Source: Edaphobacter modestus (GTDB lineage Bacteria > Acidobacteriota > Terriglobia > Terriglobales > Acidobacteriaceae). From it: DNA of 64,000 bases. Numbering within the stretch: the first letter of the stretch is position 1; each line of letters starts with the position of its first letter. The DNA is taken from positions 2,480,001 to 2,544,000 of the forward strand of contig NZ_SHKW01000001.1 in the NCBI RefSeq assembly GCF_004217555.1, in the 5' to 3' direction. The translations under genes and the position numbers were made by a program. The notes beneath the pieces were generated by a model that searched no databases, was not told where the DNA came from, and saw only the letters and a program-made list of their open reading frames with translations. This document shows positions 1 to 64,000 of the stretch, piece by piece.

Positions 1-1
1 G

Positions 2-1213
2 CCGCTGAACATTACCTACACCAACAAAACGCAGTTCGCTCCCCGCGTCGGCGTCTCCGTCAGCGTCGATCGCAAGACCGTCGTCCGCGCCGGCTTCGGC
101 ATGTTCTACGAGCCCGAAGGCACCAGCGGACGCGTCAACCTCAACATCCTGCCCTACCGCTTCGCCGAGACCATCAACCAGACCCAGAACGTCACGCCCA
201 CGCGCACTCTGGCGAACTACTTCCTCGGCTCGCCTCTCGGATCGACCGCTTCGACGCCGTCGATCAACCCCTCGCGTGTTCATCTCAGCATGGGAACCAA
301 CATTCACTACAGCATGAACATCCAGCACCAGTTCTCCGATCACGACCTGCTCGAGGTCGGCTACGTCGCCAATCGCGGAGTACACCTCAGCTCCTTCAAC
401 GACGCCAACGTTCCGCTCACACCCGGCGCCGGAGCCATCCAGGCGCGCCGCCCCTATCCGCTCTGGAGCGGCATCTCCTTCCAAACGCAGGATATGTCGA
501 ACCATTACGACTCGCTCCAGTCCAAGTTCGAGCACCGCTTCAACCGCGGCTTCAGCGCTCTCGTCGCCTACACCTACTCGAAGTCGCTGCAGTACAACCA
601 GGCCTCCGCCCTCGGCGGCAACACAGCCTACGAGTACGCGCTGTCGCCCTACGACACGCCGCACAACCTCGCCATCAGCGGAAGCTATGCGCTTCCCGTC
701 GGCCACGGCCGCAAGTACGCCAACAACACCAATGGCTTCGTCAACACCATCATCGGCGGCTGGCAGGCGCAGACCATCCTCGTCGTCCGCAGCGGAACGC
801 CGTTCACACCGGTGGTGTCGCCCGATCGTGCCAACACCGGCGTTGCTTTGCAGCGTCCTAACCTGAACCCCGCCGGCGGCAACCCGGCGTTCCAGAGGAC
901 GATCGCCAACTGGTACGACAGATCGCGCTACGTCGTCGCTCCCATCTATACCTACGGCCAGGTCCGCGCCAACACGCTGCGCTCCGACACCTACAACCAG
1001 TTCGACGCCTCCGTCTTCAAGAACTTCGCCCTGCCCGGTGAGAGCACGCTCTCCTTCCGCGCCGAGTTCTTCAACTTCCCCAACACCGTCAGCTTCGCCG
1101 CTCCCAACAACAACTCCGCCACCTCACCCGTCGATACCGCGACCGGCGCGCAGATCACCAGCACCTCAAACACGCAGCGCTCCATCCAGTTCGCGCTCAA
1201 GTACAACTTCTAA
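2..1213 (+). CDS. TonB-dependent receptor, Oar-like (C-terminal part)
   Basis: The reading frame is open from the left window edge, so the N-terminal carboxypeptidase-like domain, plug and first barrel strands lie outside; 403 residues are present. The visible part is an outer-membrane beta barrel with alternating aromatic strands, phrases typical of this family such as AGFGMFYEPEG and YTYSKSLQ, and a terminal aromatic residue (ALKYNF) as expected for BAM-dependent insertion. Family knowledge: these receptors import oligosaccharides or other large ligands using TonB energy. It ends 18 bp before a GH39 gene, so it probably supplies substrate to the enzymes downstream. The ligand cannot be read from the sequence. 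Confidence 0.9.
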   Translation, partial: PLNITYTNKTQFAPRVGVSVSVDRKTVVRAGFGMFYEPEGTSGRVNLNILPYRFAETINQTQNVTPTRTLANYFLGSPLGSTASTPSINPSRVHLSMGTNIHYSMNIQHQFSDHDLLEVGYVANRGVHLSSFNDANVPLTPGAGAIQARRPYPLWSGISFQTQDMSNHYDSLQSKFEHRFNRGFSALVAYTYSKSLQYNQASALGGNTAYEYALSPYDTPHNLAISGSYALPVGHGRKYANNTNGFVNTIIGGWQAQTILVVRSGTPFTPVVSPDRANTGVALQRPNLNPAGGNPAFQRTIANWYDRSRYVVAPIYTYGQVRANTLRSDTYNQFDASVFKNFALPGESTLSFRAEFFNFPNTVSFAAPNNNSATSPVDTATGAQITSTSNTQRSIQFALKYNF

Positions 1214-1231
1214 CCCCGACGAGGCCCCCCT

Positions 1232-2962
1232 TTGCTGCAATCTGCCAGATCTAAAAAAACTCTTCTCTCGTGCGTCCTCCTCGGTACAGCAGCAAGCGCG
1301 CTGGCGCAGGGAGTCATCCCACCCGCGCCACCTGCTTCCACCACAGGCGCGGCCACCATCACCGTCGACTTCGCCAATAAAGTCGGCCCCTACAAGCCCA
1401 TCTACAGCTGGTTCGGCTACGACGAGGCCAACTACACCACCATGCGCAACGGCAAGATCCTGCTGCGCGAACTGCGTGACTTGAGCCCCGTCCCCGTCTA
1501 CATCCGCGCGCATCACCTTCTCACCTCCGGCGACGGCAAGGCCGAGCTCAAGTTCAGCTCCACCAACGTCTACACCGAAGACGCCTCTGGCAAGCCCGTC
1601 TATGACTTCAAGATCCTCGACGGCATCTTCGACGAATACAAGGCCGCCGGCGTGCGCCCCATGGTCGAGTTCGGCTTCATGCCCAAGGACCTCGCCGCAG
1701 ACTTGCCCAACCGCAAAGTCCCCTACCAGGTCCACTACCCCAAGAGCGCCATCAGCGGAGCCTCCAACAATCCACCCAAGGACTACGCCAAGTGGGGCGA
1801 GCTCATCCGCGTCATCACCGCGCACTTCGTCGAGCGCTACGGCAAGGAGACCGTGCTCCAGTGGTACTTCGAGGTCTGGAACGAGCCCGACATCGACTAC
1901 TGGCACTCCACGCCTGAGGACTACTGGAAGCTCTACGACTACGCCGTCGCCGGTGTGAAGTCCGTCCTCCCCACCGCGCGCGTCGGCGGCCCGGCAACCA
2001 CCAGCCCCTCCAGCGAGAAGGCCTACAACTACCTCAAGGGCTTCCTCGATCACGTTGCTTCGGGTAAAAGTCTCGCCGACGGCAAGTCCATCCCGCTCGA
2101 CTTCATCTCCTTCCACGCCAAGGGCAAGCCCACCATCGTCGACAGCCACGTCACCATGGGCATCCAGCACGAGCTCGCCGACGCCGATCGCGGCTTTTAC
2201 CTTATCTCGCAATACCCCAATTACCGCAGCCTTCCCATCATCCTCAGCGAGGCCGACCCCGAAGGCTGCGCCGCCTGCTCCTCGCGCGTGAACCCTGCCA
2301 ACAACTACCGCAACGGCTTGCTCTACCCGGCCTACACCGCCGCGGCCTTCAAGGCCCTCTTCGAGTTGCAGGACAAGCACCAGGTCAACCTGCTCTCCAT
2401 GCTCAGCTGGTCCTTCGAGTTCGAAGACAAGGACTACTTCGAGGGCTTCCGCTCGCTATCCACCAACGGCATCAACAAGCCCGTCCTTAATCTCTTCCGC
2501 ATGCTCGGCCTCATGTCCGGCACGCGCGTCGCCACCACCAGCACCGCCAACGTCCCGCTCGGCACCCTCGTCAGCACTGGCGTTCGCCTGGTAGCCGACG
2601 TCGACGGCATGGCCACGCTCGACGACCGCAAGGCGACTGTGCTGCTCTGGAACTACCACGATGCCGACCAGCCCGCACCAGCCACACCCACATCCGTCAA
2701 GCTCAGCGGCCTTCCCACCGGCGTGAAACGTGTCCTCGTCGAGCACTATCGCATCGACGATCTCCACAGCAACGCCTACAGTGCCTGGAAGGCAATGGGC
2801 TCGCCGCAGCAACCGACAACCGAACAGTACGCGCAGCTGCAGGCGGTCGCTGGCTTGCAGTTGCTAACCTCGCCCACATGGGTCGACGTCGTCGACGGCA
2901 AGCTCGATCTCGCAACCGAGCTCCCCCGTCAAAGCATCTCGCTCGTAACCATCACCTGGTAG
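1232..2962 (+). CDS. GH39-family beta-xylosidase-like glycoside hydrolase, exported
   Basis: 576 residues from a TTG start. An N-terminal signal peptide (basic start, hydrophobic stretch, ASALAQ) points to export. The TIM-barrel family hallmark VWNEPD places the acid/base glutamate at about E218, and ILSEADPEG places the candidate nucleophile at about E340; both fit clan GH-A, family 39. A C-terminal beta domain follows from about residue 430. Family members release xylose or related sugars from oligosaccharides; the true substrate here is unknown. It lies between the receptor and the permease in one operon, consistent with periplasmic trimming of imported glycans. Confidence 0.82.
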   Translation: MLQSARSKKTLLSCVLLGTAASALAQGVIPPAPPASTTGAATITVDFANKVGPYKPIYSWFGYDEANYTTMRNGKILLRELRDLSPVPVYIRAHHLLTSGDGKAELKFSSTNVYTEDASGKPVYDFKILDGIFDEYKAAGVRPMVEFGFMPKDLAADLPNRKVPYQVHYPKSAISGASNNPPKDYAKWGELIRVITAHFVERYGKETVLQWYFEVWNEPDIDYWHSTPEDYWKLYDYAVAGVKSVLPTARVGGPATTSPSSEKAYNYLKGFLDHVASGKSLADGKSIPLDFISFHAKGKPTIVDSHVTMGIQHELADADRGFYLISQYPNYRSLPIILSEADPEGCAACSSRVNPANNYRNGLLYPAYTAAAFKALFELQDKHQVNLLSMLSWSFEFEDKDYFEGFRSLSTNGINKPVLNLFRMLGLMSGTRVATTSTANVPLGTLVSTGVRLVADVDGMATLDDRKATVLLWNYHDADQPAPATPTSVKLSGLPTGVKRVLVEHYRIDDLHSNAYSAWKAMGSPQQPTTEQYAQLQAVAGLQLLTSPTWVDVVDGKLDLATELPRQSISLVTITW

Positions 2963-2978
2963 AGAGGGCAGACCGAGC

Positions 2979-4223
2979 GTGACCAACCGCAAGTGGTATT
3001 TCGTCGTGATGGTGGCGGTGGCGATTGCCATCAGCTACTTCGACCGGCAGACGCTGCCCGTCGCCATCGCTTCCATCCAGCAAAATATTCCGCTGTCGAA
3101 CCAGCAGTTCTCCTACCTGCAGACTGCCTTCCTGCTCGCCTACGCCGCCATGTACATGCTCGGCGGACGCCTGCTCGATGCCCTCGGCACGCGCAAAGGT
3201 TTCCTGCTCATCATGGTCTGGTGGTCGCTCGCCTGCGCCCTGCACGCTCTCGCCTCCGGCTTCATGCTCCTGCTCTTCGCCCGCCTGTTGTTAGGCGGTG
3301 GCGAGGGCGGAGCCTTCCCCGCCGCAACCCGCGTCGTCGCCGAGTGGATCGAGCCCACCGAGCGCTCGACCGCGATGGGACTCATCAACGCCGGAACTGC
3401 CGTCGGCTCCGTGCTCGCTCCTCCCGTCATCGGCTTCGTTCTGCTCACCAGCGGTTGGCGCGCCGTCTTCCTCATCGCCGGCGCCCTCGGCCTCGCCTGG
3501 GTCGCATGGTGGGCCGTGGCCTATCGCTCCAACACCACGACTCTCTCCTCGAACACCGTCGACGCCCGCGTCCTCGGCCGCAACATCGGCTGGACGCAGG
3601 TCATCCCCATGCGCCGCGTGCAGGCAATCGTCTTCGCCAAGTTCATGTCCGACTCCGCCTGGTACTTCCTGCTCTTCTGGCTGCCCAAGTACCTCTACGA
3701 CGTGCGCGGCTTCGACATCAAGCAGGTCAGCTACTACGCCTGGATCCCCTACGCCGCCTCCGGCATCGGAAGCTTCATCGGCGGCTGGGCCTCCTCGCGG
3801 CTCATTCACAGCGGCCGCTCCATCGACTTCTCGCGCAAGCTCGTCCTCGGCTGCTGCGCCCTCGGCATGCCCGTCGTCATGCTCGTCTCCATCGCCCCCG
3901 TGCAGGTGGCGCTGCTTCTCTTCAGCATCGCCTTCTTCTGTCAGCAGGCATGGTCCGGCCTCATCATGACCCTGCCCACCGACATCTTTCCTCTCACCAT
4001 CGTCGGAACCGTCGCCGGCCTCATCGGCTTCGGCGGAGCCATTGGAGGTGCCATCTTCGGCCTCGTAGCCGGATACCTGCTGGGCCATGGATTCACTTAT
4101 GCGACCCTGTTCCTCCTCGTCGGAACCTTTCACCTCATCGGATTCCTCGCCATCTTTCTCTTCGCCGGCAGGATTCAACCACTAAGCGCCACAGACTTAC
4201 AGGAAATTGAGAGCGCCGCATGA
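2979..4223 (+). CDS. MFS transporter, sugar-acid (ACS/ExuT-like) permease
   Basis: 414 residues with about twelve hydrophobic segments; GTG start 16 bp after the GH39 stop. The N-terminal pattern ISYFDRQTLPVA, the loop-2/3 motif GGRLLDALGTRKG and the GGGEGGAFPAA segment are typical of the anion:cation symporter branch that carries hexuronates and aldonates. It overlaps the next gene by 4 bp (ATGA), which suggests translational coupling. Since the next three products act on sugar acids, the likely cargo is an aldonate or uronate. This specificity is inferred from context. Confidence 0.85.
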   Translation: MTNRKWYFVVMVAVAIAISYFDRQTLPVAIASIQQNIPLSNQQFSYLQTAFLLAYAAMYMLGGRLLDALGTRKGFLLIMVWWSLACALHALASGFMLLLFARLLLGGGEGGAFPAATRVVAEWIEPTERSTAMGLINAGTAVGSVLAPPVIGFVLLTSGWRAVFLIAGALGLAWVAWWAVAYRSNTTTLSSNTVDARVLGRNIGWTQVIPMRRVQAIVFAKFMSDSAWYFLLFWLPKYLYDVRGFDIKQVSYYAWIPYAASGIGSFIGGWASSRLIHSGRSIDFSRKLVLGCCALGMPVVMLVSIAPVQVALLLFSIAFFCQQAWSGLIMTLPTDIFPLTIVGTVAGLIGFGGAIGGAIFGLVAGYLLGHGFTYATLFLLVGTFHLIGFLAIFLFAGRIQPLSATDLQEIESAA

Positions 4224-5392
4224 AGATCACCGAAGTCCGTACTCGCGTCGTCCAATGGGAAGGCAAGACCGTTCCCCTGCCTCCACACTTCTGCACCAAC
4301 CCCATGGACCTCGTCGCCTTCCGCGAGGCCTCGATGGGCAACTTCGCCTTTCACAACTGGCTCGTCGTCGAGATCTTCACCGACAACGGCCTCGTCGGCC
4401 TGGGCAACGCCGCGCTGTCGCCGATGGTGACCAAACAGCTCGTCGACATCTACCTCAAGCCGCTGCTTCTCGGCGCCGATCCCTGGGACGTCGAGTACCT
4501 CTGGCAGCAGATGTATCGCCGCACCCTCGCCTTCGGCCGCAAGGGCGTCGCCCTCACCGCCATCTCCGCCGTCGACATCGCCCTCTGGGACCTCATGGGC
4601 AAGGACGCCAAACAGCCCGTCTTTCGCTTGCTCGGCGGACGCACCAAGGAGAACATCCCCGTCTACGCCAGCCGCCTCTACGCCATGCCCATCCCCGAGC
4701 TTCGCACCGAGGCGCAGAAGTACAAGGACGAAGGCTACAAGATGATGAAGCTGCGCTTCGGCTGGGGCCCGCTCGACGGCGCCGCCGGAATGCAGAAGAA
4801 CCTCGAGCTCGTCCGCAACGTGCGCGAGGTTATCGGCTACGACATCGACCTGATGACCGACGCCTACATGGGCTGGACGCTCGACTACGCCAAGCGCATG
4901 CTGCCCCTGCTCGAGCCCTTTCAACTGCGCTGGCTAGAGGAGGCCGTCATCCCAGACGACACCCGGGGCTACAAGGAACTCAAAAGCTACGGCCGCATCC
5001 CCATCGCCGGCGGCGAGCACGAGTTCACCATCTTCGGCTTCCGCGAGCTGCTCGAGAACAACGCGCTCGACGTCATTCAGTTCGACACCAATCGCGTCGG
5101 CGGCATCTCGCAGGCGCGCAAGATCTCCGCGCTCGCCGAATCCTTCCAGGTCCCCGTCACGCCGCATGCCGGGCAGATGCACAACTACCACATCGTGATG
5201 GCCAGCCTAAACTCGCCGATCGCCGAGTTCTTCCCCCAGGTCGACGTCGAAGTCGGCAACGAGCTCTTCTGGTACATCTTCGACGGCGAGCCCACGCCGA
5301 AGAACGGCTGTATCGACCTCGACGACACTCTCCCCGGCCTCGGCCTCACCGTCAACGAGGAGTCGCTCAAGCGATTCCGCATCGTCGAATAA
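4220..5392 (+). CDS. Enolase-superfamily sugar-acid dehydratase, L-rhamnonate-dehydratase-like
   Basis: 390 residues. The mandelate-racemase/muconate-lactonising fold is complete: metal ligands at about D214 (MTDAYM), E240 (LEEAV) and E266 (GGEHE), and a D289-H316 catalytic pair (FDTNRVGG and TPHAGQ). The KLRFGWGP segment and the overall length resemble L-rhamnonate dehydratase more than galactonate or mannonate dehydratases. The reaction would be loss of water from an aldonate to give a 2-keto-3-deoxy acid in the cytoplasm. It is translationally coupled to the permease. Class is firm; substrate could be rhamnonate, fuconate, arabinonate or another aldonate. Confidence 0.85.
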   Translation: MKITEVRTRVVQWEGKTVPLPPHFCTNPMDLVAFREASMGNFAFHNWLVVEIFTDNGLVGLGNAALSPMVTKQLVDIYLKPLLLGADPWDVEYLWQQMYRRTLAFGRKGVALTAISAVDIALWDLMGKDAKQPVFRLLGGRTKENIPVYASRLYAMPIPELRTEAQKYKDEGYKMMKLRFGWGPLDGAAGMQKNLELVRNVREVIGYDIDLMTDAYMGWTLDYAKRMLPLLEPFQLRWLEEAVIPDDTRGYKELKSYGRIPIAGGEHEFTIFGFRELLENNALDVIQFDTNRVGGISQARKISALAESFQVPVTPHAGQMHNYHIVMASLNSPIAEFFPQVDVEVGNELFWYIFDGEPTPKNGCIDLDDTLPGLGLTVNEESLKRFRIVE

Positions 5393-5404
5393 GGAGCCGC
5401 AACG

Positions 5405-6448
5405 ATGCGCCCTATCCAACGTCTAGTCCAACTCGCCAATGGAAGCCTGCGCGCCGTCGCCCTCGTCGACGAGCCGCACCTTGTCCTCCTCACCCAGGTC
5501 ACGTCCGTCTTTCAGCTCACGCGACGCGCTCTCGATCAAAAGACCGCGCTCACCTCGCTCGCCACTTCACTCGCTATCGGCGATCGCATCCGTTACAACG
5601 ACGTCTACCAGCAGAACTCCGCCTGGCAGCTGCTCGCCCCCATCGACACTCCCGGCGCGCCGCAGAGCACCCTCGTCTCCGGAACCGGCCTCACCCACCT
5701 CGGCAGCGCGCGCGAGCGCCAGGCCATGCACGCCGAGACGCAAAAAAAAGAAGCAGAGACCGCGCAGAAGAAAGATGTCGAGATGACCGACAGCATGCGC
5801 ATGTTCGAGTGGGGCCGCGAAAGAGGCCGCCCCGCTGCAGGCGAGATCGGCATCGCCCCCGAGTGGTTCTACAAAGGCGACGGCTCCGTCATCCGCGCAC
5901 CCTTCGCCCCGCTCACCATCCCCGGCCACGCCGAGGACGGCGGTGAAGAGGCCGAGGTCGCCGCCCTCTATCTCATCGACGACAGCGGCGCACCGCACCG
6001 CATCGGCATGTGCCACGGCAACGAGTTCTCCGACCACGTCTTCGAGCGCCGCAACTACCTCAACCTCGCCGGCTCCAAGCTCCGCGTCTGCTCGCTCGGC
6101 CCCGAGCTCGTCGTCGACCCCGCCTTCGCCGACGTTCCCGGCAAGGTGCGAATTCTTCGCAACAACGCGCTCATCTGGGAGAAGAACATTCGCACCGGCG
6201 AGGACAACATGTGCCACTCGCTCGCCAACCTCGAGCACCACCACTTCAAGTTCGCCGGCCACCGCCAGCCCGGCATGCTCCACGTCCACTTCCTAGGAGC
6301 AGACGCGCTCTCCTTCGGCGACAACATCCGCCTCAAGGCCGGAGACGTCACCGAGGTCAGCTTCGAAGGATTTGGCCGCCCCTTGATCAACACCATCGCC
6401 GTCGATGAGACCATCACCTCAGCCGTCCGCGTTCAGCCGATGGCATAA
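5405..6448 (+). CDS. AraD1/GguC family protein (FAH fold), 2-keto-3-deoxy-acid processing
   Basis: 347 residues, 12 bp after the dehydratase. The C-terminal two thirds carry the fumarylacetoacetate-hydrolase fold signatures: EIGIAPEWFYKGDG, the acidic metal site in EEAEVAALYLI and the GMCHGNEFSDH segment. A lysine/glutamine-rich helix links it to the N-terminal domain. Relatives are FAH-fold enzymes acting on 2-keto-3-deoxy sugar acids, for example L-2-keto-3-deoxyarabonate dehydratase, or hydrolysing diketo-deoxy acids. Directly following an aldonate dehydratase, it is the natural next step of a non-phosphorylating pathway. Dehydratase versus hydrolase cannot be settled from sequence alone. 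Confidence 0.78.
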   Translation: MRPIQRLVQLANGSLRAVALVDEPHLVLLTQVTSVFQLTRRALDQKTALTSLATSLAIGDRIRYNDVYQQNSAWQLLAPIDTPGAPQSTLVSGTGLTHLGSARERQAMHAETQKKEAETAQKKDVEMTDSMRMFEWGRERGRPAAGEIGIAPEWFYKGDGSVIRAPFAPLTIPGHAEDGGEEAEVAALYLIDDSGAPHRIGMCHGNEFSDHVFERRNYLNLAGSKLRVCSLGPELVVDPAFADVPGKVRILRNNALIWEKNIRTGEDNMCHSLANLEHHHFKFAGHRQPGMLHVHFLGADALSFGDNIRLKAGDVTEVSFEGFGRPLINTIAVDETITSAVRVQPMA

Positions 6449-6462
6449 GGAGCCTGAGAAAA

Positions 6463-7341
6463 ATGTCGAAGCAACGGGTAGCTCTTCTCGGTATCGGAAC
6501 CATGGGCCGCGGCATGGCGGCCAACCTCCTCAAGGCCGGCTTTCCCCTCACCGTCTACAACCGCACACGCGAAAAAGCCGAGCCGCTCGCCGCACAAGGC
6601 GCGATCATGGCCGGCACTCCCGCCGAGGCAGCCAAAGGCGCTGACGTCGTCATCTCCATGCTCGCCGACGACACCGCCTCCCGCGCCGCATGGCTCGGCG
6701 AAGACAGCGCACTCGATGCAATGAGCAAAGGCAGCACCGTCATCGAGTGCGGCACGCTCACCCCCGGATGGATCGCCGAGCTCGATCAACAGGCGAAATC
6801 CCGCGGCATCGGCCTCGTCGAAGCCCCCGTCACCGGCAGCCGCCCGCAGGCTGAAGCGGGCCAGCTCACCTTCCTCTGCGGCGCCGACCAAGCCACGCTC
6901 GACGCCGTGCGCCCCGTGCTCACCGTCATGAGCAAGGCCATCCTCCATCTCGGCCCCGTCGGCAGCGGCGGACAGCTCAAGCTCATCAACAACTTTCTCT
7001 GCGGCGTGCAGGTCGCCTCCTTCGCCGAGGCCGTCGCCTGGGTCGAGCGCACCCAGCTCGACCGCACCCAGGCACTCGACTTCCTCAAGACCGGCGCCGC
7101 CGGCAGCGGCATCTTCAACGCCATGAGCGACCGCATGACCGCGCGCACCTACGAGGTCAACTTCCTCCTGCGCCTGCTCAACAAGGACCTTCGCTACGCA
7201 CAGACCGCGGCCGCTGAGCACGGCGTCACCCTCACCACAGCAGCTGTCACCGAGCAGCTCTTCGACAAGGCCGAGCAGCAGGGCCTCGGCGAAAAAGATA
7301 TGTCAGCCGTCGTAGAAGTCCTTCGCAACAAAAACCAATAA
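6463..7341 (+). CDS. NAD(P)-dependent beta-hydroxyacid dehydrogenase
   Basis: 292 residues, the normal length for 3-hydroxyisobutyrate dehydrogenase / tartronate semialdehyde reductase relatives. A Rossmann motif GIGTMGRGMA lies at the N-terminus, the substrate loop VEAPVTGSRPQA in the middle, and the catalytic lysine at about K173 in GSGGQLKLINN. It would oxidise or reduce a 3-hydroxy acid/semialdehyde in the cytoplasm. It sits 14 bp behind the AraD1-like gene, so it probably handles a product of the sugar-acid route. The exact substrate is inference. Confidence 0.85.
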   Translation: MSKQRVALLGIGTMGRGMAANLLKAGFPLTVYNRTREKAEPLAAQGAIMAGTPAEAAKGADVVISMLADDTASRAAWLGEDSALDAMSKGSTVIECGTLTPGWIAELDQQAKSRGIGLVEAPVTGSRPQAEAGQLTFLCGADQATLDAVRPVLTVMSKAILHLGPVGSGGQLKLINNFLCGVQVASFAEAVAWVERTQLDRTQALDFLKTGAAGSGIFNAMSDRMTARTYEVNFLLRLLNKDLRYAQTAAAEHGVTLTTAAVTEQLFDKAEQQGLGEKDMSAVVEVLRNKNQ

Positions 7342-7363
7342 CCGGCATCACGGAGGTCGATGT

Positions 7364-9541
7364 ATGCGTCACTGGATCGCTGCGGGTCTTCTCGCCTGCC
7401 TTACCGTCTCTTCCACGCAGTTGCCGGCACAGGCACAGCCAGGCTTCCGCGACACCAGCCGCCCCATCGAAGACCGCATCACCGACCTCATCGGCCGCCT
7501 CACGCTCGAAGAAAAGGCGCAGCAGCTCAACCACACCAACAAGGGCCTGCCGCGCCTCGGCCTTCCCGCCTGGGGCGGCTGGAACCAGACCCTCCACGGC
7601 GTCTGGTCCAAGCAACCGACGACGCTCTTTCCCATCGCCACCGCCATGGGAGCCACCTGGGACCCCGAGCTGATTCACACCGTCGCCGTCGCCATGAGCG
7701 ACGAAGGCCGCGCCCTCTACAACGCCAAGGCCGAAGGCCCGCGCACCACGCACGGCCTCGTCTTCCGCTCCCCCGTCATCAACATCAGCCGCGACCCGCG
7801 CTGGGGGCGCATCCAGGAGGTCTTCAGCGAAGACCCCTTCCTCACCGGACGCATGGCCGTCGCCTATGTGCGCGGCCTCCAGGGCGACGACATCAGCCAC
7901 CTCAAGCTCGCCGCAACCGTGAAGCACTTCGCCGTCAACAACGTCGAGACCGGACGCCAGCATCTCTCCGCCTCCGTCGACGAGCGCAACCTCTTCGAGT
8001 ACTGGCTGCCGCACTGGCGCGACGCCATCATGGAAGCCCACGCACAGTCCGTCATGTCCAGCTACAACGCCATCAACGGCACGCCCGACGCCGTCAATCA
8101 CTACCTGCTCACCGACATCCTCCGCGGCAAGTGGCACTTCGACGGCTTCGTCACCGACGACCTCGGCGCCGTGCAGCTGCTCACCGAAACGCGCCGCAAC
8201 GAAGTCGGTCAGCGCTTCAGCGAAGATCCCGTCTACGCCTCGGCCATGGCCATCAAGGCAGGCAACGACTCCGACGACCCCGAATTCGAGACCAACCTCC
8301 CGCTAGCCGTAAAGCGCGGAATGCTCACCGAAAAAGAGCTCGACCACGCTCTGCGCAACGTTCTCCGCGTAGGCTTCCGCCTCGGAGCCTTCGACCCGCC
8401 CGAGAACAGTCCCTACGCCAAGCTCGGCATGGACGTCGTCCGCTCGCCCGAGCATTTGAACCTCTCCGACCAGCTCGGCGCCGAGTCCATGACGCTCCTC
8501 CTCAACCGCCAGAACTTCCTCCCGCTCGACAAAGACAAGATCAAGTCCGTCGCCGTCATCGGCCCCGCCGCCGGCGACGAGTACGAGACTGGCAACTACT
8601 ACGGCACGCCCTTCCGCAAGGTCAGCGTCACCCGCGGCCTCGAATCCCTCCTCGGCAAATCCGTCAAGGTCGACTACGCACAAGGTGCAGGCTACACCGA
8701 GCCGCTCGATCAGAAGGCCATCGACCACGCCGTCGATCTCGCCCGCAAGAGCGACGTGGTCGTCCTCGGCCTCGGCACCAATCTCCGCATCGAAGCCGAA
8801 GGCCGCGACCGCCGCAGCCTCGACCTTCCCGGCGCGCAGCAGCAGCTCCTCGAAGCCGTCTACGCCGCCAACCCGAAGACCGTCCTCGTGCTCGAAAACG
8901 CAGGCCCTCTCGCCGTCACCTGGGCCAACGACCACCTCCCCGCCATCCTCAGCGCCTGGTATCCCGGCGAAGGCGGCGGAGACACCATCGCCCGCACCCT
9001 CTTCGGCCTCAACAACCCCAGCGGCCACCTGCCCTACACCGTCTACCAGAGCCTCGACGGCGTGCCCCCGCAGAACGAGTACGACGTCTCGAAGGGCTAC
9101 ACCTACATGTACTTCAAGGGCCTGCCGCTTTATCCCTTCGGCCACGGACTCAGCTACACAACGTTTGGCTACAGCAACCTCAAGGTGGCTCAGTCCGGCG
9201 CAAAGCTCACCGTCTCGTTCGTCCTCAAGAATTCAGGCCAACGCGAGGGTGCCGAGGTGGTGCAGCTCTACACCCATCAGCGCGCCAGCTCCGTCTACCA
9301 GCCCATCAAGAGCCTGCACGCCTTCGAACGCGTTAACCTCAAGCCCGGTGAATCGAAGACCATCACCCTCGAGCTTCCGGTCAGCCGCCTCGCCTTCTAC
9401 GACGTCAAGATCCACGACTTCCGCGTCGAGCCTGGCATTTTCGATATCCTCCTCGGCTCCTCGTCCGAAGACATCCGTCTCCGCGGCGAAGCCAACGTCA
9501 GAACTACCGCCTCCACCAAACCTCCTCTGACGAAACACTAG
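7364..9541 (+). CDS. GH3 beta-glycosidase (glucosidase/xylosidase), exported
   Basis: 725 residues with a signal peptide ending near LPAQAQ. It has the three-part GH3 layout: TIM barrel with RDPRWGR and KHFAVNN, an alpha/beta sandwich, and a C-terminal fibronectin-III-like domain (from about residue 610). The nucleophile is the second aspartate of GFVTDDLGAV (about D266), in a slightly unusual context, since most members have SDW here. It removes terminal sugars from beta-linked oligosaccharides in the periplasm. It is the last gene of the run beginning with the receptor and follows the dehydrogenase by 22 bp. Confidence 0.9.
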   Translation: MRHWIAAGLLACLTVSSTQLPAQAQPGFRDTSRPIEDRITDLIGRLTLEEKAQQLNHTNKGLPRLGLPAWGGWNQTLHGVWSKQPTTLFPIATAMGATWDPELIHTVAVAMSDEGRALYNAKAEGPRTTHGLVFRSPVINISRDPRWGRIQEVFSEDPFLTGRMAVAYVRGLQGDDISHLKLAATVKHFAVNNVETGRQHLSASVDERNLFEYWLPHWRDAIMEAHAQSVMSSYNAINGTPDAVNHYLLTDILRGKWHFDGFVTDDLGAVQLLTETRRNEVGQRFSEDPVYASAMAIKAGNDSDDPEFETNLPLAVKRGMLTEKELDHALRNVLRVGFRLGAFDPPENSPYAKLGMDVVRSPEHLNLSDQLGAESMTLLLNRQNFLPLDKDKIKSVAVIGPAAGDEYETGNYYGTPFRKVSVTRGLESLLGKSVKVDYAQGAGYTEPLDQKAIDHAVDLARKSDVVVLGLGTNLRIEAEGRDRRSLDLPGAQQQLLEAVYAANPKTVLVLENAGPLAVTWANDHLPAILSAWYPGEGGGDTIARTLFGLNNPSGHLPYTVYQSLDGVPPQNEYDVSKGYTYMYFKGLPLYPFGHGLSYTTFGYSNLKVAQSGAKLTVSFVLKNSGQREGAEVVQLYTHQRASSVYQPIKSLHAFERVNLKPGESKTITLELPVSRLAFYDVKIHDFRVEPGIFDILLGSSSEDIRLRGEANVRTTASTKPPLTKH

Positions 9542-9823
9542 CCGAGAGCCCCCCAAAACATCTGCCAGCACCACCGACATCGCCACATTTCCCGGCAACA
9601 ACCTATCGCTGACAAAAAGATCCATAGTCGTCGACTTCGCGCCATCCTAAGTCAAAGTTTCCAGCGGGCGATCGGCCAGCTCGTAGAGGGCCTCCTACCG
9701 CCCCGTAGTAATCATCGGCAACGACGACCTGGAGTGTCCAAGCGATCCCGCTTAAAAGGTGGGCGAGGGCAAACGGATAAATTCAGCCCCAGCTTGCTTA
9801 CTTCCTAGCTAAAATGCTGGGGA

Positions 9824-11041
9824 ATGGATTTTCAATCTATATCGCTGCTCGGCCATCGCATTTCTTTCAATAAAGAATTACGTCGGACCGCGGGTCCGCG
9901 ATCTAGCCGTCTCGTAGTTCGAACAGCGTTTTCTCTTGTGCTGCTCGTCTTTAGTTTGCTGCCTCTAAGTGCGCAAGATAGCTCCCTCACCCGGGCTTCC
10001 GACTTGATGCGTTCGGGAAACTTTCACGATGCTGAACTGTTGTTGCGTCAGCTAGAAAAAACTCATCCTAACGACGCAATCATCCACGGAAATCTGGGCG
10101 TCGTTCTTGCTCAGCAGGGAAAACTTGAACAAGCGACGATTGAATATCGCAAATCTCTTGAGATTAGACCGAATCAGCCTGATGTTATTGCTAACCTCGG
10201 CATTGCCGAATTCAAGCAAGGTCATTTCTCAGTAGCCATCACGCTTCTGCAGCAAGTGGCGAGAGAAAAACCTGACGACCGTCGTAGCACGATATTGATC
10301 GGCATGAGCTACTTCGGGCTCAGACAGTACGAGAAGGCAAGCTTATTCCTCAAGAGAGCGGCTCAGAATGACCCGTCCAACCTAGAGCTACATAGCGTTC
10401 TAGCGCAAAGCTGCCTTTGGAGCCATCAGTATGATTGTGCGCTAGCGGAGTTCAAGAACATTCTTGCGGTAAATCCTGAGGCAGTTCAGGCACATATGCT
10501 TTTGGCACAGGCACTTGATGGAATGGGGAAGACCGAGGAAGCCACTAAAGAGCTTGAGGACACGGCTCGCGCTGCTCCCAGGGAGCCCCTTCTTCATTTC
10601 GAGCTAGGATTTCTTTACTACAAGCAAGGGGAATACGATAAGGCATCTTCAGAACTGCGATTAGAGATTGCGAATAATCCAGGGTATGCCCAATCCTATC
10701 TTTATCTGGGCGACATCGCATTGCGCACAAACGACGATAAATCGGCGGAGCAACTCCTTCAGAAAGCTCTCCAGTTGCAGCCGGAGAGCCGGCTTGCCCA
10801 TTTCGATTTAGGATGCATCTATGTGAATCAGGGCAAAAACCAAGAGGCTTTGACTTCCTTTCAACATGCAATCCGATTGGATCCATCTCAACCGGATGCG
10901 CACTATCGACTCGCGAGAGTCTATATGGCATTGGGACAAAAAGAGAAGGCCGCACAGGAACTCGCAAAGACAAAACAGTTACACCGAAAGACCGAAGACT
11001 CTTTGATCGAAAAGGTTTCTGGCGACAAGGCAATCCCCTAA
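9824..11041 (+). CDS. Exported TPR-repeat protein
   Basis: 405 residues. A hydrophobic segment (residues about 33-50) ending in LPLSAQ is a signal peptide or anchor with an unusually long N-terminal region, so the true start may lie a little downstream. About ten tetratricopeptide repeats follow almost to the end, recognisable by the NLGxxxxxxGxxxxAxxxY pattern. These are protein-protein interaction scaffolds. The gene is immediately followed by the ASPIC/UnbV propeller gene, suggesting that the two act together. GC content is visibly lower than in the preceding operon. Biochemical role unknown. Confidence 0.8.
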   Translation: MDFQSISLLGHRISFNKELRRTAGPRSSRLVVRTAFSLVLLVFSLLPLSAQDSSLTRASDLMRSGNFHDAELLLRQLEKTHPNDAIIHGNLGVVLAQQGKLEQATIEYRKSLEIRPNQPDVIANLGIAEFKQGHFSVAITLLQQVAREKPDDRRSTILIGMSYFGLRQYEKASLFLKRAAQNDPSNLELHSVLAQSCLWSHQYDCALAEFKNILAVNPEAVQAHMLLAQALDGMGKTEEATKELEDTARAAPREPLLHFELGFLYYKQGEYDKASSELRLEIANNPGYAQSYLYLGDIALRTNDDKSAEQLLQKALQLQPESRLAHFDLGCIYVNQGKNQEALTSFQHAIRLDPSQPDAHYRLARVYMALGQKEKAAQELAKTKQLHRKTEDSLIEKVSGDKAIP

Positions 11042-11081
11042 GTACTTGAAGTACCCTCAACCTAAGCGGTGCGGCAAAAGA

Positions 11082-12869
11082 ATGAGCGGAACCAAGAAGA
11101 CTGAAATCTCGCGACGAGATTTTCTATGGATGACTGCGGCGTCGACCATGAGCATGGCTCAGGGTGTATCGACTCGAAACGTTAAGCCCCTCCCTCGAGG
11201 AAAGCCGTCGGGTATTCCCTTTGATGCTCGCTTCACAGACATTGCGGCTCAGGCAGGTCTTACCTTTCCTGTGGTCTATGGCGGACTGAGCCATAAGAAT
11301 TACATTATTGAAACGGTCGGCTGCGGGGTCGCCTTTATGGACTTCGATAATGATGGCTGGCTAGACATCTTTGTCTTATGTGGCGCGCGTATGGATGAGT
11401 CAACTCCAGAGGCAAGCAATCGACTCTATAAAAACAATCATGACGGAACTTTCACGGATGTCACAGAAAAAGCGGGATTGATTCGGCAGGGCTGGGCCAG
11501 TGGGGTGACGGTTGCCGACTACAACAATGACGGCTTCGAAGATATCTTCATCACCTATTACGGTCAGAATGTTCTATATCGCAATAATGGTAACGGGACG
11601 TTCACTGACGTAACGAAAGAAGCGGGTCTGATCTATGAGGGCACCACACGCTGGGGATCGGGATGTACTTTCGTTGACTATGACCGCGACGGACATCTCG
11701 ACCTGTTTGTCGCCAACTATGTAGATCTACATCTGGACAAGTTACCGAAACCCGGGGCAAATCCCTACTGCAACTTCAAAGGGGTACCCGTAAACTGCGG
11801 CCCAAGAGGTCTGCCGATGCCGCGGAATTATCTCTACCGCAATCAAGGTAATGGCACGTTTCGCGACGTTTCGCAGGAAGCCGGTATTGCAAAGTTGGAA
11901 CGCACATATTCGATGACCAGCGTAGCAGTTGACCTCAACAACGACGATTGGACAGATATCTATGTAGCCTCAGACTCAACACCGAGCCAACTACTCATCA
12001 ACAAACACAATTCAGCACTCAGTGAAGAAGGTGCTGAGCGAGGGGTAGCCTTCAGCGCAGATGGCGCCGAACAGGCCGGCATGGGGGTGGCTCTTGGTGA
12101 CTACAACCTGGACGGAAATCTCGACATCTTCAAGACTCATTTCTCTGACGACACAAACGTTCTCTATCAAAATGATGGCAAAGGCAACTTCACGGATGTG
12201 ACGCTGGCAAGCGGCTTCGGGGTTGAGACTCGTTATATATGCTGGGGAACCGGCTTTGCCGATTTCGACAACAATGGCTGGCCAGATCTTGCAGTAGTAA
12301 CCGGTTCGGTCTACCCAGAGGTCGAAAAGGCATTCCCAAACTATCCACTAAAGACGCCACGATTCATTTTTAGAAACCTTGGTAACGGAAAGTTTGAAGA
12401 GCTTATTGAGGAAGCGGGTCCGGGTATTGCCGAGGTGCACTGCAGCCGAGGATGCGCTTTTGGGGACTTCGATAACGATGGCGACGTAGATATGGTCGTC
12501 GTCAATCTGAATGAGCCACCCTCTCTTCTCAGAAATGACGTGAAGAACAATCTGAAGTGGCTCAAAGTACTTCTTGTAGGAACCAAGTCGAACCGAAGCG
12601 CGATTGGGTCACGGGTGATTGCCAGATATGGCGGCAAACAGCAGGCGCAGGCCGTTATGGGACAAACCAGCTTTTACTCAGTGAATGATCGAAGGCTTCA
12701 CTTTGGGTTAGGACAAAGCACTCGCGTCGATCTTGAGATCCACTGGACGAATGGGTTGATTGAGCGCTTCTCCAACGTAGAGAGCAACCAACTGATCACG
12801 ATCAAAGAAGGTCAAGGAATAACGAAGTCCGCATTACCTCGCGTCAACCGAAGCACCCCGAACGCCTAA
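11082..12869 (+). CDS. CRTAC1-family protein: FG-GAP propeller with ASPIC/UnbV domain, Tat-exported
   Basis: 595 residues from the ATG at 11082; an upstream in-frame TTG at 11046 would add 12 residues. The chosen start places a twin-arginine signal (SRRDFLWM) at the N-terminus. The body carries about seven FG-GAP/VCBS-type blades with calcium-binding loops such as DFDNDGWLD, DYNNDGFED and DYDRDGHLD, then a C-terminal ASPIC/UnbV domain (RRLHFGLG, IHWTNG). It is likely a folded calcium-binding periplasmic or surface propeller. It follows the TPR gene by 40 bp and ends in a strong terminator. No enzymatic activity is assigned to the family with certainty. Confidence 0.88.
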   Translation: MSGTKKTEISRRDFLWMTAASTMSMAQGVSTRNVKPLPRGKPSGIPFDARFTDIAAQAGLTFPVVYGGLSHKNYIIETVGCGVAFMDFDNDGWLDIFVLCGARMDESTPEASNRLYKNNHDGTFTDVTEKAGLIRQGWASGVTVADYNNDGFEDIFITYYGQNVLYRNNGNGTFTDVTKEAGLIYEGTTRWGSGCTFVDYDRDGHLDLFVANYVDLHLDKLPKPGANPYCNFKGVPVNCGPRGLPMPRNYLYRNQGNGTFRDVSQEAGIAKLERTYSMTSVAVDLNNDDWTDIYVASDSTPSQLLINKHNSALSEEGAERGVAFSADGAEQAGMGVALGDYNLDGNLDIFKTHFSDDTNVLYQNDGKGNFTDVTLASGFGVETRYICWGTGFADFDNNGWPDLAVVTGSVYPEVEKAFPNYPLKTPRFIFRNLGNGKFEELIEEAGPGIAEVHCSRGCAFGDFDNDGDVDMVVVNLNEPPSLLRNDVKNNLKWLKVLLVGTKSNRSAIGSRVIARYGGKQQAQAVMGQTSFYSVNDRRLHFGLGQSTRVDLEIHWTNGLIERFSNVESNQLITIKEGQGITKSALPRVNRSTPNA

Positions 12870-12872
12870 GAG

Positions 12873-12914
12873 AAACGCAAAGGGCATCCGGTCAACGGGA
12901 TGCCCTTTGCGTTT
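12873..12914. terminator. Perfect 17-bp hairpin between convergent genes
   Basis: Two exactly complementary 17-base arms (starting AAACGCAAAGGG) surround an 8-base loop, with A- and T-rich flanks on either side. It lies 3 bp after the propeller stop and 9 bp before the end of the opposing receptor gene, so it can serve both transcripts as a bidirectional rho-independent terminator. Confidence 0.9.
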
Positions 12915-12922
12915 GAGGAAGT

Positions 12923-15900
12923 TTAGAAGGAGAACTTTCCTCCAAGCTGCAGGGTGCGTGGGTCACGGGCTGAGGTGACCTGTCCGAAGTTTGCGTCGTT
13001 GGTGTTTGCGTTAATGTTGTTGAACTGCGTGTGGTTAAAGGTGTTGAAACTCTCCAGTCGCAATTGGAGATTCAAGTTTTCCTTGAACGTGAAGTTTTTG
13101 AAGACGGCAAGGTTGAAGTTTAAGAGGCCGGGAAGCCGTACGACGTCTTTACCAGCGTTGCCAAAGCCGGTACCACCGTTCCACGGAGCCACGGGGTTGG
13201 CGAAAGCGCTCTTATCGAACCATGCTAAACGGGTCTTGGGATAGGTGACTTTCGAGACAAGGTTGGGACGGTTCGTTGTTCCTCCGCCTAGGCCGAGAAC
13301 ATCGACGCCGTTGTATGTTATCGGCTGCGGAGCTCCGGTCTGTGCGACGGTGATACCCGAGAACTCCCATCCTCCAAGAACAGACCTCTGGAAAGCATTT
13401 CCGGTGTTGCGGAAGAAGGGGAGCTGGTAGATGTAGTTCGCTGTAAAGATGTGCCTGCGGTCGAAGGTGCCTGCGCCGCGGTCGTAGCCGAGGTTGAAGG
13501 GATTGGACACCATGCCGAGGTCGTTGGCGACCACGTCGACCTCGTGAGAGTAGGTGTAGGCGAGCTGGAACGTCAGTCCGTGTCGATTCTCCATGCGCAT
13601 ACCGGCCTGCAGCGAGTGGTAGCTGAAGTTCGACTGGTTCTCCTGCTGCGTAACGGAGCTATAGCCAGGGAAGATGCGATAGAGGTTAGCGTTGAGCGAG
13701 CCGTTAGCGACTCCGCGGCGGCGACCATAGGGATCGCTCGGGTTCGTCGTGTCCGTCAGCGGAAGAGTGTTGATGCCACGGTTGTTGCTTTGGCTCCAGC
13801 CGAGAGAGCCGACGTATTGAACAACAGCGATGGTGGAAGTTGCAACCTGCCTCTGAACGCCGAGGGAGAACTGTGCGGTTCCGGGCGGGCTGTATTGATA
13901 CTGCAGTGTGGTCATCGCGGATGGGAAGCGTTGCGAAGTGGTTGCGCCTGTCAGGGCACTTTGGTTCGGATTGGAGAAGTAGACGTTGGTTGCCGAGGGC
14001 TGGAACGCGAACGGCGGATTCAGTGCGGCGTTATAAACGTCGTTACCCTGGACGCGCTCGTAGAAGAGTCCGAAGCCGCCGCGGATGACGGTGTTGCTTA
14101 TGCCAGGCGGGCTATAGGCAAAGCCGACACGGGGTTGGAAGGTATAGAAGCGATCCTGCACATTGCCTCGGGGAAAGCCATTGACGCCAGCCTCGCGGAT
14201 GCCGTTCAGGTAGAAGGGGCGGCCACCGAAGGTGGTCAGAGAAGCGGGGTTTATTGTGCCATCGGGGTTCAGAGGATTGGGGAGACTACGGTCATAGAGA
14301 TCAGGTACGAAGTTCGCGAACTGGTTGAAGCGTTCGAAGGCATGTGGCAAGCCATCGTACCTCAATCCCAGATTGAGGGTAAGGCCGGGAGCGACGCGCC
14401 AGTTGTCATTGACGTAGAAACTGTAGTTGTTGTTAACCCAGTGCTTACCGGCGAGGTACTCGAGTTGAGTGAAGCTGGCGGCGGTTCCGAGGATGAAGTT
14501 GATGTAGGAGTCCTGAGAGAACGAGCTGTTGTTGAAGATAGCCGTCCCCTGAGTATTGGCCTGAAGCTGTTGGTTTTTGACGGCGTGCAGCCAGGAGAAC
14601 CCAAATTTTAACTGATGCTTGCCTTTATTCCAGCTCAGATCGTCGCGCGTCTGGTAGCCCATGTAAGAGTTCTTCCACGGGAAGTAGCTGGAGCTCCAAG
14701 TGACGCTGTATGGGCCGCCGAGCTGGATCTCCGGCATACGGCTATCGAAGTTATTTTCGGGGGGGAAGAAGCTTGTGGCATTCCAGCCGGAAGGCTGCTG
14801 GTAGTTTCCTATCGGGTCGAGGTTGATGGTGTTGCCGCTGAAGAAGAAGCCGGTCTCGTTGAGTAGGCTCGGCGAGAGCGACTGCGTCAGCTTGACCGTA
14901 GAGGACCATGACGGATTTTTCATTGCCGTACCGACGGTCGGGAACGAGCTGTTACCCCAGAGTGGAGGATAGTAGTTCTGATCCACGGCATCATGCAGAT
15001 AGTGGCCCATCAACTGGAGCTTGGTGCTGATAGCGTGGTCGATGCGGACAACGTCTTCGCGCACGTTGGTGGGCTGGGGAATGGAGGAGATGTACTGGCT
15101 CGTACCGAAGTTAGGCCTCGGGAACGTGCCATTGTTCAGCTCGCGGACGGCGTTCTGGTCCATGAGCTCCCTGGGGATGATGTTGTTGGGGAACGGCTGG
15201 CCCGGCGTGAGGCCGCGCGCGGAGTAGATAGCGAGTCTCGCTGGGTCTGTCGTAACGGGAACAATCGGTATAGTGCCGTTCGAAGGAGGAGTATAGGCGA
15301 GGTCCTGGTTGGGCGAGGCGAAGTTGTTGGCGGCGATGGTATTGACGGTCGCAGGATTGCTACCCTGAACGAGCTTGCGCCATTCCTCGTTGACGAAGAA
15401 GAAGGTTCGGTTACGCGCGTTGTTGTAGATGTGGGGGATGAAGAGCGGCCCGCCGATATTGCCGCCAAAGTTGTTGAGGCGGAACTTGGGACGGGAAAGT
15501 CCCGCAAGATTGGTGAAATAGTTGTTTGCGGCGAACGCCTCGTTCCGGTTGAACTCCCAGAGGCTGCCGTGGAATTTGTTGGTTCCGGATTTTAAAACCA
15601 TAAGGATGGTGCCGCCGGAGCCGATGCCGTAGTCAGGGCCATAGTTGCTGTCCAGGGTCTGGAACTGGGCAAGGGCATCGACCGAGGGAAGCGAGCTGAA
15701 GCAACCGCCACAACCGCGATCATTGAGCTCGCCGCCATTAAGAAGGTAAACGTTGTGGCTAGTGCGCGTTCCGTTAAAGCTGATGCCGTTAGCGGAGGTG
15801 AGAGCGTTAACACCGCCAAAGGCAGGAAGATTGTTGGAGACGCCCATCCCAAGCGCAGCAAGGGAAACGACGTTGCGGCCGTTCGTCGCCAACTGCGTAA

Positions 15901-16324
15901 CCTGTGCGCCGCTGATGAGATTGCTCACTTCGCTGGTTTCCGATTGCAACTGTAGCGCATCAGCCTCAACAGTTATGGTCTGCGACTCGCTTCCTACAGT
16001 CAGTTGGAAGTCCTGCTTGATCGTCTGTGCTGTATTTACAATGATGTCGGTCTTGGTGAATTTCTGAAATCCCTTTGCGGCAGCTTCGAGCGTGAAACGG
16101 CCTACGCCGACATTGGCAAAGAGATAAATACCCGAGCTGTTCGTTACCGCTTTTCTCGCCTGACCCGTTGCAGGGTTTGTAAGTGTAATTTCTGCGTTTG
16201 CAACTAATGCTTCGGAGGCGTCGACCACGGTGCCGGTTATGGTTGCGTTCTCCTGCCCCCATATGTTCGGAGCGGACAGGACCAGACCCAAAACTGCTAT
16301 GAAAATGCATGAAGATCTACGCAT
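12923..16324 (-). CDS. TonB-dependent receptor, Oar-like, with carboxypeptidase regulatory-like domain
   Basis: 1133 residues when started at the ATG at 16324, preceded by GGAGG at 7 bp spacing; the frame stays open 13 codons further up but without a site. Order: signal peptide, a carboxypeptidase-regulatory-like beta sandwich (ITGTVVDASEALVANAEI), plug domain, then a very long barrel ending in GGKFSF. These are outer-membrane importers energised by TonB. It is divergent from a GH51 arabinofuranosidase gene with LacI-type operators between, so an arabinose-containing oligosaccharide is the likely ligand (inference). Confidence 0.92.
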   Translation of the reverse strand: MRRSSCIFIAVLGLVLSAPNIWGQENATITGTVVDASEALVANAEITLTNPATGQARKAVTNSSGIYLFANVGVGRFTLEAAAKGFQKFTKTDIIVNTAQTIKQDFQLTVGSESQTITVEADALQLQSETSEVSNLISGAQVTQLATNGRNVVSLAALGMGVSNNLPAFGGVNALTSANGISFNGTRTSHNVYLLNGGELNDRGCGGCFSSLPSVDALAQFQTLDSNYGPDYGIGSGGTILMVLKSGTNKFHGSLWEFNRNEAFAANNYFTNLAGLSRPKFRLNNFGGNIGGPLFIPHIYNNARNRTFFFVNEEWRKLVQGSNPATVNTIAANNFASPNQDLAYTPPSNGTIPIVPVTTDPARLAIYSARGLTPGQPFPNNIIPRELMDQNAVRELNNGTFPRPNFGTSQYISSIPQPTNVREDVVRIDHAISTKLQLMGHYLHDAVDQNYYPPLWGNSSFPTVGTAMKNPSWSSTVKLTQSLSPSLLNETGFFFSGNTINLDPIGNYQQPSGWNATSFFPPENNFDSRMPEIQLGGPYSVTWSSSYFPWKNSYMGYQTRDDLSWNKGKHQLKFGFSWLHAVKNQQLQANTQGTAIFNNSSFSQDSYINFILGTAASFTQLEYLAGKHWVNNNYSFYVNDNWRVAPGLTLNLGLRYDGLPHAFERFNQFANFVPDLYDRSLPNPLNPDGTINPASLTTFGGRPFYLNGIREAGVNGFPRGNVQDRFYTFQPRVGFAYSPPGISNTVIRGGFGLFYERVQGNDVYNAALNPPFAFQPSATNVYFSNPNQSALTGATTSQRFPSAMTTLQYQYSPPGTAQFSLGVQRQVATSTIAVVQYVGSLGWSQSNNRGINTLPLTDTTNPSDPYGRRRGVANGSLNANLYRIFPGYSSVTQQENQSNFSYHSLQAGMRMENRHGLTFQLAYTYSHEVDVVANDLGMVSNPFNLGYDRGAGTFDRRHIFTANYIYQLPFFRNTGNAFQRSVLGGWEFSGITVAQTGAPQPITYNGVDVLGLGGGTTNRPNLVSKVTYPKTRLAWFDKSAFANPVAPWNGGTGFGNAGKDVVRLPGLLNFNLAVFKNFTFKENLNLQLRLESFNTFNHTQFNNINANTNDANFGQVTSARDPRTLQLGGKFSF

Positions 16325-16398
16325 GATGGAACCTCCGGAATAACAGCAGTCTTTGTCAGCCAATGCTTTTTAGCTTTATCTGAAACAGAAGTCGAAAT

Positions 16399-16413
16399 GT
16401 GAAAACGTTTACT
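16399..16413. promoter_or_regulatory. LacI-type operator candidate (receptor side)
   Basis: An imperfect palindrome centred on AAAACGTTT with the LacI/CcpA-like central CG, 75 bp upstream of the receptor start. A near-identical site lies 365 bp away in front of the GH51 gene. The adjacent LacI-family gene makes binding by its product a reasonable inference. Confidence 0.5.
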
Positions 16414-16763
16414 TAAAACGAACCGAAAGTAGAGAAAACGCTGCATGGAGACGACTGATTTCGTTCATCGTCTTTTTAGAAACGAATATCTATACAACGC
16501 TGATGTACAGTCCTTTTGAACCGCTGCAGGCTACTCAAAACGAGCGGATATTGTCAAGGTATTTGTTTCCGCAAATATTCGCTTGTTTTCGCTTGTTTTC
16601 GGAATTCAGCCAAGGGACGGATGCTCACCAAATCATTCGACTTGACCTGCGATGCCTGAGCGAGAATGGAATCGGTTCGATTTGAATCTGATGGAGATTT
16701 CAAATTCCACCGCAAACAAGTTGACGTCGCCAAAAGAAACGAGCTACCGTTACGACACGTTTT

Positions 16764-16778
16764 GAAAAAACGTTTACT
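16764..16778. promoter_or_regulatory. LacI-type operator candidate (GH51 side)
   Basis: This second copy shares the string AAAACGTTTACT with the site at 16399 and lies about 50 bp upstream of the GH51 start, where it could overlap a promoter. Apart from these two sites the 16325-16826 interval contains no convincing gene; it is AT-rich and has several other CGTTTT/AAAACG half sites. Confidence 0.5.
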
Positions 16779-16826
16779 GTTCCCTGTTTACTTCAGAATA
16801 GGCATCAATAATGGAGGACTGCCGCG

Positions 16827-18776
16827 TTGAGATTGCGCTCATCTGTTACATCAAAAGTGTCCGTTCAGAACCACCGCCTTCAGTGCGTTGCTGTGTTGAT
16901 GCTATCTCTCACCGGATTGAGTCGCGCTCAGCCTAATTCCGCTGCTTCCATCTCGGTCCAACTCGACTCGCCCCTACATAAGGTAAGTCCAATGCTGTAT
17001 GGGCTTATGACAGAAGAGATTAACTTTTCTTACGATGGCGGCCTGTATGCGGAGAAGATCCGCAATCGCACATTCAGTGGTCGATGGCATTCGCAACCCG
17101 CTCATTGGTTTCTTTTCGAGCAAGGAAACAGTAGCGGCACAATGGAAATCGATGACACAACCGGACCAAGCGAAGCTCTGCCAAGTAGCCTGTTGATCAA
17201 TGCAGTCAAGGCCGATTCCGCGAACTCCATCGGTGTCTATAACGAAGGTTACTGGGGAATGGCGGTACACCCTGATACAACGTACCGCGCCTCGTTTTAC
17301 GCGAAGACCGATCAGAGCAATATGGGAACGGTCTCTGTCGAGCTTGTCAGCAATGACACAGGAAAGGTCTTAGCCTCGACCAAAAGCTCCGCAATCTCTG
17401 CTGATTGGAAAAAGTACGATGTGACACTCCAAACAGGAAAGATCAAACCAGGCGCACAAAATCATCTGCGTCTTACGGTCGCTCATTCCGGAAAGGTATG
17501 GCTGAGCCTTGTATCTCTCTTTCCGCCGACCTATAAAAACCGGGAAAACGGTAACCGGCTCGACCTCATGGAGAAGATGCATGCCATGAATCCGACATTT
17601 CTTCGCCTTCCCGGAGGTAATTATCTGGAAGGCGACGAAATCCAGGATCGCTTCGATTGGAAGACAACGATCGGGCCTCTCGTAGACCGCCCCACTCACC
17701 CAAGTCCATGGCGCTATCAGTCGTCCGACGGAATGGGACTCTTGGAATTTCTAGAGTGGACAGAGGACCTTAACATCGAACCGGTCTTGGCCGTTTATGC
17801 GGGATATTCGCTGAAAGGCGCTCACATTAATGCCGGACCATTCCTGAATCCGTTTGTCCAGGATGCGCTCGACGAGATTGAGTTCGCGACCGGCGGCCCG
17901 GACACAAAGTGGGGAGCAAAACGTGCGGAACTTGGCCACCCCAAGCCCTTCCCTTTGCACTACGTCGAAATCGGCAACGAAGACTGGTTCGACCGGTCGG
18001 GGAGTTACGAAGCGAGGTTTGCGCAGTTCGACAAGGCGATCAAAGCGAAGTATCCAGGTTTAAAAACAATCGCAACAATGCCACTGAAGAAGACCAAGCC
18101 GGACATGCAGGATGATCACTATTATCTGCGGGCTGTCGAGAGCTACAAGCATGCATCCCAGTATGATTCTGCCGATCGAAATGGGCCGAAGATCTTCATA
18201 GGTGAGTGGGCCACACGCGAGGGATCTCCTACCCCAAATCTCAATGCAGCCTTGGGCGATGCCGCTCTGATGACCGGTTTTGAACGAAACAGCGACCTGA
18301 TTCTGATGACCTCCTATGCGCCCCTGTTTGTAAACGTCAACCCCGGCGGCATGCAGTGGGAGAGTGACCTGATCGGCTATGACGCGATGTCCAGCTACGG
18401 CTCGCCTTCCTATTATGCCCAGGTTCTATTCGCGAAATACCTGGGTGATACAGTACCTACTTCCACTGCAACTAATCTGCCCGAGCGTTTCTTCTACTCG
18501 GTAACCAATGCCTCGACCAAAGGAAAGATCTATTTGAAATTAGTGAATGGAAGTTCGATGCCACAAGCTATCAACGTCCGTATAGACGGGGGGAAAGCCC
18601 TCAAATCTGAGGGAGTAGTTGAAACCCTGGGCGGAACCAATCCTACTGAAACCAATACCGTCACGGAACCCGAACGCATTATTCCCGTAAAAGCCGCTCT
18701 ACAAAATATAAAAAGCACTTTTGAACATACAGTTCCGGCTTATTCGATTCAGATCCTCGAACTGTCCACAAATTAA
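16827..18776 (+). CDS. Alpha-L-arabinofuranosidase, GH51, exported
   Basis: 649 residues. The TTG start is chosen because GGAGG stands 9 bp upstream. A signal peptide ends near GLSRAQ. A carbohydrate-binding-like beta sandwich (about residues 90-235) is inserted before the catalytic TIM barrel, as in bacterial GH51 enzymes with a CBM4/9-like module. The acid/base is about E385 in EIGNEDW and the nucleophile about E460 in IGEWA. It cleaves terminal alpha-L-arabinofuranosyl groups from arabinan or arabinoxylan. Divergent to the receptor and next to a convergent LacI gene, it forms a small arabinoside utilisation locus. Confidence 0.9.
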   Translation: MRLRSSVTSKVSVQNHRLQCVAVLMLSLTGLSRAQPNSAASISVQLDSPLHKVSPMLYGLMTEEINFSYDGGLYAEKIRNRTFSGRWHSQPAHWFLFEQGNSSGTMEIDDTTGPSEALPSSLLINAVKADSANSIGVYNEGYWGMAVHPDTTYRASFYAKTDQSNMGTVSVELVSNDTGKVLASTKSSAISADWKKYDVTLQTGKIKPGAQNHLRLTVAHSGKVWLSLVSLFPPTYKNRENGNRLDLMEKMHAMNPTFLRLPGGNYLEGDEIQDRFDWKTTIGPLVDRPTHPSPWRYQSSDGMGLLEFLEWTEDLNIEPVLAVYAGYSLKGAHINAGPFLNPFVQDALDEIEFATGGPDTKWGAKRAELGHPKPFPLHYVEIGNEDWFDRSGSYEARFAQFDKAIKAKYPGLKTIATMPLKKTKPDMQDDHYYLRAVESYKHASQYDSADRNGPKIFIGEWATREGSPTPNLNAALGDAALMTGFERNSDLILMTSYAPLFVNVNPGGMQWESDLIGYDAMSSYGSPSYYAQVLFAKYLGDTVPTSTATNLPERFFYSVTNASTKGKIYLKLVNGSSMPQAINVRIDGGKALKSEGVVETLGGTNPTETNTVTEPERIIPVKAALQNIKSTFEHTVPAYSIQILELSTN

Positions 18777-18849
18777 GACGGCGCTCATAGCACTAGCAAG
18801 TGACATAGGATCGCTTGCTGAAGTGGTAAATTCGTTGTAGACGCAGCAC

Positions 18850-19956
18850 TCATTCGTCTTCAGTATTCTTGTTCTGAGTCTTTCTTCTGGAAAGCCCGGT
18901 AAGACTCCCTTTAGGGATTGAAGTTGACTGCCGTACTACCAGCCGTGTCTTGACGACCTCATAAGTTGCCTTCTCGACATCGTCGTTTTTCAAACTTGCC
19001 ATCAGTGTTCTGACGGCACTGATGGCAATCTCTCGTCCTGACATCCGAACCGTTGTAAGTGGCGGGAGCATGAACCGGGCGATCCCAATGTCATCGAAAC
19101 CTATCAAGGAAATTTCTTCTGGAATTTTCAAGCCGAGTCGCGAAGCAGTGTGCATCGCCCCAATCGCTGTCATATCGTTCGAGCAGACAATTGCAGTAGG
19201 AGGTTTGCGAAGTAGAAGCAGACGCTCAGCCCCTTCAGATCCTCCTTCCGTCGTGTAATTGCCAACATGGATGTATTCATCTGGCAACGCGAGGCCGATC
19301 GATCCGATTGCTGAGCGAAATGCTTTTTCTCGTGCTAATGCGGAATGTAAGCCTTTTGGGCCAGAGATGAAGCCAATTCTTCGGTGGCCAAGCACAGCGA
19401 GATGTTGTACTGCTTCATAGATGCCGTTGTCGTAGTCAATATGAATAGCCGAAAATCCCTTTTTTGCGGGAGCAATGTCGATGAACACCATCGGGATCTT
19501 CTGGGAGGCGAGGCGTTCGAGAAGCGGCTCTTCAATACCAAAGGTCATGACTGCGACCCCGTCGACTTTTCGCTCCAGCATTCGCTGAACGCAGACTTCC
19601 ATCCGGCGCAGATCGTAGTTGGTAGAACCAATCAAGGTCTCATAACCGGCCGCCACGGCTTCTTCCTCGAAGCCTTGAATTAACTCCGGAAAGAAGGGAT
19701 TGGTAATGTCGGAAATGATGACTCCGAACAACCTACTCCGGCCACTCACAAGGGCGCGTGCCTGATTGTTGGGAATATAACCTAGCTTTGATATTGCCTC
19801 CCAGACACGCTTGCTCAAGGCCGAATCGACGTTAGGTACATTGTTCATTACCCGAGATACGGTCGCGACCGAGACCTTGGCAGCTTCAGCCACCGTGCGG
19901 ATGTCGATGCGACGCTCAACACGGTTCCTGGGTTGCTTCGCGCTAGCCTTCTTCAT
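18850..19956 (-). CDS. LacI-family transcriptional regulator
   Basis: 368 residues from the ATG at 19956; a TTG two codons upstream lies nearer to the purine-rich AGAAGAGA and is also possible. An N-terminal helix-turn-helix and hinge (IRTVAEAAKVSVATVSRVMNN, then YIPNNQARAL) is followed by a periplasmic-binding-protein-like ligand domain (FGVIISDITNPFF, IGFDDI). It would repress from palindromic CG-centred operators until a sugar binds. It is convergent with the GH51 gene, and two matching palindromes lie upstream of that gene and the receptor gene. Confidence 0.92.
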   Translation of the reverse strand: MKKASAKQPRNRVERRIDIRTVAEAAKVSVATVSRVMNNVPNVDSALSKRVWEAISKLGYIPNNQARALVSGRSRLFGVIISDITNPFFPELIQGFEEEAVAAGYETLIGSTNYDLRRMEVCVQRMLERKVDGVAVMTFGIEEPLLERLASQKIPMVFIDIAPAKKGFSAIHIDYDNGIYEAVQHLAVLGHRRIGFISGPKGLHSALAREKAFRSAIGSIGLALPDEYIHVGNYTTEGGSEGAERLLLLRKPPTAIVCSNDMTAIGAMHTASRLGLKIPEEISLIGFDDIGIARFMLPPLTTVRMSGREIAISAVRTLMASLKNDDVEKATYEVVKTRLVVRQSTSIPKGSLTGLSRRKTQNKNTEDE

Positions 19957-19989
19957 AAGCAACCCATTTCTCTTCTATAACTCGGCCAT

Positions 19990-20886
19990 CATTTATGTCT
20001 CAGTCTTTTCCCGCATGGCGTGGCAACTGTTATAGCAAGACTATCAGGTCACCTTTCATAAGTTGCCACCAAAGTCGCCGAATTAGCATAGAACACTTCC
20101 GTCTTCCTCTTGTCATTACAAGTCGTTATTCGCTCGGACACCCAGCCTCAGAGAAGATGTGCCCTGTGCGCTGAGGACTGTGGCGAATGTCATATAAAAC
20201 ACCGTTGAGGGTACATCCGAGCATGGCAATTGGTAGGACTTAGAGTCTTCACTGCGGGACCTAGGGCGAAGCACTACTCACAGGACCGAGGCTCAGACTG
20301 CAGCGATGACGGAAACCCTGTACTCAAATCTTGCCTTGGTGCAGATAGCTCTACAAGGCAAGACTGGGTAGACCAACTGTTTCCGATCTGTATCCCTGAC
20401 GTTGTAGCCAGCGCCAGAATAAGTGCGGTTGCGTACAGCTTTTTCAGTTTACCAGCGACACCGCAATCGGCGCGAAAAAGCAAGCGCGAAATTCCACCCA
20501 TCATCTGCCGGGACTAAACAGGGGCGTACTTCCGCGCGACCGGGGATAAGGCTTTCTTTCTCCGGCGTCCGGAGATCCTCACGAACACGGAGGATCTATT
20601 TGCTAAGGTGATAGCGAGCCGGCGTGGTGAAGCTCACCTATTTCCGTCGTTCTACTACTCCGATGGCGAAGCGGGGGGGGATGACCACACCGGGTCTAAT
20701 GTCGTCGCATGGTTTGCCATTACTTCTATGGCGCAGGTAGCCCGTTGAAATTGATGTTCTACAACTTCAGACAACGCCCCGGTATTGATGCACGATACCG
20801 ACATTAGTCGAGTCACTAACAGAGTCGACAGTGTCAACAATAGATGCCACCCAGTTCTTACTCCTCTCTTTGAGAGGCCGACATGA
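19990..20886. other. Gene-poor interval with possible coding debris
   Basis: No complete gene is recognised. On the + strand at 20518-20748 a frame without a start codon reads like protein (DKAFFLRRPEILTNTEDLF, FYYSDGEAGG) and may be the remains of an inactivated gene. On the - strand, 20274-20504 could encode 76 residues with a hydrophobic signal-like stretch, but it has no recognised homology. The interval precedes two broken insertion sequences and looks eroded. Confidence 0.4.
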
Positions 20887-21273
20887 ATGTGTCAGCAAAT
20901 ATGCCACACCACGTTTGCCGAGCTCCTTAGCACTTTGGCGAGTGGCACGCAGGTAGCTATGTCGAACGGATCCCTAATTGGAACCACCTACATCATCGAT
21001 ATCAAAGATAGGCGCGGTAGTTCCTTTCAATACGCAACTTTGCGGAAAGCGATCAGCGCATCCAAATCCGCTTGGACTGGAAGTCAGGCGAACCTAAGAC
21101 CCGCACTCGTCTTCAAGGTTGGAATGGCCGTAATTCCCCAAGGTTCAGGTGGCCCCAAACAATTCGACAATGACATCGCCACAGATAACCCAGGTGATAC
21201 AAGCGTTCCCAGTATGATATACGTAAAGTTTCCGCCGCCTGACAGCGGCGGTCGGTCGAGCGATACAACATAG
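20887..21273 (+). CDS. Hypothetical protein, doubtful
   Basis: An open frame of 128 residues with protein-like composition in its first 85 residues (TTFAELLSTLASGTQV, IGTTYIIDIKDRRG). No family is recognised and no ribosome binding site stands out. Its last 15 residues run into the 5' end of the IS481-type remnant, so an original C-terminus may have been replaced by insertion. It could be a gene truncated by the transposon or a chance frame. Confidence 0.25.
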   Translation: MCQQICHTTFAELLSTLASGTQVAMSNGSLIGTTYIIDIKDRRGSSFQYATLRKAISASKSAWTGSQANLRPALVFKVGMAVIPQGSGGPKQFDNDIATDNPGDTSVPSMIYVKFPPPDSGGRSSDTT

Positions 21274-22019
21274 TCAAGAGAGCCTGAGACGCTGGCTCGT
21301 CGGCATGGCATGAACCCGAAGACGGTTGTGAAGGGGTGGAAACGGGACTCGACCGCAGATCGCCGGACTGGCCCAACGGTTCCGAAATCCACGGTGCTCT
21401 CGGTTGAGCAGGAAACGATCATCGTAGCGTTTCGCAGGCACACACTGTTGCCGCTGGACGACTGTCTCTATGCGCTCCAGGCCACGATCCCCAGGTTGAC
21501 CCGCTCGTCGCCGCATCGCTGCTGCAACGCCACGGCATCAGCCGATTACCCGAGGTGGACGGCGACAGGCCGAAGCGCAGGAAGTTCGAGAGCTACCCCA
21601 TCGGCTTCTTCCACATCGATCTGGCCGAGGTGCGCACCGCCGAGGGCAAACTCTATCTCTTCGTGGCCATCGATCGAACTTCCAAGTTCGCTGTGCTCGA
21701 ACTCGTGGAGAAGGCCGACAGGCGAGCTGCCGCCACCTTCCTGGAAGCACTCATCGCGGCTGTTCCTTACCGTATCCACACCGTGCTCACCGACAATGGC
21801 ATCCAGTTCGCCGACCTTCCGAAGAATCGCCAGGGTCCAACCGCCCGCTTCCGCGGCCATCCCTTCGATCGGACCTGCCATGTCCACGGAATCGAACACC
21901 GCCTCACCAAGCCGAACCATCCCTGGACCAACGGACAGGTCCAACGGATGAACCGCACCATCAAGGAAGCCACCGTCAAACGCTTCTTCTACGACACGCA
22001 CCAACAACTCAAAGCGCAC
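21230..22019 (+). pseudogene. IS481-family transposase, frameshifted and truncated
   Basis: Three frames must be joined to restore the transposase: AIQHSQESLR near 21260, LARRHGMNPKTV to RHTLLPLDDCLYALQ from about 21286, and LQRHGISRLPEVDGD onward from about 21525. The last segment holds the DDE catalytic core (FHIDLAEVRT, VLTDNGIQFAD, HPWTNGQVQRMNRTIKE). It stops at LKAHG, where other members continue for some 40 residues, because the sequence switches to an IS3-type element. Two single-base indels and the missing end make it inactive. Confidence 0.85.
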
Positions 22020-22467
22020 GGCTCATACCGATAGCTCGACCGCTCCATGCCCAGCAGACTGCAGGCCGTGCGTTCGCTCAGACGGAACTCGCTGGAGACG
22101 AACGCCACGTCTCCTCTTAGACCGGCAAGCTCCAGCCGTTTTTTCGGATGACGGCCTTCAGCGCCTCGCCGTGAAGACTCAACTCCGCCACCAGCAGCTT
22201 CAACCGGCGGTTCTCGTCCTCCATCGCCTTCTGCCGCTGCGCCTCGCTTACGTCCATCCCGCCGAACTTCTGCTTCCAGCCGTAGAACGTCGCCGCGCTG
22301 ATCCCATGCTCACGGCATAACTCCGCCGTCTTCACCCCACCTTCATGCTGCTTAAGTACCCCGATGATCTGCTCGTCGTATAACGGCTCTTCTTCATCTC
22401 TGCTCCCTCGATTCAATTTACGAGAGATCTCCAGATTCAACTGGTAGAGATTCCAGGGAGCACGTCA
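22020..22467 (-). mobile_element. Broken IS3-family element: frameshifted orfA and stub of orfB
   Basis: orfA runs from an ATG at 22397 (MKKSRY) and needs a one-base shift near 22378 to enter DEQIIGVLKQHEGGVKTAELC, the helix-turn-helix of IS3-type OrfA, ending at 22117. orfB begins in the -1 frame (GDVAFVSSEFRLSERTACSLLGMERSSYRYE) but is cut at 22020, after about 35 residues, exactly where the IS481 remnant ends. A TGACGTGCTCCC string at 22467 may be the outer terminus. The element lacks its catalytic domain and cannot move by itself. Confidence 0.8.
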
Positions 22468-22696
22468 GGGGCACCTTACTCTCCAGCACCTGACTCCGAC
22501 AACGTCGCGATCAAACCGCGTCTGAGCCACCGCACGCCTTCGGCGTGGATGGATTGCGTCTTTGATGGCTCATATTAGATCATCCAACTTATAGGCCGAT
22601 TCCCCACTACCAGCGGCACCGCATCACCACAACCACCTACAACTTTTGGTAGGTCTATAACTTTGCGCGTGCGCAGAGTTATCATTTATTCGACAG

Positions 22697-22860
22697 TTGA
22701 AAAATAACCCGAAACTGGCCAATTAGCCCATAAGTTGGTCAGTATAACTCTTGTGCTTCAATATCGATGATTTGCTCGCTCAAAACTCTGAGGCCAAAAG
22801 TTGGCCGGGACATCTCTATTCGACGATAAATTGGCCCAGAGTTCCGGAAGGGTCAACTGA
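22697..22860 (+). repeat. Direct repeat A (TTGGCC-rich, transposon-end-like)
   Basis: About 160 bp that align through their whole length, with small gaps, to 27253-27412 in the same orientation. Shared blocks include AACCCGAAA, CCCATAAG, TTTGCTCGCTCAAA, AAAGTTGGCC, ATAAATTGGCCCA and CGGAAGGGT. Several TTGGCC/GGCCAA motifs repeat within each copy, like multiple transposase-binding sites at ends of IS21-type elements, but the identity is a guess. The flanking 22470-22696 stretch shows no gene. Confidence 0.75.
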
Positions 22861-22883
22861 TGATACGCGATGGCAATTGATAA

Positions 22884-22916
22884 AACGGGGCGAGGCCGAT
22901 GGCGCCTAGCCCCGTT
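22884..22916 (-). terminator. Hairpin downstream of receptor gene
   Basis: Complementary 8-base arms AACGGGGC and GCCCCGTT enclose a partly paired GC-rich interior. The hairpin begins 16 bp after the receptor stop on the - strand and is followed by TTTTA on that strand, as expected for a rho-independent terminator. Confidence 0.7.
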
Positions 22917-22931
22917 CTATCTTCCAGTTCG

Positions 22932-25900
22932 CTAGAACTGGATCTTTGCAGCCAACTGCAAAACCCGTCCGTTATACGAAGGGTTGTTTCCGAACGCGCG
23001 CGGAGTCTGGAAGCCAGTCGTCGGGCTCGTGTTCGGCACCAGTACATTGTTCGTCACTACATACTGCTGATTGTTGTATGCCGTGATGTTTGTCCGGTTC
23101 ATCACATTGAACGCCTCGCCAATCAGCAGCACCTTGAACTTCTCTCTGCCGATCGTCTTCGTAATGCGAGGGTCGACACTGATATAGTTCGGAAGCCTAT
23201 ACTGATTGCGCGCCGATCCCGGCGTTCTCTGGTTTGCTATCAGCAACGATCCATTCAGTGCAGTGTTGATCAACGCCGTGTATGGCTGGCCACTCTGCGC
23301 CGTGATGATGCCGCTCACACTCCATCCACCCGCGACCGGTCGGAGCACACCATGCAGGTTCTTCGTAAAGTAGTCCAGGTCCCACACCGTCGACAGTACA
23401 AACCGATTCCGCACATCATTATTGCCGGGGGCCAGATCAAGCCGCGGATTCAGCGGGTCGTAGGCCTCCTTGCCATCGTCGCTGCCAACCACAACCGCGG
23501 TCGCATCGGGCGCGTCGTCGATCACCTTCGACCACGTGTACGCCGCGCTCAACTGCAGTCCCTGCGCAAACCGTTTGTCCAACTGTGCCGTCAGCCCGTT
23601 GTATGCTGAGTGTGCCGTTGCCTCAAATTGGAAGATCTGGTTGAAGTTCGGATTCACGAGTTGTGACGAATTGATGCGCATATAGCTAAAGCTCTGCCCA
23701 GCCGTATTCAGGATCGTCGCCGGTGTCTCGGATACAAAGTTCGCGTTCCGCGTCCGTGTCAACCGTGTCCCTCGTACGCCCAGATAACCTATGGTCACAG
23801 AGGTGTCCTTCGCCACCTGCTGCTGAATCTGCGCGTTGTACTGCACAATCCTCGGCTGATGATATTTACTGTCAAACAGGAAAAGATTCGACTTCGCCGC
23901 CGCAAACCCTGCGGGGGGCGTGCATCGCGGAGCATCTGTTGGTACGCCGCACGTATTGTTCGGATAAGCAATCTGACCAGGAAAATACGGCTGCCCTGTC
24001 GCGTTCGCATTCGTTGGCGCAGGCCCCGTTGTTGGCTGGAACGTAAACGTCTGCAGGTTCACACCGTTGTTCGAACTTGCCGTACCTGTCAAGATTGACG
24101 GCGTGTTGCCATAGAAGATGCCGCCGCCCGCACGAATCACTGTCCTGTCGCTGTTTGCAAACGGTTGGTAGGCCACACCGAGCCTCGGCCCGAAGTTCAT
24201 ATCGTCCACCGGCACCCGCGACGTATCAAAACCCGTTGCCAGTGCCTGAGCATTCACTATGCCAGGCTGATGATAGGTCTGCCGGTCCCATCGCACGCCA
24301 TAGGTTACTTGCAGTCGCCGCGTCGCGCGCCAGTCGTCCTGTGCAAACGCTGCCAATTGCGCATTGTCCGGATTCGTCGTCGGCCCGCTCGTACCCGTGC
24401 CCGCATAGGCCTGCACCAGTTGCAATGCAGAGCTTCCCGTTGCTGTCGCTTGCAGAGCCTGCCCCGTCAACGACCGGCCAAAGTTCTCCAGCGAATCGAA
24501 GGTATACGCACCGCTGAAGTTTCCCGGGAAATAATTGAGAATCTGGTCTCTCAGCCAATCCACACCCACCTTAATCGTGTGTGTCCCGGCAACGTAGGTC
24601 ACCGCATCCGCATACTGTTGCCGGTGCAGCGTCGTCTCGCGCGGGCTGAAGTTGTTCCGTCCCACAGTCAGCAGCGTTGTTCCGTTCTGCCGAACGGCCG
24701 CTTCGGGATTCTGCGAATTAGAAAGCCCCGGTTCGTTGTCTCGTTGATAGCTGCCGCGCAACTGGTTCACCAGCTTCTGCGAGAGCGTCGTGTTCAACTC
24801 CAGCGCGAACGTGTCTGTGTTCACGTTCGAGTTGCCAGTGTGTTCCGCCGCGCTCGCGGTGCCGCTGTTCTCAAGGTTCGTTCCCTTGAACCGCTGCCCG
24901 TTATACCGCCCGCTGATCACGTTTGCCGCGTTGATGCGGTAATCGAGCTTACCCAGATACACGTCCTGGTTGAACGTGGTCAGGTAAGTTCCGCTCCGCG
25001 CAGTCAGGTAATTGATCGCCGCCGTCTCCGCAGCCGTCGCCGGCCTACCCAATGAGGGGATCGACAGCGCAACCGGAATACCAACACTGTTCCGCTGACC
25101 GTCATAGTCGAAGAAGAAGAACAGCTTGCCTTTCAGCACCGGTCCGCCAAGGTTCCCGCCAAACTGATGAAAGTGGTATCCCGGCTTCGTCGGAGCCGTT
25201 GCCCGCAACCCCTGCTTGAAGTATGACAGTTGCTGCGAATACACCTGGTCATTCGCATTCAGCCCGCGATCGCGAAAGAACTCGAACACCGTACCATGGA
25301 ACTGGTTCGTTCCCGATTTCGTCACCACGTTGACGACGGCCCCGCCCGCGCGTCCAAACTCCGGTGCAAACGTCGACGTGTTTACTTGAAATTCCTGCAC
25401 CGCGTCCTGGCTGAACTGGTACGGAGCACGTCCCGATCCTGTCCTTCCCAGTGTCTGGCCAAAGAAGGTGTTGTTATTGTCCGCGCCGTCAATCGTCAGC
25501 GAGTTCAGCGTTCCACGCTGTCCGCCAAAGCTCAGGTCGCCACCGCGCACATCGCGCGATACACCCGGCGTCAGAAGCGTAAAGTCTAAAAAGTTTCTTC
25601 CCAGTACAGGCAGGTTCGCCACCTGACGTTCATTCACGCTCTCCGCTACGTTCGTCCGAACCGTATCGACGACCGGTACACCGATCACCTCAACCACGGT
25701 CTGATTGGCGCCCACCTGCAGCATAACCGGCAGCTCGACTTTGCCACCGACTGTTACCTCGACATGCTTTTGTTCGACCTTCGAGAAACCGGCATGTTCG
25801 ATCATCACGTCGTAGAAACCGGTCGGCACTACGGGAAACGTAAACGTACCGCTTTTGTTGGTCGTTCCGGTATAGCTGGTCCCACGTGTCGGGTTCACGA

Positions 25901-26069
25901 TCGTAATCGTGGCGTCGCTCACAACCGCGCCGCTCGGATCCGTGACTATTCCTTGCAGTGCCCCTTGATTTCCTCCCTGGGCTACGGCAACTCCACTGGC
26001 TAAACTTACACAAAGAAATAAACGCAGCAATCGACTGAATGCAATTCTGTTCTTTATAAATTTCCGCAT
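22932..26069 (-). CDS. TonB-dependent receptor, Oar-like, with carboxypeptidase regulatory-like domain
   Basis: 1045 residues. A signal peptide (RLLRLFLCVSLASGVAVAQ) precedes the carboxypeptidase-like sandwich (LQGIVTDPSGAVVSDATI), the plug (QVANLPVLGRNFLDFTLLTPG and VNVVTKSGTNQFHG) and a barrel closing in LAAKIQF. This outer-membrane importer is divergent from an S1/P1 nuclease gene across 119 bp and is not beside any glycosidase, so its ligand may differ from those of the other two receptors in the window. A terminator hairpin and direct repeat A lie just downstream. Confidence 0.93.
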   Translation of the reverse strand: MRKFIKNRIAFSRLLRLFLCVSLASGVAVAQGGNQGALQGIVTDPSGAVVSDATITIVNPTRGTSYTGTTNKSGTFTFPVVPTGFYDVMIEHAGFSKVEQKHVEVTVGGKVELPVMLQVGANQTVVEVIGVPVVDTVRTNVAESVNERQVANLPVLGRNFLDFTLLTPGVSRDVRGGDLSFGGQRGTLNSLTIDGADNNNTFFGQTLGRTGSGRAPYQFSQDAVQEFQVNTSTFAPEFGRAGGAVVNVVTKSGTNQFHGTVFEFFRDRGLNANDQVYSQQLSYFKQGLRATAPTKPGYHFHQFGGNLGGPVLKGKLFFFFDYDGQRNSVGIPVALSIPSLGRPATAAETAAINYLTARSGTYLTTFNQDVYLGKLDYRINAANVISGRYNGQRFKGTNLENSGTASAAEHTGNSNVNTDTFALELNTTLSQKLVNQLRGSYQRDNEPGLSNSQNPEAAVRQNGTTLLTVGRNNFSPRETTLHRQQYADAVTYVAGTHTIKVGVDWLRDQILNYFPGNFSGAYTFDSLENFGRSLTGQALQATATGSSALQLVQAYAGTGTSGPTTNPDNAQLAAFAQDDWRATRRLQVTYGVRWDRQTYHQPGIVNAQALATGFDTSRVPVDDMNFGPRLGVAYQPFANSDRTVIRAGGGIFYGNTPSILTGTASSNNGVNLQTFTFQPTTGPAPTNANATGQPYFPGQIAYPNNTCGVPTDAPRCTPPAGFAAAKSNLFLFDSKYHQPRIVQYNAQIQQQVAKDTSVTIGYLGVRGTRLTRTRNANFVSETPATILNTAGQSFSYMRINSSQLVNPNFNQIFQFEATAHSAYNGLTAQLDKRFAQGLQLSAAYTWSKVIDDAPDATAVVVGSDDGKEAYDPLNPRLDLAPGNNDVRNRFVLSTVWDLDYFTKNLHGVLRPVAGGWSVSGIITAQSGQPYTALINTALNGSLLIANQRTPGSARNQYRLPNYISVDPRITKTIGREKFKVLLIGEAFNVMNRTNITAYNNQQYVVTNNVLVPNTSPTTGFQTPRAFGNNPSYNGRVLQLAAKIQF

Positions 26070-26188
26070 GGCGCAGAATCTACAACATTTACATAAACGC
26101 TATGTTGCAAAAGTCAGAAAATTTGCCGCGGATACAGAATGGAAGCAGCTTCCGGCATATTCCCAGATGACATCTCTATACTCGTTTC

Positions 26189-27142
26189 ATGAAACGCATC
26201 CTTCTCTCTCTCTGGTTAATTCTCTCGTTCGCCGTAACACAGCAGTCATGGGCATGGGGACCGCTGGGTCATCGACTGGTCGCCGACGTCGCATGGGATC
26301 ATTTGACCCCTGAGGCAAAAGCCGATGTGCAGGCTTTGCTTGGACATGAGAGTCTCGGCGATGTATCTTCGTGGGCCGATCACTATCTTGTTGGCAACTA
26401 TCAGACCTTCTACTGGCACTTCGTCAATATCCCTCCCGATGCGAAGAGCTATGATCGCGACCGCGACTGCCTGATACAGCCGCGCACAACGGCAGGAACG
26501 CGGATCGACACGTGGCGCGACTGTATCGTGGAACGCATCGGGTACAACGAACAGCGACTTGCCGACTCAACGCTCGACAACTCGGACAGAGCCATCGCGC
26601 TGAAGTTCCTGGTGCACCTGGTCGGCGACGAGCATCAACCGTTGCACACGCTGGGTGTTGGACGCGGGGGGAACGATATTGCCGTGAGAGTATGGGGACG
26701 CGACGAGTGCGGCCAGTGGGGGTGCAACCTGCATGAAGTCTGGGACGAGAAGCTGATCGAGCATCGCAATCTTGACGAAGCTGCCTGGCTGAGGATGCTT
26801 GAGAACGAGATTGACACGAAGAAGATCGTCCCAGGCAATGGGAACGCCGCGACATGGGCGATGGAGTCGCACGATCTTGCTCGGTTGGCGCTGGTGGCTC
26901 CGGGAACGAACATCGACGAGGCCTACTACGAGCGAAATATCGAAACCATCAACCAGCGACTGGAGCAGGGCGGCCTCAGGCTGGCGCAGCTCATTAATGC
27001 TGCGTTTAAAGCTTCGCCGTTGACTAACAGTGAGTCCGCAACGGCCCCAAGCAACTTCGTCTGTCTCGATCGTAAGACTGGGCAGCGTGGAATCAGATGC
27101 TCTTGTAGTCACTCATTGTGTCAACCTACAACCTGTTCTTAG
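26189..27142 (+). CDS. S1/P1-type nuclease, periplasmic
   Basis: 317 residues. The signal peptide should be cut after A22, leaving W23 as the mature N-terminus; in this family the N-terminal tryptophan is a zinc ligand. WGPLGH, SSWAD, the histidine-rich HLVGDEHQPLH and the ending NLHEVWD supply the trinuclear zinc site. It degrades single-stranded DNA/RNA and may remove 3' phosphates. Family proteins usually end soon after the helix that here reads LAQLINAAF; about 45 further residues with several cysteines follow, so the original stop may have been lost near direct repeat B. Confidence 0.88.
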   Translation: MKRILLSLWLILSFAVTQQSWAWGPLGHRLVADVAWDHLTPEAKADVQALLGHESLGDVSSWADHYLVGNYQTFYWHFVNIPPDAKSYDRDRDCLIQPRTTAGTRIDTWRDCIVERIGYNEQRLADSTLDNSDRAIALKFLVHLVGDEHQPLHTLGVGRGGNDIAVRVWGRDECGQWGCNLHEVWDEKLIEHRNLDEAAWLRMLENEIDTKKIVPGNGNAATWAMESHDLARLALVAPGTNIDEAYYERNIETINQRLEQGGLRLAQLINAAFKASPLTNSESATAPSNFVCLDRKTGQRGIRCSCSHSLCQPTTCS

Positions 27143-27252
27143 TCAGGCAATCGCAGAAGGCTTCACGTTGGCGCGTAAACCTTTGCTGTTGGCTTGTGTG
27201 GCTCGCGCCATTTGAACTCAGAGGACGCTCGGCAGGAGGGGGCGTATTTTTT

Positions 27253-27412
27253 TTGAAAATCAACCCGAAAGCTGGCCCAACCCATAAGCTGTCCAGCCTA
27301 CCTCCTGCTTTCAATACGAACCTTTTGCTCGCTCAAAGCCTCTGAGACATAAAGTTGGCCGAATCGTTTCTAAACAGACCATAAATTGGCCCAATTTCGG
27401 AAGGGTTAATCG
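27253..27412 (+). repeat. Direct repeat B (partner of repeat A)
   Basis: The second, diverged copy of the roughly 160-bp TTGGCC-rich repeat seen at 22697-22860. The pair flanks the receptor and nuclease genes in the same orientation, 4.55 kb apart. The surrounding stretch from 27143 to 28144 contains no recognisable gene apart from this repeat. Confidence 0.75.
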
Positions 27413-28144
27413 AAAATACAGGGCGCGTGACGCCTTGATGCTTTTCAGGCGATTACAGGGCTCGTCTGCTAGCTCTCGGAGCGATCGAGTTCCCGCAAAA
27501 AGGGAAACGCCAAGATATAAGTTAATCGGCTATAAACAATGGAACTGCGCAGTCGCGATCTTGCTTCGCGAAATCCTTTGTAGACTTTCAGCGGAACCCG
27601 GCGCGACGTCCAACTCAACCAAGCACAATTCGGGGAAGTAAATAAAAAGCATAGAGAACTAATTGCGCTTCGGCCCTACGATCTCCCAGTTGTGCTGGCT
27701 CGTGCCCAGGGCATTCACCAAATTGCTAAGCTTTGTCCTCTTCCGTCGTCCCACGTAGTACAGAAGATAGGAATTCTTCTTGGCGGATAACGTACTTCGA
27801 ATCCGCGACAGCACCTGCCACATTGTGAACTAGTCGTCTTTTGGGTTGTAAAAGAACATAGGTACAAAACCGTGGCAGCAGTGGCGGAAACAATATCGGC
27901 CATAGGGTGAAGCCGTGGTGGCTACGCTCCTATCGCCAAATGGCGATCGTCGCCCGCCATTCCCATGGCACTCAAACCGAGGTCGACCTGCCGAATGAAC
28001 CATACACACGTGACGTCTCCGAACCGTCCGCTCCCTTTGATGTACCATGGCGTTCAGTTTTCCGGCCGTCTTCGGGACTTCACGAGTCAGTCCGGTATTT
28101 CTGGAATCGGTTGTTCATACCAATTGGAAAGGCACGGGAGCATT

Positions 28145-28465
28145 GTGATTCTTTGGGGGCTGACCATCCGATTCCTGAAGCAGCTAGCGATCGGCCTTTG
28201 GTTTTTTTCCCCTCTCTTGTTGACCTTGACGCTGGTAATCATGCTGCTTGGATACCTTGCCGGAAAGCAGGAGGGCTGGTCGCGCTTCGACAGTTTCTAT
28301 TGGGCATTCGTCACCGCAACGACAGTCGGTTACGGTGATTTCCGTCCAACCAAGAGACGATCGAGGATCATCGCCATTCTCACAGCCGTGCTGGGGTTGC
28401 TGACTATGGGCATCATCGTCGCATTGGGAGTGTATGCCGCGACAAAGGCTTTGGATAGAACCTGA
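28145..28465 (+). CDS. Two-TM potassium channel (ion channel family)
   Basis: 106 residues from a GTG start preceded by GGGAG; the frame is open up to 27965, but the extra residues look non-coding. The product has TM1 (about residues 14-36), a pore helix and the potassium selectivity filter TTVGYGD (residues 59-65), then TM2 (about 75-100). No ligand-binding or RCK domain follows, so it is a minimal KcsA-like pore that would assemble as a tetramer. No neighbour suggests a specific role. Confidence 0.8.
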   Translation: MILWGLTIRFLKQLAIGLWFFSPLLLTLTLVIMLLGYLAGKQEGWSRFDSFYWAFVTATTVGYGDFRPTKRRSRIIAILTAVLGLLTMGIIVALGVYAATKALDRT

Positions 28466-28587
28466 GGCCCTGGACGGCCTGCGCCTCTCGCGAGCGAACT
28501 CTGCGACACGCGGGTGGCTTCGCAGAAATCCGTGGAAGGTGGTCAACATCATTGATTGGAACGGTGCTGGTTCCAAGGATAAGTAGA

Positions 28588-29571
28588 TCACCAATTGTCA
28601 GATGTGGGGCGCCAGGTCTTGTCCGGATTGTAAAGCTCCATGTTCTTGACGATCTTGAGGGAATCGGGTCCCAGGTCCTTCTGGTAGACAACTCCGTCGT
28701 AGTCAACCATGAATGTCTTTACGCCCGTGACGCGATATTCGGCAGGCACGGCTACGAGTGCAAATCCGCCGATCATCGCTCCCTCAATGATGTAGTTGAG
28801 CTTGCCCAGGGGCGCACTGGGACCCTGCCCCTTCAATACTTTGAAATAGTACCCGTGGAAGGGCTTGCTCTTGTCCCCGTACCCTTCAGCAAGGGCCTTC
28901 GCAACCCCCACTCCGACGGGACCTCCCCAGCTGCCATCCGGATTTTGCCAGGCCAGCCCATCCTGTTTTCCCGGTGTGCTGATAATTCGCTGCGCGTATT
29001 GATTCACGTCGAAGTTGTCGTGGATCTGCTCGGCGTAGTCCATCTGAGCTTCCACAAAGCCGCGGCAAACGGTAATGGCGTCCAGCTCGTTAGCTCCGAT
29101 GCGCCGAAACAGTACCTCCTTGAGACCCGCCTTGGTATCGAAATACCATTTTCCATCTTTCTTGACGATGGGGATTGGAAGTGGCCACTCTTCGTCTCCG
29201 ACGGAAAGGGTAGCGCGATTAGGGTTCTTGGGGTCTACGACCACCTCAGTCTTTTCGTGAGCTTCCGCGGCAAATGTGGCGGCATTGTTCTTATCGCGAA
29301 CGGCGTCCTCTGTCGAAACGATATGCCTGCCATCCGGTCCTAACACTCTCATGAGAGCGGGCACGTCATAGTTCGCTGCCGCCTGGATGAGGGCTTCGGC
29401 AGCCTGGTTTGGCGTGGCAAACGACATCTGTGCAGGTTGCGATGCCGCCACGGTGGGTGGGTTCGATTGCGGCTTCGCATGGGCGATGGCCGTCAGGGCG
29501 CACGACAAGGCGATCATCTGGGCAGTGACAAGGGATTTCGACGTAAGGAAATGGAACGTATTTAATGTCAT
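28588..29571 (-). CDS. DUF2950 family exported protein
   Basis: 327 residues from the ATG at 29571, which has AAGGA 7 bp upstream; an in-frame ATG at 29589 would add six residues. A signal peptide ends near AIAHA. The rest matches the DUF2950 layout: FATPNQAAEALIQAAANYDVPAL, WYFDTKAGLKEVLFRRIGANEL, a GPVGVGVAKALAEGYGDK block and GGFALVAVPAEYRVTGVKTFMV. The function is unknown. It follows the DUF3300 gene by about 25 bp; the two families are commonly paired, implying a shared envelope role. Confidence 0.85.
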   Translation of the reverse strand: MTLNTFHFLTSKSLVTAQMIALSCALTAIAHAKPQSNPPTVAASQPAQMSFATPNQAAEALIQAAANYDVPALMRVLGPDGRHIVSTEDAVRDKNNAATFAAEAHEKTEVVVDPKNPNRATLSVGDEEWPLPIPIVKKDGKWYFDTKAGLKEVLFRRIGANELDAITVCRGFVEAQMDYAEQIHDNFDVNQYAQRIISTPGKQDGLAWQNPDGSWGGPVGVGVAKALAEGYGDKSKPFHGYYFKVLKGQGPSAPLGKLNYIIEGAMIGGFALVAVPAEYRVTGVKTFMVDYDGVVYQKDLGPDSLKIVKNMELYNPDKTWRPTSDNW

Positions 29572-29596
29572 GTGGTCTTCCTTGATCATGGCTTGC

Positions 29597-30910
29597 CTAT
29601 CTCCTCCGTCCGCCGCCGCCGCCTCGGGACCCCATGCTGGCGGATCCCCGTGAACTGCTGGCTCGCGCGCTGCTTCCACTGTAGCCACCGGAGCCGCCGC
29701 CGAAAGCTCCGCTTCCGTGTGAGGAGCCGCCGCTGGGAACGCTTCGGTTACCGACGCGATCCGCGCCGCCACTGCTACGATCCATCGTGCCTGCCTGTGG
29801 CCGGTTGGCGCCGCCACTGCCACGATCCATCGTGCTTGCCTGTTGGCGGTTGGCGCCGCCACTGCCGCGATCCATCGTGCTTGCCTGTTGCCTGCCACCG
29901 GATTGCCCCTGGTTCTGGCGAGCGTTCGCCTGCCGCGTGGCCGTGGAATCGCCACGAGCAGTCCCGCCATATTGGTTCGCAGTGGCCCTGTTTGAGTAGG
30001 GAGCGCCTCCGCGGTGCTGAGGATTGTGCTGCCAGTTGTTCCCTCCGCCAGCGGGCTGCTGTGACGGACGGTTGACATTCGTTCTGTTGGAATTGTTTAC
30101 GAAGCTGTTGTTCCTGTTGATGGTGATGTCATTGTTGCCGCCATGCCACCCACAGCCGTATCCCCAGCCGCCACCCCAGGCTGCCCCCATTGCCATTCCC
30201 ACACCAAACGAAATGGCCATTCCCGCGACGTAGGCACCTACCGGAGGGTAGACGATCGGCGGATAGGGATAAACTGGCGGGCCGTAGACCACCGTGGGGT
30301 TATAGCTGGGAACGTAAATGACCTGAGGTTGAGCCTGCTCGATCACAACGACAGTTTTGTTCTCGACAGTCTTCGTTTCCACCTTTTGCTGTTCGGTGGA
30401 TTTAAGGTTTCCCGCGTCCTTGGCTTTCGCGCGCATGCGCTGGACCGCGTCCATCACGTCACTTTGCTGCGACAGAAAGGCATTACCCAGGTCGGTGGTC
30501 CACTTGATGTTTTCTGCAAGTTGCTTGACCACATCAGGCAGCGGCGCCATCGCCTGGACGCTGGGGTCCCAGTCTTGTTTCTGTACTGCATCCACCAGTT
30601 CCTTATCCTTCAGGCCCTTGTGCTGCGGCAACCACTGCTGGAGTTGAATAATCTCCAGAGGATACGTGGAGGCAGCGAGAACCTGGGCCAGCAGCGGATC
30701 CGGATAGAGTGCGATTGGTGCCACCAGCGAATCCAATTGATCATTCGGAATCTTGGGCGGCGCGGGTTGCTCTTGCGGCGCATTCTGCTGGGGCGCCGAT
30801 TGGGCATATGCCGCGAGATCGCCGGGCAACAGGAGCAATACACAGAGCAACGCTACCGCGCCGCGGACGCGACCAAACGGCGGCCTTGACTGGAGTATTC
30901 TCACGTTCAT
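29597..30910 (-). CDS. DUF3300 family exported protein with low-complexity tail
   Basis: 437 residues with a signal peptide (ending DLAAYAQ). The conserved DUF3300 part follows: LDSLVAPIALYPDPLLAQVLAAST, WLPQHKGLKD, VKQLAENIKWTTDLGNAFL and QVIYVPSYNPTVVYG. A glycine-rich hydrophobic segment (about residues 225-255) and then a Gln/Asn/Gly/Ser/Arg-rich tail with a 15-residue tandem repeat complete it. A good site (GAGGAAAGG) precedes the ATG. The protein is probably periplasmic or envelope-associated; function unknown. It forms an operon with the DUF2950 gene. Confidence 0.87.
   Translation of the reverse strand: MNVRILQSRPPFGRVRGAVALLCVLLLLPGDLAAYAQSAPQQNAPQEQPAPPKIPNDQLDSLVAPIALYPDPLLAQVLAASTYPLEIIQLQQWLPQHKGLKDKELVDAVQKQDWDPSVQAMAPLPDVVKQLAENIKWTTDLGNAFLSQQSDVMDAVQRMRAKAKDAGNLKSTEQQKVETKTVENKTVVVIEQAQPQVIYVPSYNPTVVYGPPVYPYPPIVYPPVGAYVAGMAISFGVGMAMGAAWGGGWGYGCGWHGGNNDITINRNNSFVNNSNRTNVNRPSQQPAGGGNNWQHNPQHRGGAPYSNRATANQYGGTARGDSTATRQANARQNQGQSGGRQQASTMDRGSGGANRQQASTMDRGSGGANRPQAGTMDRSSGGADRVGNRSVPSGGSSHGSGAFGGGSGGYSGSSARASSSRGSASMGSRGGGGGRRR
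29776..29910 (-). repeat. 45-bp tandem repeat inside the DUF3300 gene
   Basis: The string CGATCCATCGTG recurs at 29778, 29823 and 29868, exactly 45 bp apart, and the intervening bases are nearly identical. Each unit encodes 15 residues of the type RQQASTMDRGSGGAN, so unit loss or gain keeps the reading frame. Confidence 0.9.
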
Positions 30911-31068
30911 GGTTTACGACCTTTCCTCGCAGACTGCACTCCGAGTTGTTCGGGTCCGACTTTTTCACCGAAGTACGGTGGGGCGCCAATTCTACCCCTT
31001 CTTTTCTGTAGCGTCGATGATTGCTTTCTACAACATGGCCTTCATGGCATCTCGTCCACGAAGTTGTA

Positions 31069-32172
31069 CTACTCTTCCTGAGCTCGCGGGGTTGCGTCTG
31101 GCGCAGATGCGATGTCTTCGTCCAGCCAGGCGTGGAATAGCTCGTATCCGACCGACAGAACAATTGCGCCGACGAAAAGGCCAATAATGCCCATCGCAAT
31201 GAAGCCGCCTATCGCGCCCATGAAGACGATAAGGATGGGAACGGGGACACCTCGCCCGAGCAACAGCGGCTTCAGCACATTGTCGATGAGGGCAACGAAG
31301 ATACACCAAATCAAGAAGGCCACCGATTTGGCGGTGCCCATGGTCGCAAAGACGTAGATCACGGCGGGGATGAGGGTCAGGGGTCCTACCTGGAGCACAG
31401 CGGCGATGAGGAACACCAGTGTCCATAGGCCCGCTCCGGGGAGTCGCACCACCAGAAACCCGAGACCGGCGAGCATGGATTGGATTAATGCAACGCCGAG
31501 GATGCCAGTGGTAACGCTGCGTATGGTCGCCTCGGCGAGTGCTTCAAACTGTTCGCCCTTGCTGCCGAAAAAGTGGATTGCGAGCTTTCGCGAAAGATTC
31601 GCACCCTGTCTGGAGTAGGCGAGAAGAAATCCCGCGACCACTATCGAGATGAAAAACTGCAACACGCCAATGCCAACTGCGGCAGAAGCTGAGAGTAGTC
31701 CGGCCGCAGCCCCTTTGAGTTGCGGAGCGAGGCTCTGGAGGGCGGCGGAAAAATTGGTATAAGCCAGGCCCCAGAGCTCGCTCAAACGTTTGCCGATGAT
31801 GGGCCAGGTTGCGACGTTCGGTCGCGGCGGCGGAATGGTCAGGGTTCCGTTCTGAACACGGACCGCGAGACCTTGGAAGTCACCGATCAGCGTTTGAGCG
31901 AGGAGTGCAATCGGCACGATCACGACAGTGAGAAGAAGAACGGTAAAGAGGACGGCTGCAACCGTGCCTCGTTCACCGAGCAGCTTGTCCAGTCTGCGGT
32001 AAGCTGGGTAACCAGCAATAGCAATGGTCAGCCCCCAGGCGACCACGCCGATAAAGGGGCGCAGAATAAGGAAGCAGGTGGCGACTAGCAGAGCGATAAG
32101 GCTAAGGTGAATGAAGACTTCGAGAGCACGGCTCAGGTACCACTTGTCGGGCGCCGGTTGGCTAGAGGTCAC
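31069..32172 (-). CDS. AI-2E (PerM/TqsA) family membrane protein
   Basis: 367 residues; GTG start with GGAGG 7 bp upstream. Seven to eight transmembrane segments are visible in the family arrangement: two N-terminal helices, a third after the short cytoplasmic loop, a periplasmic middle section with PNVATWPIIGKRL, and the C-terminal helix cluster with LQVGPLTLIPAVIY and DNVLKPLLLGRG. Members export small molecules or act as Na+/H+ antiporters; here the substrate is unknown. It is transcribed alone, upstream of the DUF3300 pair on the same strand. Confidence 0.88.
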   Translation of the reverse strand: MTSSQPAPDKWYLSRALEVFIHLSLIALLVATCFLILRPFIGVVAWGLTIAIAGYPAYRRLDKLLGERGTVAAVLFTVLLLTVVIVPIALLAQTLIGDFQGLAVRVQNGTLTIPPPRPNVATWPIIGKRLSELWGLAYTNFSAALQSLAPQLKGAAAGLLSASAAVGIGVLQFFISIVVAGFLLAYSRQGANLSRKLAIHFFGSKGEQFEALAEATIRSVTTGILGVALIQSMLAGLGFLVVRLPGAGLWTLVFLIAAVLQVGPLTLIPAVIYVFATMGTAKSVAFLIWCIFVALIDNVLKPLLLGRGVPVPILIVFMGAIGGFIAMGIIGLFVGAIVLSVGYELFHAWLDEDIASAPDATPRAQEE

Positions 32173-32907
32173 GTTGGTTCCTCCTTCGTAGATTAGGCCC
32201 GCTCACTTGTCCAACTGTCCCCTGTTCCTCTGCTCCTCCATGAGCCGGCTACCGTTAGGCAACTCCTGATCACGTTCAAGGACTTTCCGCCGCGCCTGAA
32301 ATCCGCTAGCGCCGGCGTTGATCAGTCACCAAGAAGCTGCAGGCGGACAGAGCGAAAACCAACCTGACTACTTCCCGCGCCGATTCGCTACTGGGCGGAA
32401 CGCGGGCAAGTGAGTGAAATCTGATTTCCAATAGCGAAGCTTGAAACACCCCGAAGTATGACACGGGCAGCAAGATTGTTCCATGGGAGAAGTGGCCGAA
32501 TCAGCAGAATTCCCGTGATTATCGATGGCGACGAACGCCTGAATAACTTCGTTTCGATGCAAAAACATAGCGCGAAGTTGTAACGGAAGAAATCGGGTGG
32601 GAACAGATAGATGAGACCCGCGCCGCGCCTTCTTTGCAACACCGAACGGGCGAGGTCAATAACGCAGACATAATGTCGTCGGCTTTGACATATGCCTGTT
32701 CTTATGGTTTACTTCCGGCTACATCGTCGGCCCCATGACTCTGACAGGATTGATCTAACGTGCTGCGAGTGGAGCAAATATGCTCAAGACAGACTCGACG
32801 GTAATAAGGTTGACGGTAATCTTGGTGGCCTAACACTCCACGACGGTAGGGACCAGAATCGTAGCTAGAGGTGCCCAAGCAGCACGTATATCCGAGTGAG
32901 GTGATTC
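32173..32907. other. Intergenic region, no gene recognised
   Basis: This 735-bp divergent spacer between the AI-2E-type gene and PPK2 holds only short open frames without family features. It must contain the promoters of both units. No clear operator or RNA structure was recognised. Confidence 0.5.
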
Positions 32908-33717
32908 ATGGCCGACAAAGAGAACAGCCCGAATGAAGGCAGGCTGACTAACAAACAGTACATGAAGGAACTTCGACGCCTCCAGGCGGAGCTTTGCAAG
33001 CTTCAGGAATGGGTCAAATACAAGGGACTTCGCGTGATCGTCGTCTTTGAGGGGCGCGATGCCGCAGGCAAAGGAGGGACCATCCGCGCGCTCACCGAAC
33101 GAGTGAGTCCCCGTGTGTTCCGGGTCGAAGCGCTACCTGCTCCCTCTGACCGCGAGAAGACTCAGATGTTCTTACAGCGCTATGTGGAGCGTTTTCCGTC
33201 TGGCGGCGAGATCGTAATCTTCGACCGAAGTTGGTACAACCGAGCCGGCGTAGAGTTCGTGATGGGCTTCTGTACCAAGGAGCAACATCGCATTTTTCTT
33301 GAACAGGCTCCTCAGATAGAGCAGTACATCGTGAATGCCGGCATCGTCCTTATCAAGTACTGGCTGGAAGTGGGTGCTGATGAGCAGGAACGGCGATTCA
33401 AAGCACGAATCGCCGATCCGCTGCGGCAATGGAAGCTGAGCCCGATGGATCTTGAGTCATTCCGTCGCTGGTATGACTATTCAAGGGCGCGGGATGCCAT
33501 GCTCAAGGCATCCGACAGCAAGCATGCTCCGTGGTTCGTCGTTCGTTCTGATGATAAGAAAAAAGCACGCCTCAACTGTATCGCGCATTTCCTGAGCAAG
33601 ATTCCCTATGGAAAGGTTCCGCGGGAAAAAGTGAAGCTGCCACCCCGGGATAGCCGCAAACGATATGACGATCAGACCCCGCTGAAGAAGATGCACTACA
33701 TTCCCGAGATTTATTGA
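32908..33717 (+). CDS. ppk2: Polyphosphate kinase 2 (PPK2)
   Basis: 269 residues, the size of single-domain PPK2. Walker A is GRDAAGKGG at about 49-57 (K55) and Walker B is FDRSWYNRAGVE at about 105-116, with the lid region KARIADPLRQWKLSPMD. The enzyme transfers phosphate from polyphosphate to nucleoside di- or monophosphates, or the reverse, in the cytoplasm. It is the first gene of the + strand run leading to the ATP synthase and phosphoketolase genes, which suggests a role in emergency nucleotide phosphorylation. Whether it prefers ADP, GDP or AMP cannot be told by eye. Confidence 0.92.
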   Translation: MADKENSPNEGRLTNKQYMKELRRLQAELCKLQEWVKYKGLRVIVVFEGRDAAGKGGTIRALTERVSPRVFRVEALPAPSDREKTQMFLQRYVERFPSGGEIVIFDRSWYNRAGVEFVMGFCTKEQHRIFLEQAPQIEQYIVNAGIVLIKYWLEVGADEQERRFKARIADPLRQWKLSPMDLESFRRWYDYSRARDAMLKASDSKHAPWFVVRSDDKKKARLNCIAHFLSKIPYGKVPREKVKLPPRDSRKRYDDQTPLKKMHYIPEIY

Positions 33718-33826
33718 CAGTGCTCGCACAAAATGTCTTGAACAGACGCACAATGATTTGCTTTATCGCTCGGGAAATGAGGTTCATATCTCGCGGTGCG
33801 GTTCGGCAGGTGCTTAGGAGAAATGA

Positions 33827-35515
33827 ATGTCTCGGCGCGCAATATCCCAGTTTCTTCCTATCAGTGACTGGCTGCCTGACTGCACACCGAAAACCATACG
33901 TGGGGACGTAATCGCAGGCATTGCGCTTGCAGGATTGCTGGTCCCGGAGGGAATGGCTTATGCGGGCATCGCCGGAGTCCCGCCGCAGATGGGCTTGTAT
34001 GCCGCGATGGCGGGAATGTTTACCTACGCGCTCTTTGGGACGTCGCGACAACTCGCGGTTACGCCTACATCTTCATCCGCAGCCATGCTTGCCGCCCTTG
34101 TGGCTCCGATTGCCGTTGGTGACTCCACGCGATATGTTGTGCTCGCTTCAGGCGCTGCGATTGCAGTGGGCGTCATCTTCCTGGTAGGTGGTCTGCTCAA
34201 GCTGGGAGCTGTGTCGGAGTTCATTTCCAAGCCAGTTCTCAAGGGCTTTGTCTTCGGACTCGCGCTCACCATCATGGTGAAGCAGGCCCATAAGCTCACT
34301 GGCATCTCTGCAGGACAGGGAAATTTCTTCCATTTAGTGTGGCATGTGATCACCTCACTTAATGAGGCAAATCTGTGGGCGTGTGCAGTCGGAGCAATTG
34401 CGATTGCCGTGATGGTCCTCCTGGGTGCATTTGCCCCCCGAGTGCCATCGGCCCTAGTGGTGCTGGTCCTCGGCGTTCTATCTGTCTCATGGTTCGGTCT
34501 GCAACAGCATGAGGTGGAGGTCGTCGGTACGATTCAAGCCGGAATGCCCTCGGTGAGCCTGCCCAGGATCGGTGAAGACCAGCTGACGGATGTCTTCGTG
34601 GGGGCCATCGGAATTGTGCTCGTGCTCACCGCCGAGTCTCTCGCTGCCGGCCGAACGTTTGCTGCAAAGCATAAATCTGAGATCAATCCCAATCAGGAGC
34701 TCTGCGCGATGGGAGCGGCAAACATCGCATCAGGTCTATTAGGCGGCATCATCGTTGGTGGGGGCATGTCTGGCACAGCCGCCAACGACAGCAGTGGAGC
34801 CCGAACTCAGCTTTCCACCATCACGTCTTCGATTTTTGTCGGCCTTACACTGGCTTACTTGCTACCCCTTATCCGCAATCTCCCGGAGGCTGTTCTAGGG
34901 GCGATTGTCGTCCATGCTGTCGCACACCTGGCTGACGTGGGCACGCTCAAGTACTATGCGAAGCTCCGCAGTGGAAGTTTCTGGGTTGCGCTCGTCGCCC
35001 TGTTCGGTGTTCTGCAAATGGGAATTCTTAGGGGGTTGATTTTCGCAGTCGGTATAACCCTGGTGATCGTGATGCGAAAAGTCAGCGCTCCACAGGACTC
35101 TGTACTGGGCAGGCTAGCGGGCTCCGGGAATTTTGTCGATGTTGATCGTCATCCTGGGGCTGAGCAGATTCCATACCTATTGATCTTTCGGCCAAATGGC
35201 ATGTTGTTCTTTGCGAACGCGAATCGCATTCGCAACCGGCTGCGCGAGTTGATGAGGTCCGCTGATGTACCCCTCCGGGCGGTTTTGATGAACCTCGAAG
35301 CTTCTCCGGAAATAGATGTAACCAGTCTTGAAATGCTCGAGCAGTTGCGGGATGAATTAGAGGAGTCGGGTGTTGCGCTCTACTTTGCGCGTGTCGCGGA
35401 CCGGGCTCGTAATCTTTTCGATCGCAGCGGATTTACAGAACGCGTTGGGGCGAATCAGATCTTTCCTGGGGTCGATTCAGCCGTCAACGCATTTCTCAAA
35501 GGCGGCGAAGTCTGA
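33827..35515 (+). CDS. SulP-family anion transporter with STAS domain
   Basis: 562 residues, ATG with AGGAG 6 bp upstream. The membrane domain carries the SulP signature (ALAGLLVPEGMAYAGIAGVPP) and the TAESLAAGRTFAAKHK segment; the C-terminal 120 residues form a STAS domain (MNLEASPEIDVTSLEMLEQL). Family members carry sulfate, bicarbonate or dicarboxylates. It follows PPK2 by about 110 bp and precedes the VIT-like gene by 8 bp. The transported anion is unknown; bicarbonate or a carboxylate would suit a fermentative island, but that is speculation. Confidence 0.9.
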   Translation: MSRRAISQFLPISDWLPDCTPKTIRGDVIAGIALAGLLVPEGMAYAGIAGVPPQMGLYAAMAGMFTYALFGTSRQLAVTPTSSSAAMLAALVAPIAVGDSTRYVVLASGAAIAVGVIFLVGGLLKLGAVSEFISKPVLKGFVFGLALTIMVKQAHKLTGISAGQGNFFHLVWHVITSLNEANLWACAVGAIAIAVMVLLGAFAPRVPSALVVLVLGVLSVSWFGLQQHEVEVVGTIQAGMPSVSLPRIGEDQLTDVFVGAIGIVLVLTAESLAAGRTFAAKHKSEINPNQELCAMGAANIASGLLGGIIVGGGMSGTAANDSSGARTQLSTITSSIFVGLTLAYLLPLIRNLPEAVLGAIVVHAVAHLADVGTLKYYAKLRSGSFWVALVALFGVLQMGILRGLIFAVGITLVIVMRKVSAPQDSVLGRLAGSGNFVDVDRHPGAEQIPYLLIFRPNGMLFFANANRIRNRLRELMRSADVPLRAVLMNLEASPEIDVTSLEMLEQLRDELEESGVALYFARVADRARNLFDRSGFTERVGANQIFPGVDSAVNAFLKGGEV

Positions 35516-35523
35516 CCAAGCCC

Positions 35524-36186
35524 ATGTATGGAAAATTAACGAAATCCGGGAAGCATCTCCTTGATCCCATGGAGAGGGTTTCCGAAGTGCTGTTTGGACT
35601 GATCATGGTGCTCACCATAACTTGCTCGTTCAGCATTGCCGGAGCCGGCCGAACAGAGGTGCGCCAGATGCTCATCGGCGCGCTCGGTTGCAATCTGGCC
35701 TGGGGCACCATCGACGCAGCGATGTATTTGATGGCCCGCTTTAGCGAGCACGGACAAGGCATCGTGGCGCTGAGAGCGGTGCGCGCGGCACCGGATCCAA
35801 AGCGTGCATATCGAATCATTGCCAACGCTATGCCGCCCTTGCTCGCGTCCGTTGTGTCTCTCGCGCAATTCGAAGAGATGCGGCAGAAGTTGATCCAGAC
35901 GCCGGAATTGCCGTCGCGCCCGCGGCTCAGCAAAGACGATTGGCTTGCCAGCTTAGGTGTGTTTCTACTGGTTCTGACTGCAACGCTTCCGGTCGTACTG
36001 CCATTCATTTTTATTCGCGAAACCACGCGGGCCCTACGGATATCGAACGCGATAGCGATCGCCACGCTGTTTGCTGCGGGATATGCCTTTGGATGCTATT
36101 CCGGGCATCGGCCGGTGGCGATGGGCATGTTGATGGTGATTGTCGGAAGCGCGCTGGTTGGAATGACGATCGCACTTGGAGGATGA
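35524..36186 (+). CDS. VIT1/CCC1-like integral membrane protein
   Basis: 220 residues with about five hydrophobic segments. The N-terminal MERVSEVLFGLIMVLTITCSFSIAGA and the following GALGCNLAWGTIDAAMYL match the VIT-like/CCC1-type family, as does the C-terminal triple of helices after FIFIRETTRAL. Some relatives move Fe2+ or Mn2+; this short bacterial branch is uncharacterised. It begins 8 bp after the SulP stop and overlaps the next small gene by 4 bp (ATGA), so the three are probably co-translated. Confidence 0.75.
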   Translation: MYGKLTKSGKHLLDPMERVSEVLFGLIMVLTITCSFSIAGAGRTEVRQMLIGALGCNLAWGTIDAAMYLMARFSEHGQGIVALRAVRAAPDPKRAYRIIANAMPPLLASVVSLAQFEEMRQKLIQTPELPSRPRLSKDDWLASLGVFLLVLTATLPVVLPFIFIRETTRALRISNAIAIATLFAAGYAFGCYSGHRPVAMGMLMVIVGSALVGMTIALGG

Positions 36187-36527
36187 AAACCACACGACAA
36201 TTCAGGTTGGTAGTCCTGGGTGCTGCATTCTTCGCGGGGAGTGCAGCGGCTCAGATTGCACCGGCTAACCCGGCGGAAAAGTCGTCCGGATCGCCTTCGA
36301 ATGAGTGGTCCTTTTCCCTCGGGGCACTTGGATACCTGGTGCCGAACGACCTGTCTTATGGTTCCCCGATCTTCAATGCCGACCACAAATGGCTTCAGAC
36401 TGCACTCGATGTTCAGCGAGGAGTGTCTCTGGGCTTTGCCTACCGCAAGATGGATTACACGACGTATATTTTCAACGCCGGTTGGGCTGATCCAACTATG
36501 GTCATCGCATTGACTTACAAATTCTGA
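36183..36527 (+). CDS. Small exported beta-barrel-like protein, probably internally deleted
   Basis: 114 residues: a signal peptide (ending AGSAAAQ), a linker, then WSFSLGALGYLVPND and a C-terminal stretch of aromatic-alternating strands ending VIALTYKF, which looks like an outer-membrane barrel end. A barrel needs more strands than this. The switch at NADHKWL / QTALDVQRG looks like an internal deletion joining the first and last strands of a longer barrel protein (inference from memory of such acidobacterial proteins). It overlaps the VIT-like stop and is followed directly by IS debris. Confidence 0.5.
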   Translation: MKTTRQFRLVVLGAAFFAGSAAAQIAPANPAEKSSGSPSNEWSFSLGALGYLVPNDLSYGSPIFNADHKWLQTALDVQRGVSLGFAYRKMDYTTYIFNAGWADPTMVIALTYKF

Positions 36528-36537
36528 CCCCCAATAC

Positions 36538-36915
36538 GCAGAACGATATGCGCCTTCAGACCGATGTACCACTGGTTGCCTTGCGCGTCTACGGAACTTG
36601 CAGATCGTCGCCTCATCCGACGCGATGCCCGGCCCAGGTCCCACGACTGCAAGCCGCCGCAGCGCGGGCGACTCGTACAGCGCCACTTCCGCGCCCGGAT
36701 CGCTCAGGTTGAACCACTGCTCACAAAGTAAATCCGCAGCATGATCCCCCACCCACAGGCGGATGCCCATTCTCTCCCTTCGGATAGTGCGGCTCCACCA
36801 GCGCTTCCAGCTCTGCCCAGGGCACCACCCGATCCATCTCTTCCAGAAATAACTCCCGCCGAAATTTCCTTGCGTACTTCTCGAGACTCCTCTGGCACGC
36901 CAATGTCTGTCGCAC
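36538..36915 (-). pseudogene. IS5-family transposase remnant
   Basis: Read on the - strand in several frames: RQTLACQRSLEKYARKF and LFLEEMDRVVPWAELEALVEPHYPK, then MLRIYF, then EQWFNLSDPGAEVALYESPALRRL and SDEATICKFR, then a jump to GNQWYIGLKAHI. These are consecutive parts of IS5-type transposases, but with at least two frameshifts and an internal deletion near 36590. The remnant begins 11 bp after the stop of the small barrel gene. No intact end was identified. Confidence 0.8.
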
Positions 36916-37136
36916 GTGCTTCCTTCCCCCGATCACAACCTTATTCGCACAGACTGGATAGTGGAGTTCTTCAGAAGTTCCTAGCAATTTTGCCAGTTTA
37001 CAGGCACTAGGTATGACCGCTACTATTTGCGCGTTGATCCTAGGAAGATTGTCTCCTCTGCGAGGCACAATCTTTCGTAGCGCGATGAGCGAGTGCGTTC
37101 CATTGATCGCGGATGAATATATAAGCAGGAGAACTG

Positions 37137-38111
37137 ATGCGCTCGCTCCCTTCGAACTCGAGCACTTCACTGCTACTATTCTGCTTCGCGGCTGTGCTCA
37201 TCAGTCTGACCGCTAGCATCGCGCTGGCAATTGACACTGGATCGAAGTTTGCCTCAGACACCACCGCACAACATGAGGCACCTGAACAGACGTCTGAGCC
37301 GGAAGAACATGGCTTATCTCAAAAAGCAGTGGAAATCGCACGCTTCCATAATTTCCCGATCACTAATTCCATGGTTCTGAGTTGGGTCGTGGCTTTGAGC
37401 CTGATCGTATTTGCTCAGTTTGCTACAAGAAACATGCAGCAGGTTCCTGCCGGCGCGCAGAACTTTCTTGAATGGATTGTTGAAGGCCTGTACAAGTTTA
37501 TGGCCGGAATTATTGGTTCTCATTTAGTGAGCCGGACATTCTGGTTCTTTGCATCCATCTTTATCTTTATTCTCTCTGCCAATTGGATGGGACTTATTCC
37601 AGGAATAGGAACGATTGGGTGGGGCCATCCGACCTCTCATGGCTTCAAGATCGATCAACCCTTACTTCGCGGCACTAATGCTGACGTCAATATGACGTTT
37701 GCGATGGCCCTGGTCTACTTTGCCTGCTGGCTTGTCTGGGCTTTTCAAGAAATTGGTGCGCGTGGATTTATCAAGGAGTTGTTTGCGCCCAAGGGCGAGA
37801 GCACTGGTGCGCTGAAGCTGCTGATGGGTATTGTGTTCTTTGTGGCTGGCTGTCTAGAGGTCGTCTCAATTTTATTCAGGCCAGTCTCTCTAAGCTTTCG
37901 CCTCTACGGCAACGTATATGCCGGGGAGAACCTATTGGAAGCAATGGTTAGGCTTGTCCCTGGTTTTGGCTGGTTGGTGGCCATTCCGTTTTATTTCATG
38001 GAAGTGCTGATGGGTCTAGTTCAGGCGCTAGTCTTCATGTTACTGACTGCGGTCTTCACGATGCTGATTTGCCAGCATGAGGCTAAGGCACCGGAGGCCG
38101 TACACGGTTGA
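37137..38111 (+). CDS. atpB: ATP synthase F0 subunit a
   Basis: 324 residues, long for this subunit because of an extra N-terminal hydrophobic helix and an acidic linker (about residues 1-70) before the usual fold. The essential arginine is about R255 in SLSFRLYGN, followed by a NVYAGE segment and the terminal helices. Subunit a forms the half-channels that pass ions to the c-ring. First of eight contiguous genes of a full F-type ATP synthase. The start is the ATG after AGCAGGAGAACTG. Confidence 0.93.
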   Translation: MRSLPSNSSTSLLLFCFAAVLISLTASIALAIDTGSKFASDTTAQHEAPEQTSEPEEHGLSQKAVEIARFHNFPITNSMVLSWVVALSLIVFAQFATRNMQQVPAGAQNFLEWIVEGLYKFMAGIIGSHLVSRTFWFFASIFIFILSANWMGLIPGIGTIGWGHPTSHGFKIDQPLLRGTNADVNMTFAMALVYFACWLVWAFQEIGARGFIKELFAPKGESTGALKLLMGIVFFVAGCLEVVSILFRPVSLSFRLYGNVYAGENLLEAMVRLVPGFGWLVAIPFYFMEVLMGLVQALVFMLLTAVFTMLICQHEAKAPEAVHG

Positions 38112-38175
38112 GACACCAATTTCAACGATTGCCTATGTAATTGCAGGCAACTGTGAGAAGGAAAGGAAAACTGTT

Positions 38176-38364
38176 ATGAACGGAAGCCTGCACGTTGGAC
38201 TGGCAGCGCTGGGCGCGGCTATTGGCGTGGGTTTGATCGGGATGAAAGCTTCAGAAGCAGTGGGACGCAATCCTGATGCTTCCACGAAGATTCTTGTTCA
38301 ATCGATTCTGGCAATTGCTTTCGCAGAAGCGATCGTATTCTACGCCCTGTTCTTGGTTAGGTAA
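38176..38364 (+). CDS. atpE: ATP synthase F0 subunit c
   Basis: 62 residues, at the short end for subunit c, as the first helix has only a brief lead-in. GAAIGVGLIG gives the glycine-rich packing motif of helix 1, RNPD the polar loop, and E51 (FAEAIVF) the ion-carrying carboxylate. The glutamine before and serine/threonine after the glutamate seen in sodium-type rings are absent (L20 and A52 instead), so protons are the likelier coupling ion (inference). An upstream in-frame ATG at 38077 lies inside atpB and is rejected in favour of the ATG after AAGGAAA. Confidence 0.92.
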   Translation: MNGSLHVGLAALGAAIGVGLIGMKASEAVGRNPDASTKILVQSILAIAFAEAIVFYALFLVR

Positions 38365-38420
38365 GGAGGAGCCGTGGGTGCAGGGCAAGGCTATCCGACG
38401 CCCAACCACATGAGACGACT

Positions 38421-38966
38421 ATGAATACTCTAGTTTTGCTGGCACAAACGAACAGTGGAGAACAGATCCAAAAGATCGCCACGGACTTTGGCGTGGACTG
38501 GCCACATCTAGTTGCCCAGATCATCAGCTTTTCCATTGTCTGTATTCTTCTTCAACGCTTTGCCTATAAACCTATCCTCAGGGCGCTCGAGGAACGACGT
38601 CAAAAAATCGCCCAAGGGTTGGATGATGCAAAGAAAATATCGGAAGAACTGGCGCAGACCGAGATGCAGCGCCGGGAGATATTGAGGCAGGCCGACGCGC
38701 AGGCGGCCAAACTGATTGAGGAAGCACGTGCTGCAGCTGGCCGGGTGAAAGAAGCGGAAACGCAGAAGGCCATAGCCGAGGCGCAACAGATCGTTGCCAA
38801 GTCGCGCGAAGCGACTGCACAAGACTATGCCCGAATGATCGAAGAGCTAAAGAAAGAAGTCGGCCGATTGGTTGTGAAGACAACCGCCAATGTCACTGGC
38901 AAGATTCTCACGCCAGAAGATCAGCGGCGCCTGTCCGAGGAGACAGCAAGAAATTTAGCCGCTTAA
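38421..38966 (+). CDS. atpF: ATP synthase F0 subunit b
   Basis: 181 residues. One membrane helix (about 30-48, HLVAQIISFSIVCILLQ) with the conserved RFAYKPIL after it, then a long charged coiled coil with the family's A/K/E/Q-rich pattern. It forms the peripheral stalk linking F0 to F1 through delta. Only one b gene is present (no b'), so a homodimer is expected. It lies 56 bp downstream of atpE. Confidence 0.9.
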   Translation: MNTLVLLAQTNSGEQIQKIATDFGVDWPHLVAQIISFSIVCILLQRFAYKPILRALEERRQKIAQGLDDAKKISEELAQTEMQRREILRQADAQAAKLIEEARAAAGRVKEAETQKAIAEAQQIVAKSREATAQDYARMIEELKKEVGRLVVKTTANVTGKILTPEDQRRLSEETARNLAA

Positions 38967-38987
38967 CGAGGCCAAGAAGCGATCGTG

Positions 38988-39422
38988 ATGACTAAGAAAC
39001 AATCCGCGCGTGAAGCTAAGCAAATGTTCCGTTTGTGCGTCGTCAACGGGGTGTTGGATGAGGCGCGTGTGCGCCAGGTACTGCAAGCGGTGCTCCAGTC
39101 CCGACGGCGCGGTTATTTGTTGTTGCTGGAGGACTTTCAGCGGTTGGTCAAACTTGACCATGATCAGCATATGGCAAAAGTCGAGAGCGCCGTGCTAATG
39201 CCCGCTGATTTGCAGGCCAATGTACGCAGCGGATTGACGAGCGCGTACGGTTCAGGGATAACGATTGCGTTCTCCGTCAACCCGGCATTGATTGGAGGGA
39301 TGCGCATTCAAGTGGGTAGCGATGTCTACGATGGGAGCGTGCAGTCTGGGTTAGATGCATTGCGGAGAAGTTTCGGGATTGAAGGAACGAACGGAAGAAA
39401 CACTGAGATCGTATCCCCATAA
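38988..39422 (+). CDS. atpH: ATP synthase F1 subunit delta
   Basis: 144 residues from the ATG at 38988 (a GTG precedes it directly). Shorter than the usual 175-180 residues, mainly in the N-terminal helical domain. The identity rests on the C-terminal signature NPALIGGMRIQVGSDVYDGSV, diagnostic for the delta/OSCP C-domain, and its place between b and alpha. It joins the peripheral stalk to the top of the alpha/beta hexamer. The N-terminal half is strongly diverged. Confidence 0.85.
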   Translation: MTKKQSAREAKQMFRLCVVNGVLDEARVRQVLQAVLQSRRRGYLLLLEDFQRLVKLDHDQHMAKVESAVLMPADLQANVRSGLTSAYGSGITIAFSVNPALIGGMRIQVGSDVYDGSVQSGLDALRRSFGIEGTNGRNTEIVSP

Positions 39423-39454
39423 GGTATGGGGAGCGCTAACCAGGTGAAGGCTAT

Positions 39455-40987
39455 ATGGCTGACATACTGAAGGAACTCGAGGATCAAATTGCCGGCGTCA
39501 AGGCAACAACCGCCAAGCAGAATGTGGGTATCATCCGTGAAGTTGGTGATGGTGTAGCCCGGGTGGAAGGACTTACAGATGCCATGCTCAATGAGATGCT
39601 CGACATGGGTCATGGAATCACCGGCTTAGCGCTAAACCTGGAAGAGACCGAGGTCGGAGTCATTATTCTAGGCGACTATACCCGGCTTGAAGAGGGAGAT
39701 CAGGTTCGCACAACGGGAAAATTGTTGCAGGTACCAGTTGGTATGGGGTTGTTGGGGCGTGTTGTAAATACGCTTGGGGAGCCCGTGGATGGGAAAGGTC
39801 CAGTGAAGAGCACCGTTGCCTATCCGGCTGAGAAAATGGCTCCCGGCATCATCCGGCGTCGCCCTGTCAGCCAACCTGTGCAAACCGGCATCATAGCTAT
39901 CGATGCGATGATTCCGATCGGACGCGGCCAGCGTGAATTGATCATCGGTGATCGGTCGACAGGCAAGACGACGATATGCATCGATACCATCATCAGCCAA
40001 GCTCGCCTTAACCGGGCCGCTGAAGCCGCAGCCGACAAAGACTATCGCCCTCTCTACTGCATCTATGTAGCGATTGGTCAGAAACAATCGAACATTGCCC
40101 GTATCATTACTGTCCTTGAAGACGCTGGTGCAATGCAGAACACCATCATCGTTGCATCTCCTGCTTCGGATTCCGCTACCAATCAGTATCTTGCCCCATT
40201 TGCGGGTGCTGCGATGGGCGAGTGGTTCATGGACAATGGTATGGACGCATTAATCATCTTTGATGATCTGTCCAAACACGCGGTGGCTTACCGACAGATT
40301 TCACTTGTATTGAAGCGGCCCTCCGGGCGTGAAGCGTATCCGGGTGATGTGTTTTATCTCCACAGTCGATTGCTCGAACGCGCGGCACGCGTAGGAGAAA
40401 AATATGGCAACGGTTCACTCACAGCCCTGCCCATTATTGAAACGCAGGCGGGTGACGTTTCCGCCTATATTCCTACCAACGTCATTTCGATCACCGATGG
40501 GCAGATCTATTTGGAAACAGATTTGTTTTATCAGGGAGTTCGTCCGGCCATTTCGGTTGGCCTCTCCGTGTCCCGCGTGGGTTCAGCCGCGCAGCTCAAG
40601 GCCGTGAAGCAAGTTGCCGGACAGCTCAAAGGGGACCTCGCCCAATTTAGGGAATTGGCGGCCTTCGCACAGTTCGGTTCGGACCTCGATGCTAAGACGC
40701 AGGCGCAGATCGACCGAGGCAAGCGTCTCGTCGAACTCTTCAAGCAATCACAGTACAGCCCGATTTCCGTTGAAATCCAGGTCGCTGTGATTTGGGCGGC
40801 CCAAAATGGGTACTTGGATGATGTGCCTGTGGAGCGGGTCAAGGAGTTCCAAGCCAAGTTGACTGAGTTTCTGAACACGCGCAAGGCTGAGTTGCTGCAG
40901 AGTATTGCCACCGAAAAGACGCTATCTCAAGTCTTGATCGGGGAGTTGAAGGCAGCGGCTGATCAGTTCAAAGAGACCTGGAGATGA
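39455..40987 (+). CDS. atpA: ATP synthase F1 subunit alpha
   Basis: 510 residues, full length. The non-catalytic nucleotide site has Walker A GDRSTGKT (about 165-172), and [48 protein letters not shown] and the [15 protein letters not shown] region are all present. With beta it forms the F1 hexamer. It follows delta by 32 bp in the standard gene order. Confidence 0.97.
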
Positions 40988-41067
40988 ACACGCATCTATT
41001 TCGCGACTAAGGAGCTGGCCGTCAGCATTCGGGAGTCCTGTTCCCGCGCGGCTATTAAACATATCGT

Positions 41068-41934
41068 ATGAGCAGCCCACACGAATTGCGACGACGAATC
41101 CGCTCCATTAGCGGTACTGCGCAGATCACCAAAGCGATGGAGATGGTGGCGGCTTCGAAGATGCGCAAGGCCCAGGAAAGTGCTCTTGCCGGACGGCCTT
41201 TCGTTTACCGACTATACCGAATCCAGAGAGAAGCGACGACGCGGATGGGAGATTTTAGCCATCCTCTGCTCGAAGTGCGCGAAGTCCGTAAACGCGCGAT
41301 CATACTCATTGGCGCGGATAAGGGCTTGTGCGGAGCGCTTAACAGCAATTTGTTCCGCCTGGCCGCTGAGTTCGATACTCAATCAACACTTTTCATCACC
41401 GCGGGGAAGGTAGCTGCGCAGTTCATTGCCCAGACTCATCGACAACTGGTGGCGGAGTTTGCTTATGGGGATACACCGCGGTTCACCGAGGCAAGGGCAA
41501 TTGCCGCCTATGCCCGCGACCTCTTTTTGAAGCGAGAAGTGGATCAGGTGCAGGTCATTGCTACTCGTTTCATCAACACACTCACTCAGCAGCCGCTCTG
41601 TCTTGAATATCTTCCTGTGGCTGAAATCAAGGGACTGAAAATTCCGGGCACAAGGCCGGAAGAGGAACTTATAGCGGATACCACAGAGGCTTTGTTTGAG
41701 CCGAGCCCGGAGGTTGTAATGGGCTATCTGCTTTTGCAATATCTCGATATTTATATCTATCAGGTTTTGCTGAACGCTAAAGCCAGTGAGCAAAGCGCGC
41801 GCATGGTGTCGATGAAGAATGCCACAGATAGTGCTGAAACCCTCATCAACGATTTGACTCTCGAATATAACAAACTGCGGCAAGGCAATATCACGCAAGA
41901 GCTGCTGGAGATTGCCGGCGGACAGTCCGATTAA
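41068..41934 (+). CDS. atpG: ATP synthase F1 subunit gamma
   Basis: 288 residues. It starts with the family pattern ELRRRIRSISGTAQITKAMEMVAASKMRKAQ, has DKGLCGALNSNLF in the middle, and ends with MVSMKNATDSAETLINDLTLEYNKLRQ, the two long helices of the rotor shaft. It couples c-ring rotation to catalysis in beta. The gap of 80 bp after atpA is the widest among the F1 genes except the one before ackA. Confidence 0.95.
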   Translation: MSSPHELRRRIRSISGTAQITKAMEMVAASKMRKAQESALAGRPFVYRLYRIQREATTRMGDFSHPLLEVREVRKRAIILIGADKGLCGALNSNLFRLAAEFDTQSTLFITAGKVAAQFIAQTHRQLVAEFAYGDTPRFTEARAIAAYARDLFLKREVDQVQVIATRFINTLTQQPLCLEYLPVAEIKGLKIPGTRPEEELIADTTEALFEPSPEVVMGYLLLQYLDIYIYQVLLNAKASEQSARMVSMKNATDSAETLINDLTLEYNKLRQGNITQELLEIAGGQSD

Positions 41935-41976
41935 AGGAAATGCTATAGATGATCCGCCAATTGCGACGAGGTATGA

Positions 41977-43383
<1,407 letters not shown>

Positions 43384-43436
43384 GAGGGCACGGCGTCCAT
43401 GTATGCGAGACCGCAACGCCAAGGACCAAGTGAAAG

Positions 43437-43850
43437 ATGGCCAACACAACAAAACTCGAAATTGTAACACCGGAAGCCCTGGTTTACTCCGCGGAAGTGG
43501 ACATGGTCTCGATTCCCTCGGTAGAGGGTCGGCTAGGAGTCCTCCCTCACCACGTGCGCTTGATGGCTCAACTAGTGCCAGGCGAAATGGTTGTGCATAA
43601 AAGCGGGCACATGGAGTTTCTAGCTGTCGGTGAAGGGCTTGTCGAGGTCACCGGCTCCAATGTCTTTGTCGTAACTAACATGGCAATTGCTGTGGACAAA
43701 ATCGATGAAGCGAAGGTCGAAGAAGCCCGCCAGCGCGCCGCTGCCCGACTCCGCGAGAAAATTTCTTCCGAGGAAGTGGCTTCTGTCAACGCATCTCTGG
43801 CCCGCTCACTGGCGCAACTGCGAGTCAAACGACGCCATCACCGCGAGTGA
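43437..43850 (+). CDS. atpC: ATP synthase F1 subunit epsilon
   Basis: 137 residues. The N-terminal beta sandwich is typical (KLEIVTPEALVYSAEVDMVSIPSVEGRLGVLPHHVRLMAQL), followed by the C-terminal helical hairpin with KVEEARQRAAARLREK. It sits on the rotor and can inhibit hydrolysis. It closes the ATP synthase gene set. Between it and the acetate kinase start lie 201 bp whose frame is open in phase with ackA from 43929, but no recognised domain was found there. Confidence 0.93.
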   Translation: MANTTKLEIVTPEALVYSAEVDMVSIPSVEGRLGVLPHHVRLMAQLVPGEMVVHKSGHMEFLAVGEGLVEVTGSNVFVVTNMAIAVDKIDEAKVEEARQRAAARLREKISSEEVASVNASLARSLAQLRVKRRHHRE

Positions 43851-44051
43851 ATCCAAGATGTCGATCCACTCCACGAAGGGGGCGAGGTCGGGTACTTACT
43901 CTATGCGAACGAGCACTGCACGGTTAAGATGTACGTTCTCGGCTGGAAATGGCCGTACTGGACACCGGGATCTTGTGGTCGAGCCTGGTCGCGCCGGATC
44001 AATGCCCAAACTCATGGCGCTACACCAACACGACCAGTCGGTAACGTGCAG

Positions 44052-45317
44052 ATGAACGTTCTCGTACTCAACTCGGGAAGCTCCAGTCTAAAGTTCCAGC
44101 TGATCGCCACGGATCTTGGCCGGATCACCGAGAACAAGGATGAGCGCTTGTGCCGCGGACAAGTCGAGCAGATAGGAGGAGAAGCGATCGTCACGGTCCA
44201 CACGCGAAGTGGCACCAGACAGAAGTCTACAGCTTCACTTTTCGATATTTCGAGGTCGTTGGAATACCTGGTACGGTGGATCGCGTCAGACGAATCAGAA
44301 ATAATGGAAGTCCGGTCTCCGTCCGATATCCATGCCGTTGGACACCGCGTGGTTCACGGGGGCGAATTGTTCACCGAATCCACCGTGATCACTGACGAGG
44401 TGTTAAAGGGAATCGAGGAATGCATCGATTTAGCTCCCCTGCACAACCCCAACAACATCAAGGGTATTTTGGCGTCGCGGCAAGTATTCGGTCCAAAACT
44501 GCCTCAGGTCGCAGTTTTTGACACCTCCTTCCATCATTCGATCCCAGAGCATGCATACCTCTACGCCCTGCCCTATCACTTGTATAAACGCCACCACATT
44601 CGTCGTTACGGATTTCATGGAACGTCTCACCGATATGTGGCCGACCGATACAGGGCCTTGCGTGCGGTAACCGAAGAACAGACTCATATCATCACGCTCC
44701 ACCTGGGCAATGGCTGCTCTGCTACGGCCATTCGAGGTGGCCGCTCTGTGGATACTTCGATGGGCATGACGCCGCTGGAGGGTCTGGTAATGGGGACCCG
44801 CTCTGGCGATATCGATCCAGCCGTCGTGAACCTCATCGCCAGGAAAGAAGGCCTGTCCACACACGAAGTGGATGCTCTACTCAACAACCAGTCCGGATTG
44901 CTGGGCATCTCGGGGCTGACAAACGATATGCGTGTGTTGCTGCAGGAATCAAGAGATCAAGATCACCGCCGGGCACAGCTTGCCATTGAGGTCTTTTGTT
45001 ACCGCGCAAGAAAATACATTGGTGCATTTCTTGCGTGCATGGGCGCCGCGGATGCGATTGTCTTCACCGGAGGGATCGGAGAGAACTCGCCCGACATCCG
45101 CGCCCGGATCTGCAATGGGCTTGAATGGGCTGGTTTGAGGCTGGACGACAGCAGGAACAAGCGGATGGTCGGATTAGAAGGGCAGATCAGTTGTGATGAT
45201 TCGAGCCTGCATGCATTCGTAATTCCGACCGACGAGGAGCTCCTGATCGCACGCGATACCGTCCGTTGCATTCTGAGTGAGCGGTCGCCGAGAGTCGAGG
45301 AACTGCGGATCCAATGA
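44052..45317 (+). CDS. ackA: Acetate kinase
   Basis: 421 residues from the ATG at 44052; an in-frame ATG at 43929 is rejected because the family begins with the MNVLVLNSGSSSLKF seen here. HRVVHGG, YGFHGTSH, the phosphate loop HLGNGCSATAI and FTGGIGENS supply the acetokinase active site. It makes ATP and acetate from acetyl phosphate, or the reverse. With the phosphoketolase 1.5 kb downstream it completes substrate-level phosphorylation from sugar phosphates. The ribosome site is weak, perhaps limiting expression or indicating coupling to atpC. Confidence 0.95.
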   Translation: MNVLVLNSGSSSLKFQLIATDLGRITENKDERLCRGQVEQIGGEAIVTVHTRSGTRQKSTASLFDISRSLEYLVRWIASDESEIMEVRSPSDIHAVGHRVVHGGELFTESTVITDEVLKGIEECIDLAPLHNPNNIKGILASRQVFGPKLPQVAVFDTSFHHSIPEHAYLYALPYHLYKRHHIRRYGFHGTSHRYVADRYRALRAVTEEQTHIITLHLGNGCSATAIRGGRSVDTSMGMTPLEGLVMGTRSGDIDPAVVNLIARKEGLSTHEVDALLNNQSGLLGISGLTNDMRVLLQESRDQDHRRAQLAIEVFCYRARKYIGAFLACMGAADAIVFTGGIGENSPDIRARICNGLEWAGLRLDDSRNKRMVGLEGQISCDDSSLHAFVIPTDEELLIARDTVRCILSERSPRVEELRIQ

Positions 45318-45412
45318 GGATCATTTGCGCTCATTTTCTTCGGAGGCGTCGATGACCACGTTCGGTGGCTTTCGGAATGGCATTCGTCGACAACACTAGG
45401 GGGAACGAACCG

Positions 45413-46042
45413 ATGAAAAACGAACTGCCGATCGTTTATTTGGCGCGGCACGGTGAAACCGCATGGAGCCTGTCGGGGCAACACACCGGCCTAACCGACC
45501 TCCCTCTCACCAGGCAGGGCGAGCGCACCGCCCGCCAACTCGGGGAACGTCTCAAGGGACTGATTTTCGCAAAAGTATTCACCAGCCCATTGCAGCGAGC
45601 GCGGCAGACTTGTGAACTGTCAGGGTTTGGCGCGGTGGCTGAGATCGATCCTGACCTCGTCGAGTGGAACTATGGCAAATATGAAGGCCGCCGGGGTGAC
45701 GAGATCCGCGCGGAGCGCCCAGACTGGAACTTGTTCCGCGACGGCTGCCCTGGAGGCGAAACGCCTCAGCAAGTCAGCGCCCGTGCGGACAGCGTTGTCA
45801 GCCGAGTGCGCGCGATTCCTGCAAACGTACTACTTTTCACAAGCGGGCATTTCATGCGGATATTGGCGTCGCGTTGGCTCGGGCTCGAACCGACAGCCAA
45901 CAGCAGATATTTCATGTTGAGTACGGCGAGCCTCAGTGCCGTGGGCTACGAAAACAATATTTCCCGGCCGGTGATCCGATTCTGGAACGACACTCGCCAT
46001 GTGGACATTGAGCCCGAGATAGCGGCGCACGCCAGTCCGTGA
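45413..46042 (+). CDS. Histidine phosphatase family protein (phosphoglycerate-mutase-like)
   Basis: 209 residues from the ATG at 45413, preceded by AGGGGGA. The phosphohistidine motif ARHGET holds H13; the second histidine is in FTSGHFMR, and the acidic VEWNYGKYEG segment is typical of the branch-1 phosphatase fold. It may act on a sugar phosphate or phosphoglycerate; specificity is unknown. A broken second copy lies at 49410-49698 immediately before glycogen phosphorylase, and this intact copy is itself followed by a fragment of glycogen phosphorylase. Confidence 0.88.
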   Translation: MKNELPIVYLARHGETAWSLSGQHTGLTDLPLTRQGERTARQLGERLKGLIFAKVFTSPLQRARQTCELSGFGAVAEIDPDLVEWNYGKYEGRRGDEIRAERPDWNLFRDGCPGGETPQQVSARADSVVSRVRAIPANVLLFTSGHFMRILASRWLGLEPTANSRYFMLSTASLSAVGYENNISRPVIRFWNDTRHVDIEPEIAAHASP

Positions 46043-46097
46043 CACGACGCGAAGGAACCCCGTGGAGGCAGGTTGACTTCAAGAAAGGAAGACTCCG

Positions 46098-46240
46098 ATG
46101 AGTACAAAGGGCATCGCGGCAAGCGGGGCAAAGGCAGCGGAGGAAGATCCGTCCAAACTTCTCAAACAATACGGGTGCGACCCCATTCAGTTTAGGGGGA
46201 CCGACGGGCTTTACGAACGGCATCTTCACTTCGACAATGC
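46098..46240 (+). pseudogene. 5' fragment of glycogen phosphorylase (first copy)
   Basis: An AAGGAAGA site and ATG are followed by MSTKGI, LLKQYGCDPIQF, GTDGLYERHLHFDN, nearly matching the first 50 residues of the intact phosphorylase at 49747. The spacer and preceding phosphatase end match too. After about 46240 the similarity stops and no phosphorylase core follows. The frame remains open to 46685 but encodes nothing recognisable. The remaining 46241-46823 contains no gene I can support. Confidence 0.8.
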
Positions 46241-46823
46241 GATCGACGAGAAGCAGCTCGCTAACTACCAAAGATCACCAGATCCGGCCTCGCCGACCGA
46301 TGCGGCGCGGCTGTCGCTGGTGCGCTCTGGTCTCGGCTCTTTGACTGGAAGGAAGCGCTCGCCATTGGCGCCTAGTATTTTTGACAGTTGCTCTCCTTCC
46401 AGAACTCCTTCATCCTTCTTTCACCACTGTATCGAAAAATCTCGTACCTCAAGTGTCGCTTGTGGTAGTATGCCGGCCAGAGATTTTCTAACCTTCGTCG
46501 GTTGCACGATCCTCAGGCACATCGTGGCGCCTCGGCGATCGGAGAAGGCGACCAGCGGCCCAACGAGACGGTACAAGGGCGGGGCCAGAGAACGGTTGTG
46601 TCGGGTCAAAGTACTCGTAAACCGAGGCGGGAAACAGCTAAGTGATTGGGTTTGGGTACCTACCTCAAGGCAGCTTAGCCGCTGACCGCTCACCTGTCGC
46701 AATCCGAATAACATCGAGAATGCATGGGCCGAATGAGTTTGGACAACCACCAACAGAGACGGTCATTTAGCACGTGCGTCGCTCTTGGCTGGTAACCGCA
46801 GGCAGCAACGATTTGGAGGAGTC

Positions 46824-49238
46824 ATGGGAGCAACACTCAGTAATGTGAATGCACCAAAGACGCGCGGGGTCAGCCCAAGTACCACGCTATCCACCGAGGA
46901 GCTTCGCAAGATAAATGCCTATTGGCGAGCGTGCAATTACCTTGCCGCGGGCATGATTTATCTGCGCGACAATCCCCTGCTTCGCGAACCCCTGAAGGCA
47001 GAGCACGTCAAGAACCGGCTACTGGGCCACTGGGGTTCAAGTACCGCTCTGAGCTTTTCCTATGTTCACCTCAATCGCCTCATCAACAAATACGATCTCA
47101 ACACCATCTTCCTTGCCGGACCTGGCCACGGCGCGCCGGGCGTGCTGGGGCCGGTTTATTTGGAGGGCACCTATTCGGAGATTTACCCAACCAAGAGCGA
47201 AGACAAAGAAGGGATGTGCGCGTTCTTCAAGGAGTTCTCCTTCCCAGGCGGTATCGGCAGTCACTGCACTCCCGAAACGCCGGGCTCTATCCATGAAGGG
47301 GGCGAGTTGGGTTACAGCGTCTCCCACGCTTTCGGAGCTGCCTTTGACAATCCCGACCTTCTGGTGGCGGTCGTGGTGGGTGATGGGGAAGCAGAGACCG
47401 GGGCATTAGCCACCTCCTGGCACTCTGACAAATTTCTGAATCCCATTCGCGACGGCGCCGTGCTGCCGATCCTCAATCTGAATGGCTACAAGATCAATAA
47501 CCCTACGCTCCTCGCGCGCGTGTCCCACGAGGAACTGGACGACCTATTCAAAGGTTACGGTTGGGATCCGCATTTCGTGGAGGGCGACGATGTGGAGTTG
47601 ATGCATCAGAAAATGGCGAGCACTCTGGAGGACTGCGTGTTACAGATTCGCGGCATTCAGGAAGAGGCCCGCGCCAGTGGCAAACCGAGCCGGGCGCGTT
47701 GGCCCATGATCGTGCTGCGCACCCCGAAGGGGTGGACCGGCCCAAAAGAAGTGGATGGCCACAAAGTAGAGGGTTCCTGGCGTGCCCACCAGGTACCTCT
47801 GGCCGGCGTACGCGAGAATCCCGCCCATTTGAAGTTGCTGGAAGACTGGCTGCGTAGCTACCGACCGGAGGAGTTGTTCGATGAAAGCGGGCGGCTGATC
47901 TCAGAGTTAAGAGCACTTGCCCCCACAGGTACACGCCGAATGAGCGCCAATCCTCATGCCAATGGGGGTTTGCTGCGAAAAGCCTTGCGTCTGCCTGACT
48001 TCCGGGACTATGCGATCCAAGTGGAAAAGACCGGGCAGACTGCGGCGGAGAACACGCGTCCCCTCGGCCGATTTTTGCGCGACATCATGCGCCAAAATCC
48101 GAGTAACTTTCGGGTTTTCGGGCCCGACGAAAATACCTCGAACAAGCTCGATGCAATCTACGAGGTGAGCAAGAAACTGTGGCTGGCCGACTACCTGCCG
48201 GAAGATGCCGACGGAGGCGAGTTGTCTCCCGATGGCCGAGTCCTTGAGATGCTCTCCGAGCATACCCTGGAAGGCTGGTTTGAAGGCTACCTTTTAACAG
48301 GTCGACACGGATTCTTCTCCACATACGAAGCTTTTGTCCATGTCATCGACTCCATGTTCAACATGCATGCTAAGTGGCTCGCGAGCTCTGCGGAGCTAAC
48401 CTGGCGTGCACCCGTGTCCTCGCTCAACTTGCTGATTACCTCCACTGTCTGGCGACAGGATCACAACGGCTTCACCCACCAGGACCCGGGGTTCCTCGAC
48501 CTGGTGGTCAACAAGAGCCCGGATGTTTGTCGGATCTACCTGCCGCCAGACGTAAATACCCTGCTGAGTGTCGCCAATCACTGTCTTAAGAGCACGGGTT
48601 ATATCAACGTCATTGTGTCCGACAAGCAGAAGCACCTGCAGTACATGACCATGGACGAGGCCATTACGCATTGCACCAAGGGCGTCAGCATCTGGCAGAA
48701 GGCGAGCAACGACGAAGGCTCGGAACCTGATGTGGTGATGGCCTGCGCGGGCGACATTCCAACCAAGGAGGCGCTGGCGGCCGTAGTGCTGCTTCGTGAG
48801 CACTTCCCCAATCTTAAGATCCGCTTCGTGAACGTCGTGGACCTCTACAGACTCGTCCCCTCGACGGAGCACCCCCACGGCCTCTCGGACAGGGACTTCG
48901 ACAGCTTGTTCACGAAAGACAAACCTATCATTTTCAACTTCCACGGTTACCCCTGGTTGATCCACCGCTTGACCTACCGACGTACCAATCACAAGAACCT
49001 GCACGTGCGCGGCTACAAGGAAAAAGGAAACATCAACACGCCGCTCGATTTGGCGATCCAGAACCAGATCGATCGTTTTAGCCTGGCAATCGACGTTATT
49101 GACAGGGTGCCCGTACTACAAGCGGCCGGCGCCCACGCCAAAGAAATACTGCGCAATATGCAGATCAACTGCCAGAACTACGCTTACGAACACGGCGTAG
49201 ATAAGCCTGAGGTGGATCAATGGACTTGGCCGGGCTGA
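46824..49238 (+). CDS. xfp: Xylulose-5-phosphate/fructose-6-phosphate phosphoketolase
   Basis: 804 residues from the ATG at 46824, just after GGAGGA; the frame is open 13 codons upstream without a site. Family markers are continuous: [49 protein letters not shown], the thiamine-diphosphate motif [21 protein letters not shown], and [12 protein letters not shown]. It splits xylulose 5-phosphate or fructose 6-phosphate with phosphate into acetyl phosphate plus glyceraldehyde 3-phosphate or erythrose 4-phosphate. Acetate kinase upstream and transketolase downstream complete a phosphoketolase route. It stands between the two copies of the duplicated phosphatase-phosphorylase unit. Confidence 0.96.
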
Positions 49239-49409
49239 AACAAGTTCGGTACGTCGCTCGAGGGTGAGTCTTGAGTCTAGCGATGAGAAAGGCAGACTCC
49301 TCGGATCGCCTGAACAGTTCCAGACGGTTCAAAATGGGTTGGGGCTGACTGTGGCATGAGAATCGGGCGCTCCAACCTAAGGTCGTTAGCGTGGCCGGAG
49401 GAGTAAGTA

Positions 49410-49698
49410 ATGGGTGAAAGACTTCCGATTGGTTACCTGGCTCACGACGGCGAGACTTCACGGAGTCTGCCCCTTCAGTACACCAGAGCAGTGAGATCAA
49501 AGCCAGGTCAGTGCCCGCGCGGACAGACGGTGGCTTGGGCTCGAACCGACTGCCAACAGCGGGCATGTCATGTTGAAAACGGGGACCCGTAGTGCGTTGG
49601 GCTACCAAGACGATCCGTACCGGCCGGTGATCCGACTCTGGAACGATACTCACCACGTGGATATTGACTCCGACGTAGCGGTGCACGCCGTTCCGTGA
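49410..49698 (+). pseudogene. Histidine phosphatase remnant (second copy)
   Basis: GGAGGAG and ATG lead into MGERLPIGYLAHDGETSRSLPLQYT, a diverged version of the intact phosphatase N-terminus in which the catalytic RHGET has become HDGET. Nearly the whole middle is missing. In another frame the C-terminus resumes (GLEPTANSG, RPVIRLWNDTHHVDID) and stops at 49698. Internal deletion, frameshift and loss of the arginine of the phosphohistidine motif show it is dead. It directly precedes the intact phosphorylase. Confidence 0.85.
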
Positions 49699-49746
49699 AG
49701 CTCGGATACGAAAGAATACAGGCCCACCTCAGAAAGGAAGATTCCT

Positions 49747-52254
49747 ATGAGCACAAAGGGCATCATCTCAGTCGACGAACAATGGACGAAGGCAGATGGG
49801 GCAAAGCTTCTAAAACAGTATGGGTGTGGCCCCATTCCGTTCATGGGGGCGGACGGACTTTATGACCGGCATCTGCTGTTTGACAACATAAAGGATCTCG
49901 CGGCGATACCTGGCAGGGAGCGTTACGAGGCATTTGCGCGATCTGTGCGCGATGTTCTCTCGCAGCGATGGTTACTCACGGGAAAGACATACGAACGCGA
50001 GAATCCGAAGCGTGTTTACTACCTGTCAATGGAGTTTCTCCTCGGTCGCTCGTCGGCCAGTAATGTCATCAACCTTCTGCTCGATCCGTTTGTGGCACAA
50101 ACTGCGAAGCAGAAAGATATTGATTTGCTCTGTTTACTTGAGCAAGAACCGGACGCGGGCCTGGGAAACGGGGGACTTGGGCGGCTGGCAGCATGCTTCC
50201 TCGACTCCATGGCTACCCTGCAGCTTCCTGCCATGGGCTACGGATTGCGTTACGAGTTCGGCATCTTCAAGCAATCCATAGAGGACGGCTGGCAGCACGA
50301 ACAAGGAGATAACTGGCTGCGTCACCCGGATCCCTGGGAGGTGGCCCGTCCCGATGAGGCGGTAGAGCTAAAGTTGAATTGCTCATTCGAATTGCAGGGA
50401 GGGTCATTCCGGGCAGTACCTGGCCGGCCCTCCACTTTGCTTGGCATCCCGTATGACCGGCCGGTTGTGGGCTATGGCGGAAAGACCATCAATACACTGC
50501 GTCTCTGGGCGGCAACCGCATCGAACTCCTTCGACTTCCAGGAATTCAGCAGTGGAGACTTCGCCAGTGCGCTGGCCGATACTCTCGCAGCCGGGTCTCT
50601 AACCCGTGTTCTTTATCCAGACGACTCAACGAGCAAGGGACAAGGCTTGCGCTTCGTGCAGGAGTATTTTCTCGTGGCATGTTCGCTGGCCGACCTTGTC
50701 CGGCGCTTCCGGAAGACCAATGCCGACTGGAGTGAGCTTGCGGACAAAGTCGCTATCCAACTTAACGACACGCATCCAGCCATGGCGGTGCCCGAACTGC
50801 TGCGGATCCTGCTCGACGAAGCGCATCTTGAATGGGACCAGGCCTGGGACCTAACACGAAAAGCTCTGGCGTACACCAATCACACGCTACTGCCAGAAGC
50901 TCTCGAGAAATGGCCCTTATATTGGTTCGAAACGATGCTTCCTCGGCACCTGGAAATCATATTGGAGATCAACCGACGTTTGCTTGATGATGCTCGAGAC
51001 CGATTCCCAGGCGATGAGAAAAGAATTGAGCGAGTCAGCATTGTCGAAGAAGGCGCGGCGCGAAAGATCCGCATGGCGAACCTGGCGATCGTAGGTTCTC
51101 ACGCGACGAATGGTGTAGCGGCGATTCACTCCGAGCTACTGCGGACCACCACGGTCAAAGAACTTGCCGAGTTGTTTCCCGAGCGTTTCAATAACAAGAC
51201 AAATGGCGTCACGCCACGACGGTGGTTGCTGCTCGCGAATCCTGCCCTGGCTCACGCGATCACGGGAGCCATTGGTAATGTTTGGGTTACTGACCTGGAC
51301 AAGCTGAATAACCTCAAGCCGTTTGCAGAGAACGCCTCTTTTCGTGCTGCCTTCCGCGACGCAAAGCACGAGGCCAAATCTCAATTTGCTAACTGGCTCA
51401 AGACGACCTCTGGACAGGTGATCGATCCGAACAGCATCTTCGATGTCCACGTCAAACGCATTCACGAATACAAGCGGCAACTGCTTAACGCGTTGCGCGT
51501 CGCAGTGCTTTATAACCGCCTGCGAGAGAATCCGGATCTTCAGATGATCCCACGCACATTTTTCTTCGCCGGCAAGGCTGCACCGGCCTATCGGTTGGCC
51601 AAGTTGATCATCAAATTGATCAATAACCTTGCTGGCACCATTGATGGTGACCCGGTAGTGCGCGGCCGTCTTAAGATAGTGTTTCTGCCCGAGTACTGCG
51701 TTTCCCTCGCAGAACATCTTATTCCGGCCAGCGACGTTTCCAATCAGATCTCCACGGCTGGCTACGAAGCCAGCGGCACCAGCAACATGAAATTCATGAT
51801 GAATGGCGCCCTCACGATCGGAACGCGCGACGGCGCGACCATCGAAATGGCTGAAGCAGCAGGCGAGGAAAACTTCTTCATGTTTGGACTGACGGCGGAT
51901 CAGGTGGTCAGCAGCCGCGGATGGTACAACCCGTACTGGCACTATGAAAATGAGCCGGAGACTCGCGCGGCTCTAGACCTGATCTTCTCTGATTACCTCA
52001 GCCGCAATGAGCCGGGGACTTTTGCGCCACTCCGCGACACCCTCCTGACCCATGGAGACTTCTACATGCACCTGGCGGACTTGAAGTCTTATCTTGATGC
52101 AGACCGTCGGCTGGTGGAGCTGTACGCCCAACCCGACGACTGGGCGCGAAAAGCGATTCTGAATATTGCAAGTTCGGGGAGGTTTTCCAGTGACCGGACG
52201 ATCAACGAGTACGCGATCGATATATGGAACGTAAAGCCATGTCCGGTACCGTAA
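49747..52254 (+). CDS. glgP: Glycogen/alpha-glucan phosphorylase
   Basis: 835 residues, full length for GT35. YYLSMEFLLGR, EPDAGLGNGGLGRLAACFLDS, NDTHPAMAVPELLRIL, the KRIHEYKRQLLN segment and the pyridoxal-phosphate lysine at about K682 (EASGTSNMKFMMNG) are all present. It releases glucose 1-phosphate from glycogen with inorganic phosphate. An AAGGAAGA site precedes the ATG. GlgX begins 24 bp downstream, so the pair can dismantle branched glycogen and feed the phosphoketolase route. Confidence 0.97.
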   Translation: MSTKGIISVDEQWTKADGAKLLKQYGCGPIPFMGADGLYDRHLLFDNIKDLAAIPGRERYEAFARSVRDVLSQRWLLTGKTYERENPKRVYYLSMEFLLGRSSASNVINLLLDPFVAQTAKQKDIDLLCLLEQEPDAGLGNGGLGRLAACFLDSMATLQLPAMGYGLRYEFGIFKQSIEDGWQHEQGDNWLRHPDPWEVARPDEAVELKLNCSFELQGGSFRAVPGRPSTLLGIPYDRPVVGYGGKTINTLRLWAATASNSFDFQEFSSGDFASALADTLAAGSLTRVLYPDDSTSKGQGLRFVQEYFLVACSLADLVRRFRKTNADWSELADKVAIQLNDTHPAMAVPELLRILLDEAHLEWDQAWDLTRKALAYTNHTLLPEALEKWPLYWFETMLPRHLEIILEINRRLLDDARDRFPGDEKRIERVSIVEEGAARKIRMANLAIVGSHATNGVAAIHSELLRTTTVKELAELFPERFNNKTNGVTPRRWLLLANPALAHAITGAIGNVWVTDLDKLNNLKPFAENASFRAAFRDAKHEAKSQFANWLKTTSGQVIDPNSIFDVHVKRIHEYKRQLLNALRVAVLYNRLRENPDLQMIPRTFFFAGKAAPAYRLAKLIIKLINNLAGTIDGDPVVRGRLKIVFLPEYCVSLAEHLIPASDVSNQISTAGYEASGTSNMKFMMNGALTIGTRDGATIEMAEAAGEENFFMFGLTADQVVSSRGWYNPYWHYENEPETRAALDLIFSDYLSRNEPGTFAPLRDTLLTHGDFYMHLADLKSYLDADRRLVELYAQPDDWARKAILNIASSGRFSSDRTINEYAIDIWNVKPCPVP

Positions 52255-52278
52255 CGGAGGTCCGCTTGGGGGCATGCG

Positions 52279-54450
52279 ATGTCGCAAACCCGCAGTGCAG
52301 AAGACGGCATTCTTGGTGACGATATGCTCAGGACTGACCCGCAACGAAGTCATCAACTGGATATAGTTCCCGCCGCGAGTGTGGGGCGAAGCGCTCCTCT
52401 TGGCGCCACGGTCACCAGCGGTGGCGTGAATTTCAGTTTGTACTCACGCGATGCTTCAGGTATCGAATTGCTTTTCTTCGATCACGAAGATGACAGACAG
52501 CCCTCGCACGTGATCCGGTTAGATCAAACCGTCAATCGCACGTATCACTACTGGCATGTCTTCGTTCCGTGCTTGCAGGCGGGGCAGCTGTATGGGTACC
52601 GGGTTCACGGGCCACTCGATCCCGCCAAAGGGATGCGTTTTGACCCGACGAAGGTCTTGCTTGACCCGTATGGTCGCGGAGTTGCTGTTCCTCGAAACTA
52701 CTCGCGTGAAGCGGCGCGACAAAAAGGCGACAATGCCGCCACGGCGATGAAGAGCGTGGTCGTGGATCCAGGTTTGTACGACTGGGAAGGCGACACACCA
52801 CTCAGACGGCCATCGTCGCAGACGATCGTCTACGAGATGCATGTAAAGGGATTTACGCGGCATCCGAGCTCCGGCGTCCCGGAAGCGACACGCGGCACTT
52901 TCCGCGGACTCATTGAGAAGATCCCCTATCTCCAGGACTTAGGCATCTCAGCTGTCGAACTGCTTCCCGTCTTTCAGTTTGATCCGCAGGATTGCCCACC
53001 AGGTCGCGTCAACTATTGGGGTTATGCGCCCGTGTCTTTTTTTGCACCGCACCAGGCATACAGCTCTCGGCAAGATCCCATGGGCCCCGTGGACGAGTTT
53101 CGCGATATGGTCAAGTCTCTGCACCGAGCTGGGATTGAGGTGATCTTAGACGTCGTCTTCAATCACACAGCAGAAGGTGATCATCTTGGACCAACATTAA
53201 GCTTTCGAGGGCTGGAGAATAACGCCTACTATCTTTTGGAGCCCGATCGGTCGCATTACGCCAACTACAGCGGAACAGGAAATACGCTCAACGCCAATCA
53301 CCCGATCGTGCGCCGCATGATCGTGGATAGTCTGCGCCATTGGGTCGAAGAAATGCACGTGGATGGTTTCCGTTTCGATCTCGCATCGATCCTCGCCCGC
53401 GATTCCGCTGGCCAAGTGATGTCCAGTCCTCCTGTGCTTTGGGATATCGAGTCGGATCCAACGCTGGCCGGCACAAAGATCATTGCTGAAGCCTGGGATG
53501 CTGCCGGACTTTACCAGGTGGGCAGCTTTGTTGGGGATAGCTGGAAGGAATGGAACGGCCGCTTTCGCGATGACGTAAGAAGTTTCATTCGTGGCGAGGA
53601 CGGCTCGTTGCGGCGCTTCGCTGACCGCTTGCTAGGCAGCCACGAGATTTATCGGTACAAAGAACGTGAGGCAGAGCAGAGCGTGAACTTTGTCGCTTGT
53701 CACGACGGATTTACGCTGAATGACCTGGTCTCTTACAACCAGAAGCACAACGAGGCCAATGGTGAGGAAAACCGTGACGGCGGCGATGACAATCGAAGCT
53801 GGAACTGTGGTGCCGAAGGCCCAACTTCGGATCCGGAGATTGAGCGACTCCGAAACCGCCAAGTGAAGAATTTCATGACCGTCATGCTGCTCTCTCTTGG
53901 CCTTCCCATGTTCTTGATGGGCGATGAAGTCCGGCGAACGCAGCAGGGCAACAATAACGCTTACTGTCAGGACAGCGAAGCGAATTGGCTCGATTGGTCT
54001 TTGCTCGTGAAACACGCGGATTTTCATCGCTTTGTGAAGCTACTCATCGCGAGACGATTACTGCGGGACATTGGCCCCGAGCGCCAGCGGATGACCTTGA
54101 TTCAGTTAATTCGCCAGGGGATTAGGGGCTGGCATGGAGTAAAACTGGACCAGCCGGACTGGAGCAGTTACTCGCATAGTGTCGCCCTTAGTGCCGAGAT
54201 ATCAAAAGAAGCCCTACTGTTTCACTTCATCTTCAATTCGTACTGGGAGCCTCTTGACTTCGAACTTCCGAGGACAGGAATGGGCAAGCGAGTCTCATGG
54301 AGGCGATGGATCGACACGTTTCAAGAGGCACCCGAAGACATCGTGCCGTGGCAAGAAGCACCCATTGTTCCTGAGTACACCTATCGAGCCGGCCCTCGGT
54401 CTGTGGTCGTTCTTTGGGCGAGCGTTGGTGAGGGACCGCAGCACACCTAA
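52279..54450 (+). CDS. glgX: Glycogen debranching enzyme GlgX (GH13, isoamylase-type)
   Basis: 723 residues. An N-terminal CBM48-like domain (LGATVTSGGVNFSLYSRDA) precedes the GH13 barrel with DVVFNHTAEGD, the nucleophile at about D367 (GFRFDLAS), the acid/base at about E404 (IIAEAWDA) and the transition-state aspartate at about D476 (ACHDGFTLND). It hydrolyses alpha-1,6 branch points of phosphorylase limit dextrin. It is 24 bp behind glgP and 79 bp ahead of transketolase in the same direction. Confidence 0.95.
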   Translation: MSQTRSAEDGILGDDMLRTDPQRSHQLDIVPAASVGRSAPLGATVTSGGVNFSLYSRDASGIELLFFDHEDDRQPSHVIRLDQTVNRTYHYWHVFVPCLQAGQLYGYRVHGPLDPAKGMRFDPTKVLLDPYGRGVAVPRNYSREAARQKGDNAATAMKSVVVDPGLYDWEGDTPLRRPSSQTIVYEMHVKGFTRHPSSGVPEATRGTFRGLIEKIPYLQDLGISAVELLPVFQFDPQDCPPGRVNYWGYAPVSFFAPHQAYSSRQDPMGPVDEFRDMVKSLHRAGIEVILDVVFNHTAEGDHLGPTLSFRGLENNAYYLLEPDRSHYANYSGTGNTLNANHPIVRRMIVDSLRHWVEEMHVDGFRFDLASILARDSAGQVMSSPPVLWDIESDPTLAGTKIIAEAWDAAGLYQVGSFVGDSWKEWNGRFRDDVRSFIRGEDGSLRRFADRLLGSHEIYRYKEREAEQSVNFVACHDGFTLNDLVSYNQKHNEANGEENRDGGDDNRSWNCGAEGPTSDPEIERLRNRQVKNFMTVMLLSLGLPMFLMGDEVRRTQQGNNNAYCQDSEANWLDWSLLVKHADFHRFVKLLIARRLLRDIGPERQRMTLIQLIRQGIRGWHGVKLDQPDWSSYSHSVALSAEISKEALLFHFIFNSYWEPLDFELPRTGMGKRVSWRRWIDTFQEAPEDIVPWQEAPIVPEYTYRAGPRSVVVLWASVGEGPQHT

Positions 54451-54529
54451 CGAAAACGGATGGTACGGCCGCATGACCTGCATCACCGAGTAGGGATTTC
54501 CGTCCTACGGCAACAGAAGGGAGTTTAAA

Positions 54530-56632
54530 ATGAGTGCTGCAACAGTTTCCCCCACGTCGCCCGCGATTCAAAGGATGGATCTGACTAGTATCAACACGAT
54601 CCGTACCCTCTCTATAGATGGCGTGCAGGCCGCCAATTCCGGACATCCTGGGACTCCCATGGCGATGGCGCCGGTGGCGTATTGCTTGTGGCAGCAGTTC
54701 CTTCGCTTCGATCCCGGAGATCCGGTATGGCCTAATCGCGATCGGTTCGTGTTATCGATAGGGCACGCCTCCATGCTGCTCTATTCGATGCTTCACTTGA
54801 CCGAAGTCCGAGCCGTTAGTAAGGACTATGAGATTCTCGGCGAACCGTCGGTTCCACTGGATTCCATCAAGTCATTTCGGCAGTTGGATAGTCGCTGCCC
54901 AGGACATCCGGAGTACCGCTGGACATCGGGCGTGGAGACCACGACTGGGCCGCTTGGCCAAGGCGTCGCCACCAGCGTTGGCATTGCCATGGCCAGGCAA
55001 TGGCTGGCCGCGCGTTACAACTGCCCGGGCTTCGACAGTCTCTTCGACTTCAACGTCTATGCACTTTGCGGAGACGGCTGCATGATGGAAGGCATCTCTG
55101 GCGAGGCCGCTTCCCTTGCAGGGCACCTGCAACTTTCGAATCTTTGCTGGATTTACGATAACAACCGCATCACGATCGAAGGCCAAACTTCTCTGGCCTT
55201 TAGCGAAGACGTAGCCACGCGTTTTATCGGCTACGGGTGGAACGTTACCCGGGTTGGCGACGCAAACGATCTCGATATGCTGGCCCGCGCGTTTCGAACT
55301 TTTCTGAGTACCAAGGACAGGCCGACGCTGATTATCGTGGACAGCCACATCGGATACGGTGCTCCTAACAAACAGGATACGAGCGGGGCCCACGGCGAAC
55401 CTCTGGGCGAGGAGGAGGTCCGGCTCGCCAAACGGAACTACGGCTGGCCGGAAGATAAGAAATTCTACGTGCCGGAGGGCGTCTACGATCACTTCCGTCA
55501 AGGCATCGGAAAGCGGGGCAAGCAACTACGCGACGATTGGTTCGCGCGAATCGATGAGTATCGCAAGCAGTACCCGGACCTCGCCGAAGAACTGTATCGC
55601 ATGCAACACCGCCAGCTTCCGGAAGGGTGGGACCGAGACCTTCCCGAATTTCCCGCTGACCCGAAGGGCTTGGCGACTCGCGAGTCCTCGGCTAAAGTGC
55701 TGAATGCTGCCGCCAACAACATTCCGTGGTTGATTGGAGGCTCTGCAGACCTCGCACCCTCCACCAAGACCCGCATCACACAAGAGGGCGCCGGTGATTT
55801 CTCGGCGGAGTCCTATGCTGGACGAAATTTGCACTTCGGGATCCGTGAGCACGCCATGGGGGCCCTACTTAACGGACTCAGTTTGGTAAAGATCCGACCC
55901 TTCGGGTCGGGCTTTTTCATCTTTGTCGACTACATGCGGGGATCACTCCGTTTGAGCGCCTTGATGGAACTCCCGGTAATATACGTGTTTACTCACGACT
56001 CCATCGGAGTCGGCGAGGATGGCCCCACTCATCAGCCCATCGAACAGCTTGCTCACATGCGCTCCACGCCTGGGCTGATCATGATCCGGCCCGCTGATGC
56101 GAATGAGGTGAGAGAGGCGTGGAAGGTAATACTGCAACTACATCACGAGCCGGCGGTGCTTGTACTTTCTCGCCAAGCCGTGCCCACAATCGACCGGGAG
56201 AAGTACGCAGCAGCCTCGGGTTTGGCACACGGAGCCTACGTTCTGGCAGATGCCCCAGGCGCCGACCCAGAGGTCATCCTCATCGGCACGGGCAGCGAGG
56301 TTGCGCTCTGCCTGCAAGCCTACGAGCAATTGAGCAAGGAGGGAGTGCGAGCGCGTGTCGTTAGTATGCCGTCTTGGGAATTGTTCGATGACCAGGAAGG
56401 AAGCTACCGAGAGTCTGTTCTGCCTCGACATGTGAAAGCCCGAGTGTCGGTGGAACAGGCATCCGACTTTGGCTGGAGCAAATACACCGGTTGCGAGGGG
56501 CACAACGTTTGTATTGAAACGTTTGGAGCCTCAGCACCTCTTAAGCAGCTGATGAAGAAATTCGGATTCAGTACAGAGGAAATTGTGGCTGCCGCGAAGA
56601 AGCAGATTGCGCAGCACCAAATGCGGAGTTGA
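54530..56632 (+). CDS. tkt: Transketolase
   Basis: 700 residues, slightly longer than most. The thiamine-diphosphate half begins with NSGHPGTPM and has GPLGQGVATSVG and GDGCMMEGISGEA; the pyrimidine-binding half has FGIREHAMGA and THDSIGVGEDGPTHQP; the C-terminal domain follows. It interconverts sedoheptulose, xylulose, ribose, erythrose and fructose phosphates. Beside a phosphoketolase it regenerates pentose and hexose phosphates for repeated cleavage. GAAGGGAG precedes the ATG. It is the last intact gene of the + strand island. Confidence 0.96.
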   Translation: MSAATVSPTSPAIQRMDLTSINTIRTLSIDGVQAANSGHPGTPMAMAPVAYCLWQQFLRFDPGDPVWPNRDRFVLSIGHASMLLYSMLHLTEVRAVSKDYEILGEPSVPLDSIKSFRQLDSRCPGHPEYRWTSGVETTTGPLGQGVATSVGIAMARQWLAARYNCPGFDSLFDFNVYALCGDGCMMEGISGEAASLAGHLQLSNLCWIYDNNRITIEGQTSLAFSEDVATRFIGYGWNVTRVGDANDLDMLARAFRTFLSTKDRPTLIIVDSHIGYGAPNKQDTSGAHGEPLGEEEVRLAKRNYGWPEDKKFYVPEGVYDHFRQGIGKRGKQLRDDWFARIDEYRKQYPDLAEELYRMQHRQLPEGWDRDLPEFPADPKGLATRESSAKVLNAAANNIPWLIGGSADLAPSTKTRITQEGAGDFSAESYAGRNLHFGIREHAMGALLNGLSLVKIRPFGSGFFIFVDYMRGSLRLSALMELPVIYVFTHDSIGVGEDGPTHQPIEQLAHMRSTPGLIMIRPADANEVREAWKVILQLHHEPAVLVLSRQAVPTIDREKYAAASGLAHGAYVLADAPGADPEVILIGTGSEVALCLQAYEQLSKEGVRARVVSMPSWELFDDQEGSYRESVLPRHVKARVSVEQASDFGWSKYTGCEGHNVCIETFGASAPLKQLMKKFGFSTEEIVAAAKKQIAQHQMRS

Positions 56633-56750
56633 AAGGAGCTGTTCTGCGATCGGTTCCGTTCGGACCTGTTCACAATTCTCTTCTCTCCATGATCGACACG
56701 GACGCAACTTCTATCATCTGCCGTAACGGTGGGGTCTACGACGACGTTGC

Positions 56751-57190
56751 TCAACCCGCGACAACAGACGCTACAGGCTTGCGGGGCTGGCCGCGCACAA
56801 CCTCAGCATCGAGTGCAATAGATTCGATCAGACAAGCACCGCCCATGTGGTGCGCCGTGCCTGTGTTAGCGCGCGTTTCAACGATTTTGACCCCGGCTTG
56901 AGCAAGATCGAGGACCACAGCGGCACTACTGCTGCGTGCGGCTTGGTTCAGCACTAAGAGCAAAGTCCTTGTCTCATCGACTGCCCGGCAGAGGCGAAAC
57001 CAGGTGGCCAGAGGGTACTTGACAGTGTCCCGCGAGTCCAGGCTCGCCAGATCGAGCACAACAAACCAAAGCCCGGCGAGTTGATGCGGGGCTTGCGCCA
57101 CCCCCGGGACGTACCCACAGCAGTTGGCTCAGAACCACTCCGTTTTGCGAAGCTGAAACCGGATCGAAAGCGTCGCGTACAGTGTCGCAG
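56751..57190 (-). pseudogene. RecA/ImuA-like fragment
   Basis: The - strand frame 57101-56751 reads LAGLWFVVLDLASLDSRD, PLATWFRLCRAVDETRTLLLVLNQ, which resembles the C-terminal part of acidobacterial RecA-like/ImuA proteins. Immediately upstream, in a different frame, DAFDPVSASQNGVVLSQLLWVR continues the same family, so a frameshift near 57100 separates them. The ATP-binding part is absent. The identity comes from recall of the family pattern and is moderate. The rest of 56633-57384 has no other recognisable gene. Confidence 0.5.
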
Positions 57191-57384
57191 TAGCTGCGTC
57201 ACGAGCATACATTTAGGTAGATGGATTGTTACCCATTCCCAACGCGGCTGCCCGTACGGACCATGGTTGGCAACAGTCGGCCCGTATACGTACAAGCACT
57301 CCTTTGGTGGGCCAAGCAGCAACTCCGGCGGCTTCGCGATTGATAGCGATGCTCCTCTTGCCAAAATCGACTCGCGCGAGTGGA

Positions 57385-58773
57385 CTACGGATTCCATCCG
57401 CCTCCCAGGGCCTGATAGAGCTGGACATAGTTTTGCATCTCTGCATTCCACGCCTGAGCGAGAGCCAACTGCGAGGTGAAGTACTGCTGTTGCGTTACCA
57501 ACACTTCAAGAAAGCTCGTCGATCCGTTCGTGAAACGAACATTGGCAAGCCGGGCCGTCTCCTTATAAGTATTCGTCTGTTCCTCTATCTTCATGCGAAA
57601 GAGTCTTGATTGGTTGTAGCCGACAAGACTGCTAGCGACATCTCCGAAGGCGATCTGGACTGTCTGCCTGTAACTCAGTTCGGCTTCGGTCCGTTGCGCC
57701 CAAGCGAGTTTATAAGCGCCCCGGATCGCGCCACCAGCATAGAGCGGCTGCAGTGCTTGCCCACCGACTGCCCAGACGGTAGCGGGTCCCTGCAAGAAGC
57801 TGGTCAAGGACGTGCTTTGCGCACCGAACAGACCTGTTAGAGATATCTGGGGAAAAAACGCTGCTTTCGCCACGCCTACGTTAGCATTTGCCGACATCAG
57901 GTTTGCTTCACTTTGGCGGACGTCGGGACGTCGTTCCAGTAGCGTCGACGGAAGCCCCGTAGGCACGGTGGCTAGGTGCGGCTGATCGTTCAGTGCCAGA
58001 CCCCGTGTAATCGGTCCCGGGTTTCTGCCGAGCAGGATGCTGATCTGATTCTCGGTTTGCTCGATAAGCCGCCGATCGGTAATCACCTCTGCCTCTGCCT
58101 GCTGCACCAGCAAATCTGCCTGGTAAACGTCGGTGACAGCACTCTCACCGCCCTTATATTTGAGCGTGTTGAGTCGCAAGATGTCCTTATCGGCAGCGAC
58201 AGCCTGTTGTGAGAAGTCCAGTCTGTAGTCGAACTGGCGAAGCTGAAAATAGGCTATGGCAATATCAGAGACCAGCGTTGTCTGAACAACGCTGCGTCCA
58301 TAGGTGGTGGCGAGCAACTGCGCTCGCGCTGCCTCTGTCCCCCGCCGATATTTTCCCCAGAAATCGGCGATATAGTTCAACTGTATGCTGACCGAATCGA
58401 AGGTTGGTGCATTTGGCGCCAACCTATTGCGTATATGATCCACTCCTGCCGTTCCGTAGAGATTCGGCAATTGATTCGCACGGGTAACCCCAACGATCGC
58501 CTGCGCCTGCAGGATACGAGCCGCAGCGATTTGCATGTCGTAGTTATTAACCAGCGCCTCTTTGATCAGCGCCGCCAATGCCTCATCTTGAAAAACACCT
58601 TCCCATTGCGTCTCTGCAATGGATTGAACAGCCGGCTGATTGGTCAGGTCCGGCGCTGTGCCGCGGTACTGTCCCGGAGTATTTACGGCTGGCCGGTTAT
58701 AGTTCGGCCCTACCTTGCAACCGCTTATTAAAAGCGTCAGGACGATCGCCGAGCATACTCTTACGCTAATCAT
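57385..58773 (-). CDS. RND efflux outer-membrane factor lipoprotein (NodT/OprM-like)
   Basis: 462 residues from the ATG at 58773; the frame is open 68 codons further upstream but there it only overlaps the pump gene. The lipobox LISGC puts the lipidated cysteine at C19. It shows the internal duplication of TolC-type channels: paired helical regions with TLVSDIAIAYFQLR, RRPDVRQSEANLMSANANVGVAKAAFFPQISL and TVQIAFGDVASSLVGY. It gives the exit duct for the RND pump. The start overlaps the pump stop by 4 bp. Confidence 0.92.
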   Translation of the reverse strand: MISVRVCSAIVLTLLISGCKVGPNYNRPAVNTPGQYRGTAPDLTNQPAVQSIAETQWEGVFQDEALAALIKEALVNNYDMQIAAARILQAQAIVGVTRANQLPNLYGTAGVDHIRNRLAPNAPTFDSVSIQLNYIADFWGKYRRGTEAARAQLLATTYGRSVVQTTLVSDIAIAYFQLRQFDYRLDFSQQAVAADKDILRLNTLKYKGGESAVTDVYQADLLVQQAEAEVITDRRLIEQTENQISILLGRNPGPITRGLALNDQPHLATVPTGLPSTLLERRPDVRQSEANLMSANANVGVAKAAFFPQISLTGLFGAQSTSLTSFLQGPATVWAVGGQALQPLYAGGAIRGAYKLAWAQRTEAELSYRQTVQIAFGDVASSLVGYNQSRLFRMKIEEQTNTYKETARLANVRFTNGSTSFLEVLVTQQQYFTSQLALAQAWNAEMQNYVQLYQALGGGWNP

Positions 58774-61700
58774 GCCGTCGGTCCTTCGTGAGTAGAGACG
58801 GGTTCTCTTTCCTGCAGTGGCGGCTTCTCCTTTTTGAAGAGATAGCCAAAGCGTTCGACAACGTCGAAGGAGACAGGAATAAAGAAGATGGCGAGCAATG
58901 AAGCAGCCAGCATGCCTCCAATCACGACAGTACCGAGGACCTGCCGGGAGATGGCGCCCGCTCCGGTAGCCGTCCATAACGGTACGCAGCCCAGAATGAA
59001 TGCAAATGCTGTCATCAGAATTGGACGCAATCTCACTTTCGCTCCAGATAGGGCGGCATCGATCAATGTCTTGCCGTTTTCGTGCTCCACCTTGGCGAAT
59101 TCAACGATAAGAATGGCGTTCTTGGCCGATAGACCGATGAGCATGACCAGACCGATCTGGGCGTAGACATTGTTGTCCAGCCGCCGCAGATACAGTGCTG
59201 CAAAAGCTCCGAAGACCGCGATCGGTACACCGAGAAGAACACTAGCAGGCAACGTCCAACTTTCGTACTGTGCGGCCATGATCAGGAAGACGATAAAGAA
59301 GGAGAGCGCGAAAACTACGCCTGGCGAAACCCCCTGCGAGGCCTTGACCTCCTGATAGGACATGCCCATGTAGTCGTAGCCCATCTCGCCTGGCATCGTC
59401 TGTTTGAAGACATCCTGCAGCGCGGCGATTGCCTGGCCTGAACTGTATCCCGGAGCTGCAGAACCGTTGATCTGCACGCCCTGAAACAGGTTGTACTTCA
59501 TCACAAACTCGGGCCCGCTGCGCGGTACGTTAGCGGTAAGCGTACTCAACGGCACCATCTGCCCTGAGCTGTTGGTTACATAGAACTTGCCGAGGTTGTC
59601 GGCCGATGTTCGATAATCTCCCTCGGCCTCAACGTAGACTTGCCACTGGCGCCCGAAACGATTGAAGTAGTTCACCAGTGATCCACCCATGAAGGTCTGT
59701 AGTGTTTGGTACACACTCGTCAGGTTGACCTGTTGCGTGAGAACCTTCTCCTGGTCCACAGTGATGCCGACCTGCGGCACCCCGAACAGAGCGGTTGTCA
59801 TGACACCGGCAAGCTCGGGACGTTTTCGAGCTTCCTCCATAAAGATCTGTGTATTCTTCGCGAGGAACTCGATAGTGCCGCCGGAACGGTCTTCTAAAAC
59901 AAAGGTGAAACCACCCGAAGCTCCTACTCCTGGAATCGCGGGAGGTGGAAACGTAAACGCTATCCCCGATGTAACTCTGGATAGGGCGGCCGTCAGGTGC
60001 CGCTTGATCCCGTTGTAGCTTTCCTCAGGTGTCTTGCGTTCCTTCCAGTCTTTGAAAGAGACAAAGAAGAAGGAGCTGTAGGTGGTATTAACACCACTAA
60101 GCATGCTGTAGCCAATGATCGAGCTGACGTACTCCACGCCCGGCGTATCGAGAATGATCTTTTCGACCTCCTTCGAGGCCTCGGAGTTACGTTGCAATGA
60201 CGCTGCGTTCGGCAGTTGCAGACCGGCGTAGACATATCCCTGATCTTCATCAGGGAGGAAGCTTCCGGGCACCTTCTTCCCAAAGAATCCGGCGGCTACA
60301 ACAAACACCAGCAACAACAGGAAGGAGAAGCCCGCTTTGTGGATAAGGTGCTTGCAGGTATCGACGTATCCATCCGTTACCCGCCCGAAGACACGATTGA
60401 ACCAGCGAAAGAAAGCTCCCAGCGGCCCACGGGATGCTTTCCTGGGACGAAGCAGCATCGCCGAGAGCGCTGGGCTTAGTGTGAGGGCATTGAATGCCGA
60501 GAAGATAACCGAGACCGCAATGGTGACGGCGAATTGTTGATAGAGCCGGCCAGTGATTCCCGGAATAAACGCAGTCGGAATAAACACCGCGGCTAAAATG
60601 AGGGCAATCGCAATGACTGGGCCGCCTACTTCCTCCATCGCCTTGACGGTCGCGTCATGCGGCGTCATGCCGTGTTCGATATGGTGTTCAACGGCTTCCA
60701 CAACGACGATTGCATCATCCACGACAAGCCCGATCGCCAGTACCAGACCAAACAGGGAAAGCGTGTTGATGGAGAAGCCGAGCAAGGGAAAGACCATGAA
60801 AGTGCCGACCAGCGAGACCGGTACGGCGAGTAGCGGTATGAGCGTCGCTCTCCAACCCTGCAGAAAGATATAGACCACAATAATTACGAGTACCAACGCT
60901 TCTAGTAAGGTGTGCTTGATCTCCTCAATTCCAGCCGTGACCGACAACGTAGTGTCCAGAGCCACCACATAATCGAGATCCTGGGGAAAGCGGGTCTTCG
61001 CTTCCTCCATCAGCTTCCGTACTGCGGCGGCGGTTGCAACCGCATTTGCCCCCGGAGCTTGATAGACAGCCACCAGGGCGGCTGGTTTACCGTTCAAGCG
61101 ACCGACCATGCTGTAGCTCTGAGCGCCCAACTCCACACGCGCAACATCCTTCAATCGGAGAATTCCTTCACCAGCTCTCGCGCGGACAATAATCTGTCCA
61201 AACTCTTCAGCAGATGGAAGACGCCCAGGTGCACGCACGGTGTAGGTAAACTGCTGCCCAGGAGGAACGGGGTCGCCACCAATCTGGCCCGCCGGGTTTA
61301 CATTGTTCTGCGCCTGTATCGCGTTGATGATCTCTGGTACTGTGATCCCCAGACTTGACAGTTTGTCAGGGTTAACCCAGCAACGCATCGCATACTTATC
61401 TGCGCCAAAGATGGACACCGATGCCACCCCGGGTACTCGTGTTAGCGCGTCATTCAGATTAATGGTGGCGTAGTTCGCCAGGAATATATTGTCGTAAGTA
61501 TTATTCGGTGAACTGAGATCAATCAGCATCAACGGAGCCGCTGTTGACTTTTGTACTGTGACTCCCTGATCCAGGACAGAACTTGGCAATTGGGAGTTTG
61601 CCTGCGAAGACCGCATCTGCGTTAGGATCTGGTCCGTGCTGGGCTCCGTATCGATACCGAAGTCCACCGTCAGGGTCATCTTCCCGTTGCTTGAATTCAA

Positions 61701-61940
61701 CGAGTACATATAGTTCATGTTGTCCACGCCTGACATTTGCTGTTCAATCGGCGTTGCGACTGACTGCGCCACCGTCTCAGCATCCGCGCCGGTGTAATTC
61801 GCAATCACCTGTATCTGCGGATCAGCAATATTGGGGAACTGCGCCGTTGGCAAACTCAGCATGGACACGACACCCGCAAGGACCATGAGGATCGAGATAA
61901 CGATCGCGACGATCGGCCGGTTGATAAAGAATTTCGACAT
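58770..61940 (-). CDS. RND multidrug efflux pump, HAE1 (AcrB/MexB-like)
   Basis: 1056 residues, full length. The start FFINRPIVAIVISILMVLAG and twelve membrane helices with two large periplasmic loops are standard. The proton-relay aspartates lie at about D408-D409 (GLVVDDAIVVVEAVEHH), matching AcrB positions. It exports amphipathic drugs, dyes or lipids using the proton gradient. It starts 2 bp after the adaptor stop and overlaps the outer-membrane factor by 4 bp, so all three parts are made from one message. Confidence 0.96.
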   Translation of the reverse strand: MSKFFINRPIVAIVISILMVLAGVVSMLSLPTAQFPNIADPQIQVIANYTGADAETVAQSVATPIEQQMSGVDNMNYMYSLNSSNGKMTLTVDFGIDTEPSTDQILTQMRSSQANSQLPSSVLDQGVTVQKSTAAPLMLIDLSSPNNTYDNIFLANYATINLNDALTRVPGVASVSIFGADKYAMRCWVNPDKLSSLGITVPEIINAIQAQNNVNPAGQIGGDPVPPGQQFTYTVRAPGRLPSAEEFGQIIVRARAGEGILRLKDVARVELGAQSYSMVGRLNGKPAALVAVYQAPGANAVATAAAVRKLMEEAKTRFPQDLDYVVALDTTLSVTAGIEEIKHTLLEALVLVIIVVYIFLQGWRATLIPLLAVPVSLVGTFMVFPLLGFSINTLSLFGLVLAIGLVVDDAIVVVEAVEHHIEHGMTPHDATVKAMEEVGGPVIAIALILAAVFIPTAFIPGITGRLYQQFAVTIAVSVIFSAFNALTLSPALSAMLLRPRKASRGPLGAFFRWFNRVFGRVTDGYVDTCKHLIHKAGFSFLLLLVFVVAAGFFGKKVPGSFLPDEDQGYVYAGLQLPNAASLQRNSEASKEVEKIILDTPGVEYVSSIIGYSMLSGVNTTYSSFFFVSFKDWKERKTPEESYNGIKRHLTAALSRVTSGIAFTFPPPAIPGVGASGGFTFVLEDRSGGTIEFLAKNTQIFMEEARKRPELAGVMTTALFGVPQVGITVDQEKVLTQQVNLTSVYQTLQTFMGGSLVNYFNRFGRQWQVYVEAEGDYRTSADNLGKFYVTNSSGQMVPLSTLTANVPRSGPEFVMKYNLFQGVQINGSAAPGYSSGQAIAALQDVFKQTMPGEMGYDYMGMSYQEVKASQGVSPGVVFALSFFIVFLIMAAQYESWTLPASVLLGVPIAVFGAFAALYLRRLDNNVYAQIGLVMLIGLSAKNAILIVEFAKVEHENGKTLIDAALSGAKVRLRPILMTAFAFILGCVPLWTATGAGAISRQVLGTVVIGGMLAASLLAIFFIPVSFDVVERFGYLFKKEKPPLQEREPVSTHEGPTA

Positions 61941-61942
61941 GG

Positions 61943-63115
61943 TTAGTTGCTCCCCGGCGCGGATGCAACCACATAAGGCTTCGGAGTGACGGGGGTACCT
62001 TGTCGCACCTTCATGAAGCCCTGAACGATAACCTTCTCTCCCGGCTTTATCCCCTCGGTGATGATCCAGTTTGTCCCGACCCGCTCTCCAACCTTTATGG
62101 GACGGAAATTCGCCTTGTTGTCGGGAGTCACCACAACGATCTGGTACATCGACTGAACTTCGATCACCGCTGCCTGTGGCACCAGCAAGGCATTCTTGCT
62201 GGTGCCGGTCTCGATACGCACAGTACCAAAGCCTCCGGGGCGAAGAATGCCATCCTTATTCGCGAACTCGGCGGCAAGCTGAATGGTGCCCGTCGAAGAC
62301 GCGATCTCGCGGTTCACCAGCGTTATCTTTCCCTTCGCCGGGAACGGCTCCCCATTGGCCTGAATGAACTCGATCTCGAACGCGGGGCCTCGCTGCGTGG
62401 CTCCTCGAATCAGCCGTGAAATCGCTTGCGCTTCGCCGAGGTAATCTCTTTCACTGAGGTTGAAGTAGGCCCGGATAGGATTGACCTGGGACACAGTCGT
62501 CATCTTCGTGGTCGTGCCCACCAAATCGCCTACATTCGCATTCGATATGCCAGCCACTCCGTCGATAGGCGAATATACCTTTGTCCACGCGAGGTTCAGT
62601 TCGGCCTGTGCCATGTTGGCTTTCGCGGCATCAACCTGTGCCGTGGAAGCTGCAAGAGTCGAAATGTCCGTGTCGAGCTGTTTCTGGGGAATCGCACTTT
62701 GAGCCGCCAAAGGCCGGTCTCTCACGACATTGTTGTCGGCCTCAGATCTCTGCGCTTCAGCCATCGCAACCTGCGCCTTCGCTTGATCCAGAGCCGCCAC
62801 AAACGGTCGAGGATCGATTTCGTAAAGCAGCTGTCCTTTGCTAACGAAAAAACCCTCGGAGTAATTCCGCCGAAGTAGATATCCCTGCACTTTAGGCGTA
62901 ATGTCCGCATTCACTTGACCGTTAAGCTGCGCAACCCATTCCTTGTAGATGGGTACGTTTTGCTCGATCACAGTCGTCACCTCGACCTCGGGAGGCGCTG
63001 GCGGCGGCGGCGCTTCGTTCTTCTTGCAACCAATCATCAACAGTAGGAACAACAGAGCAGCAACAGTAGTAGCAAAGCCAAGACCACGATTCTGTTGACA
63101 CGACCGAAAGATCAC
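61943..63115 (-). CDS. RND efflux periplasmic adaptor (membrane fusion) lipoprotein
   Basis: 390 residues; GTG start with GGAGG 5 bp upstream. The lipobox LMIGC puts the lipidated cysteine at about C30. The order is adaptor-typical: barrel-sandwich half (ADITPKVQGYLLRRNYSEG), alpha hairpin (about 105-170), lipoyl return (VYSPIDGVAGISNANVGDLV), beta barrel and membrane-proximal domain. It bridges pump and outer-membrane channel. It is the first gene of the operon; no regulator gene is adjacent in the window. Confidence 0.94.
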   Translation of the reverse strand: MIFRSCQQNRGLGFATTVAALLFLLLMIGCKKNEAPPPPAPPEVEVTTVIEQNVPIYKEWVAQLNGQVNADITPKVQGYLLRRNYSEGFFVSKGQLLYEIDPRPFVAALDQAKAQVAMAEAQRSEADNNVVRDRPLAAQSAIPQKQLDTDISTLAASTAQVDAAKANMAQAELNLAWTKVYSPIDGVAGISNANVGDLVGTTTKMTTVSQVNPIRAYFNLSERDYLGEAQAISRLIRGATQRGPAFEIEFIQANGEPFPAKGKITLVNREIASSTGTIQLAAEFANKDGILRPGGFGTVRIETGTSKNALLVPQAAVIEVQSMYQIVVVTPDNKANFRPIKVGERVGTNWIITEGIKPGEKVIVQGFMKVRQGTPVTPKPYVVASAPGSN

Positions 63116-63269
63116 TCGCCCTCCTTACCGGTACTGAGGGAATACCTGCCTTACATGCCACCTTGCATCCGTTTTCTCGCTGGCCCTAGATCGCTCCTAT
63201 TACTTGCGATGCATTTGGTGGCGGATTATAGCTCATCAACGGGTATGTCGACCTCGTCGGCTTCGCAAA

Positions 63270-64000
63270 TCAGGGTACGACCGATATGCTCTCCGCCTCT
63301 GGGATACTCTTCTTCGTAAAGGCGCCTGATTTACCGGCATCCAGAAGCTGCTGACCATCAAGGCGGCCGAAAAGCTCGATCAGTTTGGCGACCAGGCCAG
63401 TCCATCCGGTCTGGTGGCTGGCTCCCAGACCCGCGCCGTTATCGCCATGGAAGTACTCGTAAAACAGTATGTAATCCTTCCATTGGGGGTCGGCCTGGAA
63501 CTTCTCCGTGCCCCCGTACACCGGTCGCCGGCCCGATTCATCCCGCAGAAAGATTCGGGTCAAACGATTGGCAATCTCCTTGGCGACCTCGAATAGGTTC
63601 ATCAACTTGCCTGAACCGGTCGGGCACTCGATTTTGAAGTTGTCGCCGTAATAAAGATAGAACGACAACAAGGCGCGGATGATCAACGCATTGACCGGCA
63701 TCCAGATCGGACCACGCCAGTTGGAGTTGCCTCCGAACATGCCTGTGTCCGATTCAGCCGGAAGATAATTCACCCGGTATTCCTGCCCTTCCACATGGAC
63801 GATAAAGGGATGCTCTTCGTGGTAGCGGGAGAGCGCTCGTATGCCATAAGGGCTCAGGAATTCGTTCTCGTCTAGCATGCGCGTCAGAATCCGGCGCAAC
63901 CTGCTCTCATTCACCAGCGCAGCCATGCCGCGCTCGCCATACCCGAAGTGGCCGGGCCCGGTTGCATGAATGCTCTCGCGTAGTTCAGGCATTCTTTGCA
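63270..64000 (-). CDS. GH63-clan glucosidase (MGH1-like), C-terminal part
   Basis: The frame is open to the right window edge, so the N-terminal part lies outside; about 243 residues are visible. Typical (alpha/alpha)6-barrel segments are [60 protein letters not shown] and [16 protein letters not shown]. These belong to the MGH1-like glycoside hydrolase domain related to GH63 alpha-glucosidases and mannosylglycerate or glucosylglycerate hydrolases. It may act on compatible solutes or alpha-glucans, in line with the glycogen genes upstream. The gap to the efflux operon is 154 bp. Confidence 0.8.

Follow-up and report, generated by a model that had tools for sequence, protein, structure and literature searches.

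A second, Verrucomicrobiota-type ATP synthase among storage-polymer and phosphoketolase genes: a candidate accessory energy island in Edaphobacter modestus

Introduction

Why should a complete ATP synthase operon lie among genes for the breakdown of glycogen and polyphosphate? Genes for ATP synthase generally count as part of the core genome, passed on by vertical descent. The atp operon considered here is the second, complete ATP synthase of its genome, and is found within a 64,000-nucleotide stretch of Edaphobacter modestus DNA (contig NZ_SHKW01000001.1, positions 2,480,001 to 2,544,000; the window). On balance, the evidence leans modestly towards an accessory island for energy metabolism, assembled through horizontal transfer, which would combine this enzyme with a storage-polymer-to-acetate route.

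Gene content of the island

Open reading frames and NCBIfam and Pfam profiles confirmed that the genes named in the original prediction, from ppk2 to tkt, are present where it had placed them, all on the forward strand (Table 1). The gene atpE is too short for the list of 100-aa open reading frames and was read directly from the sequence. The label 'VIT-like' survives in that PF01988 is matched over its cut-off (31.6 versus 28.1 bits), but the match is weak and confined to the C-terminus. The proposed edges, 32908 and 56632, were too narrow: genes common to relatives' islands start at about 28.6 kb and run beyond the window. Among the latter is the GH63/MGH1-like glycosidase gene, common to G073, Phycisphaerae locus L014 and G475, where it lies near the atp operon. 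RND efflux genes, which are unrelated, occur within the same stretch. Phosphoglucomutase, transaldolase and phosphate acetyltransferase (Pta), which the original prediction gave as missing, were indeed not found among the window open reading frames scanned, which included part of the short ones; all three are present in relatives' islands.

Table 1. Features of the island, in window coordinates
Feature	Position	Strand	Evidence
ppk2, polyphosphate kinase 2, 269 aa	32908..33717	+	TIGR03707 353.5 bits (cut-off 301.8)
sulP, anion permease, 562 aa	33827..35515	+	TIGR00815 387.6 bits (cut-off 380.45)
Membrane protein, weak C-terminal VIT1 similarity, 220 aa	35524..36186	+	PF01988 E 1.8e-7, residues 133-219 only
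Transposase gene remnant, broken frames	36576..36731	-	PF05598 E 4.3e-6 in ORF 36099-36770
atpB, a subunit	37137..38111	+	TIGR01131 over cut-off; motif SLSFRL
atpE, c subunit, 62 aa	38176..38364	+	PF00137; Glu present, then Ala
atpF, b subunit	38421..38966	+	TIGR01144 over cut-off
atpH, delta, 145 aa, N-terminally short	38985..39422	+	TIGR01145 47.3 bits, below cut-off 57.5
atpA, alpha	39455..40987	+	TIGR00962 763.6 bits
atpG, gamma	41068..41934	+	TIGR01146 over cut-off
atpD, beta	41980..43383	+	TIGR01039 771.4 bits
atpC, epsilon	43437..43850	+	TIGR01216 over cut-off
ackA, acetate kinase	43929..45317	+	TIGR00016 469.8 bits
Histidine phosphatase, branch 1	45365..46042	+	PF00300
glgP 5' remnant, no gene of its own	46098..46265	+	Matches glgP residues 1-56, 54%
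xfp, phosphoketolase, 817 aa	46785..49238	+	NF003617 1554.4 bits
Histidine phosphatase 3' remnant	49528..49698	+	Direct repeat of 45872-46042: 171 nt, 80% identical
glgP, glycogen phosphorylase	49747..52254	+	TIGR02093 1062 bits
glgX, glycogen debranching enzyme	52279..54450	+	TIGR02100 715.9 bits
tkt, transketolase	54530..56632	+	TIGR00232 805 bits
GH63/MGH1-like glycosidase, C-terminal part	63270..64000	-	Gene continues to 66008

Xfp, AckA and Tkt of the phosphoketolase pathway (bifid shunt) are thus encoded together in the window. Xfp is a predicted phosphoketolase, whose activity on fructose 6-phosphate or xylulose 5-phosphate is assigned by family score. The AckA profile match begins at residue 41, and the true start may therefore be later. 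For each of five of these enzymes the host genome has at least one more copy elsewhere, divergent in sequence: ATP synthase, phosphoketolase (71%), acetate kinase (the single other copy found, 40%), transketolase (48%, open over 667 aa) and glycogen phosphorylase (48%, near full length). Relatives of several island proteins have similar neighbours: Tkt is 85% and 89% identical to its counterparts in G231 and G110, which are encoded close to xfp, and the histidine phosphatase 65% and 70% identical to glgP-adjacent copies in G231 and Jettenia locus L013. PPK2 is 86% identical to that of G073, where a sulP fragment (residues 12-65, 67%) adjoins ppk2, and 70% identical to that of Phycisphaerae L014.

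The second ATP synthase and its Verrucomicrobiota affinity

All eight F-type subunits are encoded in one operon-like run with intergenic gaps of 18-80 bp. The P-loops, the a-subunit Arg and the c-subunit carboxylate each have a role in F-type ATP synthases, and the catalytic P-loops, the Arg and the Glu are all found here; SLSFRL in AtpB is the motif with the arginine. In Na+-type c subunits, Ser or Thr follows the Glu. Under a rule given in PMC11738941, the lack of one such c-subunit residue indicates the H+ type, to which the Ala after the Glu would assign this enzyme.

A full-length delta subunit, as sought for an F-type ATP synthase, was not found in the operon: AtpH has 145 aa and its match begins at position 58 of the 172 in TIGR01145. 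In those clade members whose delta subunit was read, it measures 130-145 aa, versus 178-182 aa in seven readable canonical-type loci. Because the other seven subunits fit, the short delta is regarded as a subunit variant, and the F-type assignment rests on those seven. A short delta was also considered as a mark of the clade and dropped, as the delta of G400 (Verrucomicrobiota) starts at the same point with 157 aa; the other Verrucomicrobiota deltas gave partial alignments.

Of 397 genomes from the order (Terriglobales), at least 6 encode a full-length AtpA of this clade; G173/G432, whose ATPase copy lies at a contig edge, is not included in this count. Two genome pairs that share an identical contig, G393 with G399 (the genome of L010) and G173 with G432 (that of L071), were each counted as one. 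The window AtpA is 85-89% identical to that of the five other genomes, and the next among the matches listed are at 57-61%. Full-length Methylomirabilota AtpA is 80-83% identical in 5 of 95 genomes, the other matches listed reaching at most 67%, in a partial alignment. In an AtpA tree from which five long or redundant rows were left out, the second-synthase sequences form one clade (support 100/99) among Verrucomicrobiota enzymes. The root within this clade differs between two trees: one places four Methylomirabilota rows inside, and the other places the same four outside and G479 inside. By the AtpA tree, the ATP synthase at the core of the island is of Verrucomicrobiota type. Within that phylum, a relative of the window AtpA over the E 1e-200 threshold was found in 112 of 327 genomes, where it may be the ordinary synthase.

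In its patchy distribution and phylogenetic discord the locus resembles a genomic island. No plasmid carrier of the gene set was found; the 15 plasmid AtpA places listed are 55-59% alike, a single record of 559 falls in the 60-80% band, and the best plasmid Xfp reaches 76.7%. The coupling of xfp to the ATPase is loose. Window-type xfp is present in G086 (94%) and G096 (85%), yet AtpA there is at canonical level among the matches listed. Moreover, 318 of the 397 genomes of the order have an xfp of some type.

Neighbours of the ATPase clade

Co-location was counted for a set of 17 glycogen, pentose-phosphate, phosphoketolase, acetate-kinase and PPK2 genes in the flank examined, with eight canonical atp loci, all from carrier genomes, as control and the Verrucomicrobiota outgroup G400 excluded. 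At least one set gene lies near 10 of 13 loci of the ATPase clade versus 0 of 8 canonical loci (p 0.001), a control by which chance adjacency was rejected. Without the two main query-source loci and one near-copy, the counts are 7 of 10 versus 0 of 8 (p 0.004). With these removed and at least five set genes demanded, the difference is not significant (3 of 10 versus 0 of 8, p 0.22). Just one set gene is present at four of the ten positive loci: PPK2 at three and a glycosidase fragment at the fourth. No set gene was seen at the loci of G484, G393 and G432, where the flank is short on one or both sides. Among Verrucomicrobiota relatives of the ATPase, one locus in ten has a set neighbour (pgm, 16-20 kb away); as these relatives mostly lack such neighbours, the ATPase is not inherently tied to the pathway. 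Its repeated company with glycogen or maltodextrin, phosphoketolase, acetate kinase or polyphosphate genes in Acidobacteriota and Methylomirabilota is an established co-location, from which we infer the function proposed below.

PPK2 lies near atp at the window locus and in G285, G398 and G479. This pairing would suit a defence against acid, in which storage polymers would fuel proton pumping by the extra ATPase in acidic soil, a habitat in which the host group is typically found. Such a role is very unlikely, however, as the phosphoketolase route itself yields acetic acid and Methylomirabilota are not known to be acidophiles.

The original prediction proposed gene order in relatives as its test. 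Exact order proved not to be conserved among acidobacterial carriers; the grouping is. In Methylomirabilota genome G435, atpBEFHAGDC-ackA-glgP-glgX-pgm-hisP-xfp form one directional run with 19 bp between atpC and ackA, and the near-identical G475 keeps this order up to pgm, where its contig ends. In G231 and G110, the genes from glucose to xylulose 5-phosphate adjoin the ATPase, and transaldolase lies near xfp and tkt (PF00923 in G231; 87% identical to that copy in G110). G073 has broken atpD, atpC and sulP pieces near ppk2-glgX-glgP-xfp. Altogether, relatives' islands add glucokinase, PGI, G6PD, 6PGL, 6PGD, Rpe, transaldolase, phosphoglucomutase and 4-alpha-glucanotransferase. The island genes derive from separate lineages, three for ackA and two each for glgX and glgP; similar sets have therefore been assembled more than once.

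Scars of rearrangement

The 950 bp ahead of atpB, which part the ppk2-sulP-VIT block from the atp block, contain the transposase remnant, which we take to be of the IS5 kind, and the profile scan revealed one further transposase gene in the region. The histidine phosphatase repeat is accompanied by a second pair, 34 nt at 91%, at 46082 and 49731. The first 56 or so codons of ORF 46098-46685 are those of a second glgP, a remnant that also matches the N-terminal parts of six relatives' glgP; the ORF is without a Pfam or NCBIfam match. No tRNA was found in the window, and the window proteins that were compared with profiles include no integrase. Consensus scans for promoters and terminators gave no excess of sites over shuffled sequence. 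G+C content is 55.3% in the island versus about 59% at two other genome regions, though the flanks on both sides have 52-57%.

The transposase genes, the repeat scars and the low G+C, tempered by that of the flanks, would also fit a gene-gain-prone hot spot without a function of its own, in which metabolic genes and an extra ATPase pile up and hitch-hike. Gene order shuffled between carriers and unrelated genes in the stretch, such as RND efflux, point the same way. A mere hot spot is nevertheless unlikely: in two phyla, similar functions recur beside one ATPase clade although their ackA, glgX and glgP are not orthologous, and none of the set occurs at the canonical atp loci of the eight carrier genomes.

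Respiration or fermentation

Genes for a caa3-type oxidase, together with Rieske and cytochrome b/c genes, are found at 82542-90729 (window coordinates), 39 kb downstream. G231 and G110 have the oxidase and cytochrome b/c genes in synteny, and in both an NDH-2 gene lies close by. Because of this cluster the island need not be fermentative only, and respiration may be involved as well. The locus could even be a spare respiratory set, in which the extra ATPase makes ATP in concert with the oxidase and the cytochrome b/c genes, and the sugar genes supply no more than electrons and acetate overflow; the possibly ordinary use of the related enzyme in Verrucomicrobiota would agree with this. It is a lesser possibility, since COX1 and cytochrome b queries found no match in the examined stretches of other carriers, and COX1 is 71% identical to that of G231, less than AtpA of the same genome pair (85%).

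For the fermentative side of the accessory island, Pta and pyruvate formate-lyase (PFL) genes occur in some related islands, and PFL is in excess among carriers (3 of 7 versus 23 of 390 genomes, p 0.007). These observations speak indirectly for an anaerobic role; PFL was not found in the host genome, G231, G110, G432 or five Methylomirabilota carriers.

Proposed function

The predicted logic from glycogen to acetyl phosphate has gained strength, because relatives add the genes listed above, from glucokinase to 4-alpha-glucanotransferase. In the likeliest use, as oxygen or another electron acceptor runs short, GlgX and GlgP would release glucose 1-phosphate, which a phosphoglucomutase, encoded in the island in relatives and presumably elsewhere in the host genome, would feed in. 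Xfp and Tkt would convert fructose 6-phosphate or xylulose 5-phosphate to acetyl phosphate, from which AckA would form ATP and acetate, and PPK2 would add ATP from polyphosphate. Through the extra ATP synthase this ATP pool would be coupled to the proton gradient: the enzyme would either export protons or synthesise ATP while respiration is slow.

Gene content thus makes a role in fermentation at low oxygen plausible. The gathering of similar genes round one kind of ATPase suggests a swappable energy kit, perhaps for low-oxygen life. More tentatively, and with considerable doubt, the kit may be self-contained and laterally exchanged, taking in polymer and giving out acetate, ATP and a proton gradient, with its own ATPase of Verrucomicrobiota descent run as an ATP-driven proton pump, and built several times from unrelated enzymes. 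If so, it would let aerobes and methane oxidisers of the Acidobacteriota and Methylomirabilota sit out anoxia. A whole atp operon appears to have crossed phyla while keeping company with a substrate-level route to ATP. It thereby becomes testable how mainly aerobic soil bacteria hold a proton gradient without oxygen, and whether some of them keep a separate ATP synthase for this; AtpA of the clade is a marker with which to seek the same strategy in other genomes.

Comparison with known systems

N-ATPases (alternate F1F0 ATPases, TIGR033xx) are a known, laterally spread second ATPase and, like the enzyme described here, are extra rotary ATPases in a patchy set of genomes. Their gene order, according to PMC11738941, is beta-epsilon-X-X-a-c-(b delta)-alpha-gamma, unlike the a-c-b-delta-alpha-gamma-beta-epsilon of the window. 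Gene order and profile scores (TIGR03324, 569.3 bits, below the cut-off of 750.5; TIGR03305, 551.2 bits, below the cut-off of 752) led to rejection of an N-ATPase identity.

Acidobacterium capsulatum, of the same phylum, raises expression of glycogen and acetate genes in respiro-fermentation at nanomolar oxygen, but by a Pta route, as described in PMC11636273; the word phosphoketolase is absent from the main text of that paper. Clusters of xfp-hisP-glgP, xfp-ackA and xfp-glgP-glgX in anammox bacteria, Methylococcales, Burkholderiaceae and others contain related xfp and glgP in the same pairs. The flanks of 80 xfp loci, which extend to 10 kb at most and are often shorter, showed no ATP synthase with the identity typical of the clade, and L041 alone has atp genes, at 47%.

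The phosphoketolase pathway (bifid shunt or heterofermentative) operates with acetate kinase, and the window likewise has xfp, ackA and tkt, with tal in relatives; unlike that pathway, it joins them to a separate ATP synthase and to the breakdown of glycogen/maltodextrin. The window operon shares with the canonical F-type operon atpBEFHAGDC its gene content, order, P-loops, a-subunit motif and c-subunit carboxylate. It differs in being a second copy, of Verrucomicrobiota type and with a short delta, set among catabolic genes, unlike the eight canonical loci examined.

Organisation of the island and its surroundings

All genes named in the original prediction are present on one strand, as ppk2, sulP, a membrane protein gene, atpBEFHAGDC, ackA, a histidine phosphatase gene (hisP), xfp, glgP, glgX and tkt; the membrane protein described there as VIT-like exists, but its VIT match is weak. 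Intergenic gaps within the atp operon are 18–80 bp, and atpC and ackA are 78 bp apart. Two duplicated stretches, the hisP 3′ end (171 nt, 80% identical) and the glgP start (34 nt, 91% identical), flank the phosphoketolase gene xfp on both sides. The order ackA-hisP-glgP is found in genome G231 and the order xfp-hisP-glgP in Jettenia. On our reading, the repeats mark the joint between two such blocks, so that the gene run seen today was assembled from parts.

The G+C content of the window drops from 63.5% (1–10000) to 53.5% (10000–28000) at about 10 kb. The DUF2950–DUF3300 genes match a like pair at 57–58% on the island contigs of genomes G073 and G398, and at about 40% in G231; they form a conserved pair in the same wider region. 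The AI-2E family transporter is 60% to one located ~3 kb from ppk2 in G073.

Features of the Edaphobacter modestus genome (window coordinates unless a contig, C, is named)
Feature	Position	Strand	Remark
GH39, MFS, enolase-family, NAD-binding and GH3 genes	1–10000		high-G+C part
DUF2950 and DUF3300 genes	28588–30910	-	in tandem
AI-2E family transporter	31069–32172	-	
Island, ppk2 to tkt	32908–56632	+	
Transposase remnant	within 36187–37136		PF05598; not a set gene
Second-glgP remnant	start of 46098–46685		first 56 codons; not a set gene
RND efflux set	57385–63115	-	outer membrane factor, pump, adaptor; downstream of tkt
IS4/5-family transposase domain protein	70101–70829 (L142:6101–6829)		between glycosidase and oxidase cluster
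Oxidase cluster	82542–90729		
Other ATP synthase	C1:2.20 Mb		
Other xfp-ackA pair	C1:4.15 Mb		
Second glgP	G000:C3:7–2202		extreme end of contig 3
glgP fragment	G000:C2:131289–131504		56%

In the genome, which measures 7.45 Mb on 8 contigs with a contamination estimate of 6.38, there are further copies of atp, xfp-ackA (71% and 40%, respectively, to the island copies), tkt (48%, open over 667 aa) and glgP (48%), so that the functions of the island are also encoded elsewhere in the same cell. At the canonical atp locus (L205–L206), ORFs of 155 and 241 aa, taken for b-type subunits, and then a 179-aa delta subunit precede atpA. An a or c gene was not recognised within 3.2 kb upstream, so that this operon, in contrast to that of the island, may be split.

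Distribution and descent of the ATP synthase

Relatives of the island AtpA at 85–89% occur in at least five other genomes among the 397 searched in the order Terriglobales, where the next-best AtpA among the matches listed is at 57–61%. Of 297 genomes in an overlapping sample from the phylum, E. modestus alone passed an AtpA threshold of E 1e-200. Relatives at 80–83% were found in 5 of 95 Methylomirabilota genomes, and others over E 1e-200, at 59–80%, in 112 of 327 Verrucomicrobiota genomes. Relatives of xfp were collected at 80 loci, and 45 of the holder genomes were checked for AtpA: full-length copies (82–88%) are present in G398, G399 (= G393) and G435, a contig-edge copy (82%, residues 255–510) in G432 (= G173), and a copy at 68% in G400, a Verrucomicrobiota MAG.

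All twelve AtpA copies form a single clade (support 100/100 in one tree and 100/99 in a fuller tree), which Verrucomicrobiota enzymes surround in the fuller tree. The canonical AtpA of E. modestus, G110, G231, G398 and G435 fall outside it, as does that of G475 (in the 100/100 tree only). A phylum border is crossed in both trees, with an unstable root inside the clade.

Recurrence of the gene neighbourhood

Conserved neighbourhoods, which the original prediction had proposed as its check, were sought with one set of 17 carbon and PPK2 queries (tblastn, E 1e-15) in flanks of up to 20 kb per side, as far as the sequence reached, the flanks being short at several clade loci and several canonical loci. 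The grouping is real and recurrent: at least one set gene lies near 10 of the 13 loci of the island ATPase clade, and at least five near 6 of the 13, compared with none at the 8 canonical atp loci of carrier genomes. Most queries came from the E. modestus and G231 loci, and the G475 locus nearly duplicates that of G435; when E. modestus, G231 and G475 are left out, at least one set gene remains at 7/10 clade loci versus 0/8 canonical loci (p 0.004), and at least five at 3/10 versus 0/8 (p 0.22). Around ten Verrucomicrobiota operons, the sole set gene seen was pgm, 16–20 kb from one operon.

In G435, of a Methylomirabilota lineage, one strand carries atpBEFHAGDC, ackA (19 bp from atpC), glgP, glgX, pgm, hisP and the edge of xfp, with a 4-alpha-glucanotransferase gene upstream of the atp run. 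The operon of G231 and G110 is flanked by genes for a LamB porin, a sugar-type MFS carrier, glucokinase, PGI, DUF2090, Rpe, 6PGD, G6PD and 6PGL; xfp, tkt and transaldolase genes lie farther along. In G231, the opposite side also carries phosphoglucomutase, 4-alpha-glucanotransferase, glgP, hisP and ackA. The G285, G398 and G479 operons have PPK2 nearby. The G073 locus, with ppk2-glgX-glgP-xfp, a sulP piece adjoining ppk2, and atpD and atpC pieces ~9 kb away, is evidently a decayed copy.

A Phycisphaerae MAG locus (L014) has a single run of ppk2, xfp, GH, sulP, glgX and glgP, with an RND set ahead of ppk2 that is more distant, about 29–44% to that of the window. An atp gene was not found within the 22 kb examined; the locus is a comparable kit in another phylum.

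Quick trees with SH-aLRT support only (that of glgX with a long-branch warning) place the carrier-genome copies in at least three lineages for ackA, and at least two each for glgX and glgP. The three ackA lineages with copies nearest the atp operon are represented by the window, by G231 and by G435/G475. That similar functions recur through different genes is, from few cases, the best indication that the neighbours may matter to the ATPase. In G395, ackA and one glgX are on a different contig from atp, and in G398 ackA is >30 kb away. Two observations speak against tight coupling: G086 and G096 have xfp of the window's type (94% and 85%), yet only canonical-level AtpA among the matches listed, and xfp of any type occurs in 318 of the 397 genomes of the order.

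Fermentation or respiration

A fermentative reading of the island is reasonable, and its ATP synthase could run either as a proton pump or towards ATP synthesis. AckA-Pta is encoded in the islands of G073, G395 (C30) and G398, and adjoins xfp in G086. A pyruvate formate-lyase (PFL) gene is also present on G395 C30; on the atp contig of G398 (C12, L164), the gene is broken into two parts and contains an in-frame stop. PFL-like proteins occur in 26/397 genomes of the order, and PFL in 3/7 carriers (including the contig-edge G173) versus 23/390 others (p 0.007, kinship ignored); PFL was not found in the E. modestus genome.

The oxidase cluster of E. modestus, syntenic with G231 and G110, encodes COX2 with cytochrome c, COX3, cytochrome c, Rieske, cytochrome b/c and CtaG proteins, and COX1 from its match to G231 COX1. 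These oxidase and cytochrome genes argue against a purely fermentative role, and the island could also be linked to respiration. In a study of Acidobacterium capsulatum, glycogen and acetate genes were raised at 0.1 µmol/l oxygen (PMC11636273), which fits the fermentative reading, although the organism is a different one and the route is that of Pta.

Comparison with known systems

Kuenenia reportedly has several ATPase gene clusters. A second F-ATPase alone is no novelty, because ProAD records two in 78 bacterial genera (PMC11738941). Another report lists xfp in a Methylomirabilota genome (PMC10989891). Among the open-access titles and abstract openings listed, a source mostly outside subscription journals, none described an ATP synthase operon linked with phosphoketolase and glycogen genes. 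The parts are known; what appears to be new is that they recur together on an ATP synthase that has moved laterally.
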